From positions 84,869,178 through 84,933,177 of the forward strand of contig OZ038379.1 of NCBI GenBank assembly GCA_964036045.1: a stretch of DNA of 64,000 nt. The letters run 5' to 3'. This document shows, piece by piece, positions 1-64,000 of this stretch. Made by a program: the position numbers and the translations under genes. Source of the stretch: Eutreptiella sp. 'Long Island Sound 2002' (Eukaryota > Euglenozoa > Euglenophyceae > Eutreptiales > Eutreptiaceae). Every line of letters begins with the position of its first letter. Position 1 is the first letter of the stretch. The notes beneath the pieces were generated by a model. The model was given only the letters and a program-made list of their open reading frames with translations, was not told the origin of the DNA and did not search any database.

Positions 1-243
1 ATCACCAACCTCACGTGTCCGGGAGGACACCCCCAATTTCACTGAGTGGCACCCCACGCACTTTCTGCACCCGGCCCAGCTCGTCCTGGGGAACAGAGGA
101 GGGCCCACGTGTGGGAGCTGGGGGGCCGCATGTACCTTAAGGGAACGAGGAACACTCTCTCCTCTTGCCCCTTTCTGTGTTTCACCCAAAACGGGCAAAT
201 CAACGTCACCGCATCACCTGCCGCCTCCCGTCCAGCCGCGGCC
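1..243. other. No supportable gene
   Basis: Overlapping open frames exist on both strands here, but none shows a recognisable domain or a repeat elsewhere in the window. They may belong to a gene lying mostly left of the window edge, together with the short minus-strand frame that follows. I see no repeat or RNA signal. Confidence 0.4.
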
Positions 244-531
244 TCAATTGGCACCCAAGGTTCGCACCGAAATGCCCCGGAAGATCTTCCAGTGGATGAT
301 CCCATACCGATCCTCCAAGAAAACCATTCCTGCCTCCACATTGGCAACCTTGCCATACCTATGCACATACGGGACGTCGAAATCATCGACATCCGGAAAC
401 GTCACCAAATCGGCGCCTTCACCAGCCGCGCCACGGTCCCCGGGTTGGGCTCCAGCACCACCTCCGGCGCCGAACCAAGCACTGCTGTCGGCGGGCCCGG
501 GATCCACTAAAGCGAAGGGCAAGAAGTTCAC
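244..531 (-). CDS. Unrecognised 95-codon reading frame, probably a gene fragment
   Basis: I do not recognise this protein. The first half is Gly/Ala/Pro-rich and low in complexity. The second half (about residues 43-95) is balanced in composition, with aspartate- and valine-rich stretches such as FPDVDDFDVPYVHRYGK, and looks more like real coding sequence. The frame has no ATG and opens on GTG, so it is more likely an exon or the remains of a gene than a complete gene. It lies directly outside the palindromic tract flanking element E1, so it may be cargo of a neighbouring family-A element. No homologue occurs elsewhere in the window. Confidence 0.25.
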   Translation of the reverse strand: MNFLPFALVDPGPADSSAWFGAGGGAGAQPGDRGAAGEGADLVTFPDVDDFDVPYVHRYGKVANVEAGMVFLEDRYGIIHWKIFRGISVRTLGAN

Positions 532-539
532 GACAATCT

Positions 540-795
540 AAAAGATATGGAGGAAATACATCAATTTACTTGAATTTTGCGTGCGCAAATGACACATTTT
601 GCGTCCCGGGATGAAATCAGGCAACAAAGTAAATACCCTATTTTGTGTGCGTAAATGACCCATTTTGCGTCACAAGTCAAAATTAGGCAACAACGCAAAT
701 ACCCTATTTTGCGTGCGAAAATGACCCATTTTGCGTCCTCGTCATGCGTATAGCCGATGCGCAAACGATGCATTTTAGGCACGCAAAAACGGGGC
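540..795. repeat. Family-A subterminal palindromic repeats (TTTTGCGY-RCGCAAA)
   Basis: Near-palindromic units of the form TTTTGCGTGCGCAAA recur about every 40-70 bp, with spacers such as ATGACCCATTTTGCGTC. The same units occur at 1060-1200, 23470-23580 and 25850-26000, always just inside the termini of family-A elements. Their presence outside the left end of E1 suggests that E1 inserted into or beside another family-A copy. Confidence 0.6.
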
Positions 796-1242
796 ATGTA
801 ACTGCGAAGTAAAGGCCCAAAGTCTTTCTCGGGTAAAAACCAGGTAAAAACCAGGTAACATGGGTAAAAAAAATCAATAACTTGCTTTCTGTGTGTTTGC
901 TCGCCTTGCCCTCTCTTATGATGTGTAACGGACACGTTTGCATGCAAATAGGCTGAAATGTGGGTGAAAACGGAGGTGTTTTGCCACTTTTACGTCTCCC
1001 GCACCACAACACCACCATGTACACGCAATTATTGCTCTTTACTGCCTTTTTGCGCGCGTAAAAGGGTGTATTTGCGTGGTTACTATAAGCTTAGCTCGGA
1101 CGCAAAAAGGGTCATTTACACACGTAAAAGGGCTTATTTACTTGTCTCGTGAATTCTGTTGCGGACGCAAATTAGGCCTTTTGCGCACGCAAAATCCATG
1201 TAATTGCCTCTTTCACTCTTAGGGGCTTCTCTTTCATGGGAC

Positions 1243-2184
1243 ATGCCTGGCAAGAAGTCCACAGCCAAGGCCGCTGTCCAAGCCCCCGGGGACCCGCAGC
1301 CACCACCCAAGCCCGCACCTCCTCCCCGCACCACCAATGAGCCCACCCGGCACGTTGTTGATGAATATGTGAAGGTGGTGGGTGTGGAAAATGTGGCGGG
1401 AGCTGGGATCCAAGTGTTGGATTGTGCACTCTCGGTGAACGAGATTAAGGGGTTGCCGGCTATCCCCGAGGATGTTTGCTTGGTGAGAGAGCGGCTGCAA
1501 AAATTGCAGCAGGAAAAAGGTGAACCCTTGAAATATTTGTTGAGGGTCAACCTGTAGGCCGGTGCAGTTGCTTTGACCAAGGGGGTTTTGAGCAATTTTG
1601 CTCTGGGCCTATACCACTGGCTGAGCCCTGCCCCAATGGGGATATTGCTGCAACTTAGCGCAGACACCATTGTTTGCCATGATGCAACGTGTCCAAGGCC
1701 CCCAAAAGCAATATGTGTCGGTGTACAATGTGCCGGATGCGGACCGGGAAAAGGAGGCCGCTGACCGACGGATGTGGTCAGACCTCGTCAAGGTGAAACA
1801 TTGGGCAAAGCGCCTCGATACGGACACACACATTTTTTTCCGGGAGTCCAAATTTCAGGAATGGTCGGCCTACGAAGCGATTCAGCCCATGGGTCGACGC
1901 GAGGCCTTGAAAGGACCGGCCATCCCTGATTTGACGCAGCCCACAATTTTTGTAACGCAGGACGATTATTTTGCGCTTGGCATGGGTTGCCCGTCGCCAG
2001 ACATTGCAGTGAAATACCCTGTGTCTCGGCATCCGTTGCCGGAATCCGCCCTCTCGGACCCCCCAGGGATATGAGGCCACAGGCTACCGTTTGGTGGAGG
2101 ACATTCTGCCAGGGGACTTGGTGGATCAGTTATGTGCCGTGCATTTGGAGGGAGAGGAGAACTGGGAAGACATTCTCCTTCACC
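1243..2184 (+). pseudogene. Dioxygenase-like gene of E1, N-terminal part (broken)
   Basis: The frame opens with ATG at 1243 (MPGKKS..., a basic, Pro-rich start) and matches the inverted copy at 25801-23825 almost codon for codon. A TAG at about 1555 replaces the CAG present in T6. Open sequence then resumes in other frames (VLSNFALGLYHWL, then VYNVPDADREKEAADRRMW). The segment contains the family hallmark IPDLTQPTIF followed by LGMG and YPVSRHPLP, which also appears in T1 and T3. The gene is interrupted at 2185 by the left terminus of T9 and continues at 10151. T6 shows that the catalytic barrel lies in the downstream pieces. Non-functional as it stands. Confidence 0.65.
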
Positions 2185-2911
2185 CTTGGTACACGCTAGA
2201 ATACCCAATCTTGTTCTAGCCTAGAATGCGCTAGAGTGGCTAGAACGAAAAAAAGAGGGGGGTACGCAGACCCACGGGAGTAGGGGGGCAGGGGTTTGAA
2301 GGGTGCAAATTGGACCCCTATTACCACACTAGGGGGTCGATACGTTGTTTTTCGGGGGAAAAAATTTGACATGAAATTCAACAAGTACAAAAAACTATTC
2401 TAGGAACGTTCTAGTGGCGCTCTAGCGCCGCCCCGCTAGAACGGCGCTAGAACGTTCCTAGAAGGCTCCGCTAGAACGACGCTAGAACAAAACCATGCAC
2501 ACACATTTGGCAAGTAAAACACACCAATGTGGGAAGGGGGGGGGTTCCATGACACGTAGACACATGGAAACCATCACATTTGGTACATGTCTAGTCATAT
2601 GTGCGCGCGCACACACGCGCACACACACACGCACACATGCACACACACATTTTGACATGGGCACGGGCACTGTGGGGGTGCCCTGCCCTCAAGCCCTTAG
2701 TGGGGGGGGGGCTTTGTTTTTGTCACACATTTTACGTGGGGGGGGGGGGGGGGCTTGACAACTACCTTGGGGGGGGGGTTGGACTGAGGGGTCGGGGAGG
2801 GTGTTCTGTTCTTCGCTTCACATGTGGTTTTTTGTTGGATTTTATTGATGTTGATGAGGAAATGCAAATTTGAAGTTGCAAGTATGCCATGCAATGCTGT
2901 GCAGTGTTGTG
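2063..2911 (+). repeat. Left copy of an ~850-bp direct duplication
   Basis: This stretch carries the end of the first E1 gene piece plus the left arm of T9. It recurs at 7668-8516 in the same orientation with only scattered differences (for example GTGGCTAG versus GTGGGTAG, and GTTCTAGTGG versus GTTCCAGTGG). The two copies flank a block with a LINE fragment and minisatellites. This is the geometry of a very long target-site duplication. Confidence 0.85.
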
Positions 2912-3780
2912 CCGAAGGCGCTGTTACCAAAAGGCAAAAGGCCGGGATGTCTACCCGCGGGTAAAGGTAAACGTGCTGGGCTGTGTGTGTTGTGTGCGCG
3001 CCGTGCGTAAGTGTGTAGGCCTCGGCAAGGGGAGGGGGAGTCGGGGAGACCTGGTGAGTTCGTCTCTGGCGACCGCGCTTATTCCAGGAGCTCCCGCTGC
3101 ACCCCTTCCCTTTCTGCTTGCTGGTGCAGGCGCAGCTCCTGCAACGCCCACGCCATCGTGCTGCCCGGGCCCAGGCGGGCCTTCAGCAGCGTGGCACGCG
3201 CCTTGGCGTGGGCGTACCAGATCCGTATGGACTCCTCCACGACGTGGCGGAGGAACTCCGTGCCCAGCGAGTGGGGCCCCGTACACTCCAGGTGGGCCAG
3301 CTGCATGGAGGGGGTCCGCAGGGCTGCCGCCCACTGCTCCAGCACAGTCGGTTCCCACAGCTGGTGACACACTGGGGCCGCCCGTGGCCCCACCTTCTGG
3401 TCGAGCCACGCTGCGAGGCGCCGGCGGGCTGGCCCCCACTCGTGCGATTGAGCCGAGCAGGCCCACAGGTGGGGCGCCGTCTCGGGCTGTGTCCCGCACA
3501 GGAGGCACGTTGTATCCAGCACCGTGCCCCGGTGGGAGGAACGGTGGGCTAGGACTGCCATGGTCGGGACGTTGTCCATGCGATGCGCCGTGATGTGGCG
3601 CTGCTGGTCGTGGTCGAACCAGTCCAGGGGGAGGCCCCCCCCTGGCATGAAGTTTACCCCCCAGCGGGCCTCATAGATGGCTTGCGCCGGTATGGAGGCC
3701 CGGTCCTGCAACCAGTCACTCAGCGCCGTCGGGGAGAGCTGGCACTGGTCGCGGAAGGGCACTGGGGGGACAAATGAGTA
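2912..3780 (-). pseudogene. LINE-type retrotransposon fragment, C-terminal end of the ORF
   Basis: On the minus strand a frame ending at 3079 encodes a C-terminal domain with a Cys/His cluster of the form CX2CX8HX3C (CLLCGTQPETAPHLWAC) followed by SHEWGPARRRL. It then continues for about 120 residues of Glu/Ala/Leu-rich helix. A CxxC...H..C knuckle close to the C terminus is typical of the zf-RVT region after the reverse transcriptase of non-LTR elements. No RT or endonuclease domain is present. Upstream, the frame runs directly into the 47-bp minisatellite, so the element is 5'-truncated or fused to it. The 3' boundary falls at about 2912, where the 850-bp duplication begins. The LINE clade cannot be told. 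Confidence 0.5.
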
Positions 3781-5010
3781 GCCAACTCCTGCAATGCACT
3801 GCCTCACTGCCCTCGGGCAGTAGGCAGTGCAACTCCTGCAATGCACTGCCTCACTGCCTGGGGGCAGTGGGCATTGCAACTTCTGCAATGCACTGCCTCA
3901 CTGCCCTCGGGCAGTAGGCAGTGCAACTCCTGCAGTGCACTTCCCTGCTGCCTGGGGGTTGCAGGCAGTGCAACACCTGCAATGCACTGCCTCACTGCCC
4001 GGGGGCAGTGGGCAGTTGAACCCCTGCAATGCACTGCCTCACCGCCTGGGAGCAGTGGGCAGTGCAACTTCTGCAATGCACTGCCTGACTGCCCTGGGGG
4101 CAGTGGGCAGTGCCACTCCTGCAATCCACTGCCTCACTGCCTGGGGGCAGTGGGCAGTGCAGCTCCTGCAATGCACTGCCTGACTGCCCTGGGGGCAGTG
4201 GGCAGTGCCACTCCTGCAATCCACTGCCGCACTGCCTGGGGGCAGTGGGCAGTGCAGCTCCTGCAATGCACTGCCTCACTGGCTGGGGGCAGTGGGCCGT
4301 GCAACTCCTGCAATGCACTGCCTCACTGCCCTCGGGCAGCAGGCAGTGCAACTCCTGCAATGCACTGCCTCACTGCCTGGGGGCAGTGGGCAGTGGAACT
4401 CCTGCAATGCTCTACCCCACTGCCTGGGGGAAGTGGACAGTGGAACTCCTGCAATGCGCTGCCTCACTGCCTGGGGGCAGTGGGCAGTGGAACTCCCGCA
4501 ATACACCGCCCCACTGCCCGGGAGGAGTGGGCAGTGCAACTCTTGCAATGCACTGCCTCACTGCCTGGGAACAGTGGGCAGTGCAACTCCTGCAATGCAC
4601 TGCCTCACTGCCTGGGGGCAGTGGGCAGTGCCACTCCTGCAATCCACTGCCGCACTGCTTGGGGGCAGTGGGCAGTGCAGCTCCTGCAATGCACTGCCTC
4701 ACTGCCTGGGGGCAGTGGGCAGTGCAACTCCTGCAATGCACTGCCTCACTGCCTGGGGGCAGTGGGCAGTGGAACTCCTACAATGCTCCGTCCCACTGCC
4801 TGGGGGAAGTGGACAGTGGAACTCCTGCAATGCGCTGCCTCACTGCCTGGGGGCAGTGGGCCGTGGAACTCCCGCAATACACCGCCTTACTGCCTGGGAG
4901 GAGCGGGCAGTGCAACTCCTGCGATGCGCTGCCTCACTGCCTGGGGGCAGTGGGCAGTAGAACGCCTGCAATACACTGCCCCACTGCCTGGGGTCAATGG
5001 GCAGCGGTCA
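3781..5010. repeat. Minisatellite, ~47-bp unit, about 26 copies
   Basis: The repeating unit contains GCAGTGGGCAGTGCAACTCC followed by TGCAATGCACTGCCTCACTG and CCTGGGG, about 47 bp in all. Copies vary at a few positions (GCAACTCC, GGAACTCC, GCCACTCC; CTCGGGCAGTAGGCAG variants), so the array is old enough to have diverged. The unit is rich in inverted GCAGT/ACTGC pairs and could form hairpins. Several frames stay open on both strands; I treat those as by-products. Confidence 0.9.
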
Positions 5011-7667
5011 ATGGTCGGAGTGTCCTGCAGGGCCTGTGGGGATGAAGAACCGGGTACACCAGCCTGGGGGACGGGGAGCCCTGCCCAGGGGGTGGTCGGA
5101 GTGTCCCGTAGGGCCTGCGGGGAGGTAGAATCGGGCACACCGGCCTGGGGGGATGGGGAGTCCTGCCCCAGGGGGTGGTCGGAGCGTCCTGCAGGGCCTG
5201 TGGGGATGTAGATTCGGGCACACCAGCCTGGGGGGACGGGGAGTCCTGCCCAGGGGGTGGTCGGAGTGCATCGCTGGGCCTGTGGGGGGGTAGATTCGGG
5301 CACACCGGCCTGGGGGGACGGGGAGTTCTGCCCAGGGGGTGGTCGGAGCGTCCTCCAGGGCCTGTGGGGACGTAGAACCAGGCACACCGGCCTGGGGGGA
5401 TGGGGAGTCCAGCCCAGGGGGTGGTCGGAGTTTCCTGCAGGGACTGCGGGGATGGACAACCGGGCGCACCGGCCTGGGGGTATGGGGAGTCCTGCCCAGG
5501 GGGTGGTCGGAGTGTCCTGCAGGGCCTGTGGGGAGGCACATTCGGGCACACCGGCCTGGGGGGATGGGGAGTCCTGCCCAGGGGTTGGTCGGAGTGTCCT
5601 GCTGGGCCTGTGGGGAGGTAGATTCGGGCACACCGCCCCGGGGGGACAGGGAGTCCTGCCCAGGGGGTGGTCGGAGTGTCCTGCAGGGCCTGTGGGGACG
5701 TAGAACCGGGCACACCGGCCTGGGGGGATGGGGAGTCCAGCCCAGGGGGTGGTCGGAGCGCCCTGCAGGGCCTGCGGGGATGGACAACTGGGCCCACCGG
5801 CCTGGGGGGATGGGGAGTCCTGCCCAAGGGGTGGTCGGAGCGTCCTGCAGGGCCTGTGGGGACGTAGAACCGGGCACACCGGCCTGGGGGGATGGGGAGT
5901 CCCGCCGAGGGGGTGGCCGGAGTTTCCTGCAGGGCCTGCGGGGATGGACAACCAGGCCCACCGGCCTAGGGGGACAGGGAGTCCTGCCCAGGGGGTGGTC
6001 GGAGTGTCCTGCTGGGCCTGTGGGGAGGTAGATTCGGGCACACCGCCCCGGGGGGACGGGGAGTCCTGCCCAGGGGGTGGTCGGAGCGTCCTGCAGGGCC
6101 TGTGGGGACGTAGAACCGGGCACACCGGCCTGGGGGGACGGGGAGTTCTGCCCAGCGGGTGGCCGGAGTTTCCTGCAGGGCCTGCGGGGATGGACAACCG
6201 GGCCCACCGGCCTGGGGGGATGGGGAGTCCAGCCCAGGGGTTGGTCGGAGTTTCCTGCAGGGACTGCGGGGATGGACAACCGGGCGCACCGGCCTGGGGG
6301 GATGGGGAGTCCTGCCCAGGGGGGGGTCGGAGTGTCCTACAGGGCCTGTGGGGAGGCACATTCGGGTACACCGGCCTGGGGGGATGGGGAGTCTTGCCCA
6401 GGGGTTGGTCGGAGTGTCCTGCTGGGCCTGTGGGGATGGACAACCGGGCCCACCGGCCTAGGGGGATGGGGAGTCCAGCCCAGGGGGTGGTCGGAGCGCC
6501 CTGCAGGGCCTGCGGGGATCGACAACTGGGCCCACCGGCCTGGGGGGATGGGGAGTCCTGCCCAAGGGGTGGTCGGAGCGTCCTGCAGGGCCTGTGGGGA
6601 CGTAGAACCCGGCACACCGTCCTGGGGGGATGGGGAGTCCCGCCCAGGGGGTGGTCGGAGTTTCCTGCAGGGCCTGCGGGGATGGACAACCGGGCCCACC
6701 GGCCTGGGGGGACAGGGAGTCCTGCCCAGGGGGTGGTCTGAGTGTCCTGCTGGGCCTGTGGGGACGTAGATTCGGGCACACCGCCCCGGGGGGATGGGGA
6801 GTCATGCCCAGGGGGCAGTCGGAGCGTCTTGCAGGGCCTGTGGGGACGTAGAACCGGGCACACCGGCCTGGGGGGACGGGGAGTCCAGCCCAGCGGGTGG
6901 CCGGAGTTTCCTGCAAGGCCTGCGGGGATGGACAACTGGGCCCACCAGCCTGGGGGGATGGGGAGTCCTGCCCAAGGGGTGGTCGGAGCGTCCTGCAGGG
7001 CCTGTGGGGACGTAGAACCGGGCACACCGGCCTGGGGGGATGGGGAGTCCCGCCCAGGGGGTGGTCGGAGTTTCCTGCAGGGCCTGCGGGGATGGACAGC
7101 CGGGCCCTCCGGCCTGGGGGGACGGGGAGTCCTGCCCAGGGGGTGGTCGGAGCGTCCTGCAGGGCCTGTGGGGGCGTAGAACCGGGCACATCGGCCTGGG
7201 GGGACGGGGAGTCCAGCCCAGCGGGTGGCCGGAGTTTCCCGCAGGGCCTGCGGGGATGGACAACCGGGCCCACCGGCCTGGGGGGATGGGGAGTCCTGCC
7301 TAGGGGGTGGTCGGAGTGTCTTGCAGGGCCTGCGGGGATGGACAACTGGGCCCTCCGGCCTGAGGGGACGGGGAGTCCTGCCCAGGGGGTGGTCGGAGTG
7401 TCCTGCTGGGCCTGTGGGGACGTAGAACCGGGCACACCGGCCTGGGGGGACGGGGAGTCCTGCCCAGGGGGTGGTCGGAGCGTCCTGCAGGGCCTGTGGG
7501 GAGGTAGAACCGGGCACACCGGCCTGGGGGGATGGGGAGTCCAGCCCAGGGGGTGGTCGGAGTTTCCTGGAGGGCCTGCGGGGATGGACAACCGGGCCCA
7601 CCGGCCTGGGGGGACGGGGAGTCCTGCCCAGGGGGTGGTCGGAGTGTCCTGCAGGGCCTGTGTGGGC
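5011..7667. repeat. Minisatellite, ~82-bp unit, about 32 copies
   Basis: The unit runs TGGTCGGAGTGTCCTGCAGG, GCCTGTGGGGACGTAGAACC, GGGCACACCGGCCTGGGGGG, ATGGGGAGTCCTGCCCAGGG plus GG. Alternating subtypes (ACGTAGAACC, ATGGACAACC and GGTAGATTC variants) suggest higher-order structure of two to three units. It joins the 47-bp array directly at about 5011 and stops where the second copy of the 850-bp duplication begins. On the minus strand one frame stays open for more than 900 codons although 82 is not a multiple of 3. This reflects the absence of stops in a GC-rich unit. Confidence 0.9.
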
Positions 7668-8516
7668 CCGAGGAATATGAGGCCACAGGCTACCGTTTGG
7701 TGGAGGACATTCTGCCAGGGGACTTGGTGGATCAGTTATGTGCCGTGCATTTGGAGGGAGAGGAGAACTGGGAAGACATTCTCCTTCACCCTTGGTACAC
7801 GCTAGAATACCCAATCTTGTTCTAGCCTAGAATGCGCTAGAGTGGGTAGAACGAAAAAAAGAGGGGGGTACGCAGACCCACGGGAGTAGGGGGGCAGGGG
7901 TTTGAAGGGTGCAAATTGGACCCCTATTACCACACTAGGGGGTCGATACGTTGTTTTTCGGGGGAAAAAAATTTGACATGAAATTCAACAAGTACAAAAA
8001 ACTATTCTAGGAACGTTCCAGTGGCGCTCTAGCGCCGCCCCGCTAGAACGGCGCTAGAACGTTCCTAGAAGGCTCCGCTAGAACGACGCTAGAACAAAAC
8101 CATGCACACACATTTGGCAAGTAAAACACATCAATGTGGGAAGGGGGGGGGTTCCATGACACGTAGACACATGGAAACCATCACATTTGGTACATGTCTA
8201 GTCATATGAGCGCGCGCACACACGCGCACACACACACGCACACATGCACACACACATTTTGACATAGGCACGGGCACTGTGGGGGTGCCCTGCCCTCAAG
8301 CCCTTAGTGGGGGGGGGGGCTTTGTTTTTGTCACACATTTTACGTGGGGGGGGGGGTTGACAACTACCTTGGGGGGGGGGTTGGACTGAGGGGTCGGGGA
8401 GGGTGTTCTGTTCTTCGCTTCACATGTGGTTTTTTGTTGGATTTTATTGATGTTGATGAGGAAATGCAAATTTGAAGTTGCAAGTATGCCATGCAATGCT
8501 GTGCAGTGTTGTGGTG
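7668..8516 (+). repeat. Right copy of the ~850-bp direct duplication
   Basis: Matches 2063-2911 in the same orientation. It starts inside the E1 gene at CCCGAGGAATATGAGG, which agrees with the T6 copy of that gene and so retains the ancestral bases, and continues through the left arm of T9. Downstream the sequence runs on into the rest of T9, so this copy holds the native right-hand junction and the left copy holds the native left-hand junction. Confidence 0.85.
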
Positions 8517-9444
8517 AGTGTTGTCTCGTAAGGTGTAAAGTGGTGTCATGTAGTGTGGTGTGATGTGGTGTGCTGCGGTCTAATGTAGTGTGTGATCTGC
8601 TATGGTGTGCTGTACATTGGGGGGGGGGGGGGTAGTGTGTTGTGGTCACATGCCGTGCCCTGTGGTGTGCTGTGTTGTCATGTGGTGTGGTCGGGTGTCA
8701 TGTGGTGTGGTCCGGTGTCATGTGGTGTGGTGTGGTGTAGTGGGGTATCCTGCGATAGGGTTGCCTATCTGGGTGGTTGAAGGGTGTGTTGGTTGCTTGG
8801 CAGGTGGGTTTGTTTGGCAGCTTGGGTTGTTTGTTTGGTGTTTGGCAGGGTGGGGCACGCTGTGTGGTGTGTGCACCCTGTGGTGTTAGGTGCCGTATGC
8901 TGTTGTGTGCTCTGTGATGTCATGTCTGTGGGTACCATGTAATTACTGCCATTCCAAGGGAGGGGGGGGGCTGATAAGCAGTCACTATTCTTGTTCTAGC
9001 GGCGTTCTAGGGAGGCGTTCTAGCGGTGATCTAGCGACGCTCTAGAGCATCTCTAGAACGCCGCTAGAACGGTTCCCGCGAACGCCGCTAGAACAAAAAT
9101 ATTTAATGCTTACCAGCCCCCCCCCCCCTCCCTTGGAATGGCAGCAAATACACGTGTACTCACAGATGTGACATCACAGAGCATACAACAGAAAGCCACA
9201 GAACACACCACACGGTGCAGACACCACACAGCATGCCGCAGCTGACTAAACACCCAACAAATAACCCAAGCTGCTAAACAACACCACCTGCCAAGCAACC
9301 AACACACCATTCAACCAACCCCACCAACCACACCACATGGAAACACATCACTCACAGGGCACGTCATGTGACCACAACACACTACCCCCCCACACAGTAC
9401 AACACACCACAGCCAAGCACATACTACAGCAGACTGCACGTCAA

Positions 9445-9515
9445 TACACCACACCACACCACACCACACCACACCACACCACACCACACCACACCACACC
9501 ACACCACACCACAGG
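9445..9515. repeat. (ACACC)n microsatellite
   Basis: About 13 uninterrupted ACACC units lie within the right arm of T9. The matching position of the left arm (about 8690-8740) has an impure TGTGGTG tract on the complementary strand, so the array expanded after the arms formed. Confidence 0.85.
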
Positions 9516-10150
9516 ACACGAGGCCACACCACGTGACACCCGACCACACCACATGACTCTGCAACACACCACGGCGAACCCCATCAGACCACAACACAAC
9601 ACACCACGCCACTGCACAGTACAACACACCACAGCAGATCACACACCACAATGGACTGCAACACAGTACACCACACCACTTTACACCTTTCGAGACAACA
9701 ACACACCACAACACTGCACAGCATTGCATGGCATACCTGCAACTTCAAAATTGCATTTCCTCATCAACATCAATAAAATCCAACAAAAAACCACCTGTGA
9801 AGCGAAGAACAGAACACCCTCCAGACCCCTGAGTCCAACCCCCCCCCCGAAGGTAGTTGTCAAGCCCCCCCCCCCCCCCCTCCCCCTGAAAAATGTGTGA
9901 CAAAAGCAAAGCCCCCCCCCCCCCCCCCCAACTAAGGGCTTGAAGGGAGGGCACCCCCACAGTGCCCGTGCCTGCGTCAAAGTGTGTGCGTGCATGTGTG
10001 TGTGTGTGTGTGTTTGTGTGTGTGATGATTTGTTTTTTGTGTTCTACCCAGGCTATTGTATCGTTCTAGTATTGATCTAATCTAGCCTAGAACGATCTAG
10101 CTACAAATTTCTAGGCTAGATCAAGATTGGGTCTTATAGTGTGCACCAAG

Positions 10151-10520
10151 GGAAGGGCCACACCCAAGGTGGTGGGCGCCGGTAGACCGCCCCGGGAACG
10201 GTGAACAAATGGCTTCCCTCGGAAAGCAAGTGGCGTTTGCTGCGCATTTTGGCGGACCTTTTCCCGGTGCTGGATGACCTGGAGGACCGGGAGCCCCGGT
10301 TGGTGGAACGGATGGACGCCCCCCCCCGGCGGGGCTACCAATGGCCGCACCGCGATTTCATGCTTACGTTGCGGGGTGCCGCGGACACGAGGGTGGTTTT
10401 CGTATCCCTGCAGGATGATCCCCCAGAAAAATCCCTGCGGTTGTACTGGGGACGAGCCATGGCTACCACGCGTCCAACACGTGGCATGTGGTCCAGCAAA
10501 AGCGGGGCAGTGTTTTGCTA
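10151..10520 (+). pseudogene. Dioxygenase-like gene of E1, middle part with the HxD motif
   Basis: Continues the gene interrupted at 2184. The frame reads WLPSESKWRLLRIL, then RGYQWPHRDFMLTLRG. The PHRD (HxD, about 10342-10358) is the expected first pair of iron ligands of a double-stranded beta-helix 2-oxoglutarate/Fe(II) dioxygenase. T6 has the same motif at about 24656-24673. The piece ends with SGAVFC where T1 is inserted; the three bases ATG at 10521-10523 are repeated after T1 at 17419-17421. The matching second half of the barrel lies beyond T1. Confidence 0.65.
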
Positions 10521-10976
10521 ATGTATACCCTTCGTGAATAGGCGTTAAGTGGCCGTTTGAATAATTGCGTGAATTTCGCGTGAATTTACCCAAATTTTGA
10601 GGCTTTTGGGGGAAAATGCCATATTCTTGGTTCATTCCGAGGGCTTTGAGGGGCCAAAATTCCTCCCCCGGCTTTGTTACGCATCATCCAATGAAAATCG
10701 TGCCCAAAAAACATCCATCATGTCCGAACCGTGCCCAAAACGAGAGGTGCCGGAACCCGGCAAGCCTGCAGCCGATTCACAGCCGTGAATTCACGTGAAT
10801 TCGTACGAAATTCGCACGAATTTCGCACGAATTTCGTACGAATTTTGTACGAATTTCACGTGATTTTACACAAATATTACCCGTGTGCACCCCCTGATTT
10901 GTCCTCACACCCCTAGTAAGCCCCCCAGCATGCACCCTGGTCACAGGCAACAATGGTCTGGGTTCGTAAGGTGATC

Positions 10977-12777
10977 TCATGTCAGTCTCTTGCGGCACCG
11001 GAACCGCCGCTGTAGAGTCTGAAGGTGCTGCATGTTGGTTAGAAGCCGTCTTCTTGTGCGGCTTGCATACGTTTGTACACTTATGGGCCCTTGCCCATGT
11101 TGAGCGCTTTTGGTCGCATCCCACCTATGCAACCAAAGGCTATCGTCAATGGTGTGGTTGTCCACACCCACTTGCACCCCTAGTCTCCCCCGGAGGAGGC
11201 TTAGGCCCCCGCTGTTGCGCAACATGCGCTTCAGCCTCCGGTGACTTCCCTCCATGGCAAAGCAGGACAACTTTGACAAGATTCTCCACTTCTTTGCAAA
11301 AGAATACATGTGGTCGATCCAAAGATGCGTCCACAGAAGTTTGCCCCACTGCAGCTCATTGTGGGCAGCGCCCATGGCTATGCTATGGTTCCGGAGCCGC
11401 CCCAAGTCGGCCCCGGAGAACCATGCGGAACGCCACGCGTATACACACATGCATGCAAAATTCTCCCACCCCTTTTTGAACACCAACTCCCGACTATTCC
11501 CCCCTACTTGATGCTGCCTCACACTAGGCTGTTGTAGGCAAGCATCTATTATCTTCTCCCAATCCCTATTCCGCATGAAATGGCTGGCAGCAGCACACTC
11601 CATCCTCACCTTCCCCTTGCTGTTTGCCTTGTCATTATTTAATGAGGCACTGGTGCAAGTTCGTGCAGCAAGCCGTGCCTCATCTAAAACTCGTTGCAGC
11701 ATGGTGCGTGCCACATTGGCCGGTGCCTTCCCCGTCAATTGTACAACTAGGTCCCGTGTCCCGTTGATTGCACACAACAGGACACGAAGGACCCCATGGA
11801 GGCCATAATCAGGCACTCGCCTATCACTCGTAATGGTCCTATATATAGAATTTATGGCAACAGCCGGTTCCCAGTTGCCGTCTATCGCACTTGCTGTGCC
11901 GAAGTTAGCAAGGCACAGAGCACGGTTACGCATGCAGACCCAACACATAGTGGCACCATGGGGTTTCTGCCTTCGAGTTTTGGCAGCCCGCCATGAGCAC
12001 CTTTGCTTTACCATCTACACACAGAAAAAAAAGTGAATGCCCATCGTTCCCTCCCGTATCCTCAAAACTTACGGTTGCGGCCTTGCGCAACTCATCATCA
12101 AAATCAATTTCTTGGGAGGCCGCGTAGAGGGTCTCCCACTTTTCACTGCCCCCTAGTAGCCACCAATTAGATAGTTGGTTGGGGCTGGCGGTGCCATCAA
12201 GCGTGCAATGGACGTACGGGGCCTCATGCCTGGATGTACCGTCCACCGCAATAGGCAACCAATGCAGCCGTCGGTCCCCGGGCTGCATGATGTCCGAGGG
12301 TTGGGGTGGTCGACACTTGAATAGGTGGCCGATGCGGTCAGGTAGGTAGCAGGCCGCACCATTGATGGCCGTGTCGTCTCCCGTATAGGCGGTGAACGCC
12401 GGGGACTCCGGCAACGCTAGCTGCCGAAGCATGCCGTACACCTGGTCCCATACCACACCGTACGTCATGCTCCCCACTAGGTACCGGGACTCCGTCCTAG
12501 AGAGGTGCAATGACCGGATCCGCCAGACGGCCATAATCAACCTCTCCTCCATGGTGGGCTCAGGCTGGACGGTGGCTACAACTCTTCTTTCGGGGGTAAG
12601 CACTATTTGCCCTGTGTCGGGCAGGTACTTGACGGCGTAGGGTGCTGCAAGCTCCTTGGTAACAACTTGCTGGAGCTCTTGTAGGCGCCTCCGTTGTGTA
12701 CGACCCGCTAGCAAATGGAATGGCTCCTTGGGCCGCGGCATGGTGTGAGATACAAGACCTGTGGAATGGGGAAGCAT
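10977..12777 (-). pseudogene. DDE-type transposase of T1 (one frameshift)
   Basis: Two overlapping minus-strand frames make up one protein of about 590 residues. In order they show IAVDGTSRHE (first acid), LFFLCVDGKAKVLMAG (second acid), a CWVCMRNRA CxxC knuckle, VPDYGLHGVLR, then LWTHLWIDHMY, and MEGSHRRLKRML with the ExxH that I read as the third acid. The same ordered blocks occur in T3, T4 and E1, which is the main evidence for a transposase. The frame changes between the second acid and the CxxC, at about 11950-12010. The start at about 12767 (MPRPKEPFH) follows a short leader. It could belong to the KDZ superfamily or to an unnamed one; the call rests on motif order, not on a search. 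Confidence 0.55.
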
Positions 12778-13367
12778 TCATCGCAAGGTTTCTACCACCC
12801 CCCTCCCGCAGACAACTAAATTTTGTGGGTCTCTACTGTGATTCGCATGCAATTTGAAGAAATTTACATAAATTCGTGCGAATTTCGTGCGAATTTCACC
12901 GGAATACATTTGTGTGAATATTCCCGAAATGTGAAATTCGCACGAAACTCGTACCAATTTCGTACGAATTTCGTGCGAATTTCACGTGGCTGTCACAAAA
13001 TTTCTGCCGAAGCCTCCTCCTTTTGTCCTCGTTGACCCTCACAAAGCAAGCACAGGATGGTGTTCATGGGGTACCACACACCCAATCCACTGGTTGTCAT
13101 TCCGGCTGACACTCAGAAAGCAATGTAACAGGTCCAGGGCCCAAGCATACCCCGAATAAAATACAAACAGTGGTGCAAAAAATATCGCAAATAGGTCAGG
13201 GGGCATAGCATACCCCGATGAAAATACAAACAGTGCTGCAAAAAATTTCAAAAAAGTCAGGGGGGGAGTGCCCCACATGTCGGTCAAACTGCCAATGCCT
13301 TGGGGGGGGGGGGGGCAGGATAACATTCGTGGAGGTTAGAAGGGACAAGTGGTCCCGAGGTTAAAGG
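12778..13367. repeat. T1 internal noncoding tract with palindromes and a short tandem repeat
   Basis: AATTCGTGCGAATTT and AATTCGTACGAATTT palindromes fill about 12850-12990. At about 13145-13262 a roughly 62-bp unit containing GCATACCCCGA and AAATACAAACAGT occurs twice. A run of at least 11 G follows at about 13302. I see no gene. The tract probably separates the transposase from the coiled-coil gene and repeats the element's terminal motif. Confidence 0.6.
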
Positions 13368-14974
13368 GTGAGCTACGCACCCCCCCCCCCCCCTGGAGCA
13401 GAGCTCCGGCTAGCGGAGCCCTGGGAGCTCTGCTCCCCCACCGCCTCCACAAAGGAGGGCTCCATGGCCGCCGACGTGAGGCGGTGGGGGGGGTACTGCC
13501 GGCGCACTTCCTCCAGTGCCGCACTCACCCTGGGGGTGTCGGGGGCCACACTGTCCACATCCACCTGCTGGCCACTGCCCAACATGGCCATCCGCAGGCC
13601 GGTGGACACTACCGACATCTGGCGGGCGCACGCCTCGGTCTGGGCATGCCACGCCTGTGCGCCGGCCAGGAGGTACCGGACACCGGCGGCACTGCCCCCC
13701 CCTGTCACCCGGGGGGGCCTCGGCACCCTCAGGCCTCTCCACTGCCTGTGCTGCCTGTGCCGTTGGCTTTGCCTTGCGCGACGTCGCCAGGTCGCCACAG
13801 AGTTTTCACCTTGGGGCCAGCCGGTCACGCTCCTTGGTGACGTCCGCCAAACGCGACTCGGAGTCCCGCCTGTCCTCGTTGGCCCTGGACAGACGGGCCT
13901 CGAGGTCGCGGTTGGCGGCCTCCGCGCTGATCGCGCGTGCCTCCCACGCCCCCGCCCGCTGCTGCTCCACCCACTCCTGCACCGGCCCCCTCTGCTCCCG
14001 CCCCGCCACCGGCTCCGCCTGCTCCGCCCGCACCGCCCGCTCCGCCGGGGTGGCCGTACGCGGGGCTTTGGGGGGGGGGGGGGGCTCCGTGTCCCCTTGG
14101 GGGCGCCCTTTCCACTTGCGGGTGGGGGGTTCGTCCTGCTCCTCGACGTCAATCACGTCAGCCACCCCCATCTTCCGCTGCCTCCCCACATGGACGCGCA
14201 TGGCAAGCCATGCCACGTCCGCCCACTGCGGCCTCCGCTGGTCCCAACCCGTGAGCACATTCAGCCCAAAAACCCCAGCCGTGGAAACCGTCCCCTCCTC
14301 CCCAATCCGCGACACCCCGGTCTGCACCCGCCAGTGCCCACTCACAAGCCAGTGGGCAAACATGCCCACGAACTCCTACCCCGCGGGCAGGTTGCCCCCC
14401 CCCCCCTAACCACAATGGGGCAGGGGAAGGAGATGCGGAAGGTGCCCTGCACCCCCCGGGACTCCAAGACCGTGTCCCACACGGCGGTGATTGCCGCTGC
14501 CGCCCGTCGGGCCCGGGCGGCACCTGTTGGGTCCAGGCCGGATCCGGCTGCCTTGCGGCCAGGGTGACCCAGTCCGGGGGGGGGGGCGGTGTGGGCCTCG
14601 CCCAAGTCGTCGCGGGACGGCATGGGCACCACCACCTCGCGCGCCACATGCCCCGTGGCGGTGCTCGCCTTGCTGCCGGTGCTTGCCGAGCGTCCAGAGC
14701 GCCGCGAGCCCTCACTGCGCACACTGCCAGCCTCGCTCGCCGGCCATCCACCACCGATGCCTGCGGGCTGGTCACCGCCGGTGCCTCCGGGCGGCTCGGC
14801 GTGCTCCTCGGGCAATCTGGGCCGGGGCTTGTACTTGCGCTTGGAGTGGTGCCGGATATCCGGCGACCGCGCGGTGAACGGGACCTGCAGATGTGGGGAA
14901 GTGTGCAAGACACAAATTGACAGAGGGGGGGTGGACACGAGGCAATGCAAGAACCAAAGGAACAAATTGGACAA
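13368..14974 (-). pseudogene. T1 accessory gene: basic/Pro-rich protein with a coiled coil
   Basis: Open segments in successive frames form one gene. It begins after a likely splice acceptor (CCCACATCTGCAG on the minus strand, at about 14886) with RSPDIRHHSKRKYKPRPR. It passes through a Ser/Gly-rich linker, a block reading WAGFF-like to WADVAWLAMRVHVGRQRK, and ends in a charged heptad region (RAVRAEQAEP... ANRDLEARLSRANEDRRD) that should form a coiled coil. Frame changes fall at C/G homopolymers (about 14396, 14075 and 13700). Function unknown; a partner of the transposase is possible, since T4 has a coiled coil fused in front of its dioxygenase domain. Confidence 0.4.
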
Positions 14975-14984
14975 AATTCACAGA

Positions 14985-15070
14985 AATCCGTACGAATTTC
15001 GTACGAATTTCATGCGAATTTCAAATCTCCGAAATATTCACACAAATTTATTCACGTGAAATTCGTCCGA
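14985..15070. repeat. TTCGTACGAA cluster between T1 genes
   Basis: Four to five copies of the T1 palindrome half-unit (CCGTACGAATTTCGTACGAA, then CATGCGAATTTC) lie in the gap between the two accessory genes, well away from the ends. They may sit in an intron, as the family repeats of T5 and T8 do, but splice signals here are not clear enough to say. Confidence 0.6.
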
Positions 15071-15351
15071 TTTGCCAAGAAACAAAGCAAACACGCAAGC
15101 CAGCACACCTTGCACTCACTTGGGCATGTGATGCTCCATGCCCCGGTCTTCGCGCACTTGGGTGACCGCCACGCTGAGGCCGTGTTGGCCAGATGCTACA
15201 GCGTGGTCGGCCGCTCCGGGGGGGCAATGCCGGTCATGGCGAAGTGGATCTCCGACTCCGCATCGGCATTGTCCCCCTGCACACCTCCAGCTGGTGCACG
15301 CTGCCAACGAAGAACAACATGCACTGCTCGCCGGCCTCGATGATGGCGAGG

Positions 15352-17033
15352 TCAGAGGCCTGGGCCGACCGGGAGAGGAAGGTGGGGTGGAAGGGGCAGG
15401 TGGGGCGGGCCTGCCGGGACCGACTTGGGGGGGTCGGCGAAGAGGGCCTGGGCAGCATCCCCCTCCCACAACCCCACCCTCCCAACCGCCCCCTTCCCCA
15501 CCCACAACACCTGGTCCACGCTGGGGAAGTCCCAGCTGGACAAATCCCCAGCAACGTCCAGGGCCTCCTTGGGGGGGGTGGAGTCCAGGTGTGTGGTGTT
15601 GGGCTGGTGGTGTTTGTGTCGGGGGTCGGGGGTCCACAAGTGAAAAAGAGCCCACTGCAGCCCATCCTTGGAGTCGGGGAGGGCAGGCAATCCATGATGG
15701 CGGCTGGTGGCCACCATCAGCAGCATGTCCCCCCGCTGCAGCTCAACGGTGTCCCAGCGCGCCTCCCCCGCCTCCCCCAGGGCCGTCCCCGCCTGCACCG
15801 CCACCTGGTAGTCCTCTGACAAGCGGAGGAAGCTACTCAGGTGGCACCCCGAGATGTCCCTGCTGTTGGGGGGGGGCACCGCGGGGTGGGTGGCAACGTC
15901 GGTGTGGGGGAGCTGCGGCCCACTCCCCACACTCGCCACGATGACGCTGCCCGGCGTCATTGGTTGGAGGTCCCCACCCCCAGCGACACTTTCGGTGAGG
16001 TGGGGGTGGAACTTCTTGAAGAGAGGCCCCCCCACCCCCGACCCCAAGTTGCTCTTGCTTTGCCAACGCCGGGGGAGCTCAGGATCCTTGGCCTGATCCT
16101 CACTCCGCGCGGCGTTGAAAAGGAGCTCAAAACTTTTTGCGACGACTTTTTCGTCGCCGCTGCCCCACGCCTTCATCACCTTGTTCCACCCCACCTCACA
16201 ATCCCGTGCTTCCACAAGCCCCCGAAGCACAATGTAGCCGTTCCCATCAACAAAGTTGAGGGGCGACTGGGAGGGGCCAACCCTGTCAGGGGCGGGGTCA
16301 GGGTTGCCCATCACCCCATGAGGGGGTTCAGGAAGGGGTTCGGTGCGGAGGGGGGGTTCACTTGAAATGAAGGGGGGGGGCATTGAGGCACCACGGTACC
16401 ATTGCAAAGAAGTTGTGCTGTACAAGGTGGGGTGGGTGACGTCGGGGATGTGCACCTAGGGGGGATGGTGGGATGGAAAGGGGCGATGCCCAAATCATCC
16501 CACCACCGGGGGTTGGCAGGGTGCCAAGAAAAGGGGAAAAAAGAATGGACTGCCGGTGCACCTGCAGCAGGATACTGCAGGCACACCATGTCGCAGTGGG
16601 GGGGGGTATGGACGAGGTTAGTGGTGGGGTACACTTGGACGTGGGCGTCCTTAGGCTTCCCCACAGGGTTAGTGCGCATGGAATTGAGGAGCTGGTCAAC
16701 ACTGGAAGGGAGAGGGGTTAGATGCAGAAATTTAAGGGAGGGGAGTTGGCGGCGCAGTTCCCTCCACAAGGTTGTGGCCCATCCCCTCCCCCCAAGGTAG
16801 GAGTTGCGGGTGGGGCTGCGCATGTCGATCTGGATGACCTCGGGGGGGGGGGGGGGGTCAAGGTATGCTGCCAAGCCCACAACATCCTCCACCCCTAGTG
16901 CCCCCGACTGGTACGTCGCCTCCTCCAATTGATGGTGGACGACGGGGAGGGCTTGGTAATGGGCGAGGGTGTCGGCTGCGGGGTCGGGGCGAGAGGCCAC
17001 GCTGGCGAGCTGCGACATAGTCTGCGGGGACAT
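15352..17033 (-). pseudogene. T1 dioxygenase-like gene (2OG-Fe(II) barrel), frameshifted
   Basis: The start ATG at 17033 gives MSPQTMSQLASVAS. Two frames overlap at 16311-16455. The N-terminal half includes VHTPPHCDMVCLQYP. The C-terminal half has MHIPDVTHPTLYST (shared with T3 and, as IPDLTQPTIF, with E1 and T6), then GYIVLRGLVEARD, then LPHTDVATHP with HxD at about 15884-15915, and finally GDMLLMVATSRHHGLPALP, which supplies the distal histidine at about 15680-15712. This order is that of a double-stranded beta-helix 2-oxoglutarate/Fe(II) dioxygenase. Whether it oxidises 5-methylcytosine (TET/JBP type) or acts as a generic PHYH-like oxygenase cannot be told. Poly-C and poly-G runs probably caused the frame changes. 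Confidence 0.55.
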
Positions 17034-17418
17034 TGTAAAAAGAGAATGCGAAGAAAAGCTTTGAGAGCTGTGAGAAAGCGAAACAGTGGAAATGAGGGTA
17101 AATTCGTGCGAAATTCGTGCGAAATTCGTACGAAATTCGTGCGAATTTCACATTCTCGTGAATGGGTGAATCTAGCGTGAATTTCTGCGTGAATTTGGGT
17201 GCGTGAATTTCACATTCACGCGGATCACACCAAATGTGTTGAACCATGTGGGGATTTCAAAATTGTAAATTGCACAAATTTGTTGGATCTTACGTTGGGC
17301 GAAGGTAGCACGACAAAAGCACACAATAGCACCAAGTTACGAGCAACACACAGCAAAATTGGGTGAAATTCACGGTACCGTGAATCTCGGATTCAAACGG
17401 CCGGTTGAAGAAGGGTAC
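17034..17418. repeat. T1 right subterminal region
   Basis: AATTCGTGCGAAATTCGTAC repeats (17098-17150) lead into CGTGAATTTC spacers and the perfect palindrome ATTCACGGTACCGTGAAT close to the end (about 17369-17386). The same arrangement appears inverted at the left end of T1' (54454-54780), including the stretch TAGCACGACAAAAGCACACA. Confidence 0.8.
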
Positions 17419-17999
17419 ATGGATGGGACGTTGATTCGTCGCGGTGCTGCCGGGCAGGGGAGGACGATTTTTTCCCCCTTTGTGCCGGAAAGATTCCGCA
17501 CACCCGCAAATGTGGTGGAACCGGAGAATGTCCCGGACTTGATGTTTGTTGAGCCGGAGGAACCGGAGGTGGCGGAGGTGGACTCCCCGGCAACCTCTTG
17601 GGGCAGTGATTTGCAGCCCCCTGCACCACCTGCCCCAAGGTTGAGATGGTTGGTGCCCCTGAAAACGCCCCCGTGTATGGAGAAGAAAGTCCCCTACATG
17701 GGTGACGTGTGGGTCATTGGGACCGGGGTTGGGACCGCTGCCAGTAGCGTGTAACCATTCACAACGGAGGGACTGGGGCCGGAGGACAAGAATGCCGAGG
17801 AGCGCTCAATGCCCTGGTACCACCGCTAGTGGATCCCCCCTCCCATGGCGGACAACATGGTGCGGGTCCCCGTCGCCCCCGGCTGCGTCTACTTTGAATT
17901 CTGTCCCAGCAGCCTCGTCCTCACCCGCGCAAGAGAAGGTGGGAAAGAAGGCCCTGCGTTTGGAGCAAACTGCCGCGGCGGCATGGCCCTTGGCGCTTG
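17419..17999 (+). pseudogene. Dioxygenase-like gene of E1, C-terminal part; distal His replaced
   Basis: Resumes after T1 with DGTLIRRGAAGQGRTIFSPF. T6 reads LIHRGAGGPGR at this point. The histidine of the barrel's second iron-binding position is therefore Arg here (CGT in place of CAT), which should abolish catalysis, while the following Arg that normally contacts 2-oxoglutarate is kept. The sequence continues VPERFRTPANVVEPENVPDL, an acidic linker, and PYMGDVWVIGTGVG. It then shifts frame into MADNMVRVPVAPGCVYFEF. T8 interrupts it at 18000. Confidence 0.65.
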
Positions 18000-18380
18000 T
18001 ATGAAAGGTAGTTTTGTTCATCATAAATGGTTTTATGAAATATGAACGGATTTGGCTCTTGCTAGGGTACCCATGTGCCATGTTCGTTCAAAATTGGGGG
18101 GGTTGGGTCACCACCCTTTAATTGGGGTGAGTTTTTTCTTTCCGCCGGGGGTTTTTGGGAAAAATTGCCAGTTTGGCAGTTTTAGAAAATTCTGAAAGCC
18201 TCCTCCCTTGTTCATAATTCGGTTCATAATGCAGTTCATAATTCAGTTCTTGTTCCACGCGCAGAGCGTTTTATGAACGCGTTTTATGAACGCGTTTTAT
18301 GAACAGCCGCACAGGCACACAAAAATCGCTCAGGCTTCAATGTTTCTTGTACTTGCTTGTCCTTGCTGGTTCATGCCGCC

Positions 18381-19460
18381 TTACACCTCAAAGCTGCGGC
18401 CTGTTGGGTCCGCCCAAAGGGGGGCCGTGGCCTGGGTTTCGCCTCCATCCGGGGCCTGGGCATGGGGTTGGGCAGGTGGTTGGGCTGCGGGTTTGGCCGA
18501 GGGGTGCGCTGGGGCATCTTGCTCCATGGGGGCGGCCTGAGGGGCAGCTTTGGGCTCGGGCTGAGGGGCCTGCTTAGCCTCAGGCTTGGGTTCAGGTTTG
18601 GTTATCTTGGGGGCCGGCTCAGCCGGTGGGTCAGCGTCTGGTTTGGGGTTAGATTTATTTTTGGCCTTGGCGGCCTTCTTACCTGCAGCTGCAGCCTTTT
18701 GGTTCTCCGTATGGGTCACTGCTACAGCATGAGAGGCATACAACAGATGCCTCTCAACCCGAAACATCTCCTTTTCCCCTGGGTGTTCCACCCACACTCT
18801 CCCCCCCGCCCCCGCCACAACCGAGGATACAACCCCCGGGTAGACACCATCGGTGTAGGGCACATGCATTTGCTCACCAAGCAGGGGGTCAGGTGACTCA
18901 TCCCCCTCCAAAGAGGGGGGCTCCTCGCGCCGCTTTTGCTGCGCCTGCTTCCCCTTCCCCTTCCCATGGGGACGGGGGAGTGCCTGGTCCGACGCGAGCT
19001 GCTGACCGATTCGAAGGACTTGCGCTTCGGTGGGGGGGTCTTCTCGCTTTGCGGGGGTTTGGGGGGGGCCACGGCAGGGGGTTTGGGTTTCCCGGCGGGG
19101 GCGGGCTTTGCTGGGGAGGCACTGCGGGGGCTGGCCGGGGTGTGGGGGTTCATCCCACAACTGGACATTAGGATGTCCTCGTCCGAACACCCCTCCCACC
19201 CCAACTCCCCCAGTGCCGCCTAGCAGGGGGTGTTGGCCGCCCACGTGTCCGTCAGGCGGCGGGAGCGCTCCCACTTCCGCAGCCCGGAAAGGAGGGCACA
19301 CCCCCGCTAGGGGTTGAGCACCAGCAGCTGGTACGTGGCAGACAGGGCGAGGCTGAATTCGGCGGTGCCCAACTTGTACCGGATGCGGACCCTTGCGACG
19401 TCCGCCGGGTTCACTTGCACGTCCACGACCTGTGACAGTGCTATTCATAAATGCGCTCAT
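18381..19460 (-). pseudogene. T8 accessory gene: Pro/Lys-rich protein with an SH3/Tudor-like segment
   Basis: Two frames contribute. One carries a Pro/Ser-rich stretch (SCGMNPHTPASPRSASPA) and KRKSFESVSSS. The other carries EQMHVPYTDGVYPGVVSSVV, then GGRVWVEHPGEKEMFRVERH. The pattern of small beta strands, with dGv-yPGvV, Vehp and an aromatic close, resembles SH3-like/Tudor or chromo-barrel folds that bind chromatin or nucleic acid. The tail is a Lys/Ala/Pro/Glu-rich low-complexity region ending ATAPLWADPTGRSFEV. It probably tethers the element's machinery to chromatin, but that is inference from fold resemblance alone. Confidence 0.4.
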
Positions 19461-19543
19461 AAAACGCGTTCATAAATCGCGTTCATGGTTCATAAACGGG
19501 CAGTGCAGGGTCGCTGAATTATGAACGCGGAATTATGAACGAA

Positions 19544-20250
19544 TTATGAACGAATTATGAACGCACATACCTCGAAATCCGGCTCTGGTCCAATGGTCCC
19601 CATGGCGCCTAGGGCGGTCCTCACGTTCGCCGCTGCGCTGGGAGGGGCGCCCGGGGGGGCGCCTGTGGGGCCTGTGGAGGTGCTGGTGGCCGGGGCGGCC
19701 CGGGCAAGGGGCTTGATGGGGCGGGTGGTGGTGAGGCCCTCCACAGCCCCCTCGTACGAGGCCTCCTGCCCCGGGTCATACACCCCCCCCAAAATGGATT
19801 CCCATTGGGGGATGCACTCCAACTTGCGCCCGGAGCACTGCAGCTTCACCCACCCCCGTTCCTTCCAGTGGAGGAACAACAGCTCCCAACGGAAGCTCCG
19901 CATCAAGCGCCCCCCGGGCCACGAAAAAAGTTTGGCCTACGTCAAATCCCAAGCCCCAATTGGTTCGGGGATGGGGGACAGGGGCTTTCCCGCCAGGGGC
20001 CTCCATGCCCAGGTTCCCCCCCCCCGTAGCGCTAGGCCCCCCCCTCCCCCTTGTTGTGCATGAGGTGCCGCAACATGCGCCGGAATGCCGAGCGCAGGGT
20101 GACGTAAGTCACTTCAGGGCTCGAAAAAAGGAGGGCATCGGGGGAGTACCCGCTGTCCGGCGCCCCTTGCGCCCAGGGGAGGGTCAGCACCAGGCGCTGG
20201 TTGGCCTGGCTGAGGCCCCAGGCATGGTCTGCCCCCCCCCCTTGCAACTA
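19544..20250 (-). pseudogene. T8 accessory gene, unrecognised
   Basis: Minus-strand frames read WGLSQANQRLVLTLPWAQGA, then FSSPEVTYVTLRSAFRRMLRHL, and further on LMRSFRWELLFLHWKERGW followed by VKLQCSGRKLECIPQWESIL. These read as one protein with frame changes at poly-C tracts (20018, 20231). The last 50 codons are Ala/Pro/Thr-rich. No motif identifies it. It lies directly upstream of the Tudor-like gene on the same strand and may be an earlier exon of it. Confidence 0.35.
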
Positions 20251-20279
20251 GGGGGTCGAAACCAAAAACCCCTCCCCCC

Positions 20280-20560
20280 CTGGCCCCTCCTCCTCCACTG
20301 CCACGTCCTCGACCTCGGCCTTCACCTCCTCCATGTCCTCCGCGGCCTCCTCCTCCTTAACCCCCCCCCCCCCGATGCCTCCTTCTTCTTCGTCTCCTCC
20401 CTCTTCTTCTCCTTCTTCCTCTTCTTGTCCTCCTTCTTTTTCTCCTTCTTCCTCCTCTTCCTCTCCTGCTCCGAGGAGTCTGTTGACTCCTCACTCGAGG
20501 AGTCGGCGGCGGGTCGGGAGGCGGAGGCGAGGTGAGCGGCATGGGGTTGGGGGTGGGCTT
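20280..20560 (-). repeat. Lys/Glu low-complexity tract (CTCCTTCTT)n
   Basis: A pyrimidine-rich strand of CTT, CTC and TCC triplets. On the minus strand it encodes an alternating Lys/Glu/Arg stretch preceded by Ser/Glu (ADSSSEESTDSSEQERKRKK). It may be the acidic/basic tail of the neighbouring T8 gene or simple sequence expansion. Counting triplets does not allow a choice. Confidence 0.5.
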
Positions 20561-20986
20561 GAGGAGGCGGAGGAGCTTGAGGTGGAGGCGGAGGTGGAAG
20601 TGGAGCTTCAGGATGCGGAGGAGGCGGAGGAACTGGAGTATGGGCTGCCAGTCGCTGATCCTGTGGACATGGGGGACACTGTTCATAATTCGTTCATAAA
20701 AGCGGTTCATAATTCATCAGTTCATAAATCGGTTCATAATTCATTTATGTTGGCAATTTTGGTTTTATGAACGCCGAATTATGAACGCAATATGAACGCG
20801 ACAGACAGCATACCACCAGGGCCAGTGTCGCCCTCTGGCTCTCCTCCAGCAGCTTCCTCATCTCGGCGGCGTCCATGGATGGGCGAAGAATAAGAAAGCT
20901 GGGTCGCAAAGGGCGCGTTGGTGGTGGGTGCTTGGGGGTCAGTGCTCAGAAGTGAGGCGGCGGTGCACGCCGCGGTGTGCGGGGTG

Positions 20987-21560
20987 TCAATTGTAGTACA
21001 ACAACGGCAGGTCAAAGGTTAGAAACCACCATTCCCAAACCTGCTGAACGACCATTGCTTCCCGTTTCACTGCACTCTTACCCGCACCCCCACCCCCAGC
21101 ACTATGCCCATTGTAACCCTTCTTCAAAATGTAATTCACGCTCTCCACAACGTCCCCTGACACAACAGCCAATCCCACCCCACATGCATCCGCACTCTCG
21201 AACTTCGAGGAACAACAAATAGTGCGACCCCGACTCCCCGCAACAATGTTCCCGAAACGCAGCAACAACAGGTAAGCGAAGGGCGCGAAACAACCGGAAT
21301 CGGCGAGTACAAAGTGCGCAGCAATGTTCGCAGCCCCACAACCGCTTGCCACGTGGGTTCCTCCTCGATGTATGCAAGCAGCGGCGCAATCTGCTCCCAG
21401 GCCCAGAACAGGTTGTGGGCCCCCTCACCGTCCGGTGCGTTGTGCGCCCCCAAACACAAGCCACAGCGGTTGCGGTACAAAAATTTCTGCACCTCCCCTT
21501 CAAGCTCATTGACAGGGGGATGATTTCCCACCTGGGCCTCAAGGAAGGCCACGAAGAGCC
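20987..21560 (-). pseudogene. T8 transposase, C-terminal half
   Basis: On the minus strand the reading RNRCGLCLGAHNAPDGEG changes frame into HFVLADSGCFAPFAYLLLL, then SGDVVESVNYILKKGYNGHS and QQVWEWWFLTFDLPL. The last part aligns with the plus-strand T5 sequence at 60000-60195 (SGDLLEGSNRVLKDIWSSF ... RQVNERLFLYFEVPRW). The shared GD-x2-E-x2-N-x2-LK is a good candidate for the acidic-residue helix that ends a DDE domain. This half lies on the opposite strand to the N-terminal half that follows at 21600-22510, so the gene has been broken by inversion. Confidence 0.5.
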
Positions 21561-21599
21561 TCCCGAAGGCCATGCAACAGTGCAAAATGATGCCTAGCA

Positions 21600-22510
21600 G
21601 TCCCGGCGGTCCACAAAACCAAGGTGCAAGCCATCCGTACGTATGCGGAGGCCCTCTATCCCGCACCCTATCTGATAGGGCTCCTTTTGGAGTTGGGTGC
21701 ACTCCGGTCCGGCTTCCGGGTGTTGTCTTAGTACATCACCCACTGGGGCGACGCGTACACCGCCCGCACGGGACTGCCCTTCCCACGGCCCATCCGCACA
21801 CGGGACCAATTTCACGCAACGTGGAGGTCATTGACCGCTCCGGTTGCGTTGCCCCCCCCGGTGGAATGTGCCGACCCCCATATCGTCCGGTCGCTGCTGG
21901 CCCTTGCGGTCGTGGGCACAATACGTGCAATCCCGGCCGGCACTGTGCCAGCCTATTGACTGGACCCGCCCCCTCACCTTTGTGGTGCGGGGTGATGGGT
22001 ATCCTTGCGCCGGTGGCAGTTGGTCGCAGCTATTGGTGGGGCTATTGAAACATGGGCTAAAGGCGCGCACACCCGCCTTCCTATGGGTCATCCGCATGGC
22101 CGTCACGGGGGACAAGGATATGCTTGCCCTGGGCCCAATTTGGGCTCAGGTGCTACACGTTTGTAGTCTGCATTTTGGTGTTCATAAGTTGTTCACAATT
22201 CGCGCGTTCATAATTCGAGAACTGCCGTCACAAAACGCCCTGCTGCCCATTCATGAATTATGAACGCATTTTATGAACACAGGTCCTGCAGTCCATCATT
22301 GACCGCAAAAATTTTGACTGGTGCAACAGCTGGGTGCCGGCAGCAGTCCTCCTTGGTGGGGACCAGCCGTGGCTCCGGCGTAAAACGGGCCCGGATGAGG
22401 GGGGACGATGACATTCATTGGGCCAACAGGTCGGAACACTTGCTGTCCCGAAGACTGGTGGCACCACTGAGCCGAACAAGCCTCATGCTCAGCTCCGTGA
22501 AGACGGAGCA
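21600..22510 (+). pseudogene. T8 transposase, N-terminal half with one intron
   Basis: The plus strand reads VQAIRTYAEALYPAPYLIGL, a TAG, then YITHWGDAYTARTGLPFPRP, and in another frame FVVRGDGYPCAGGSWSQLL and IRMAVTGDKDMLALGPIWAQ. T5 has IIVRGDGLPCGGESWCQM and VNVALRGEKSTSVLSQVWAN in the same order. A GT-AG intron at 22150-22282 (133 nt) keeps the frame: GPIWAQ joins VLQSIIDRKNFDWCNSW, then GGDQPWLRRKTG. The intron is filled with the element's own TTCATAA repeats. RGDG is a candidate for the first catalytic acid. The upstream TAG and the inverted C-terminal half make it non-functional. Confidence 0.5.
22150..22282 (+). other. Intron in the T8 transposase, built from TTCATAA repeats
   Basis: Donor CAG|GTGCTA and acceptor GAACACAG|GTCCTG bound 133 nt that include four or more TTCATAA or TTATGAA units, the T8 family repeat. 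Removing it keeps the reading frame and restores a stretch similar to the T5 transposase (GGDQPWLRR versus GGDSPWLRR). Confidence 0.6.
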
Positions 22511-22632
22511 AGCGTAAGACATAACAAAATCCGTGGACAAAGAAGCGTTCATAAAAGCTTTTCATAATTCATGGTTCATATATGAACGGTTCATATATGA
22601 AATATGAATTATGAACAATACTACTTTTCATA

Positions 22633-23243
22633 AAGGTACCAAGGGGGGTCAAAGGGCAAGGGTGGGATTGCATTGCCGACTACTTGGAGGGGGACAATCT
22701 TTTACGAGTCCCGGTGCAAGTGGGGGGGGTTACAATGACATGGACTGCTTGTTGGCGTTTCTGGGGAGAGAAATGTGCAGTGACTTGTGACCTTGTGTGG
22801 AAAGAGAGGAGGTTGGACCTTCGCGATATGAATGTGTTGAAAAGTGCTTTGTCCGAGATGGGGAGTGCCCACAAAGCTTGTGGGTTTGTGGTGACCTTGT
22901 GGGCCCACCTTTGGGTGGACCACATGTGGGGGATTGCGGGGGAATGGGGTACCCTGTCCACATTTGGTGCTTTTAAGGGTGAGGGGAGGCATCAGTCGTT
23001 GAAGAATGAGATTCGGAAGAGGAGCTTCAAGGGGGGAAGTAAGAAACGGGGGTCTCGCCTACGGGAGGCACGCCGAGCATTGAGGAAGGGGTGGGCCGAA
23101 CTGCTTCGGAACGACAACCTGGACTAGGGGTTGTATGCCAAGGGGTTCAACGTCTGGCAGCCTTCTTGGACCGGCCAAGAGGCATATGGGAATGCCAAGC
23201 AGTATTGGGAAAGGGTGATGCGTAAGGGGAAGTCGTAGGGTTT
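22633..23243 (+). pseudogene. E1 (family A) transposase, C-terminal part
   Basis: The frame from 22684 encodes a protein whose closest relative in the window is the T3 transposase (38156-38770, minus). Shared blocks are WAHLWVDHMWGIAGEWGTLS, FGAFKGEGRHQSLKNEIRKR and SFKGGSKKR, so the ExxHxxLK region is intact. After NDNLD a TAG at 23125-23127 occurs where T3 has TGG (LDWGLYDQ). The reading continues GLYAKGFNVWQPSWTGQEAY to a natural stop at 23238. The N-terminal part is missing: the sequence is cut at 22632 by T8. The right terminus of E1 lies about 580 bp downstream. Confidence 0.6.
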
Positions 23244-23824
23244 CTCGCATGTTTGTCGTACAATGTTACATTTCTATTGTGCATACTTTGGAGGTTTGGT
23301 GGTGGAATACCATTTGGACATGTGTGACTAAATGATTGGTAAAATGCAAAGAAAGATCCCAGCAATTGCCTCCATGTTTGCTTGCACGCACGAAATGCAT
23401 TGGACCCGGGATGTGGGTTTGTGTTTGGGTGTAAGGGGTGGGGCGGGGGTCAAAAGCAGGCATTTACCTTGATTTTGCGTAGGTAAAAGGGGGTCCTTGC
23501 GTCGCGAGTGGAAAAAAACTGGTAAGTAAAAAGGGCAATTTACGCACGCAAAAGGGCCTTTTTACGCACGCAAAAACAAAGTAAAATCCCTGAAACATAC
23601 TACCGGGCCTCAAAGGTACAAGAGAACACTGCGGGTAGGGGTAGGGGACCATTGTGCGTGTTTCCAACATGGAACATGGAGCATGGGGGTATTCTTAGCA
23701 TGCCGGATTTGAATTTCATACTCATTTTTGACAAAAATGATGTTTTTGACCACTTCCTCATTTTTACCCTATTTTTGCGTCTTATTTTTGCTATTTACTG
23801 AGAAACATTACTTCGTAGTTACAT
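23244..23824. repeat. E1 3' noncoding and right terminal region
   Basis: No gene is visible. At 23470-23580 family-A palindromes (TTTGCGTAGG, TTTACGCACGCAAAA) reappear. From about 23590 to 23824 the sequence is the reverse complement of the left half of the MITE at 36906-37130, ending in the terminal TTACTTCGTAGTTACAT. The inner stretch CAACATGGAACATGGAGC is part of that shared end. Confidence 0.75.
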
Positions 23825-25801
23825 AATTACAGACCTTCTCGTTACATGGGCACGTGTATTCCTTCCTCTTGGTGTGCCACTTCACTTTGCCGTCGGATTC
23901 GGCTTGCATGCTGGGCATTGAGGCGGTATAGTGCATCGCCATGGAAGCCCACTGCATCTCACGGGCCGTGGGTGCCCGGGTGAGGACGAGGCTGCTGGGA
24001 CGGAACCCAAAGTAGACGCAGCCGGGGGCGACGGGGTCCAGGACCCGCACCATGTTGTCCGCCATGGGAGGGGGGATCCACTAGCGGTGGTACCAAGGCA
24101 TCGAGCACTGCTCGGCATTCTCGTCCTCCGGCCCCGGTCCCTCCGTTGTGAACGGGCACACGCTAATGGAAGCGGTCCCAACCCCAGTCCCAATGACCCA
24201 CACGTCACCCATGTAGGGGACTTTCTTCTCCATCCCGTTTTCAGGGGCGCCGACCAACTCAACTGTGGGGCAAGTGGTGCAGGGGGCTGCAAATCACTGC
24301 CCGAAGAGGTTGCCGGGGGGTCCTCCTCCGCGTCCGCCACCTCCGGTTCCTCCGGCTCAACAAACATCAGGTCCGGGACATTCTCCGGTTCGACCACATT
24401 TGGGGGTGTGTGGAATCTTTCCGGGACAAAGGGGAAAAAAATTGTCCTCCCCGGCCCACCAGCTCCACGATGGATCAACGGTCCATCCATCAACAAAACA
24501 CTGCCCCGCTTTTGCTGGACCACATGCCACGTGTTGGACGTGTGGTAGCCATGGCTCGTCCCTGGTGCTATTTGCAGAGATTTTTTTGGGGGATCATCCT
24601 GCAAGGATATGAAAACCACCCTCCTGTCCGCGGCACCCCGCAGCGTAAGCATGAAATCGCGGTGCGGCCATTGGTAGCCCCGCCAGGGGGGGGCGTCCAT
24701 CCGTTCCACCAACCGGGGCTCCCGGTCCTCCAGGTCATCGAGCACTGGGGAAAGGCCTGCCAAAATGCGCAGCAAACGCCACTTGATTTCCGAGGGAAGC
24801 CACTTGTTCACCGTTCCCGGGGCGGTCTGCCGGCGCCCACCACCTTGGTTGTGGCCGTGAAGGAGAATGTCTTCCCATTTCTCATCTCCCTCCAACTGCA
24901 GGGCACACAACTGATCCACCAAGTCCCCTAGCAGAATGTCCTCCAACAAACGGTAGCCTGTGGCCTCATATTCCTCGGGGGTCCTAGAGGGCGGATCCGG
25001 CAACGGATGCCAAGACACAGGGTATTGCACTGCAATGTATGGCGATGGATAACCCATGCCAAGCGCAAAAAACTCGTCCTGCATTACAAAAATTGTGGGC
25101 TGCGTCAAATCAGGGATGGGCGGTCCTTTCAAGGTCTCGCGCCGACCCACGGACTGAATCGCTCCGTAGGCCGACCATTCCTGAAATTTGGACTCCCGGA
25201 AAAAAAAAATGTGCGTGTCCGTATGGAGGCGCTCCTCCCAATGTTTCACCTTGACGGGGTCTGACCACATCCGTCGGTTAGCGGCCTCCTTTTCCCGATT
25301 CCGCATCCGGCACATTGTACACCGACACATATTGCCGTTGGGGGCCTTGGACACGTCGCATCATGGCAAACAATGCCGTTAAGGTCTGTGCGCTAAGTTG
25401 CAGGAATATGCCCATTGGGGCAGGGCTCAACCAGTGGTATGGGCCTAGAGCAAAATTGCTCCCTTGGTAAAAGCAACCGGACCGGCCTGCAGGTTGACCC
25501 TCAACAAATATTTCAAGGGTTCACCTTTTTCCTGCTGCAATTTTTGCAGCCGCTCTCTCACCAAGCAAACATCCTCGGGGATAGCCGCCAACCCCTTAAT
25601 CTCGTTCACCGAGAGTGCACAATCCAACACTTGGATCCCAGCTCCCGCCACATTTTCCACACCCACCACCTTCACATACTCATCAACAACGTGCCGGGTG
25701 GGCTCATGGGTGGTGCGGGGAGGAGGGGCGGGCTTGGGTGGTGGCTGCGGGTCCCCGGGGGCTTGGACAGCGGCCTTGGCTGTGGACTTCTTGCCAGGCA
25801 T
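23825..25801 (-). pseudogene. 2OG-Fe(II) dioxygenase-like gene of family A (best copy in the window)
   Basis: Starts with ATG at 25801 (MPGKKSTAKAAVQAPGD). A coiled helix (CLVRERLQKLQQEKGE) follows. The frame shifts at about 25445 and 25310, then a 490-codon frame carries IPDLTQPTIFVMQDEFFALG, EEYEATGYRLLEDILLGDLV, then GYQWPHRDFMLTLRG (HxD, about 24656-24673), GSVLLMDGPLIHRGAGGPGR (distal His and Arg, about 24452-24480) and TIFFPFVPERF. This is the ligand order of a 2-oxoglutarate/Fe(II) dioxygenase barrel. The tail shifts frame again into MADNMVRVLDPVAPGCVYFG and ends EYTCPCNEKVCNYVTTK, whose last codons lie in the transposon terminus. Substrate unknown; a nucleic-acid base (TET/JBP-like) is one possibility. 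Confidence 0.6.
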
Positions 25802-26245
25802 GTCCCATGAAAGAGAAGCCCCTAAGAGTGAAAGAGGCAATTACATGGATTTTGCGTGCGCAAAAGGCCTAATTTGCGTCCGCAACAGATTTCACGAGAC
25901 AAGTAAATAAACCCTTTTACGTGCGTAAATGACCCTTTTTGCGTCCGAGCTAAGCTTATAGTAACCACGCAAATACACCCTTTTACGCGCGCAAAAAGGC
26001 ACTAAAGGGCAATAATTGCGTGTACATGGGGGTGTTGTGGTGCGGGAGACGTAAAAGTGGCAAAAAACCTCCGTTTTCACCCATATTTCAGCCTATTTGC
26101 ATGCAAATATGTCCGTTAAACATCATAAGAGAGGGCAAGGCGAGCAAACACGCACAAAGCAAGTTATCGAATTTTTACCCATTTTACCTGGTTTTTACTT
26201 GGTTTTTACCTGAGAAAGACTTTGAGCGTTTACTTCGTAGGTACA
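23825..26245 (-). mobile_element. T6: second family-A copy, inverted and truncated
   Basis: The right end TTTACTTCGTAGGTACA (to about 26245) and its 230-bp inner flank match the left end of E1 in inverted orientation. The minus strand carries the same dioxygenase-like gene. No transposase is present, and the left side stops where the E1 terminus begins, in the last codons of the gene. Either E1 inserted into T6 or the two fused by recombination. The family-A palindromes at 25850-26000 lie between gene and terminus, as in E1. Confidence 0.6.
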
Positions 26246-26281
26246 AGCTTCCACCATGCTGTATCGGGTAGGTGCGGTGAG

Positions 26282-27394
26282 CTAGCAAGCACGCAGCAGC
26301 ACCAGGACAAAGCTGAACACCGTTATAACATAGACCGCGAGAGCAAGAGTGACATGGCTGTGCATTGTCCGGCGCACGCGCTCCATTGCGACAACCATTT
26401 TTTGGATAGGATGGCAGCTGAATTGAGATGCTTCGGGGTTCTTCAACAACTCCCACACATTCAAATTGCTGAGCATGTTTTGGACGTTCTCTAGTTGTTT
26501 GGCGGGAACAAAGCCACACTCTTTCTCCTCATTAAGGATTTTTTCAAGCACCAGACGCTCGTGCACACCTCTGTCAATGTGCACTTGCTTCTCCGTTTGA
26601 TGTGCTACCAATTCATCTTAAATTAAATTGTTTCTTGCTGAGAAGCTTCATGATCTCTTGTTCATGTAGATCTAAGTCATCGGCGATTCGTGTAAATAAA
26701 TCATGCAAACCATGGGCTTGTTCTATACAGGAAACGGGGCATGATTACATTTCTTGGCCAAGAAATGTTATCTACTCACATTTCTTCGCCAAGAAACGTT
26801 ATCTACTCAGTTTTCTTCGCCAAGAAACGTTATCAGCCAGCGGGGTCGGTCATCACATTTCTTCGTCGAGAAATTGTGGGACCGATAACGGATATAACCG
26901 CACACGCATCTTGTGGGGCACGTCCGCCCACATCCACTGCCATTGCATGATTGGCTGGTTGTGGTAACCATTGGTTGAGACACAGTTGCCGTTCATGATG
27001 TATTAATGCATTGAGCTGCTTGTCCATGATACGCGTCGCTTGCAAGCGAACGTTGTTTGCTTCCATCTTTATGTTCTCAATTTCTCTGTCAATTAGAATG
27101 TGTGTCTCATCGAAATCTGCATCGACAAGCGGCCGTGGGTGCGCTTCACCAATAATCTTCTTACTTGTGGTGCGGCCATCACGAAATGTGGACTTCGTGG
27201 GTTTGAAGGTGACAATTTTGAACTAGTCAAGCTTCTTTTTGTTCATTTGTCCAGAACAAATTCGTTCAACGGATTTTAGATATTATATCACCGTGGGGCG
27301 TAGTATGTGACAGATGGCGGAGAGGTCCCAATGCTGCTTTTGGCGCGCCACTCTTCGAACCGTGCTGCTTCTTCTTCTCATTAGACCTAGGCAT
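26282..27394 (-). CDS. Candidate unknown multi-exon gene ending in a membrane segment
   Basis: Four minus-strand coding blocks share balanced composition unlike their transposon neighbours. Block 1: ATG at 27394, 42 codons (MPRSNEKKKQHGSKSGAPK...). Block 2: about 27226-26950 (STFRDGRTTSKKIIGEAHPR ... MEANNVRLQATRIMDKQLNA), preceded by MNKKKLD and a TAG. Block 3: after a good acceptor (TTTCCTGTATAG) at about 26720, QAHGLHDLFTRIADDLDLHE and IMKLLSKKQF. Block 4: 26611-26282, VAHQTEKQVHIDRGVHERLV ... ending LALAVYVITVFSFVLVLLRAC, a single hydrophobic helix that suggests a tail anchor. Blocks 2-4 are helical and charged. I could not fix exact splice sites between all blocks. I do not recognise the family; it could be a host gene or the cargo of an unseen element. 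Confidence 0.4.
26742..26880. repeat. Tandem ~31-bp repeat carrying a perfect palindrome
   Basis: ATTTCTTGGCCAAGAAATGT, then ATTTCTTCGCCAAGAAACGT twice and a fourth diverged copy (ATTTCTTCGTCGAGAAATTG), separated by TATCTACTCA. TTTCTTGGCCAAGAAA is a perfect 16-bp inverted repeat and would fold into a hairpin. It lies between two coding blocks of the unknown gene, probably within an intron. Confidence 0.8.
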
Positions 27395-27735
27395 CCAGGT
27401 AACAATTCACTATTAAAGGTAGACTTTCTTAGACTGTCAGTTGCGTACGGGTAAGAACATGGGGTGGGGTAACGTATTGTTACCCTGTTTTTTTCTTTGA
27501 GATAACAACAAATCTGTGTTTCAAGGTGCGGTTACAAGTGCGGTTACACATGGTCACGCACACGGTAGCGGGCCCGGTTACACCGTGTTGTGTCACAATG
27601 TGTTACCTAGTTACAACTAAGTGCAGTTAGGCACCCGGGTACGGTTAAACCGCACAACCACTACTTTTTGTGATATCTTGTCGTCCCTGCCCTGTTACCA
27701 CAGTAACCAGCATGTGCACAACAAAAAAAATATCT
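27395..27735. other. Intergenic stretch with GGTTACA repeats
   Basis: I see no gene. Short GGTTACA/TGTAACC units recur with variable spacing (about 27465-27625), for example GCGGTTACAAGTGCGGTTAC. This may be the noncoding 3' end or terminal region of the piggyBac-like element whose coding end follows. Confidence 0.5.
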
Positions 27736-28496
27736 TCACAAACCATTATCGACAGCACTTGCTGTCAAAGCGTTGACATCTTCTGTGCACGGGATGTCAC
27801 ATGGTCCACACCCGTGGCATACCCTACATGCGCCACACGTCGCCATGCGAATCGGAATATGTACATCCTGAGTTTGCGTTTTGCAGTGGTTTGGCACAAG
27901 TTGCTCAGCAAGGCTCCGATGACAATCCCAAAGGGATGTCTTTCGTGGGAGCAGACCACTTCGTTTACAGTTCATGAATGTATCCACGATGCGATACCTT
28001 ATAATAAAGGCGAGGACTGCACGCCGCCATGACTTTATTGAAACGACCGGTTTCCCGGTGTTCGAGGGCCACTTGGTTGGCGGAGTCCACGCCATTCGCC
28101 AAAACACGATAGGCTGCAACCACAGGGGGAAGGTCATTGCCATGCTTGTGTTTTGCGAATTGGGAGGGGTAGGTGCAGTTGGTCAAAGGCAAAACAACTC
28201 GGGGCAGTTTGGAGCCAACCTTTGGGTTCTTAAACACCTTCAGGCTGTAGCGGCTGCCTCGGCAAACCGCCCCAACCACCGCACCCAGTTTCACCAACAC
28301 ACCCTGGACCGCCTCTGTGCCCCTCAGCAACACCGTCCTCGTCCCTTTTACACAACAGTAGAAAAGGGTGGTCACACAACGCCAATTGGTGGGCCATGCC
28401 ATGCACTCCAAAATAGCTATCGGCCACAAGTCAACGGAACAGCCACCCGTTCCCTATTATTGGTAATACCGACGTGTTTTGTTGCTCGCATAGAGG
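27736..28496 (-). pseudogene. piggyBac-like transposase, C-terminal part (left target copy)
   Basis: Minus-strand frames, joined by one frameshift near 28080, read ADSYFGVHGMAHQLAL, then LPPVVAAYRVLANGVDSANQ (compare the Y-N-x-x-M-x-GVD-x-x-DQ motif of piggyBac transposases), SIKSWRRAVLAFIIRYRIVD (the WW/ff-l-d-i-N helix), and finally the Cys-rich C terminus RMATCGACRVCHGCGPCDIP. The 63.4-kb gene has the same tail layout. The gene is cut at 28496 by PLE1, and about 598 bp of it is repeated on the other side (35718-36313). The C-terminal Cys cluster corresponds to the piggyBac DNA-binding finger. Confidence 0.6.
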
Positions 28497-28497
28497 T

Positions 28498-28723
28498 AAC
28501 TTCAACAACACAGCAAACGGAACAAGCAAAGACTGATCACATGCGCATTACCCTGCAATACGAGATGTAGCGAATAGTGCAGCACGTCGCCATACCATCT
28601 GCATGCAAGTGTATGATGCACCGCACCCGAATTGTGCGTGCATGGGGTTTCATCTTTCCTGCTGTACACGTGTATGTGCACTTCCGTTACTCTAATGCAA
28701 AGAACGTTGGCCCAACACATGTC
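28498..28723 (-). repeat. PLE1 terminal direct repeat (downstream copy)
   Basis: Begins ACTTCAACAACACAGCAAAC and ends near AACACATGTCAG. It matches 35492-35717 in the same orientation with about five differences (for example CCATCTGC/CAATCTGC and CACCCGAAT/CACCAGAAT). Such direct flanking copies are the pseudo-LTRs of Penelope-like elements. Confidence 0.85.
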
Positions 28724-28802
28724 AGAAAAAAGGGGGGGAAGAGGCCCGCTGTTCTATAGGTGGTACTGTGTTGACAAACACAGTCTAGCATGTAAACACG
28801 TG

Positions 28803-29372
28803 TTACATCATGTCGTCGGACGAACTGGTGTATGCCTGCTCCATGTCTCGCTGCGCCATCCACGCCCTGGCCTCGGGGGAGCAAAACTCCAAAATACCTG
28901 TCTCCCACATTTCCTGTGGTGGTGGTGCTTGTGTTTGGTAGTGGTAATGGTGGTCGTATCGGTATTTCGCTGTATACCATTGCTGTAGTGTGGGCATAGA
29001 GTCAAACCGTGCGGCCTCCCAGCGACCTAGTATGATGCCGCGCCACGGGGCAATTTCTTTGTTCCACCATTGCCATGCCTGTGTCACCTGGTGGGGGCTG
29101 ACAGTCGCCCCCCGAGTTACCAGCGTGGTAGGCCCAGATTCGCTATGCGTATCTGAGTCGTCGTCAGACAACTGTTGCTGTGTGTGTGGCATCGCCGCAG
29201 GTTCGTCGGGCAGTGGTGTATCGCTTGACTCTTCATGGTCAGCGCTCACGGGGGGTTTTTGGGCAGTGTGTGTGCACACAGGGTCCAGACTGGGCAGAGA
29301 CCTCTGGGGTTCTGCTGGGTTAGCAGGCCTGTTTCTGGGCTGTGGGAGGAGAGCAGTTCTGCACCCGCACAC
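28803..29372 (-). CDS. PLE1 terminal ORF, acidic, unrecognised
   Basis: The frame of 189 codons lies between the reverse transcriptase and the downstream terminal repeat. The first 110 residues are Pro/Ser/Asp-rich and disordered. The C-terminal 80 contain VSPHQVTQAWQWWNKEIAPW and ARFDSMPTLQQWYTAKYRYD, and end in a Ser/Asp tail. It may be the C-terminal extension of pol after a frameshift rather than a separate gene. No motif assigns a function. Confidence 0.4.
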   Translation of the reverse strand: MCGCRTALLPQPRNRPANPAEPQRSLPSLDPVCTHTAQKPPVSADHEESSDTPLPDEPAAMPHTQQQLSDDDSDTHSESGPTTLVTRGATVSPHQVTQAWQWWNKEIAPWRGIILGRWEAARFDSMPTLQQWYTAKYRYDHHYHYQTQAPPPQEMWETGILEFCSPEARAWMAQRDMEQAYTSSSDDMM

Positions 29373-29477
29373 CTGTACATCGGCGTTTTTTGGGCATACA
29401 CGCGCGTGTCGGCGGTGGTGCGCGCGGTGACGGTGGTCTGGCGCGCTTGCGGGGTGTCTTCCCCCCCCCCTTCCCTT

Positions 29478-32400
29478 CTAGCTGCGAACCTGTGGCGTAA
29501 CGGCTGGTTCTGTGATCTGGCTCACCCTGTTACAGGGCCACGTTGTTGATGGTGCCGTGCGCACTTTTTTGGCATGTGCATCTCGTCTTTTTGGGTATAG
29601 ATGGTACTGTACGGTAACATCGCCTACACGTTCTGTACGTGGTGGTTGGATTGCTGTCACTGCGTGGGGCTGTGGTGTGCAAGCCCCTTCTTGCGCGCGT
29701 TGTAATTCATGGACGTCGCGGATGTCCATGCCCAGTGCACGAGCCGCGCTGCGTGTCACACGTGCGGGCAGGGGGGGCGCATGCACGCGGCGCTTTTTGC
29801 CTGTCTCCCGTTCATCCGCGGCCGCTGTGCGCTTCTTCATAATTACAGGCGGTGGCTGTGGTGGATGGATGTTGACATATTGCTGCACTGTCATTAATTC
29901 ACCTGAGTGGCAAAGGCAGGTATCCATGTGTCGCAAGTCTGTGTGTAGGTTTATCTGTGGCAGTGCACGTTGTTGTATGTACACGAGCCCAGGTGGGACA
30001 GGGCATTCCCACATCATGTGTGCCCCCAGGAGGCGCCATTTCACCTGTCGTAATGATGGGTGCATGTTGTATGCGCCCCTGAGCTGTGGTTCCCACGAGG
30101 TCCGTGGGTACCCACCCTGTTCCAACTCCCATATGGTATGTACAAAATTTTCCCGCCATTTGTCGTCATCTGATGCAATGTGCACGCACTTGAGGCCCAA
30201 GCCAACCGCCAGGCGGTGTACCACGTCCCTTGCATTGGGCTCCCCGGGGTCTGGGTATCGCTGCACCACTGGTGCTTTGCCCAGGTGGAACAAGAATTTT
30301 TTATTCTTCAGGCCCCAGCGGATGTGGGGGCCCTGAATAGTAACCTGGCACTCCAAAAATGTGGCGCTGTGGCCGAGCGTCTCGTACGTGAGCGGTAGGC
30401 CATAGATGTTTTCCAAAAAACCTTTGATTTTCGGAATCCAATAGTGTGCCTCTGCCTCCGGGCAAAACCCGAAGACATTATCACGAAAGCGTGCCAACTG
30501 TACCGTGTTAGGGAATTCTGCTCCCCATCCCACTCGGCTTTCCGCCTCCATCAGTACAATGTCGGTGTTTGCCGCACTTAAGAAACCCCCAATGGCAACC
30601 CCTGTTGCATGCTTGTCGCCACAGCTCCTCCCCCATCCCAAAAAAGTCGTTCAAATGCAGATCAAAAGCGAGGAGTTCCATGAACTCCTCCATGGTATAT
30701 ACGTCAAAATGGCGCGTACCCTTGTGGCCGAGCCCATCCAGTTGGCGGGCCCGACCCTTTGCAATGGAGATGTGTGTTTGCTGCTCCCCCCGTGTGATGT
30801 TTTCCATTTTTTCATGCGTTTGTCGAGGTTGCGGTATGCAGGCAATACCCGCTGGCGTCGGATATTCGGATACAATGGCTCCACATCAAACTCAAACGCG
30901 ACTGTGGCGGTGCACCCAGATGCATACATGCGCTTACAGGGCTCCAGGAACCCCCACAGGAGATGTTGCTCATCAACGATCTCGAGTGTGATGAAGGTCT
31001 GCTTATACTTTTTTATTAGTACATGTTGGATGCGTCCCACTTTTTTCAGTGCTGCTTCAAACATGTGTCCTGCTTGCGTGAATTAAGATTTCATGAGTTT
31101 TGGCATCGTCAATCATCAGGGGCATGGACTTGTTTTTCATGCTGACCCTCACCCCTGGCACCTTCCATCGCTTGCCCCTTCGTGCCCGGTACACATGTTG
31201 TGCCCCTGGTATGTGTATGTCAGGATTTTTCAGTGCCGCTTCATGGTACACCTGTATGGCTTGCTGAAAAATGTCATCACGCAATTTTTCCCACAGCTTG
31301 TCATCTCCCGCTCCCCCCCGCAGCTTACATGGGTCCCACAGTGCCCGGACCTTTGCGTAGGGCATTTTGATACCCTTCAGTACCGGGACGTTGTGGGTCA
31401 GGTTGGTACGCAGCGTACGTGGGTTTGTCCGCGCGTGTAGGGTTGGTATGGCCATGGAGCACATGTAGTAGTAGATGGTCAGCACCTCGGACATTATCCC
31501 TGTACTGGCCGCCGTGTAGTAGTGCTTATAGTTGGGTGATTCAGCGAACACCCTGTGCACTAGTATCAAGTATACATACTCACACAGCATAGTATAACAG
31601 GCCTGATTTTTGTCCAACCGCACCGGTTTCCAGTGTGTGTGTGTGTGCGTTTGAAGCGTCGCATGAGCGCCGTGGTGGCGTTTGATGGGTGCGGTGCTGT
31701 GCGGTCTGGCGTCTGGGGTATACCCTGCCCAACGGTCCGATGGACGACAGCACTAAAAATGGGGAAGTTGAAGGGCCGTAAGTGTGGTACCTGGTCCCGT
31801 ATGTGTTTGAGTTTCGCCGCAGCATGCTCATGCAGCGTGTGCACTGTGGGTGAAACAGATTGCTGCAAGCGCATGCATAACAGTGGCGACCACTCGTTGC
31901 CGAAGTGGTGCACCTGGTCGTCTGCCGTATGCAGTGACATGTGTGCGCATGCGTGTGGCGCGCCAGCTTTCTGTGGGCACCCGCAGTGTGCCGCACGTTC
32001 TTGTAGCTGCCGGTTTATGGTAGCCACAGAACTATCTATCCTGTCCTCGCACCACACGTCCTGGGCCTTTGCAGGCTTCGTGCTCACCACGGTGAGGATG
32101 TGCGCCAAATATTTTCGTATGGGTTTGGGGTATGGCACTGTGTGTAGGAACTGGTGCCATGCCTGTTGGATTGTGCGGCGCATGCATGTGTGTAGTTGCG
32201 TATGGTATGCGTATGGGCAGCGACGTGGGCAAAAGCAGGCCCGTTCGGTCATTGACGTACTCCAGCAGTCTCCTGCGGAGCATATGGTATTGGTCCACCG
32301 CCATCACTTTCTTGGCGGCAGTGATGATGGTAAAACAGTGCATGGGGTCGTGTGTTATGCGTTTCGCCTGTATCATGCGGGTCCACATGGCGTGGTCGTG

Positions 32401-34209
32401 CAGTGCTGTGTCTGTCAGGTGGCTGTATAGTCCGGAACGTATCAGGCACCGCATGTATTTGTGGGCTGTAGAACCTCGGGAGTCTAAGTTTCGGCCCTTG
32501 TGTGTTATGTGGTATTGCTCCACAACATCTGCCTGTGATGGGCGAACCTGGCGTATTGGTATAACCAGCCAGTGCTCGATACCCGTATGGTGCAGTGTAT
32601 GTATGTATGGGGGGCCCCTGACGCCCTTTTTCCCGTATGTGGTATGCCACCGCTTCGCATCAGTGATTTCTTCGTAAAAACGTTCCCCCACCGCCCTGAT
32701 GGAATCCTTGGCCCCCGTCTGCCCCCAATATCGGAGGCCGTACATGGGGTGGTATGCGCAGTATATCCATGTGCGCGGGCGCCGCAGGTCCGCTGCACTG
32801 GTGTATGTCGTCATACCTGCCAGTTCGCGCACCCACTTCGCCGGGCACAGTGTGATGATCTCGTTCATGCGGCCAATGGAGTCCAAGATGCTATCCCAGC
32901 CTCCTCTGCTGTTATATATATTTCTGCGGATCTGTACCTCTCTGTGCGACTGTTCCCAATACCGTTGTTGGTAGCGGGGTCCGCTAGCAGGCGCAGTGAG
33001 AAAATGGTCGTGGCACAGCGACAGTCCCCATCTGTGCACCTTGGACCCTAGTAAGTTGATGACGACCCCCCAGCCTGGCTCCCACATGTGCAGGGGGGTA
33101 TTCTGTACTATCCATATGCTCATATCTAGCTCCCCCCCGTGTACATGTCCCCTTGCCAATAGCGTTGGTGTGTATGTGTGTAATGCCTGCATGTGTGTTT
33201 GTGAGGTGAACCATGCTGCAGGGCAGACGACGGTTACTCTGGAACGCGGGTGTGTCTGCATGGTGTGTGTAACGTCCTGCACTGTGAGCGCACACTCTGC
33301 ATCCCAGTCCGAGGAGGGAGGGATCCATATCGCACTGGTATCGGAGCGTCCTGTGGCTGCCATGCACAGTGTGGGCCAGGCCCCTGCATCTCGTTCGGCA
33401 GAGCGCCACGACTGCACTGCGATGCCGTTGGTGTCCAGGATCGTTGACGTCTGCAGCGCTATCGTCGCCCCCAATGTCCGCTGGCATGCAGGGACAAGAG
33501 CGGTTCGTTTCGCTGGCTTCATGCCCGTGTGCAAGCCCGTGCTTCTCCCCCTGTTCTGCTCGTGGCGCGATGCTTTGAGCCTCTTCATGTTGGCGGCGGC
33601 ATTGTGCCCGGATGTGGGCTAACGCGGCGGAATAGTGAGTGTCGTCGGTCTCGGGTCGAGCGGCAAGCGCCCCATGTATCCCTGTGCATGTTCTGCGAAC
33701 CATCGCACCATCCACGTGAGGAATGTGCGGACCTCCGATCCTTTCACCATCGCCCATATGCTGATACCCTGTGCCTTCGCCCATGCAGTCCACAGTGTGC
33801 TCACGATACTGTATTTGTGGGCAGCGTGTCCCAGCGCTCGCACTGACCGGTTCTCTGGGTAGTCGCTGTGCAAGTCGAGCATCAGTGGGGACATCGACTC
33901 CTGCTTGCACCGCTCCATTTCGCGTTGCTGTTGTTGTATGTGTTGGATACGTCCTTGTATGCCCGCTCGGAGTACTGCAATGTAGGTGAGATCGCGGAGC
34001 ATGTCGTGCTGGGTCGCCTGCAGTTGCCCCAGTAAGTCACTCGTCTCCGCTGGAAACATGTCATCATTGGTGTCCGCACGGTCGTGCATCGTCTCCCGAT
34101 AGCCGCATGTCCAGAAACAGTTCGGTATGTGCCACTTTTGTATGAATCTGTCGATCTGTGCAGTGACAGTCACAGTACCATGTATCATACACGTCGCGCA
34201 GGGGCACAC
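29478..34209 (-). pseudogene. PLE1 pol: GIY-YIG endonuclease then reverse transcriptase (decayed)
   Basis: Reading minus from about 34209: a Cys-rich start (WVCPCATCMIHG), coiled region, an in-frame TAG at 33619-33621, and at about 32780-32712 the GIY-YIG core TWIYCAYHPMYGLRYWGQTG, followed by GERFYEEI (arginine helix) and VVEQYHITHK (catalytic Glu). After frameshifts near 32130 and 31620 come RLDKNQACYTML (DKN block of RT), EFDVEPLYPNIRRQRV (motif A), LWRQATGVAIGGFLSA across the shift at about 30620 (motif B) and LARFRDNVFGF (motif C position, with DN instead of DD). A basic linker KKRTAAADERETGKKRR ends it. At least four frameshifts make it non-functional. Confidence 0.65.
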
Positions 34210-34232
34210 CCACTGCGTGACGCAATCCGGCC

Positions 34233-35378
34233 TCAGTTTACAGCCAGATTTTTGGCGTCTTCTTCCTTCATCACATGGCTAGGTGTGCCGATCACGTCGA
34301 TATCGGTGATGGGGAGATTCTCGGCTGACCATGGCATACCCTTGAACCCGTTTTCGTCGCATGTGATGATGGTGATTTTGTGGGCGGCCCAGTGTGCAGT
34401 GTCGTGTGCCTTCATGACCACCCAGCACGTGGCGCCAGCCGTGTAACTGTCTGGCATGTCCGATCCGTCCGCACGTGGTCGCACAATGGCCTTGCGCTTG
34501 CCTCCACTGTTGGCAATGAGCTGGTCCAGTTTTCTGTCCATGCCGTTGACGCGCACCTCGATGTCGCCCATCGTGTTTTCCATGGTGGTCATGCGTGCGT
34601 CCAGACCTGGCGTGTGCGGTGCCATGGGTGGTGCAGCCGGTTGTGTGATGCCTTCACTTGGCGCCGAGCTCCCCGTGTCCATGGGTGTGGGCCCATCCCC
34701 GGGCGGTGTCGGCGTTGGTTGCCCGCTTGATGCTGTCGTTGGTGAAGGCGTGGTCGCCGCTGGGCCAAATTGCAAAGGGGGCGGGTCGCCAAATTGGATG
34801 GGGCCCTTTTGTTCCGCCGGCTGTTCCTTGTCGTGTCGTGTAATTGTAATCGTCTTCCCATGGTCTTGTGCCCCTTGGAGTCGCTTTTGGATGGTGGTGC
34901 GCTCCTCCTCCGTGCGCGTCTCCACGATGATAGTCGTCGCGTGGTTGTACATGAGCCCCAGCCCGGGCATTGCCTTGCGCAATGCTTCCACATCCGTGGC
35001 AATTGTGGTGCGCTGGAACGTGAGTACGACTCCCTTGTCAATGTTCGCGATCGGCAGCTGCTTTGCGAACTGCGGCATAGCCGCAGCCACGGTTTCTCGT
35101 ACGAACGTGGCGCTTGGCAAGCGGAAGGCATCCCTATTCGGGTATCTCTGGTATTTGTTATCCGTCTTGCCTCGGGCTAAGCGGCAATCTTTCGACGCAT
35201 GTCCGACCAATTTGTTGTGGTGAATGCAAAAGTATTGGTCCGTACCGTCATCCCATTTGCCGCATGGGGTATTCCCGTCGTCTTGATTACTCCGCCGCTG
35301 CGATTCCGTTCCTTTGTTGGGACACTCGCGTGCATAGTGTCCAATGCCTCCACATGTAAAGCACTTGTTGTCGGGCAT
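34233..35378 (-). CDS. PLE1 gag-like ORF with zinc knuckles
   Basis: Intact 381-codon frame from ATG at 35378. Residues 6-19 form a CCHC knuckle (CFTCGGIGHYAREC, CX2CX4HX4C). A second Cys/His cluster follows at about 49-65 (CIHHNKLVGHASKDC). The middle contains an RRM-like alternation of strands (VVLTFQRTTIATDVEALRKA, then ITRHDKEQ). A Pro/Thr-rich linker leads to a heptad helix (LDARMTTMENTMGDIEVRVN). The product probably coats element RNA, as gag-like ORF1 proteins do. The stop (TGA at 34233) lies just inside the open pol frame, which runs in another phase through KLRPDCVTQWVCPCATC, so a frameshift or reinitiation would be needed to reach pol. Confidence 0.65.
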   Translation of the reverse strand: MPDNKCFTCGGIGHYARECPNKGTESQRRSNQDDGNTPCGKWDDGTDQYFCIHHNKLVGHASKDCRLARGKTDNKYQRYPNRDAFRLPSATFVRETVAAAMPQFAKQLPIANIDKGVVLTFQRTTIATDVEALRKAMPGLGLMYNHATTIIVETRTEEERTTIQKRLQGAQDHGKTITITRHDKEQPAEQKGPIQFGDPPPLQFGPAATTPSPTTASSGQPTPTPPGDGPTPMDTGSSAPSEGITQPAAPPMAPHTPGLDARMTTMENTMGDIEVRVNGMDRKLDQLIANSGGKRKAIVRPRADGSDMPDSYTAGATCWVVMKAHDTAHWAAHKITIITCDENGFKGMPWSAENLPITDIDVIGTPSHVMKEEDAKNLAVN

Positions 35379-35491
35379 GATGTGTACGTCGATGCCGTTC
35401 TGCTGGTCGGCTCCGTCGGTCTTGTCGGTGATGAGATTAACTGAACGTGTACTCGGCGTGTTGACGAACGCCCCTCGATCAGCTGTGGTGA

Positions 35492-35717
35492 CTTCAACAA
35501 CACAGCAAACGGAACAAGCAAAGACTGATCACATGCGCATTACCCTGCAATACGAGATGTAGCGAATAGTGCAGCACGTCGCCATACAATCTGCATGCAA
35601 GTGTATGATGCACCGCACCAGAATTGTGCGTGCATGGGGTTTCATCTTTCCCGCTGTACACGTGTATGTGCACTTCCGTTACTCTAATGCAAAGAACGTT
35701 AGCCCAACCCATGTCAG
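35492..35717 (-). repeat. PLE1 terminal direct repeat (upstream copy)
   Basis: Second copy of the 28498-28723 sequence, in direct orientation, ending CCCATGTCAG at 35717, where the duplicated piggyBac sequence starts at once (TTGCTTAGCAAGG). Confidence 0.85.
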
Positions 35718-36380
35718 TTGCTTAGCAAGGTTCCGATGACAATCCCAAAGGGATGTCTTTCGTGGGAGTAGACCACTTCGTTTACAGTTCTTGAATGTAT
35801 TCACGATGCCATACCTTATAATAAAGGCGAGGACTGCACGCCGCCATGACTTTATTGAAACGACCGGTTTCCCGGTGTTCGAGGGCCACTTGGTTGGCGG
35901 AGTCCACGCCATTCGCCAAAACACGATAGGCTGCAACCACAGGGGGAAGGTCATTGCCATGCTTGTGTTTTGTGAATTGGGAGGGGTAGGTGCAGTTGGT
36001 CAAGAGCAAAACAACTCGGGGCAGTTTGGAGCCAACCTTTGGGTTCTTAAACACCTTCAGGCTGTAGCGGCCGCCTCGGCAAACCGCCCCAACCACCACA
36101 CCCAGTTTCACCAACACACCCTGGACCGCCTCTGTGCACCTCAGCAACACCGTCCTTGTCCCTTTTACACAACAGTAGAAAAGGGTGGTCACACAACGCC
36201 AATTGGTGGGCCATGCCATGCACTCCAAAATAGCTATCGGCCACAAGTCAACGGAACAGCCCCCCGTTCCCTATTATTGGTAATACCGACGTGTTTTCTT
36301 GCTCGCATAGAGATACACGTTTGTTACAAAGGGATACAACGCATCCCCTAAAACATATAACTTCATACCAGTGCTGTCCG
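35718..36380 (-). pseudogene. piggyBac-like transposase, right target copy plus upstream coding
   Basis: About 596 bp (35718-36313) repeats 27899-28496 with a few percent of differences. Beyond 36313 the minus strand continues into sequence absent from the left copy and still coding: GMKLYVLGDALYPFVTNVYL, matching the G-x-K-x-y-x-L...Y-v-x-N stretch that precedes the DxFYTS region of piggyBac transposases. In this copy that region reads ADSYFGVHGMAHQLALCDHP. The gene is therefore the insertion target, and the duplicated part sits on both sides of PLE1. Confidence 0.6.
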
Positions 36381-36905
36381 GCTTTCTGGGGATGAACTAA
36401 GGGAAAACCCTGCGACTTAGATTACCCCGCCTATGGGACTAGCGCGCGCCGATGCGGCGCGGAAATCTGGCGCGCTGCGCTAACCGCCAGCCCCCCCAAA
36501 TGCAAAAACGGCGGTACGGCGGGGTTCGAACCGCCGCACATCTCCCTCCTGCGCTTAATGCGCATATGTTTACCCATTAGACCACCGATTTCACTGTTGG
36601 CGATGCAGCAGCACTTTATAGGGATCCGGTCCCTCCGAAAATTTGTTTTTAAAAAAAGGCGTTCGCCGGCGAGCGCCGGCGAGTTACCAATGTTACGAAC
36701 GCATCGTCGAGGTCTGTATATGCTTTCGAGTGACCCTAGGGGTTAAGCTTTGATGAAAACTGCACCCACAAAGGTCAGGTTGTGGCCAATGGAGGCCATG
36801 ATGACCAATGATGGTCACAATGGTGACAATGTTGAACAGGGTAGAGGTGAACCTACTTTGAAGGAGGTGTGTATAACACCTCAACGGAAGCGAAATGCAT
36901 CATAT
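36381..36905. other. Non-coding stretch around a tRNA-like unit
   Basis: Apart from the tRNA-like sequence I see no gene. There is a GC-rich hairpin (GCGCGCCGATGCGGCGCG, about 36444) and the inverted repeat CGCCGGCGAGCGCCGGCG at about 36665. A fall in coding character here suggests the remains of the piggyBac element's 5' region or host spacer. Confidence 0.4.
36511..36590 (-). tRNA. tRNA-like Pol III unit, probably a pseudogene
   Basis: The minus strand shows an A-box match (TGGTCTAATGGG) and a B-box match (GGTTCGAACCCC) at tRNA spacing, a TGCG/CGCA anticodon-type stem between them, and a TTTTT terminator directly downstream (36505-36509). The T loop has one extra base, the acceptor strands pair poorly, and the anticodon loop lacks U33. 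It is thus more likely a tRNA pseudogene or the head of a tRNA-derived SINE than a working tRNA. Confidence 0.4.
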
Positions 36906-37382
36906 ATGTAACTACGAAGTAATGTTTCTCAGTAAATAGCAGAAATAAGACGCAAAAATGGGGTAAAAATGAGGAAGTGGTCAAAAACATTATTTTGGTC
37001 AAAAATGAGTATGAAATTCAAATCCGGCATGCTAAGAATACCCCCGTGTTCCATGTTCCATGTTGGAAACACGCACAATGGTCCCCTACCCCTACCCGCA
37101 GCGTTCTCTTGTACCTTTGAGGCCCGGCAAAAAGGCTGTAAAGAGCAATAATTGCGTGTACATGGTAGTGTTGTGGTGCAAGAGACGTAAAAGTGGCAAA
37201 ACACCTCCGTTTTCACCCATGTTTCAGCCTATTTGCATGCAAATGTGTCCGTTACACATCATAAGAGAGGGCAAGGCGAGCAAACACGCACATAGCAAGT
37301 TATTGATTTTTTACCCATTTTACCTGGTTTTTACCTGGTTTTTACTTGAGAAACACTTCGGGCCTTTACTTCGTAGTTACAT
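36906..37382. mobile_element. Family-A MITE, 477 bp
   Basis: The TIRs are ATGTAACTACGAAGTAA and its complement TTACTTCGTAGTTACAT, identical to family-A termini. The left 225 bp match the E1 right end inverted. The right 230 bp match the T6 right end (TTGCATGCAAAT, GAGAGGGCAAGGCGAGCAAA). The junction falls near GGCAAAAAGGCTG. It is an internal-deletion derivative with no coding capacity. Confidence 0.85.
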
Positions 37383-37814
37383 ACAACCTCTTTGCGCCCA
37401 AAGGGTTGTTTATGGGCCTTATTGGGGTCCTTAGGGCCCCATGGGGTCTTGTTGAGCCTCTGGTAAAGAAGTAGAAAGGCACACAGGCAACCAAACCTGT
37501 AGTCCAAAACACTAATATGAAAGCGGCAAGGAAGGAGCCATACTATTGAAGTCAAGGACCATTGGTGTGGTGCCAAAGGTACCAAAAGAACCATCCAATG
37601 GGGTGTACAAGGGCAATGAAGGGTCCATGTAACTATGAAGCCAAGAGACATTCGCCAACTTGCTTCGGAATGCAGCCAAATCATGGCGGGTGTCTATTAT
37701 GTTGTTACACTGGCTACCTAGGGATTTTTTCCTCCTTTTTGGTGTAAATGGAAACTTCTTACCCTGAAAAACCCCGGGTTTCATGCCCCTCTCGTGCTGA
37801 AAACACTCCTACAC
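37383..37814 (-). pseudogene. Unrecognised coding remnant (37512-37784)
   Basis: A 90-codon minus-strand frame reads GVFQGKKFPFTPKRRKKSLG, then LHSYMDPSLPLYTPLDGS. The second part loosely resembles the fragment at 52861-53366 (LDNSYMDPLGTSLFNMS). Both may descend from one gene or repeat, but the similarity is short. It lies between the family-A MITE and T3. Confidence 0.25.
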
Positions 37815-38155
37815 GGTACAAAAGTCCCAAAGTTGGCTTCCCGGGCCTGGGCTTGCGCAAATTCACAAGTTGGCGCGCCAAGTCGCAAGTTGGCGCGCCA
37901 AGTGTGGACTTGGTGCGCGCCAAATGTCCCCCCACCGATCAAACCATCGACTTGCATACTATTGTCGTCACTGGAAATTCCGTCCCTCACCAGCCCTTGC
38001 ACACTTGGCACGAAGAAAGCATTGTTCCATCTTTTTTTGATGAATGTGCAAAAGACTGTGAATGTGCAAGAAGCTGTGCTTCCCGATGTAGTGTACACTG
38101 TGGAGCCGTAGCTCAAAACTGGGGGCCATGGAGGCATATCAATCCTATATAGAGG

Positions 38156-39529
38156 TCACATGCCTTGGGACCCCTGTTCAGCCTGGACGAAGACCCCCTT
38201 ATTCTCTATGTACCCCCTTTGCTTCATCCACGACGACTCCCAAACCGAAAGTTTTTGATCATACAACCCCCAGTCCAGATTATCTGAGCGGATCACTTCC
38301 CCCCACCCCTTCCGCGTGCGATCCCCCTTGCCCCCCTTCACCCGCACTCTGGCCCCCCGCACTGTGGACACCCGGCCGCCTTTACTTCCACCTCGAAAGC
38401 TGCGCTTTGAGATTTCACATTTAAGGGCTTTGTGCCGCCCCTCTCCTTTGAAGGCGGCAAAAATGGCAACGTGCCCCCACTTGCGGGCCCATCCCAACAG
38501 GCGGTCAATCCACAGATGGGCCCACAGGGTGACGTTCATTTCACATGCCTTATGGGCCTCCCCCATTTTGTTCAATTTTGTTCGCAGAATTTTCATGTCG
38601 GGCAACTGCAACGGTCCGGATTTCCAGACGACATCGCTTGTTGCCAACAGGGATGTTCCCCATTGCCGGAAGGCGTCCGTCCAGGACACCTGGACCCCCC
38701 CCCATGTCAACGACATGCTGCAGGAGGCCCTCCCCCTCCAGATGGTCACACATGGTGTCCCATCCCTCACTCTTCACCCACTCGGCAGCCACCGGCTGCT
38801 CGATTTTCAGGGGCACCTTCTTCTTATCCTTCCTCTCCTCTTCCAACGCCACACCGGTGGCGGTCCGTGCCTGGATCCGAATGGGATCCATGAACCATTG
38901 CACCCACCTCACGGCCTTTCCCCGTTTCCACCGATGCACCGCGTGGAGGCTGTTCACAAGGGCTGAAAGCCCATTGTGCACTTGCCGGTGCACGCCATGC
39001 AGCCCATAATCGGGGGGCCGCTGGAGGGGGCGCACGATCAGGCAAATCATCCCCGCCCACAGCCACTGCTCGACAATCACCCCCATCCCGCAACCAAATT
39101 CGTGCAGAATGGTTGCCCGATTTTTCCCACACAGCCAACAAACGGTGGCTGCGGGGTTTTTGGCTGTGAAGGAGGAGCAACCCCCAAAAGTGACCTGCGC
39201 CTTGGTGTCTGCTATAAAAAAAGAAATCACCTTACGCAGGTAGCCCCCTTTATCGGGGATTTGCTGCTGCGCCACCTCGGTGAGGTCCGCGTTGAGGTCA
39301 TAGACCTCGGCCAATCCGGAAATGATGGCCTTCTTCTCGGATCCGCGCAGCAAGATCCAAGAGCCCAAGGGCATATGACTCCCCAGGTCTCCAACGGCAA
39401 AATGCACGAAGGAGGCCTGCCAGAGCTTTGTCCCGTCGAAGGAGATGCCCACCCACACGTGCTCCGTCAGGAACGTGGGGCCGTCACGGTGCCACATCAC
39501 CTGTGCCAGAAAACAGGCCGTGTGTAACG
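38156..39529 (-). pseudogene. DDE-type transposase of T3 (frameshifted)
   Basis: From 39529 the minus frame reads LHTACFLAQVMWHRDGPTF, VGISFDGTKLWQASF (first acid), a WILLRGSEKK block, ISFFIADTKAQVTFGG (second acid), CWLCGKNRATIL (CxxC) and PPDYGLHGVHRQV. A poly-C run at 38695-38703 shifts the frame into GVQVSWTDAFRQWGTSLL, then LWAHLWIDRLLGWARKWGHV and FKGEGRHKALKCEISKRSFR. The stop is after EQGSQGM. It matches E1's transposase closely in the last third and T1 and T4 in block order. The codons upstream of 39529 are separated from the rest by the MITE. Confidence 0.55.
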
Positions 39530-40054
39530 TGGGATGCAGCGTTCTAGGGCGTGGTGCGGAACCCCTATTGGCATCACCCATCGTAAACCCCTCAGGACCG
39601 CCAAGGCGACGGACCCCAAGGAGCTTTTGATGGTGCTCGCACCAAGCGTGGGCAGCAGCAAGGGCCATTATCAAAGAATACGAAGGCTTTGAGAGCTACA
39701 GCGAAAAGGGGAAACATAAAATGAAGGGCGATAACCCACGCGATAACCCACGCGATAACTAGTTATCGCGCGATAACCCCCGCGATAACCCCCGCGATAA
39801 CTAGGTTATCGCGCGATAACCCACGCGATAACTAGTGCTCTAACCCCGTTCTAACCCCGTTCTAACTAGTTAGAGCACACAAAGATCAAATCGCAAAAAG
39901 TGCAAAACGGGCAACATCGAGCAAACGAAACATGGAAGGCACATTGTTGCATCATAGTGCACCCATGTAACATGTGAAATTCCGGGTTCCAACCATATTA
40001 ACAACACCCAAAATTGGGGGGGTTCCGCACCACGCCCTAGAACGCTGCATCCCA
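39530..40054. mobile_element. Family-B MITE 1, 525 bp
   Basis: The TIRs start TGGGATGCAGCGTTCTAGGG and are inverted at the right end. A 2-bp CG flanks both sides. The interior holds the GGTTATCGCGCGATAACC palindromes (39735-39840) and the first 34 codons of the family-B cargo gene (MALAAAHAWCEHHQKLLGVR), matching the right end of T4 (51500-52003). It is a deletion derivative of T4. Confidence 0.9.
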
Positions 40055-41056
40055 CGGGTCACCGTGAACGGTCGCCGGGAAACGCTTTGGTGCAGGGTGA
40101 AAATACCTGCAGTTTTTGCCACAGATTGCATGCGGCCCCAAAAATGTCATTGTCCTCGTCCGTCCGAAAATGGACCTCCGTGACACGGGGGGCGGACAAT
40201 GCCTTTCGCACTGTCATCAGGGTTCCCCATGTGCACCTCCAATGTGCTCCTCCGTGACGATGGGGGGGTTGGGGATGTCGTGGTTGGCGACGGGGTAGGA
40301 GTTGTGGAAGGAGGGGTGGGGGCAACCCATGCCAAGCATGGTGAAGGGGGCGTCGGTGCTGTAGAGGGTGGGGTGGGTGATGTCGGGGATGTGGGTGCGC
40401 AGGCGACGGTTGGTGGAGAACTCCGTGGGAGCTACGGCATACCACGCCTGCACCTTCACCGTCTGGTACCGCACGACGGCGTCAGTGGCCGTGCGGTGCG
40501 TCCAGCCACTTCTTTTGACTGGATCCACCCACAGCCACTGCTCCTCGGGGTCGAGACCCTTAGGCGGCTTCTCTTGCAGGTCGAGAACGTTGACGAACTC
40601 TTTTGACGCTGCAGCAGTGCAGAGCTTCACGGTCTTGTTGAAGGCCTCAAGGGTGACTTGAGAAAGCTTCCACTCGACCGCGAGGGTCGTGGGGTACCGG
40701 CCCATCACGGCACAGCAGAACCTGCTAAGAACCCCCCTGGTCAGGGCGAAGTTGACGCGGGTGGCATCAATTCCCCAGACCAAGTGGGGATTGCCCGGCC
40801 GGTCCCACTTGCCGAAGAGGGCGGCCTCCAGGGGTTCGCGGAGGGGGGGGAGCTGGGGGAAGGATTCGGCGTCCGGGGAGGTGAGGGTGTAGGGGATGGG
40901 AAAATAGCCCCCGGGGAAGTGCTCGGAGCCCACGTTGGCGATATGGGCATCCAGCACCGGGTGCACCTCGGGGTTAGGTGGTGCAGCGGGGGCACACCCG
41001 GGGTCCGTGACTGTCACCTTCTTCCCCTTGCCCTTCTTGGGTTGCTTTGGAGGCAT
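40055..41056 (-). pseudogene. T3 dioxygenase-family gene, N-terminal region only
   Basis: ATG at 41056 gives the basic start MPPKQPKKGKGKKVTVTD. The frame has VNFALTRGVLSRFCCAVMGR, where E1 has VALTKGVLSNFALGL, then RRLRTHIPDITHPTLYST and LGMGCPHPSFHNSYPVANHD, the same hallmark as in E1, T6 and T1. It ends at 40217 before any HxD barrel motif; a few more plausible codons follow to the MITE edge. The catalytic half appears to have been lost, the transposase coming next on the same strand. Role as for the family: unknown oxidation, catalytically incomplete here. Confidence 0.55.
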
Positions 41057-41356
41057 AATAAAGTGAAATGCCTAGAAGGGAAAGGGAATGCATGAAGGGT
41101 GCAAAAGAAGAGGAAGAATGGGGCAGTTGGCGTGCGCCAAAACCCGACTTGGCACGCCAACTTTGCACTTGGCGCGCGCCAAGTGCCAAGTTGGCGCGCC
41201 AACTCCGGCCTGGCTTCCAAAAAGTTGGCTTCGACCCAAAAAACCCACATATTGCATCATAACAACAAAGCAACGCAACCAAAAGCTGTAAAATATCAAT
41301 AGTTCCTCACGTTTCATGCACTAGGCGTAGCAACAACACAGTGCAAAAGTAAATGC

Positions 41357-41457
41357 AAGTTCAATCCTACTTGCTCTCTTCCACTCGTCACTCGTGACTC
41401 TTCAACCAAAAGGCTCCAATGGCAATGGCAGTGCGGGCACGCAGTGCAATCAAAGCA
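41357..41457 (-). repeat. PLE2 terminal direct repeat, downstream copy
   Basis: Matches 52757-52858 from CTTGCTCTCTTCCACTCGTC through GGCAGTGCGGGCACGCAGTG with few differences. Probably part of a longer pseudo-LTR that is truncated on the other side. Confidence 0.8.
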
Positions 41458-42046
41458 TTGAAGGTGGAATAACAATGCCTGTGTAGCAGGAAACAAAGAA
41501 ACAGAATGGTTGGACCACTGCACCAGTGCTTGTCGATTGGGAAAGTTGCAATATCGATGCAGAAACAAATTGCGGATAAAATTAGCGAAGACAAATTATT
41601 TTTGAACCACAGGTGAAAGAGGTGCAATTTCAGAAGGTAATTAGACTGGGAGATCGGGATGCAGGATTGTTACAGGCGGGTGCGGATCCGGTCGCGCGCG
41701 CCATTGTTGCTGTTGGGTCTGCACCAATAGTGCCAGGAGTGCTGTGAGTGCAATGTATGAATTTGGATTTGGATTTGTGCTAAGTGTATGAGGTGTACAG
41801 TGTAGTTATTGGCGGTGGTGCATGTGTGTGGCAGTGAAATTTTCAGTGCCGGTGTGGTGCTGGTCTAGAAATTGGTACTTGCAGGGTCCATGAGCCGTGT
41901 AGGTCGGGCATTTTCTCGAGCACAGGGGGCGTATCGGACGGGTTGGACGTACCGTCCCAGTGCTCGAACAAAATGCACGGGCTACACAGCCCCCGAGGGG
42001 GCAGGTGTTTGGTGGCAAAGTTGTGTTTCGTCACGATGACTGCAGT
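41458..42046. other. PLE2 3' region without a recognisable gene
   Basis: Low-complexity GTG-rich sequence with no long coding frame. It lies between the RT end and the terminal repeat, where a 3' untranslated region is expected. No poly(A) tract or structured motif stands out. Confidence 0.4.
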
Positions 42047-43946
42047 TCAGGGCTGGGGACCTCTGACCTGACACGGGGAGCAAAACTGGTCGTTGCCGGC
42101 TGGTATGCGAGGCATAGTTGCAGCCAACACCTCCGGGTGCGCCCCCCAACGGGTGAGGCGGTCCTTGAGTGTAGGTACCCACCAGGAGCGCGGATACCCT
42201 TTCGCCTGCATTGAGGCAGTCACATGGGAGACATTGAACAAGACGTCATCATGGGAGGAGCGATAATACATGCAGTTTCGGGCCATGGACGGTATGACAC
42301 TCTGTACAACACGCCGTGCACTGGGTTTGTAAGTTTCAGGAAACCGTCGTTTCACCTTTTCAATGGGGAGGTCCGTACCACGTTTGTCTGCATATCTGAC
42401 ACGCACGTATGGGTGGTTCTGGGTTGGGGGGGCGGGAGATTTGGAGTTCGGCCTCGAGTGAGATGAGACAGTCGCCCTTAGCCTCGGGTTGGAGGCGGAG
42501 GCCATACAAGTGTTCAAAATTTTTCTTGGATTGCCTGCACGGGGGTGTGTTTCCGCTTTACGCCCACAATGTTGTCAACATAGCGGAAGGGGTGGACGGG
42601 GAGGTCAGCGGGGTGTAAGTGGTGTACATCTGTGGGGACGGGGGTATAGGCAGGGTATCCGCGGAGTTCACCCATAAAAAGGTTTGCGATTGCCATTTGT
42701 GCACTACCAGTACCCCGATTGCAATTCCTCGCTTTTGGCGGTAAACTGCCGAGCCTACAGTGAACATGTCATTATGAAAGACATCAAACTGGCAAAATTT
42801 GATCACGTCCTCAAACTGGAGGTTGTGGAAGTAACGGGAGTACCCTGTGCCTATCCGGTCGAGGTGATTGTCTTGCTTATTGATGGCGAATCTGAGGCTG
42901 AGGCCTCTCGCATTTCTGGCTTTGACAACCGCTTCATGTAAGTCCCGGATGGCTTGGACAGTGGCCTCACGGTCAAGGCTTGGAAACATTTCGCAGACAT
43001 CAAGTTATTATTCCAAATTCAAATAGGGTGAGGTCAGGGAAGGCCTGGGGGTCGGTGTGGGAGGCAAACCAAGTATTCTAACGGCGTGTGAATCTGGTCA
43101 AGCAGTGAGTTGTAAGAATGGCAGTGCTGGGGATGAGTCGTTTTTGCCTCGCGGAGGAGGAGTGACAGGGCGCGGCTGACTAGTCGTCCATGGGAGCGCA
43201 GGGGGTGGTTATAATAGGAGAACAGTACACGTTGTTTCCACTGGCAAGTGGACTCAGACATTTTGCACTTGGGCAGTATAAAGGAGTGGGGGGGCGCATG
43301 GCGTGGGCCATGTTTCCAAAAACGGTGCAGGTTGTACTGTTTACTGGCGTCGTACAGGGCGGAGGAAACATACTCACGCGCATCTTTCGGTGATTCACAA
43401 TCGCAAATAAATTCAAATTGCGCAAGATCAGAATAAATTTCCAGTATTTTTGTATAGTACAGTGTTGGGCAACACGCAAAGCATCGGCTTTCATTTTTAT
43501 CCATGGGGAGGAAAATGAACTCGGGGTGGTCCTCCTTGAAACGTTCTATGGCATCATGGCGACAGTACCGGGGTTGGATTGTGTGTTCTGCACACCATGC
43601 TGTTCGAACGTGAGATAGGACTTCAGTGTAGAGTCCTGGGGCAGACGTCGGGTTGACAGGCAAATGGGAGGGAAGTCGTTTCAGCCCGCTCGTAACCATG
43701 GTTTTTGCCGTCCACCAGTGGAGGACTGGTTCTGATTTTAGGTCCTGGACAACAATGGGGGTTTTGTTGCCAAACAATTTTCGGAGGTGGGCTGGTCGGC
43801 GGACCATTAGGTGGCCATCTGCCACGTGCCGCAGCGAGGTCAGCACACTTACATGGGAGCGTGGCATGTTCCTGTATCTCAGAAAAATTCAGTGGAATTT
43901 TCCGCGCGCACAGCACATCTCGGACGGAGGTATGGCGTTTTGCCAC
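42047..43946 (-). pseudogene. PLE2 reverse transcriptase (frame changes)
   Basis: Pieces in successive frames give a full RT order: ERFKEDHPEFIFLPMDKNES (DKN block, about 43500), LDVCEMFPSLDREATVQAI (motif A, about 42990, just after two TAA codons), AVYRQKRGIAIGVLVVHKW (motif B, with the usual S/A lost), then HPFRYVDNIVGVKRK (motif C, about 42570) and KKGYP-type tail MQAKGYPRSWWVPTLKDRL. PLE1 has GGYPRTSWEPQLR at the same place. Motif C again has DN in place of DD. The enzyme would copy element RNA at a nicked target. It is probably dead here. Confidence 0.6.
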
Positions 43947-43982
43947 AACATTTAAGGTACGGCCAAAGTATTCTCGTAGGCA

Positions 43983-46061
43983 TCATGGGATCGGGAGGCG
44001 GGAGATATAGGAGGCATTAATGCGACGGAGGGTGCGGGGCTCAATATGACGCAAGGTAGGGATTGTTATGGGCATACGCTGTAGGATTTTGAGCCCGGTG
44101 CTCTGGTGCACCTGGTGTTGGACCTTTTGAAACACATGATTGGAAATTTCCGGGGAGTAGAACCGACGAACACGTGACAGTAGGGCAAGACGGGCAGCAA
44201 GGGGGGTTGTTTGACGGCAATTGTGCACGATGGATTGTACATTGGAGTTCACGGAGAGGCGTTGCTGGGGGGTTTCAGCCAGTTTTCCTCGCAGTAGGAG
44301 TTCCCATCTACGGGAGTAGACAGGGACATCTCGGACATTGAGGGTTGGCGTCAAGCGACGCATCCATGCACGTTCCAAATGTAAGGCTCTATTCGGGGGG
44401 CAGTGCTCGAGTAAGATCATGCCCCAGTTTTCGAAGCCAGTGCGTGCCATCATCGGATATATAGACCCGAGCTCCCGGCAGTGTTTGTGGCCGTACAGGG
44501 TAGTGTAGCTGTTACAGGCACGGATATGTTGGCGGAAGCGGGTTACTCCTGCCTTCGGGAGGCCAAGCGCCCCAGTTTGGCCTACGTAGACACGTTTGGA
44601 GGAAATAGAGAACAGGGCATAAATCCATGTGCCACATTTCCCAAAGTCCTGACACTGGCGGTACCTACGAAAATTCCACAAACGACGTAGGTGGGGTTGT
44701 GGTGCAAGCCGCAGTAGGTTGGCTCGTTGCTGCAGGAAAGCACACCAGTCTGAGTGGGTCCAAGAGGAGGACATATCGCGTGCGTGGGCGGTCTGTGCAT
44801 GCCATTTTGACCAAAAGAGGTCACGCATCCGTTGACGTGATGTGGGTTGGACCCATTGTGGGGGCAGGGGGTACAGTGTCGCGGAGTTCTTCCGGCAGAT
44901 AGGGCCAAGCATACTTACAATTTGATGCGGGGGCAAAGGCGAACCAATATGCGCCAAGAACAAGGTGACAGGTAGGGAGTAGGGGGATGACGACATGTTC
45001 AAAGATTGTGGTATGGCAGTGAAGTGGGGGATTTCAGAGAGCCAGGAGACAGAGGGGTGGCTGGTGAGGTCACTTTGCAGTGCATGTCCCGTGGGGACAA
45101 CTATGAGTATAGTCGTCGGTAATTGGGAGGACAGACGGTCAAAGAACCATTGCGCAGCAGTTGTCGGAGTGGACGGTTGCACGCACCAGAATGCATTCAT
45201 AGAGGGTACGGTGGACGCAGAGTTCGTTTCACTCGGGGCAGAGGAAACAGGGTTGAGGGCATCATTAAGCGTCACATAAGTTTGGGGAAAATTAGGTGGT
45301 AGTGGGCCTCCATCAATCACCGTATCAGCATTAAGGGTTTGGGTCAACGACAAAAACCAATTATACCGTGGTCTCCACGAGTCATGTGGAATGCTGAAGA
45401 CTACTCGGCGTGCATCAATGGCAAATGAACTGAGGAGGTCATAAGTGATGGACTGCCAGGTGGCACAATGATAACGTGACGCGTAGGTGGACCAAAAAGA
45501 TTGGACACGGGGGTGGGAGAGGACATATGCATGGAACCGTGACAACCATTCGTGTGGATTCGGTGGTAGCGGGTCATCAAACTGAAAACTGACGGGACCG
45601 GTAGTCTGTGGAGACACTAGGCCTGCTGGCGGTGGGGACAGTGTGTTCTCGAGCTGAAGTGCCGCACCGGCCAATTCAGTGTGTTTCTGTTGGAGCCAAG
45701 TTTGGCGCGCTTGCAGGATTGGTAACAGCGCCACCAGGTCAGGCAATGGCCGGCTGATGAGGTCATCCACTGTTGGTGTCCACGGTAGCTCGGGTAGGAG
45801 GGTTGGGAGAGGTGGGGAGGGCGAGGGAAGGGGGACAGGAAACAAGTCAACCAGGGTGTTGAACACCGGTGCACGATCTGGGGTGGGACCTGCTCTTTTC
45901 CATCGGGGTCTTCGCTTTCGGGACCCATGCTTTCGTGCTCGGTGTGTTAGTTGGAGATTACCCCAGAGGGTTTCAGAGGAGAAAGGCTTCGGAGGAGGCA
46001 TTATAGTCGTTTTTCCCGATCGGCGGCCAGGGTGAACTTTGTGCCATGTGTCATGCGACAA
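43983..46061 (-). CDS. PLE2 GIY-YIG endonuclease ORF (intact, up to 692 codons)
   Basis: The likely start is the ATG at about 46001 (MPPPKPFSSETLWGN); an upstream ATG adds 20 residues. An N-terminal region of about 440 residues includes MNAFWCVQPSTPTTAAQWFF and TTILIVVPTGHALQ, similar in order to PLE1 (SAIWIPPSSDWDAE, TVVCPAAW). Residues about 474-495 are the GIY-YIG core (GTWIYALFSISSKRVYVGQ TG), followed by RFRQHIRACN (Arg helix) and ALHLERAWMRRLTPTLN (catalytic Glu). The frame is open throughout, unlike the RT. It should nick target DNA to prime reverse transcription. The frame ends just before the RT, so in this copy the two domains are separate. Confidence 0.7.
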   Translation of the reverse strand: MSHDTWHKVHPGRRSGKTTIMPPPKPFSSETLWGNLQLTHRARKHGSRKRRPRWKRAGPTPDRAPVFNTLVDLFPVPLPSPSPPLPTLLPELPWTPTVDDLISRPLPDLVALLPILQARQTWLQQKHTELAGAALQLENTLSPPPAGLVSPQTTGPVSFQFDDPLPPNPHEWLSRFHAYVLSHPRVQSFWSTYASRYHCATWQSITYDLLSSFAIDARRVVFSIPHDSWRPRYNWFLSLTQTLNADTVIDGGPLPPNFPQTYVTLNDALNPVSSAPSETNSASTVPSMNAFWCVQPSTPTTAAQWFFDRLSSQLPTTILIVVPTGHALQSDLTSHPSVSWLSEIPHFTAIPQSLNMSSSPYSLPVTLFLAHIGSPLPPHQIVSMLGPICRKNSATLYPLPPQWVQPTSRQRMRDLFWSKWHAQTAHARDMSSSWTHSDWCAFLQQRANLLRLAPQPHLRRLWNFRRYRQCQDFGKCGTWIYALFSISSKRVYVGQTGALGLPKAGVTRFRQHIRACNSYTTLYGHKHCRELGSIYPMMARTGFENWGMILLEHCPPNRALHLERAWMRRLTPTLNVRDVPVYSRRWELLLRGKLAETPQQRLSVNSNVQSIVHNCRQTTPLAARLALLSRVRRFYSPEISNHVFQKVQHQVHQSTGLKILQRMPITIPTLRHIEPRTLRRINASYISRLPIP

Positions 46062-46220
46062 GGGGCATTGGGTGGCTGTTTTCTGTTTGCAGGTGGCTGT
46101 TTCTCGGCATGGTGGTGGGTGTGGTTGCGCCTGTGTACAGGTTTCCCGGGGGGTGGGTAGTGTTTTTCCGGTTTGTTGTTCAGCAAAATCACAAATGGTA
46201 CGGCGAAGGTCACCGGGGAC

Positions 46221-46589
46221 CTAGTCATGGGTGAGGGCGCGGTGAACAAAGATTTTTATGGATCGGGCGCACGTGTACGGTTGTCGTATGTTCAGGAGGC
46301 TAGTTACCAGGACGGGAAAGAAATCATAGAACGGTTCCCACCATTCTCGGCGAACATGGTGATGGGATTTGTCATGCAGCATCGCACAGGATATTTTGAA
46401 CAGGTTGTTCGGGGGGACAGTAAACACTTGGCGGTAGCACAGGGTCAATGCACCGGCACCGCGGATATTGTCCGAGTTAGCGAACGTGAGGGCAAAGAGA
46501 CCAGTTTGCATGGTAAGGAACGGGGACTTGTGCTGCCATAGCACTTTCCACACTGCCGCAGTTCCATGGGAGCATCGTGCAGGCGTCAT
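46221..46589 (-). CDS. PLE2 short ORF between gag and GIY-YIG
   Basis: A 122-codon frame reads AVWKVLWQHKSPFLTMQTG, then FKISCAMLHDKSHHHVRREW and PFYDFFPVLVTSLLNIRQP. It takes the position of the Cys-rich start of pol in PLE1 but shares no clear motif with it. It may be the decayed N-terminal part of pol or spacer sequence. Confidence 0.3.
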   Translation of the reverse strand: MTPARCSHGTAAVWKVLWQHKSPFLTMQTGLFALTFANSDNIRGAGALTLCYRQVFTVPPNNLFKISCAMLHDKSHHHVRREWWEPFYDFFPVLVTSLLNIRQPYTCARSIKIFVHRALTHD

Positions 46590-47420
46590 GATGTCGACGT
46601 TTTCCGAACCCGTGCAATTTTCTGTGCAAGTAGTGAATCAGCCTCTTCTTCCGTCGTGGCGATGATCGGGGACTTGACAGCGAACGGGTCACCTTCGGGG
46701 GTGTCATTTTCATCAACAAGCGTCATGTACCATACGTGTTCGCTTTTCTGGGCAATTAAATGCACTCGGCGGTGGCACCACTCATTTTCATGCAAGGGCA
46801 GTCCGCCCGGTTCACACAGAAGCCAACGGGTGCGTAGGCTGGCGTCTTCCGTCGGGGATTTTCGCTTGCCTGTGCCACTCACAACCCCCTCCATCGGGGT
46901 GGCAGTAGCGGGCCCTCCGGGCCGCACGGCTACTGGTTCCGGTAAGAGAGAGTTTGGTCGTCCATGTGAACCGGCTTTAGCTAGAGCGACTTCATGCGGT
47001 ATCTTCGGGTCCGGTGGAGTGACTCCCATGCGGATAGACACCAAGCGCAAAGTAGAACTATCTTGTGTTTGGACGTTTTGGATAGTGGAAACAGTTCGGG
47101 AGAGGTCCTCTTGCTTGGTCCTCAAGACGGTCATTTCTCCGGTAAGTTTGGTATCCAAAGCTTGGAGTTCAGTGCGCCATGGTGTTGTACTCGAAGATGT
47201 TGCGGACGACGGGGTAGAAAGGCCGGAGGACGGGGTAGACGGAGCGGAGCGCGCGGCGGGGCCTTGTAATCGGTCACGTTGCAATTGGAGTCCCGGTTGC
47301 TTCCTGGCCATTTCTTGGAGCGCGGCGCTAGCATTCTCCGCCTCTAGTTCAGAGCCATAGCCAATTCGGACGCCTTCCGCGTCACTCATGAACGTGAGAG
47401 ACAAGTATTCCGGCGCACTT
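46586..47420 (-). pseudogene. PLE2 gag-like ORF, C-terminal part
   Basis: Open from the T4 junction (47420) to 46586. It has a heptad region (LQALDTKLTGEMTVLRTKQE, DLSRTVSTIQNVQTQDSS), a Pro/Ser-rich linker, and a C-terminal domain with LRTRWLLCEPGGLPLHENEW and HVWYMTLVDENDTPEGDPF. PLE1 gag has the same layout of coiled coil then compact C-terminal domain. Removing T4 plus one TT joins this in frame to the zinc-knuckle part at 52004. Confidence 0.6.
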
Positions 47421-47804
47421 TGGGATGCAGCGTTCTAGGGCGTGGTGCGGAACCCCTAGTTAGAACGCAATTTCTGCAACACCCACCTACCCTCAATTTT
47501 GGGGCAAACCACCTAAAAAAATGGATTCAGCACCCTCAAAAACCCCCCATCCCCTTTCTTTCCCCACATAACCCTCATTGTAGGGGTGGTTTTTTGGGGG
47601 GGGTCAAAGACTCAGAGCACATGTAGTTAGAACAGAGTTAGAACGCAGTTAGAGCACCTTGCTCTAACTAGTTATCGCGCTAGTTATCGCGCGATAACTC
47701 AGTTATCGCGTAGTTATCGCGTGTAGTTATCGCGCACCCCTCCTCCCTCCCTCCCTAGCACAAACAACACAAAACACTTGGCACAAAGCATGTGTGGTCG
47801 TTTT

Positions 47805-49514
47805 TCATACAAAGTCATCAATGTCTGAGGCCTTGGCTGCCTCCAGTCCCAAAAGCCCTTGCTCCAGGGCATTCATGGACATGCAATGGTGCATGTGGCG
47901 GAGGGACACACTTGGCCTCACCAAGGACCAACCCTTAAAACAATTTTTGAGCCTCCTTTTGTAAGGCCCATGCCGATACTCCGTTGGGATGGAGGAAAAC
48001 TGAAAAATGTTCCTCCATTTCTCGGCAAAAAAGGTGGAATGTGCCAAGCACCAATGGATCCACCTGGTGGGGGACCAACCTGAGTCTCCCCACGCTTTTG
48101 AAAATTTTGTGGTCGACGCACGGTGGCGTTCCACTTGGGTAAGAGTGTACAACTCCCTCACCCTCCAAAGCTCATACAAACCCTCAATGCATTTCACCAT
48201 GACATGCACAACAACCCATAACATAGGTCCCCCAGTGGTCCTCAATGTGGGGACATGCTCCTTGAGGCAATCCACAAATTGCCTTTGGAAGGGGGGGGAG
48301 GTTAGGAAAACTTTGGTGCTTGTTAGATCGAAATCTTTTTATGTGGCCCTCGAGGCCGAAGGGAGGCGTTCCCCGAGAGGGATGCCTGAGGTCTCATCCT
48401 TGAGGGCTTGTTTGAAGGCCTGCAAAGCTGCAAGAGCTTGGGCCTTACCAGGGGTACCAGGGGGGAGGGCCTGAAGGGTGGTCTCAATGCGCTTTGCAAT
48501 GCCGTTTAGGATGCGGCATGCTGCATGTTGGTAGTCCCCCGGCCGCCTATCAAGGGTCACACTTCTCAAGAATGCCCCCCATCTTGAGGTGGACTCCACC
48601 CCCCTTTGCTCAACAATCCCATTGGGGTCTTTGCACAACCAACACTTAGACCCAGCCCCCCCCATTGCTTGCATCCCCTTCCCATCCCCTGTCAAAATGA
48701 CAGTGCAAGTCAAAAATTGGTTTTGAAAGAGGACAACATCCTCTTCCACATCCCTCACCTCTTGGTTGAGGTTGGCGGAGATGTCCAGGCTTCTCAAAAA
48801 AGCCTGTTCATCCCCGCCATCCATGCAAAACCATGAGGCCCATAGCTTCACCTTCGAAGCATATTTTGCCCCCCCCCCCCATACATTAACCCATACATCC
48901 GCACGGGTAGAGGATGCCTTCCACAAGGAAGTCGCATCAACTGAAATAACAACAATGGCAACGCCACTAGGGGGGGGTTTCCCGATAACTCGGGCCATAG
49001 ATATTGCATTTTGCACAATTGATTGCAAAGGCACATGGGCAGGTGCCCTATTGCGGCCTGTGGTAGACTTTACAATGGTTGTTTGGGGAAAGTAGGGCAT
49101 GATCCGTTGCCGAACGGTCCTTAGGTCCCGTTGTGTGCAACGGCGGGGCATTCGCAAAAGGGCCCGTTGGGAGAGATGCATGCTGCATGCCATGCGTAGC
49201 ATGCTCAGGGCCTCATGCTCCTGAGCTGTTAATGCAAGATGGCCGCCAAGTGGGCCAGACAGGGCAGTGGACGCCCCACCACTTAAACAAACTTCGCCTT
49301 TGGTGTTGGTGCCACACACAACGTTTGGGTCACCCAATAGAACTCGCACCAGCCGCTGGACCGCCTTCAAAAGCCGCCGCCGGGCCTTGGGGCACTGCAG
49401 ATCGGTGTACCGCCGGAGGTTAGCTGTGTTGAGAGCCCGCAGGGCATCATTGACAGCACTATCCATGAAGAATAAGGGGACCTGGACACGAAATGAGGGA
49501 GGGTTTTGAAGCAA
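47805..49514 (-). pseudogene. DDE-type transposase of T4, one in-frame stop
   Basis: A single frame of about 570 codons with only a TAA at 48339-48341. ATG occurs at about 49464 (MDSAVNDALRALNTANLRR) within a longer open frame. Blocks: VAIVVISVDATSLWKASS (first acid), CTVILTGDGKGMQAMGG (second acid), GSKCWLCKDPN (CxxC), RRPGDYQHAACRILNGI, then after the stop WIHWCLAHSTFFAEKWRNIF and IPTEYRHGPYKRRLKN (E-x-x-H region). The N-terminal 180 residues include a basic segment (PKARRRLLKAVQRLVR) likely to bind DNA. It is the least damaged of the related T1, T3, T4 and E1 transposases. It would cut at the family-B TIRs. Confidence 0.6.
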
Positions 49515-49965
49515 GGGCCCAAAAAACAGACGCGATAACCCACGCGATAACCCCCGCGATAACTAGGTTATCGCGCGATAACCCCCGCGATAACCCCCCG
49601 CGATAACTAGTTAGAGCGCGATAACCCCGCGCGATAACTAGTTAGAGCACCCAGTTATCGCGCGATAACCCCCGCGATAACTAGTTAGAGCAGGGGTTAG
49701 TGCGCACTAACTGGAGGGGTTAGAGCAAGCGTTGGGCACCCTAAAACCTTCACAAACGTTGATTTTGCACCCAGGAAACCTTGGAGATGTCAACAATGTG
49801 CAGGCACGGGGTATATGGCGCCACAATCACAAATTCAAATCAGTCAAATGGACATGTTCCGGGCTAGTTGCCCCTCCTCAGAGTACACAATGACAAACCA
49901 TGGTGGGCATCCCACCAAAGCAGAAAAAATAGAAATAGTGAACAATAATCGAATCACAAATTACA
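49515..49965. repeat. T4 internal array of GGTTATCGCGCGATAACC palindromes
   Basis: Between the two T4 genes, six or more copies of the 18-bp palindrome or its halves (CCCGCGATAACTAG, TTATCGCGCGATAACC) occupy 49530-49700. Noncoding sequence to 49965 follows. The same motif fills both subterminal regions, so the element carries it in the intergenic gap as well. Confidence 0.8.
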
Positions 49966-51617
49966 CTAGCTGGAGGGGTTAGAGGAAGCATTGGGCACCC
50001 TAAAACCCATGGACACCAGCTGCTGCCGCCACACAGGCGTGCAGTGCAGAACCCCCCCCGCACTATAAAAAATCACGCTCCATCGCTCGCCCTCCCATGG
50101 CAATGGAGCGTGTAGTGCCCCGGTGTTGAACAACACCGGGGCTTGGGGGGTGGCGGTGCATGCCCAACCCTCCACCGCCCTACCCTTGCACACACGGGTG
50201 TGCCGCTTTTTTTCCCTCATGGAGGGATTCAGCAGGCCACCACTCTCCACCCAAAACTCACCCCCCGTGAAAGAGCCCACACACACAATAAGCGCCATGG
50301 GCGCCCCATCGCGCAAATGGGAGTGGAGGCCCATGGTGTCCGTCCCTTGGGGGCGAACAATTTGGATGCTACACCATGTGAACCATGGTGGAGCATTGGA
50401 GGTGCAATACCCATTGAGGTCTGCAACCAAGGGGGTGAGGGCAGGCGTGAGGGTAGCGGCGGCCATGTGGGTCGCCCTAAAATTAGAGGGGTTGGGGTTT
50501 CCACTTCCCACGAGGCCGAAGTGGCACATGTCCACTTGGGCCCCATATCGCTCCTCCCCACGAAAAATGCCCTTGGGCAACCCCCTTAGCAAACCCACGA
50601 GTCATTGGCTCCCACTCCTACTCCCGCTACCCTGACTTTGCAACCCTTGCGGCGCTAGCCCATGCTGGGCGGTGAAGGAGGCACAGAGGGTGGAGGTGAG
50701 GCTGCGCACCTGCGCCTCAGCCACCCCCCAGCGCTGCTGGAGGTCATCCCCCCTCCTCCGCTGCCCCTCCACCTCCACCCTAAGCTGGGCCGCCTCCACC
50801 TCCGCCTTCCGCCTCCCCTCGTGGGCCTCCCTCAGGGCCTCCCTCATCGCCTCCACCTCCTCCCCCCTCTTGGCGGCCAGGTTGAGGGCCTGGTCCAGGG
50901 CACGCTGGGTGTTGCCCTGGGCCTTTTCGGCCTTCGCCAAGGCCGACTTGAGGTCGGCCGACCGACCCTTGGCATGTGCGGCCTCGACCCCCGTGGCGGC
51001 CGGCTGCTCCACCAAAACCTGGCAAGCGTCCGTCACGTGGGTGGCCACACTGGCCCCCAAGGCCTCCACGTCCAGGGCCTCCTGGGGGGGCTGGGCCGCC
51101 GCCACCTTTGCCACCTTCGATGGCTTGGGGGAGGGCTTGGGGGCGGGGGTTTGGCCCTTACCCCTTACCTTCTGGACACTAATCATGAGGGGGTTGTGGG
51201 GCTTCTCCTTCCTCCCCCCAGCCCCCACCCCCCCCCCGCATCCTCCTCCTCCTCCTCCTCCTGACCCACATAGAGGGTCGTCTTCATCCCCGCACCCTTC
51301 TCGGCATGAGCGGTGACGGACTCCACCACGGCGTCCACATCCTCGGTATGAATTTGGATCAAAAATCCAGCAACCCCTTGATTTACCTCTAGCAACTCGA
51401 AGATGTAGTTGCTGAGAACCAGGGGGTCTCGCTTGTCCGCCATGAAGGGGGACTTATGGACAAGGAGTCCAAAGTCCACACCATGTTCAAAGCGGGTCGC
51501 CACAGGGCGCCTCACATTGGCATCACCCATCGTAAACCCCTCAGGACCGCCAAGGCAACGGACCCCAAGGAGCTTTTGATGGCTCTCGCACCAAGCGTGG
51601 GCAGCAGCAAGGGCCAT
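49966..51617 (-). pseudogene. T4 gene: coiled coil plus 2OG-Fe(II) dioxygenase-like domain
   Basis: ATG at 51617 starts MALAAAHAWCESHQKLLGVR, a conserved N-terminal domain (FGLLVHKSPFMADKRDPLVL) repeated in both family-B MITEs. An acidic run of Glu follows. The frame changes at the poly-C near 51230. A basic linker leads into a long coiled coil (ALAKAEKAQGNTQRALDQAL ... AEVEAAQLRVEVEG). A TGA at about 50603 (TGG expected) separates it from GLLRGLPKGIFRGEERYGAQ and the oxygenase core: MGLHSHLRDGAPMALIVCV, SFTGGEFWVES, and APVLFNTGALHAPLPWEGER followed by WSVIFYS. The pattern of His/Asp, FTGGE, distal His and G-x-R resembles TET/JBP-type and related algal 2OG oxygenases. Confidence 0.55.
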
Positions 51618-52003
51618 TACGAAGAATATGAAAGCTTTGAGAGCTAAAGCGAAAAGGGGAAACATAAAATGAAGCGCGATAACCTACGCGATGACTCGCG
51701 CGATAACTAGGTTATCGCGCGATAACCCCCGCGATAACCCCCACGATAACTAGGTTATCGCGCGATAACCCGCGCGATAACTAGTGCTCTAACCTCGTTC
51801 TAACCCCGTTCTAACTAGTTAGAGCACACAAAGATCAAATCGCAAAAAGTGCAAAACGGGCAATATCGAGCAAACGAAACATGGAAAGCACATTGTTGCA
51901 TCATAGTGCACCCATGTAACATGTGAAATTCCGGGTTCCAACCATATTAACAACACCCAAAATTGGGGGGGTTCCGCACCACGCCCTAGAACGCTGCATC
52001 CCA

Positions 52004-52523
52004 TTTCAAGGAGCGGAAGGTATTGGTCGGCGCGGAGGTTTTGTGAGTTGCGGGTAAAGAGGCACCCGACAACGGCAGCCGGTGGTACCGTCTCCGGCTC
52101 TTCTTTTTTGGGATACTTTGCAATGCGTGCTCGCCGCGTAGGAAAGTACACGTCCGGATCAAAAGGTTTTTGGCAATCTTCAAAGAGATGCGGTCCCAAG
52201 CAATTGTCACACACTAGGCTCTTCTTTTCGTGTGGGCAATCACGGTACACATGGTCCAAGGATTTGCATGCGAGACACCGTAATCATGCTACGGAGCCTT
52301 TGGAGCGTTGCATGCCACGGCATTGGGTTGTAGCATGATTGCACCAACCATGTGTTTTGCACCACTTCGCACCGGCATACGCTTTATCATTGTGGTTGGA
52401 GAGATTCGGCGGCCGTGTCTCTGGGGCGGCGGTAGTTGGCGGTGGTCGCTCCACGTGATCATTGGTAGCGGTAGGTGGTGTGATTCTTGAGTTGTGCGGC
52501 GGCGAAGTTGTTGCCGTAGACAT
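52004..52523 (-). pseudogene. PLE2 gag-like ORF, N-terminal part with three zinc knuckles
   Basis: ATG at 52523 starts MSTATTSPPHNSRITPP. WCKTHGWCNHATTQC, CLACKSLDHVYRDC (CX2CX4HX4C) and CDNCLGPHLFEDC follow in order. One TGA at 52281-52283 lies between the first and second knuckle. The frame ends at the T4 insertion. With T4 and one TT removed, LRADQYLPLLE reads on into SAPEYLSLTFMSD at 47420. It is expected to bind element RNA. Confidence 0.6.
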
Positions 52524-52756
52524 GGTGCCTTTATAGTACCGCTACAACGTACACACAATCGTATACTTCGTCCGGCGGTTGGAGAGATGGTCACGTGGCA
52601 ATGAAGGCGAAGGTGAGGTACGCAAATATAGCAAAAGCAGCAACACCGAGAGTACCAAATGAAGAACATAGAGTGGCTCCGGTGTTAGCAGCAATGAACG
52701 GGTCGTTGGGGATAAGGGAATTTGCTACGTTTATCGGCTGCGAAGCACACGTAACA

Positions 52757-52858
52757 AAGCCAAGCTCAACCCTACTTGCTCTCTTCCACTCGTCACTCGT
52801 GACTCTTCAACCAAAAGGCTCCAATTGCAATGGCAGTGCGGGCACGCAGTGCTGTCAA
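52757..52858 (-). repeat. PLE2 terminal direct repeat, upstream copy
   Basis: Direct match to 41357-41457. The similarity stops at 52858, where the neighbouring Pro/Met-rich frame begins, which sets the element boundary. Confidence 0.8.
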
Positions 52859-52860
52859 GT

Positions 52861-53366
52861 TGAATGCTCTCGACATGGAGTTGACCAGGAGTTGGCGAAT
52901 GTACAGTATCTGGGGTTGGCTTCGTAGTTACACATGGGCAAGGGTGGCAAAGGCATACTTGGTTGCATAGGACTTGGGAGCACACTGGGCAACAAAGGCA
53001 TACCACCCATGGACATATTAAACAAAGAGGTCCCCAAAGGATCCATATATGAATTATCCAATTGCATGGGAGGAAGTGAAGATGAGGGTAGGATGGAAGG
53101 CATGGTGACAGCTTGAAGGAGGGGATCATTGGGAAGCAATGGCATAGAAGTGGATGGGATGGAAGTGGCTTGTGGAATACAAGTAGCTGGTGTCGAAGTG
53201 GAGGTAGTGGGAGTGCGACGTGTGTAGGTTCGCCTAGGTGCTCGTGGCACATTGGCCTTCTTCCAAGCCGTCCACTCAACTTGAGCTTCCTTGAATTCAA
53301 TGTTGAATTCTTCATAGAATTCTCTCATGTCTCTTCCCAATGCCAAAGAGGATTCCCTTGCCAAAG
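52861..53366 (-). pseudogene. Unrecognised gene fragment between PLE2 and T5
   Basis: The minus frame reads MREFYEEFNIEFKEAQVEWT, AWKKANVPRAPRRTYTRR, then a Ser/Thr/Pro/Met-rich tail (LDNSYMDPLGTSLFNMSMGG, MPLLPSVLPSPMQPSMPLPP). The first part is a charged helix and the rest looks disordered. Both ends are cut, upstream by T5 at about 53370 and downstream by PLE2 at 52858, so it was the target of both. It could be a host regulatory protein or the end of an older element. Confidence 0.35.
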
Positions 53367-53529
53367 CCCTTCCCTGCGTGCGCGCTACAGGGTATTGCCG
53401 CGCGATGGCTCAGTGCGCACTACAAAACTATAGCGCGCAGCATAGCGCGCGCTATGGCTCGGGGTCTTGGGTTTGTAACCCCATGTCCTAATAAGCAGGG
53501 CAAAAACGCCTATTTTTCTAAAGTTTCAG

Positions 53530-54416
53530 ATGCTTCCGGCACCGCATGTGACGCTGTCAATATCAGGAAAGATTGCCAGCATTTTGGGCCCCCACTATGG
53601 GTGGTCCCTGTGGAAGAACGAGGACCTTTTGGCGGACCTAGTTGAGTTTTTTTGCTCAGGGTCTGCCGTCCAACGGTCTTTGTGGGCCAAGTTGGAAAAA
53701 AGGGTCCCTGTGGCTGAAGCAGAGAAGAAGCGTCGCAGGACTGAGGCTGCCAACGCCGTCAGACCCCTGTCGGTGGTGGACTTGGTCCTACTCCTGAAGA
53801 TTCCAAGAAGAAGGTATTATTGCGCGCGCTTTGCATGTGACATTGCGCGCACTTCCGCTCATAGCGCGCGCTTCGTTGACTTCTGCGCGCGCTACGTCCT
53901 CATGTTGCGCGCGCTATTTTACTCAGGTACAAAGATTTGATTACTTGGACGAGAAGTAAGGTCCCCACACACCTTTTTTCTCTCCCGTCCTATGCTAGTT
54001 TTGCCACAGAATGGAACCAGCTTGCAAGAAGGCAGCATTTACAGGTTGCCGTGCACACAGATGGGGTCACAGTCTTTTCGCAGTGGCCCCTGCAGCACTT
54101 TTCTGACTATATATTTTCCTTTGATTCCATTGTTTCTAACCTAGAATACCCCAGGGAGTGCCAAGGAGAGCTGTGGATCATTGTGAGGGGGGATGGGTTG
54201 CCTTGTGGGGGGGAATCGTGGTGCCAGATGCCCATTTCCTTTGCCAACCATGGTCACTTGGCAAGGACGTTGTCCTACCACTGGACTGTTAACGTCGCCC
54301 TTCGTGGTGAGAAGTCCACCTCTGTGTTGTCCCAGGTCTGGGCTAACAATCTTGCTTTTCTGCAGAGTGCCCTTGACAGTGGTGTGGTTCCCATCCGGGG
54401 TGCATCCAGACCCTAA
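53530..54416 (+). pseudogene. T5 transposase, N-terminal part with one intron
   Basis: Exon 1 (ATG at 53530, or an acceptor TTTCAG just before it) reads SISGKIASILGPHYGWSLWK and ends LKIPRR. The GT-AG intron 53814-53926 is removed in frame to give RYKDLITWTRSKVPTHLF. Exon 2 contains RECQGELWIIVRGDGLPCGG and VNVALRGEKSTSVLSQVWAN, paralleling T8 (FVVRGDGYPCAGGSW, VTGDKDMLALGPIWAQ). RGDG is the candidate first catalytic acid. The frame ends about 40 bp before the T1' insertion, and the rest of the gene lies at 59372-60285, partly inverted. Confidence 0.55.
53814..53926 (+). other. T5 transposase intron made of GCGCGC repeats
   Basis: Donor AAG|GTATTA and acceptor TTTTACTCAG|GTACAA bound 113 nt holding five TGCGCGCGCT-type units, the T5 family repeat. 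Splicing gives an uninterrupted frame (PRR joined to RYKDL). Confidence 0.7.
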
Positions 54417-54854
54417 CCACTGCTGTGTGCATCCTCATGTCACCCCCAAGGATGTACCCTTCGTGAACCGGCCGTTTGAATCTGAGATTCACGGTACCGT
54501 GAATTTCACCTATTGTTGCTGTTTTTTGCTCGTAACTTGGTGCCATTGTGTGCTTTTGTCGTGCTATCTTCGCCCAAAGAAAGATCCAACAAATGTGTGC
54601 AATTTAGAGGTTTGAAGTAGTCGCATGGTTCAACACGTTTGGTGAGATTCGCGTGAATGTGAAATTCACGCACCCAAATTCACGCATAAATTCACGCTAG
54701 ATTCACATATCCACGAGAATGTGAAATTCGCACGAAATTCGTACGAATTTCGTGCGAATTTCGTGCGAATTCGTACGAATCGGCCCCAATTTTGTCTTGT
54801 CACTGCTATTTGTTGCACACATTGGATATTGAACAATTTGTTTTGTAGATCCCT

Positions 54855-55015
54855 AGATACACGCTAGCACGCACAATTTCGTTCTAGCCTAAAACGACAT
54901 CGCGAGGGCATTCTAGCCTACAACATCTAGCTAGAACGTAGACTAGAACAGGAATCATTCTAGCCTAGATGTATTCTACACTAGAACACAAATAACAAAT
55001 CAAAACAATACACAT
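54855..55015. repeat. T9-family fragment inside T1'
   Basis: ATACACGCTAGCACGCACAA and TTCGTTCTAGCC resemble the T9 left terminus (TACACGCTAGAATACCCAAT, TTGTTCTAGCC). CTAGAAC and GTTCTAG-type half-sites recur to about 55000. No second terminus is evident, so this is a remnant. Confidence 0.5.
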
Positions 55016-55465
55016 TACATTTCTTAATCTTTGCTGCATTGCTCACAAATTTGTTGGGAAGGGCATAGGTTATAGGTGATAGTGGATGCAGTGGTGGGGG
55101 GGTCCGTTGGGGTCAAACCATTGTTGCATTGCTCACACAGTTGTTTGGAAGGGCAAAGGTCATAGTTGCTAGTAGATGCATGAGGGTGGGGTGGGGGGGT
55201 CCATTGGGTCAAACCATAGGAGCGTAATCAACGACGTCTAGGGTTGGGAAGGGGGGGGGGGGCAAGGAGACCTCCCACTTACAGCCCCTGAGTGTCTGGG
55301 TGTGGGGTTATGAGGGTGTCTTGCTTGTTGCAGTGCGGTTAAGGTTAGGGAGGGTATCCTTTTTCTCTTCACAGGTTTTGTGTATCCCCATGGCTCTCAT
55401 GTGCTAGTAGCTCATGCTTTGGCAGCAAATAATCAAGTCAGCGCCGACTTTACAGTATGCTCCCG
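55016..55465. other. Spacer with a ~110-bp duplicated unit
   Basis: TTGCTCACAAATTTGTTGGGAAGGGC... (about 55032) recurs as TTGCTCACACAGTTGTTTGG... (about 55127), a tandem pair of about 95-100 bp including GGGGTCAAACCATTG. No gene is visible up to the rRNA fragment. Confidence 0.5.
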
Positions 55466-55604
55466 TGTCTACTCGGAACTGTGTACTACGCAGGGGAATC
55501 TGACTGTTTAATTGAAACACAGCTTTGCGATGGGACCTGCTGGCTGGTTCCGCGAGGTGCTCTGATTGTCAATGCAACGACATTTAGCCAAGCGCGGGTA
55601 AACA

Positions 55605-55648
<44 letters not shown>

Positions 55649-55975
55649 GACTGATTATTGACGCGCATGAATGGATCAACGAGATTCCTGCTGTCCCTAG
55701 ATGCTGGCTGGTGAACCAACCGCCAAGGGAACGGGCTTGGGTGTTCCAGCGGGGAAAGAAGACCCTGTTGAGTTTGACTCTAGTCTGACAGAGTGCAGCA
55801 GCATGGAGGGTGTACCACAGGTGGGAAGTGCGCGCCAACTCATGGCATTGATCATGGCCTTCGCGGCCATCTCGACTGTCGCCTCTTCCTTCTGGATGAG
55901 GCTCCGTGCTGCTACGCGCAAGCTTGCAGTGAAATACCACTACCTCCACAGCCGCTTTACTAATCGGATGATTCG
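55466..55975 (+). rRNA. Large-subunit (25S/28S) rRNA fragment, divergent
   Basis: The stretch follows eukaryotic LSU rRNA in order: CAGGGGAATCTGACTGTTTA (55492), TTTGCGATGG, CCAAGCGCGGGTAAACAGCG, GGGAGTAACTATGACTCTCT, CTCTTAAGGTAGCCAAATGC (about 55623), GACGCGCATGAATGGATCAA, GCCAAGGGAACGGGCTTGG, GCGGGGAAAGAAGACCCTGT, TTGACTCTAGTCTGAC and GTGAAATACCACTAC (55931). This is the peptidyl-transferase half (domain V). The variable helices differ strongly from textbook LSU sequences and no other rRNA domain is present, so it is a displaced fragment or pseudogene. It is eukaryotic, not organellar or bacterial: TTAAGGTAGCCAAATGCC is the nuclear form. Confidence 0.85.
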
Positions 55976-55990
55976 GGTACGGGTGTGTAT

Positions 55991-56023
<33 letters not shown>

Positions 56024-56090
56024 TGTGTGTGTGTGTGCCGGGGGGCAGGTGTAGGGAAATGTGTGTGCTTGGTTCTTTGGTCACCTCACG

Positions 56091-56129
<39 letters not shown>

Positions 56130-56260
56130 TGCGCGCGTGTGTGTGTGTGTGTGTGTGTGTGTGCGGTGTGTGTGTGTGTGTATGTGTGTGTGTGTGCCGG
56201 GGGGGCACGTATCGGGAAATGTGTGTGGGTGTGGGGACTTCGGTACATGCGTAGGGGGTG
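55976..56260. repeat. (TG)n microsatellites
   Basis: Long TG tracts at about 55985-56040 and 56093-56205 are broken by GGGGGGCA-containing spacers (GTGTGCCGGGGGGCAGGTGT and GTGTGCCGGGGGGGCACGTA), that is, two copies of a TG-tract-plus-spacer unit. Confidence 0.9.
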
Positions 56261-56279
56261 TTGGTGTGGCTCTTCGTGC

Positions 56280-56500
56280 AGTGTCCTGCAAAAATGGTAC
56301 GAAATTCGTACGAAGTTCGTATGAAATTCGTGCGAATTTCGTACGAAATTCGTGCGAATTTCGTACGAATTTCGTACGAAAAGTGCCTCACAGATAGGTA
56401 CTGTGAATGTGGTTGTTACGAAATTCGTACGAATTTCGTACGAAATTCGTACGAACTTCGTACCAATTTCGCACGAAGTTCAAACAATTTGCATGAACTT
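56280..56500. repeat. TTCGTACGAA array inside T1'
   Basis: More than fifteen TTCGTACGAA/TTCGTGCGAA half-units in tandem with a 10-11 bp step, interrupted once by GGTACTGTGAATGTGGTTGT. An inverted counterpart is at 57305-57490 (ending GACACTGCACGAAGAGCCAC, the complement of GTGGCTCTTCGTGCAGTGTC at 56266), so 56266-57500 is bounded by inverted repeats. Confidence 0.85.
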
Positions 56501-56629
56501 GTGTCATTTTTTTGTGTGTGTGGGTGTGTCTGGTCAGAGGGGTTGTTGTTTGTGTGGGCGTGGGTATATGGTATGTGCGTGCCTGGGTAATATGTGCATG
56601 CATTGGTGGTTCTTGGGTTCTTGGGTTTT

Positions 56630-57280
56630 TTTGTTGAATCACGTGGGACGATACTTTTGTGCTGTTTGTAGTTTGTGACTGTCTGTCGTTTGTGTTTGTT
56701 GCTGCTCATTGTCATGATGTGTGTGTAATGCCTGCTTTTCGGCTGTGTTGGTATCGCTGTTTTGCTTGCTGCTTGTTGTGCTTCGTGTGTCTTCTGCTCC
56801 TCATTGGTGACTGTTGCTGATGACCTGACTATGTTGTTCTTCTGTGTTGTTGTTGTGTTGCTGTGCTGTGTGCTATGGGTGGGTGTGGATGGTCGGATGA
56901 GTGGCTGCCTGTTGAATCATGTGGGACAATACTTTTGTGCAGTTTGTGGTTTGTGACTGTCTGTCGTTTGTGTTTGTGGCTGCTGATTGTCACGATGTGT
57001 GTGTAATGCCTGCTTTTCGGCTGTGTTGGTATCGCTGTTTTGCTTGCTGCTTGTTGTGCTTTGTGTGTCTTCTGCTCCTCATTGGTGACTGTTGCTGATG
57101 ACCTGACTGTGTTGTTCTTCTGTGTTGTTGTTGTGTTGCTGTGCTGTGTGCTATGGGCTCAATGTGTTGTTCTTCTGTGTTGTTATGGTGCTGCTGTGCT
57201 GTGTGCTATGGGCTGAATGTGTTGTTCTTCTGTGTTGTTGTGGTGTTGCTGTGCTGTGTGCTAAGGGCTGAGTGTGTTTG
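56630..57280. repeat. ~280-bp tandem duplication and ~53-bp tandem units
   Basis: GAATCACGTGGGACGATACT to CTGTGTGCTATGGG (56636-56878) is repeated as GAATCATGTGGGACAATACT onward (56912-57155). The 3' part (TGTTGTTCTTCTGTGTTGTT, GTTGCTGTGCTGTGTGCTA) is repeated two or three more times to 57270 as 53-bp units. Non-coding. Confidence 0.85.
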
Positions 57281-57499
57281 TTCTGGAGAAAAATGATACA
57301 AATTCATGCAAATTGTTCGAAATTCGTACGAAATTCGTACGAAGTTCGTACGAATTTCGTACGAATTTCGTAACAACCACATTCACGGTACGTATTCACG
57401 GTACTTTGGGGGCGAATTTCGTACGAAATTCGTACCAAATTTGCACGAATTTCGTACGAATTTCGCACGAATTTCGTACCATTTTTGCAGGACACTGCA

Positions 57500-58610
57500 C
57501 GAAGAGCCACACCAACACCACCTATGCATGCAACAAGTTCCCCACACCCACACACATTTCCCTGTACCTGCCCCCCCGGCACACACACACCCACAAACAC
57601 ACGCACACGCACACACACACACACACACACACCCATGCACAAAACACACACATACCCTCGATGAAAGCAAACAGCCCCCCACTCGACCCACACCCACACA
57701 CTGCCCGCCCACACACCCTCATACGTACCTGGACAGTGGATGTGTCACGGTTAGATGTTTAGGGGGGGGGGGGGTTCTGTATGTGTGTGTGTGCGTGTCT
57801 GCCTGTGTGTGTGGATGGGTTTCTGTGGATGGATATGTGTGTGTTTTTCTGTGGGTGGGTCGGTGTGTCCATGTGTAGTTGGGTGTGTGGTTGTGTGTGT
57901 TTGTGTGTACGCGCGTGTTGCTGTGAGGTGCGGGAAGGGTGTGTCTGTATGTGCGCGTGTGTGTGTGTGTGTGTGTGTGGCTTGTGCGTATATGTGGTTT
58001 GGTGCTCCTCACATCCTCACCCTCCCACACACACACACAGGCGCACGCCCACACGCAGAACCAAAAAGACAGTCATGCACCCCCCCCCCCCCCACCCACA
58101 TACCATCAATGAAACGTACCTTGACAGTGGATGTGTCACAGTTAAATGTTTAGGGGAGGGGGGTTCTGTGTTTGTGTATGTGTGTCTGCCTGTGTGTGTG
58201 TGGATGGGTTTGTGCGGATGCGTGTATGTGGGTCGGTGTGTCCATGTGTAGTTGGGTGTGTGGTTGTGTGTGTTTGTGTGTGCGCGTGTGTTGGTGTGAG
58301 GTGCGGGAAGGGTGTGTGTGTATGCGTGTGTATGGCTTGTGTGTATATGTGCATGGTTTGGTGTTCCTCACATCCTCAACCCCCCCCCCCCACACACAGG
58401 CGCACGCCCACACCCAGAAACAAACAGACAATCGTACATGTACCCCCCCCCCCCCACACACACACACCCACATGCCATTAGTGGAATGAAGCCGCCCTGC
58501 CACCCCACCCACACCCACACCCACAAACTGCCCAGCCACACATACGCACACACACCTGCATAGTGGATGTGTCGTGGTTAGGTATGTGGGGCGGGATCAT
58601 TGTGGGTGTG

Positions 58611-58651
<41 letters not shown>

Positions 58652-58990
58652 ATTAGTTTGTGCGCGTGGGTGCGTGTTTGTGTGTGGGTGTGTATCCATG
58701 GGTCCGTGGTTGTGTATGTGGGTGTGTGGGTGTTGGTGTGAGGTTTGTGACGGGTTTGTGTGCGTATGTGGTCGGGTGGCCCCCACATCCTCACACACAC
58801 CAACACACAGACGCATGCCCGCACGTAGACACAAACAGGAAGTCATGCATCCACCCACATGCAAACCCAACCATACACCCATACACAAACCCACACAAAT
58901 CCACACACCCCACACAAAGGCACACCCACACACATGTGCACATGTTGCTCGTAGCCAAGGTGCCTGCAAGGGTGCATTGGGGGGGGGGGG
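57500..58990. repeat. ~400-430-bp satellite, three diverged copies, TG/CA rich
   Basis: Copies start at GACAGTGGATGTGTCACGGT (57733), GACAGTGGATGTGTCACAGT (58123) and ATAGTGGATGTGTCGTGGTT (58560). Each begins with a GGGGGG tract, runs through TG-rich then CA-rich halves (TCCTCACATCCTC in the middle) and ends in a CCCACA tract. The opposite composition of the halves would allow long hairpins. No gene. Confidence 0.8.
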
Positions 58991-59371
58991 ACCCCGGGTG
59001 TTAGGACAAATGAGGGGGTGCACAAGGGTGAAATTTGTATGAATTCACGTGAATTCACGTGAAATTCGTACGAAATTCGTGCGAATTTCGTACGAATTCA
59101 CGTGAATTCACGCCTGTGAATCGGCTACAGGCTTGCCGGGTTTCGGCACCTCTCGTTTTGGGCACGGTTCGGACATGATGAATGCTTTTGGGGCGGGACT
59201 TTCATTGGATGATGTGTAATGAAGCCGGGGGAAGAATTTTGGCCCCTCAAATCCTTCGGAAGGATCCAAAAATATGGCATTTTCCCCCAAAAACCTCAAA
59301 ATTTGGGTAAATTCACGTGAAATTCACGCAATTATTCAAACGGCCACTTAACGGCCGTTCACGAAGGGTAC

Positions 59372-59825
59372 AGAGGGGGCCAGGTCCTCCCAAACCTTTA
59401 GAAGGCACCAAGTCTCTTCCCCATCTGGCTCTGCCGTCCCCTGTAGTGCTATGTGACAACCAGACCTGTGAAGAATAGCCTGAACAGAGACCCTAGTACT
59501 GGGACGCACAGACTTGGCCAATCTGCGTACCAAGGACCTGCCTCCCTACAAAAATCAGAAGGTGCAGAACACATGGTATAAGGTGACGCCGCCTCAGAGG
59601 CACCTTCAACAACCTGCTCTGGACAACACCAAATATATGCATGGGCCTGCACTTGGCCCCAGCTACAATCAGCCCTAGCAACTGCTTATCTCGCTCGGTG
59701 GTTCTATCCACATCCTGTTGCAACCACGTTGCACTGGACTTGCACCACGTCATGTAACTGAACAGACTACCTGCCATCCAATGTGTAGTGACACCCGACA
59801 ACCGACGCAGCCAAGGGCTATCCCC
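59372..59825 (-). pseudogene. T5 transposase, middle part, inverted
   Basis: The minus strand reads CGGDSPWLRRLSGVTTHWMA, then YMTWCKSSATWLQQDVDR and VAGAKCRPMHIFGVV. The motif GGDSPWLRR matches GGDQPWLRRKTG, which in T8 follows the RGDG block. The coding strand here is opposite to the T5 exons on either side (53530-54416 and 59826-60285), so this segment, which abuts the right end of T1', has been inverted. Confidence 0.5.
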
Positions 59826-60285
59826 ACCGCAGAAAATCCTGCAGCGTTTTGCCATGTACATACTACTGGGGGACATGTATGGCACAATGTTTGTAGAGGG
59901 TGCATTGCAGGCTCCAGAGGTTGCCCAGGCTTTCCGGAGGTGGGTTTGTCCAGCAATAAGATCACCTTATATTAACTGGATGTTGCACAATGCTGCAGTC
60001 ACTATTCAGGCCATACGGCCCTATGGCCTAGGAATGTTTTCGGGGGATCTTTTGGAAGGGAGCAACAGGGTGCTGAAGGACATTTGGTCCTCCTTTTGTG
60101 ATAGAGGTGGGGGGACAGGAACCCTTGTGTCGCGCCGCATTAAGATGCTCAGGCAGGTTAATGAGCGTCTGTTCCTGTACTTTGAAGTACCAAGGTGGAA
60201 TGGGACCTCCAGAAGCAACCTGTGCAATGCACAAAAATTGGCTGACGACGTTGGGGCATATTTTGCGGATGAGGAACCGTGGTAG
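59826..60285 (+). pseudogene. T5 transposase, C-terminal part
   Basis: The frame reads ILQRFAMYILLGDMYGTMFV, APEVAQAFRRWVCPAIRSPY, IQAIRPYGLGMFSGDLLEGS and NRVLKDIWSSFCDRGGGTGT, then RQVNERLFLYFEVPRW. It stops after YFADEEPW at 60285. The SGDLLEGSNRVLK block aligns with SGDVVESVNYILK of T8 and probably holds the last catalytic acid. Downstream come the T5 palindromes. Confidence 0.55.
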
Positions 60286-60740
60286 CGCGCGCTATTTGTG
60301 TTTTAGCGCGCGCTACATGCTATTTAGTGCGCGCAATGACCACTATCGCGCGCGCTATGCTGTTTTCAAGCGCCGGAACCCTTGAAATCGCGATATATAA
60401 TTGGAAGTAGCGTGCTATGACTACGCACTTCAAATGTGCCTCCAATTTGAAATGCATTGACAGACACAGAGATTTGTTCCTTTTCGTCGGGTTTTTTTGG
60501 TGATTTCGATTTTTTTGTTACTGCATTTTCCTTTTTGTATTGCTGCTGGAACAGGGGTACTTTAATGTAACCCTCTTGCCCATGCAGCCCGTGGGCTGGG
60601 GGTATCCGCCTCCTGCAGCACCGCCAACAACTGCTGCAGGGGCCACAGGAGCAGGTGCGACACCGCACCCACCGCCACATGCAGCTGTACAACCTGGACT
60701 GCAGCAGCCGTCCACGACGCCGTGGAGCATGCAGCCACAG

Positions 60741-60874
60741 GTACTTGCCGTGCGCACTACTGTTTCCGTTGCGCGTGCTACGCTCTTGTTGTGCGTGCTA
60801 GTTGTCTCGTTGTGCGCACTACGCACGTCCTCGTTGCGCGTGCTTTGTCCTGTTTTCCGCAAACGCTGTCCCAG
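60741..60874 (+). other. T5 accessory-gene intron carrying family repeats
   Basis: Donor CCACAG|GTACTTG and acceptor CTGTCCCAG|CAGCTG; phase 0 on both sides. It contains GTGCGCACTAC, GCGCGTGCTACG and GTGCGTGCTAG, diverged forms of the T5 palindrome. Confidence 0.65.
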
Positions 60875-61057
60875 CAGCTGACCCAGCTCTCCCCAACTCA
60901 GCCTCTGTGGCCCGCGCCGCAGTCCCCGTTACGAGCTGCCTCACAGCAGCTGTCTCCCATGGTGTTCCCCGGTGGGTCGCCCACCTTGGGCTCCCCATTG
61001 CGCGGCAGTCTTTCAGTGGGCCAAGTGCAGCAAGTGCTCTTCGGCCCACTGCCAGTG

Positions 61058-61165
61058 TAGCAGCAGCAGCAAATGCAGCAGCAGCAAGTGCACGCTGCGG
61101 CACAGCAAGTCGGCAGCCCAGAACAGCAGCGGCAGCAGCAGCAGCAGCAGGTCCAACCAAGACAG
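61058..61165. repeat. CAG trinucleotide repeats
   Basis: Runs of CAG with interruptions (GCAAATG, GTGCACGCTGCGG) encode polyglutamine. A second cluster lies at 61815-61912. Both are within the T5 accessory gene. Confidence 0.85.
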
Positions 61166-62190
61166 CAGCAACCCCAAGTGCAAGCACACTTTCAGTCTCC
61201 CCCACCCGGGCCACGTACGGGCGTCACCTTCAGCAGCGACTTCAAGAACGGAATTTGGCCCAACCAAAACAGCACCATTTGCGCCCAAGGGCCCGACTGG
61301 GCATGGCTGAAGGACGTGACACCGGCCTACCTCTTCGAGGTGGCCTTCTACAAATTCTGGCGCCAAAGGGCCACGGCCATTGCCAAGATCCCAGACGGAG
61401 CCGTGAAACCCTCCTGGCATGACGAGAGCATTACTGGCCACTGGTGGAGTCTGGCGAACCTGTTGAACCCCTCCGTGCCAACCCAAGAAGGACAAGCTGC
61501 CTGTGGACACTGCAAGGTGGAGGAGTACGAGCTGCTGTTCTCGTGCTGGGCAAGTTATGGGTGGGGTCACGTTCGGACCCACACGCCTCCGGGTGCCACC
61601 GCAAAGACCATCCACCACTTCTACTTCAACAAGGACCCACCGAGCTTCATCAACGCAACCGACGCGGGGGCAATGGCCTTCAAGAACGAGTGCGCCTCGG
61701 TGAGAAGTGCGGGTGCCAGTTTGCTGCGGGGGTCAGCCAAGAAAGGAGCCAGTGCCGCAAGGGCACTTGCAACCGGCGCCAAAGTCAAAACCACGGCGGT
61801 CAAGGACGAGGAGCAGCCGCAGCAGCAGCAAGTGCAGCAGCAGCAGCTCCAACAGCAGGCAGCCGTGCAGCAGGCAACACTGCAGCTGCTCCGGCAGCAG
61901 CAGCGGGTGCATGGGATGCAGCGTTCTAGGGCGTGGTGCGGAACCCCTAGTTAGAACGCAATTTCTGGAACACCCACCTACCCTCAATTTTGGGGCAAAC
62001 CACCTAAAAAAATGGATTCAGCACCCTCAAAAACCCCCCATCCCCTTTCTTTCCCCACATAACCCTCATTGTAGGGGTGGTTTTTGGGGGGGGGGTCAAA
62101 GAGTTAGAGCACAGTTAGAACAGAGTTAGAACGCAGTTAGAGCACCTTGCTCTAACTAGTTATCGCGCTAGTTATCGCGCGATAACTCAG

Positions 62191-62742
62191 TTATCGCGTA
62201 GGTATCGTGTTGTGGGTGAGGGGTTGGGGGAACCAACCATCTGACTTCCCCTTCCCCTTACCCGGTCGGATCCTTACCTTCTGGACACTACTCATGAGGG
62301 GGCTGTGGGGCTTCTCCTTCCTCCCCCCAGCCCCCACCCCCCCCGCATCCTCCTCCTCCTCCTCCACTTCCTCCTCCTCCTCCTCCTGACCCACATATAG
62401 GGTCGTCTTCGTCCCCGCACCCTTCTCGGCATGAGCGGTGATGGACTCCACCACGGCGTCCACATCCTCGGTATGAAGCTGGATCAAAAATCCAGCAACC
62501 CCTTGATTTACCTCTAGCAACTCGAAGATGTAGTTGCTGAGAACCAGGGGGTCTCGCTTGTCCGCCATGAAGGGGGACTTATGGACAAGGAGTCCAAAGT
62601 CCACACCATGTTCAAAGCGGGTCGCCACAGGGCGCCTCACATTGGCATCACCCATCGTAAACCCCTCAGGACCGCCAAGGCGACGGACCCCAAGGAGCTT
62701 TTGATGGTGCTCGCACCAAGTGTGGGCAGCAGCAAGGGCCAT
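62191..62742 (-). pseudogene. Family-B cargo gene, N-terminal part within MITE 2
   Basis: ATG at 62742 starts MALAAAHTWCEHHQKLLGVR. It matches T4's 51617-51190 almost residue for residue (FEHGVDFGLLVHKSPFMADK, LEVNQGVAGFLIQLHTEDVD), with a longer Glu run (VEEEEEDAGG) and an uninterrupted frame through the Gly/Lys linker that is frameshifted in T4. It ends in terminal sequence (QPLTHNTIPTR). No oxygenase domain. It shows what the intact N-terminal domain looks like. Confidence 0.55.
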
Positions 62743-62799
62743 TATCAAAGAATACGAAGGCTTTGAGAGCTACAGCGAAAAGGGGAAACATAAAATGAA

Positions 62800-62945
62800 G
62801 CGCGATAACTCACGCGATAACCCACGCGATAACTAGGTTATCGCGCGATAACCCCCGCGATAACCCCCGCGATAACTAGGTTATCGCGCGATAACCCACG
62901 CGATAACTAGTGCTCTAACCCCGTTCTAACCCCGCGATAACTAGT
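62800..62945. repeat. Family-B palindromes in MITE 2
   Basis: Tandem CACGCGATAACTAGGTTATC and GGTTATCGCGCGATAACC units, followed by GCTCTAACCCCGTTCTAAC. Same order as 39735-39870 and 51675-51830. Confidence 0.85.
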
Positions 62946-63074
62946 TAGAGCACACAAAGATCAAATCGCAAAAAGTGCAAAACGGGCAATATCGAGCAAA
63001 CGAAACATGGAAGGCACATTGTTGCATCATAGTGCACCCATGTAACATGTGAAATTCCGGGTTCCAACCATATT

Positions 63075-63443
63075 CCTTTGTCTACAGAAGCGCCATTTTT
63101 GGGCTTCCACTGACCATACCTGCTAGTACGTTATCCCCGTAAGCTAGGAGAACGCGCAGAACGCGGATAACGCTCCGGAACGCCCCGGAACGCGGATAAC
63201 GCGGAGAACGTGGAAAACGCTTCCAGAAGCATGTGCGGAAGCACTGAAGCAGAACGCGGAGAACGCGGATAACGCGTAAAACACAGCACACCTATGTTGG
63301 GGGGGCCGCGTCCTCACAGTTGGGTATCCAGCCTACGCGGTTGGTCCACCCCAGGTTTCGCACTGGTCCCCATGGGTGGGGATGGCAGAGGCTTGGCGGC
63401 CATGACCTTCTCGATCCTACCACGGCCGCCTCCGCCACCCCGT
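63075..63443. repeat. Terminal region of a piggyBac-like element with CGCGGATAACGCG repeats
   Basis: CCTTTGTCTACAGAAGCGCC starts immediately after the broken MITE. At 63150-63285 the units GAACGCGGATAACGC and GCGGAGAACG recur six to eight times. This is the side downstream of the transposase stop, as expected for a 3' end. CCTTTG after a TTAA remnant fits piggyBac-type termini, but the second terminus lies outside the window. Confidence 0.5.
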
Positions 63444-64000
63444 CTACTGCACGCTAAAGGAGAAGTTCTCCAACGTATCGTCCTCTATGCTCCCTCTAGC
63501 GTCCTCCGCTTCCTCCTCTTCTTCCTCCTCATCGCTATCCGCCTCCTCCTCGTCCTCGCCGTCCGCTTCCGGGTCGTCCTCCCCGGCGTCCCCCTCTTGA
63601 GTCTCCTGGCTAAGGGGCGGCTCGCTTCCCTCGGCGTCCTCCGTGCCCGTTGTAGTGATCCCCTGCGCGGGTGCAAAGCATTGCACATGCAACGGGGTGT
63701 CCGGGCATCCGCTACACACGTATTGTGTGCGGCCTTTGCCGCAATGTGCACAAGTGCGCCGTTGGGCGCCGGCAACGGGGACGTGGATGTTGCGGCGCGG
63801 CTGCGCATCGGTACAGTACCGGCGGCGAAGGAGGGCCCACTGCCACTCCCACATGCTATCCGTGCCACGGCACCTTTCTAGGGCGCGGCAGGTTGCAAAC
63901 GCGTTGGCCGTGGCGTATCGCAGCAAGAAGCCTCGCACGGCTTGCGACCAGGACATCTGCCTTCCCAAGAGGCGCATCTGCAACGCCATCTGGTTGGCAG
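63444..64000 (-). CDS. piggyBac-like transposase, C-terminal part (runs off the window)
   Basis: The frame is open to the window edge and ends at 63444. It reads ANQMALQMRLLGRQMSWSQA, VRGFLLRYATANAFATCRAL, then a Cys/His finger RTCAHCGKGRTQYVCSGC followed by PLHVQCF (CX2C...CX2C...HX2C), and a long Glu/Asp tail. The first part corresponds to SIKSWRRAVLAFIIRYRIVD in the 27.7-kb gene, and both end in a Cys-rich finger, so they are relatives. piggyBac transposases bind their termini with such a C-terminal finger and cut at TTAA. The acidic C-terminal extension is unusual. Confidence 0.55.
   Translation of the reverse strand, partial: ANQMALQMRLLGRQMSWSQAVRGFLLRYATANAFATCRALERCRGTDSMWEWQWALLRRRYCTDAQPRRNIHVPVAGAQRRTCAHCGKGRTQYVCSGCPDTPLHVQCFAPAQGITTTGTEDAEGSEPPLSQETQEGDAGEDDPEADGEDEEEADSDEEEEEEEAEDARGSIEDDTLENFSFSVQ

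Follow-up and report, generated by a model that had tools for sequence, protein, structure and literature searches.

Family-specific palindrome clusters as a candidate address label in RAG1-fold DNA transposons of Eutreptiella sp. 'Long Island Sound 2002'

DNA transposons of Eutreptiella sp. 'Long Island Sound 2002' carry short, mostly CG-rich palindromes (here called words), which differ from family to family and are clustered at matching places. On balance, we think that these family-specific clusters act as an address label that is read by an element-encoded dimeric protein. The stretch analyzed, called the window, was 64,000 nt of the forward strand of assembly GCA_964036045.1 (OZ038379.1:84,869,178-84,933,177). 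The host genome is eukaryotic and very large, at 2.28 Gb. A sequence-only reading of the window had described the palindromes as private to their families. This core observation was partly confirmed, with limits, and the interpretation as a whole was partly supported. Features of the window are listed in Table 1.

Table 1. Elements, words and coding regions in the window
Feature	Position	Strand	Description
Family A copy 1	566..23590	.	broken up by nested T9, T1 and T8; approximate limits
T9	2184..10155	.	limits approximate; half-words CTAGAAC; inserted in A copy 1
T1 copy 1	10524..17419	.	TIR T(A/G)TACCCTTC; 2-bp TSD TG
T1 copy 1 words	10800, 10833, 12959, 14998, 17125		5 TTCGTACGAA
T1 transposase	10980..12777	-	two overlapping frames, 10980-12014 and 11929-12777; E 4.9e-126 and 1.6e-90
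T1 middle ORF site	14158..14913	-	ORF at the site of the L019 middle ORF (6125-7108); placed by alignment position only
T1 gene 2 region	15352..17033	-	two ORFs, 15352-16455 and 16311-17033; alignment position corresponds to the L019 part encoding P0164 relatives
T8	18000..22632	.	TIR-like ends TATGAAA(A/G)GTAGT; 29 half-words TTCATAA
A transposase, C-terminal part	22648..23187	+	50-51% identity with T3 across 189-193 aligned positions; contains one in-frame stop
Family A copy 2	23973..26248	-	in inverted orientation; three stretches match copy 1 at 88-93% identity
T3 element	37621..41368	.	limits approximate; interrupted by short B element
T3 words	37870, 37890, 41191		TTGGCGCGCCAA
T3 transposase pieces	38159..39695	-	38159-38773 and 38553-39695; E 1.3e-61 and 4.1e-112
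Short B derivative	39530..40054	.	525 bp; both TIRs; TSD CG
T4 (4.6-kb B copy)	47421..52003	.	TIR TGGGATGCAGCGTTCTAGG; TSD TT
T4 transposase	47808..49562	-	one in-frame stop, 48339-48341
T4 accessory ORF	49969..50601	-	dioxygenase-like by eye only
T5	53372..61911	.	left TIR CCCTGCGTGCGCGC; split by T1 copy 2; has one inverted segment
T5 words	53443, 60283, 60304
T1 copy 2	54453..59372	.	2-bp TSD GA; 17 TTCGTACGAA; nested in T5
B copy nested in T5	61912..63074	.	clusters near 62156-62180 and 62800-62907

Words in the window were counted against the mean of 100 Markov-1 resamples and scored as inside when they fell within the element limits that we drew, those of T9 and A being approximate. The T1 word TTCGTACGAA occurred 22 times (null mean 0.02), the T3 word TTGGCGCGCCAA three times (0.01), the B 18-mer six times (0), its 10-bp core ATCGCGCGAT ten times (0.01), the T5 word TAGCGCGCGCTA three times (0) and the full A palindrome twice (0). 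All of them were inside their own elements (22/22, 3/3, 6/6, 10/10, 3/3 and 2/2, respectively). The T8 half-word TTCATAA, taken on both strands, was found 31 times (null mean 3.9), 29 of them inside T8. For the T9 half-word CTAGAAC, 20 of 29 copies were inside T9 (null mean 2.8), and for the A half-word TTTTGCG, 21 of 29 were inside A (null mean 10). Five of the nine stray T9 half-words were in B TIRs, and the other four were in a T9-like stretch within a T1 copy (54881-54981). The T8 and T9 half-words contain no CpG and are imperfect palindromes.

Genome-wide searches used the same pattern reversed as a control. The B, T1 and T5 patterns matched 2838, 18557 and 1477 sites, and their reversed controls 0, 2006 and 19 sites, respectively. 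The T10 word had 4078 sites and its control one. When 297 kb were scanned, 171 clustered palindromic pairs were detected, against 0-1 by chance. For six families, among them T1b and T10, the words were also located in 296,900 bases of loci, and a word was assigned to its own family when it was in, or at most 150 bp from, that family's word-masked sequence. Of 227 words, 212 were own-family, a share favored by the locus selection, which was centered on words of T1, B and T5 and on T1b/T1c genes; 14 were near no reference, and one, a TTCGCGCGAA in a T1 copy, was only in a foreign copy. One T5 word was near a B copy and its own family alike. The own T1b words (n = 17) included eight in L026, which duplicates L025 almost exactly, and one in a T1c copy.

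Privacy applies to the full-length words and not always to the core, because the 8-bp core TCGCGCGA is common to B and T1b and is kept in T1c (4, 3 and 0 copies in three decayed T1c copies). T1c is an old family whose P0102 is 68% identical to a gene in L025; its three copies were too decayed for a clear word to be discerned. That T1c keeps the core argues against quick word change at every step. Since T1c keeps the T1b core at 68% protein identity and B shares it, specificity may rest on a few bases or on the flanks. In the window, the claim that each word is confined to its own family held for the T1, T3, B, T5 and full A words and nearly held for the T8 half-word, and it failed for the T9 and A half-words and for TCGCGCGA.

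The transposases of T1, T3, T4, T1b and T10 and the C-terminal part of the A transposase are homologous, with identities from 59% down to 18% across related elements. Their words differ, as had been claimed for related machinery. Six T1 copies contained 5-23 TTCGTACGAA and 0-1 TTCGCGCGAA each; T1b contained eight TTCGCGCGAA and no TTCGTACGAA. T1 and T1b were about 59-61% identical in the transposase, 42-48% in gene 2 and 30% over 133 of 327 residues in the middle ORF. The T1 transposase is a single open frame in L019:3659-5422, and that of T4 is open in L024:1162-2919. T10 was found first by homology, and its word only afterwards. The L024 relative of the T4 accessory ORF matched T10-associated DNA at ~32% in two pieces (L012 and L014); no match to the T4 coiled-coil ORF was found in T10.

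T1, T1b and two B copies each had four clusters in corresponding positions, the fourth of T1b being a single word. T10 also had four clusters (C1:22796484-22803517, positions only). T4 had three (47668-47735, 49530-49692 and 51674-51782), whereas full-length B copies had four. The proposed subterminal clustering was found in T1, T1b and B, with words ~200-330 bp from both ends and also between genes, and the proposed recurrence inside elements was found as internal clusters in T1, T4 and T5. Two short B derivatives retained their TIRs and at least one cluster; the 525-bp one kept the right-end cluster (39728-39832) and had lost the left one. The match of the B copy nested in T5 to full B stopped ~57 bp short of the right end. 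The 30 distinct word spacings were phased (R 0.67 at 10.75 bp, the best of seven periods tried, approximate p 1.6e-6; p 1.0e-5 at 10.5). Spacings of 26 and 35 in T10 and 89 in B were off phase.

The T8 element is inserted in the A transposase gene. T8 itself was considered as the owner of the transposase end at 22615-23124 and was ruled out: the T3-like match continues across the insertion, with residues 194-241 at 17831-17986 (weak, E 0.5) and residues 242-430 at 22648-23187, so the gene is that of family A, with T8 lodged inside. The match between A copies 1 and 2 starts at 794, and copy 2 shows the T9 and T1 insertion sites empty. Words of A copy 1 (TTTTGCG..) are near 575-1190 and 23473-23575. 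Other T5 copies continue ~2.2 kb past 61911. A profile search found no transposase of the T1/T3/T4 group in T5, T8 or T9. As these three have words nonetheless, the rule either extends beyond a single transposase group or is looser.

The elements are DNA transposons, several with RAG1-fold, CMCT-like transposases. In alignment A4, D179, D255, C278, C281, H484, H489 and E509 (T1 numbering) were invariant in 8/8 sequences; alignment A2, with 21 rows including fragments and decayed copies, had no invariant column. From their order and spacing, these are probably the catalytic and zinc residues. The order D, D, C(2)C, H(3-4)H, E is that of CMCT transposases (ESTA, Plavaka, EnSpm, Mirage, Chapaev and Transib), for which PMC12730594 gives C(2)C and H(3-4)H between the second D and the last E, RAG1 likeness, TSDs of 2-5 bp and, in most cases, 5'-CA..TG-3' ends. 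The transposases showed a RAG1/Transib-like fold in the VIA-align list, in which Transib/RAG is the only CMCT family present, so that the absence of the others excludes nothing. TSDs of 2 bp flanked 4/4 clear T5 pairs and, as read by eye from the flanking sequence, 9/9 B, 5/5 T1 and 1/1 T1b; those of B, T1 and T1b fall in the CMCT range. The ends, however, are TGGGATGC in B and TGTACCC in T1 and T1b, not 5'-CA. Unlike ESTA, which duplicates TA only, B had TSDs of TG, TG, AG, AA, GG, TT, TG, CG and TT. Among Transib and RAG-like elements, AanRAGL has a 5-bp TSD and CACA-type ends (PMC9435367), whereas the TSD here is 2 bp and no heptamer-like ends were present. No published name for these families was found in the literature searched.

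The sequence-only reading knew of no general rule of this kind, yet CACTA and VANDAL elements are precedents. In CACTA/EnSpm elements (TNPA/TNP1-type; soybean Tgmt* and maize En/Spm), direct and inverted repeats near both ends also differ between families and within one species, and a second element protein, divergent between families, binds or is thought to bind them (PMC2613891). Here, clusters are between genes too, the words are short exact palindromes, the TSD is 2 bp instead of 3, and the ends are not of the CACTA type. No tnp2 Pfam match was obtained among the 21 A2 members at E <= 1; Pfam gave three unrelated families, one member each (0.11-0.22). The ends of Galileo reportedly contain multiple THAP-domain binding sites, a likely further precedent. 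VANDALs are a Mutator-type group, whereas the fold here is RAG1-like. In Arabidopsis VANDALs, short family-specific motifs form arrays in non-coding parts and introns and are rare in other elements and related VANDALs; they are bound by co-evolving VANC proteins, which are related and have different target spectra (PMC5735166). Family-specific arrays in non-coding parts were found here as well, the non-coding status being taken from ORF positions only. The VANC21 motif as printed there is not palindromic and is arrayed in one orientation, unlike the words here.

Most likely, the clusters bind a putative dimeric protein encoded by the element, in the manner of CACTA or VANDAL/VANC. This protein would help to assemble the transposition complex at the two subterminal clusters; at the internal clusters, located at or before ORF starts, it would control or un-silence element genes. 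Protein and word would change together in a lineage, so that the clusters take on a new word without shifting position and the family splits off from its relatives. As the reader, an accessory protein that diverges quickly, that of the T1 middle ORF, is slightly favored over the transposase. It is possible, though rather unlikely, that the N-terminal part of the transposase itself binds the palindromes and that internal clusters are spare or regulatory copies. The similar distances of the two subterminal clusters from both ends in T1, T1b and B are consistent with this, as are the T5 half-word GCGCGCTA within the left TIR and the T1 and T1b transposases, which go with different words and are 65% identical in the aligned core (230/356) and ~51% outside it (116/226). 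However, it leaves the clusters before several ORFs unexplained, no Pfam domain matched in the N-terminal part, and in CACTA elements this role is ascribed to a second protein (PMC2613891).

A tentative and less likely alternative to the dimeric reader is that the clusters are epigenetic landing pads, CpG-rich palindromes methylated by the host and cleared by a putative VANC-like protein or TET/JBP-like dioxygenase of the element, and so serve as an anti-silencing tag. Clusters had ~10-18 CpG per 100 bp and the rest of the element 3-7, a difference partly built into the words. The DNA of the examined loci was depleted in CpG (o/e 0.68) and raised in TG (1.28), the pattern that CpG methylation would be expected to leave. 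Conservation was seen in gene 2 of T1/T1b and in two accessory ORFs of T4/T10, which by eye show HxD...H-like patterns, and fungal CMCT elements carry TET/JBP genes (PMC12730594). But T1 gene 2 and the T4 ORFs had no Pfam match and no relevant PDB sequence match, a P0164 model failed, with a mean pLDDT of 29.8, and the T8 and T9 words lack CpG. The dioxygenase reading of these ORFs was kept only within this alternative. Drift is improbable as an explanation; on this view, local tandem duplication and concerted evolution would have produced the words in non-coding gaps, and no protein would bind them. The T1 clusters consist of 11-bp tandem units of varying number, from which helical spacing comes free, and the families are clonal, so any old repeat would seem private. 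Yet drift explains neither the palindromy of all T1, T1b, T3, B, T5 and T10 words nor why clusters that hold their place in T1, T1b and B all switch to the same new word, and the non-T1 spacings of 21, 22, 43 and 64 are also near whole helical turns.

With the dimeric reader, one may speculate on a fixed four-slot address frame (two subterminal and two internal), the letters of which are replaced wholesale in each lineage together with the reader. The palindrome would be both docking site and epigenetic promoter tag, and at least six or seven RAG1-fold families would coexist in one nucleus without using each other's signals. The pattern resembles a family-specific address label; the idea is a known one, seen here with unusual clarity and in a new form. 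The elements are a natural series of relatives in one genome, with transposase identities of 59%-18% and different palindromes at matching places where these were laid out. With them, one can test by what route a transposon lineage switches to another recognition signal while staying mobile, and whether such changes keep co-resident families apart. They also extend the circle of relatives of the antibody-gene recombinase by a RAG1-fold group with 2-bp TSDs and unusual ends.

The sequence-only reading held that each DNA transposon family carries a palindromic word of its own, confined to its own copies. An exact recount in the window agreed with its counts and positions for the words of families T1 (22), T3 (3), B (6) and T5 (3). 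In 100 Markov-1 resamples of the window, the means for these four words and for A's full palindrome (2) did not exceed 0.02, and all copies of the five observed in the window were inside their own elements. The T8 half-word (TTCATAA) was observed 31 times against 3.9 expected, with 29 copies in T8. The T9 half-word (CTAGAAC) occurred 29 times (2.8 expected), only 20 of them inside T9, and the A half-word 29 times (10 expected), only 21 of them inside A. The TIR of B also contains the T9 word. Of the seven words in the form given, five were confined (A from two sites only); T8 came close to this, and T9 was confined only in part. CTAGAAC-type words were also seen in three T1 copies; in the window copy they lie within a T9-like subterminal stretch, and the T1 copy of locus L019 has none. 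Across the genome (2.28 Gb, 2205 contigs), words were counted against the same pattern reversed, giving 2838 versus 0 for B, 18557 versus 2006 for T1, 1477 versus 19 for T5, 1915 versus 493 for T1b and 4078 versus 1 for T10.

An unbiased scan for palindromic 10-mers recurring within 150 bp was performed on 296,900 bases (fetched loci and the window). It returned 171 pairs from 13 words, whereas none of ten Markov resamples of the same bases yielded more than a single pair. For nine words, several pairs were seen. Three of these belong to loci that contain T1 (TTCGTACGAA, TTCACGTGAA, GTGAATTCAC) and two to loci with B (TAACTAGTTA, ATCGCGCGAT); T10 (TACGGCCGTA), T3 (TGGCGCGCCA), T5 (AGCGCGCGCT) and T1b (TTCGCGCGAA) account for one each. 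The other four had one pair each, TCATATATGA being in the T8 of the window. For a cross-family test on these bases, the words were masked out of the family references, and the limit was in or ≤150 bp from family sequence. At their own family were 212 of 227 words, a number favoured by the choice of loci around T1, B and T5 words and T1b and T1c genes, and to which the duplicate locus L026 adds 8 for T1b. Fourteen were near no reference, eight of them forming one T10 cluster in L012; one was only in another family, and one further word was near both its own and another family.

T1b and T10 served as further test families. Among the matches of the transposase search was P0073, which shares 59% identity with T1 across 76% of the query. 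The T1b copy L025 has a TIR (TGTACCCTTTGCGAA) nearly the same as that of T1 and a TA duplication. It contains eight TTCGCGCGAA and one TTCGTGCGAA, and the T1 word TTCGTACGAA was absent from it. L026, a 99.8% duplicate of L025 including the flank, was left out as an independent copy. The T1b word also surrounded the gene at both further gene matches in the range of word sites listed. The T1b copies on C3 look like a recent segmental amplification, judging from the near-identity of L025 and L026 through their flanks. The T10 transposase was located by profile, and its surroundings were inspected for a word afterwards; GTATACGGCCGTATAC stood three times before it and twice after it in 22-bp steps. 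Four proteins (P0037, P0075, P0106 and P0132) were 34–44% identical to T1/T4 transposases and lie on small contigs of 1.4–3.0 kb. The transposase group probably extends beyond this genome, because at least some of these relatives come from other sequence sets.

Word clusters occupied four slots at matching places in T1, T1b and B, with a different word in each family. In a second B copy (L018), they started within ~40 bp of those in L024. T4, the shorter B copy of the window, had three clusters, as did T3 in one copy without drawn limits. T5 deviated, its first cluster running from base 9, within the TIR. As the predicted ORFs of T1 and B are on the minus strand, three of the four clusters are at or before a predicted open-frame start. 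The T1 gene 2 frame extends into one of the clusters, and the last residues of some predicted gene 2 proteins (EIRTKFVRISYEF) are therefore encoded by the repeated word. CpG per 100 bp was ~10–18 in clusters and 3–7 in the remainder of each element, partly due to CpG within the words. Spacings of neighbouring words were mostly near whole helical turns (11, 21–22, 32–33, 42–44 and 64), and off-phase spacings also exist (e.g., 26, 35 and 89). Among seven periods tried, 10.75 bp fitted 30 distinct spacings best (R 0.67, p approximately 1.6e-6), with same-family spacings not fully independent.

Coordinates of word clusters, genes and associated features
Feature	Location	Detail
T1 cluster starts	L019: 277, 2326, 3863, 6022	of 6337
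T1b cluster starts	L025: 278, 2383, 4068, 6175	of 6438; last is a single word
B cluster starts	L024: 249, 2118, 4378, 6769	of 7097
T1 gene 2 frame entering cluster	L019:7095-7141	P0163
T1b genes surrounded by T1b word	C1 27270807 and 42864709
T1b gene copies	C3:170.96-171.74 Mb	seven, 613-aa frames, within 0.8 Mb; L025/L026 are two of the region
T10 transposase	L014:888-2510	E 1e-71, profile scan of fetched loci
T10 word sites	C1:22796484-22803517	four clusters of 4, 7, 3, 2 words (site positions only)
CTAGAAC-type words in T1 copies	window 54848-54990; L005 near 6878; L008 near 7426
Window	C2:84869178-84933177	nest of transposons
T9 tandem arrays	window 3783-5004 and 5012-7662	47-bp unit × 26; 82-bp unit × 32
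Inverted segment with T1 copy 2, in T5	window 54415-59848	relative to other T5 copies
Retroelement-like ORFs	window 43983-46061 and 34233-35378	weak match to GIY-YIG, E 1.5e-4 (narrowly under cut-off); zinc knuckle
Retroelement-like ORF	L017:5698-8217	840 aa; weaker GIY-YIG match (E 0.048)
Islands with several of B, T1, T3, T5, T10	C1 near 4.79-4.83, 9.79-9.80, 18.34-18.41, 24.02-24.06, 29.26-29.28 Mb; whole window	often nested

Within the window, T9, T1 and T8 are all inside family A copy 1, a short B element is inside T3, T4 is inside a retroelement-like ORF, and T1 copy 2 and another B are inside T5. B adjoins T5 in many fetched loci, and the shared islands look as if these families preferred one another or the same chromatin. 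The retroelement-like ORFs of the window and L017 are possibly, as a guess, Penelope-like elements.

Several points speak against the rule being strict. T1c, whose gene is 68% identical to that of L025, retained the core TCGCGCGA, with counts of 4, 3 and 0 in its three decayed copies, and this core is also common to B. A 525-bp B derivative retained one cluster. T5, T8 and T9 carry words, but the profile search gave no transposase of this group for them.

Between T1 and T1b, identity was 61% for the transposase, 42–48% for gene 2 and 30% for the middle ORF (over 133 of 327 residues). According to the respective sources, CACTA motifs are read, or thought to be read, by divergent accessory element proteins (PMC2613891), and VANDAL motifs are bound by VANC accessory proteins that evolve with them (PMC5735166). 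Since the readers there are fast-diverging accessory proteins, the middle ORF is by analogy the first candidate for a reader of the word. The T4 and T10 transposases were 29% identical. Two T4 accessory ORFs matched T10-associated DNA at 27–32%, part of which was assigned to T10 by word cluster alone; three other B ORFs had no match. By eye alone, some of the accessory ORFs resemble 2OG dioxygenases, a reading that gained no support from domain or structure library matches or a structure model.

Family-specific palindrome clusters are a real and orderly feature of this RAG1-fold transposon group and of some neighbouring other elements, with word binding putative. CACTA and VANDAL elements already exemplify the principle of family-specific motifs; what is new in the Eutreptiella elements is the palindromic form of the words, their helical phasing, a layout of four slots common to several families, and the group to which the transposases belong.
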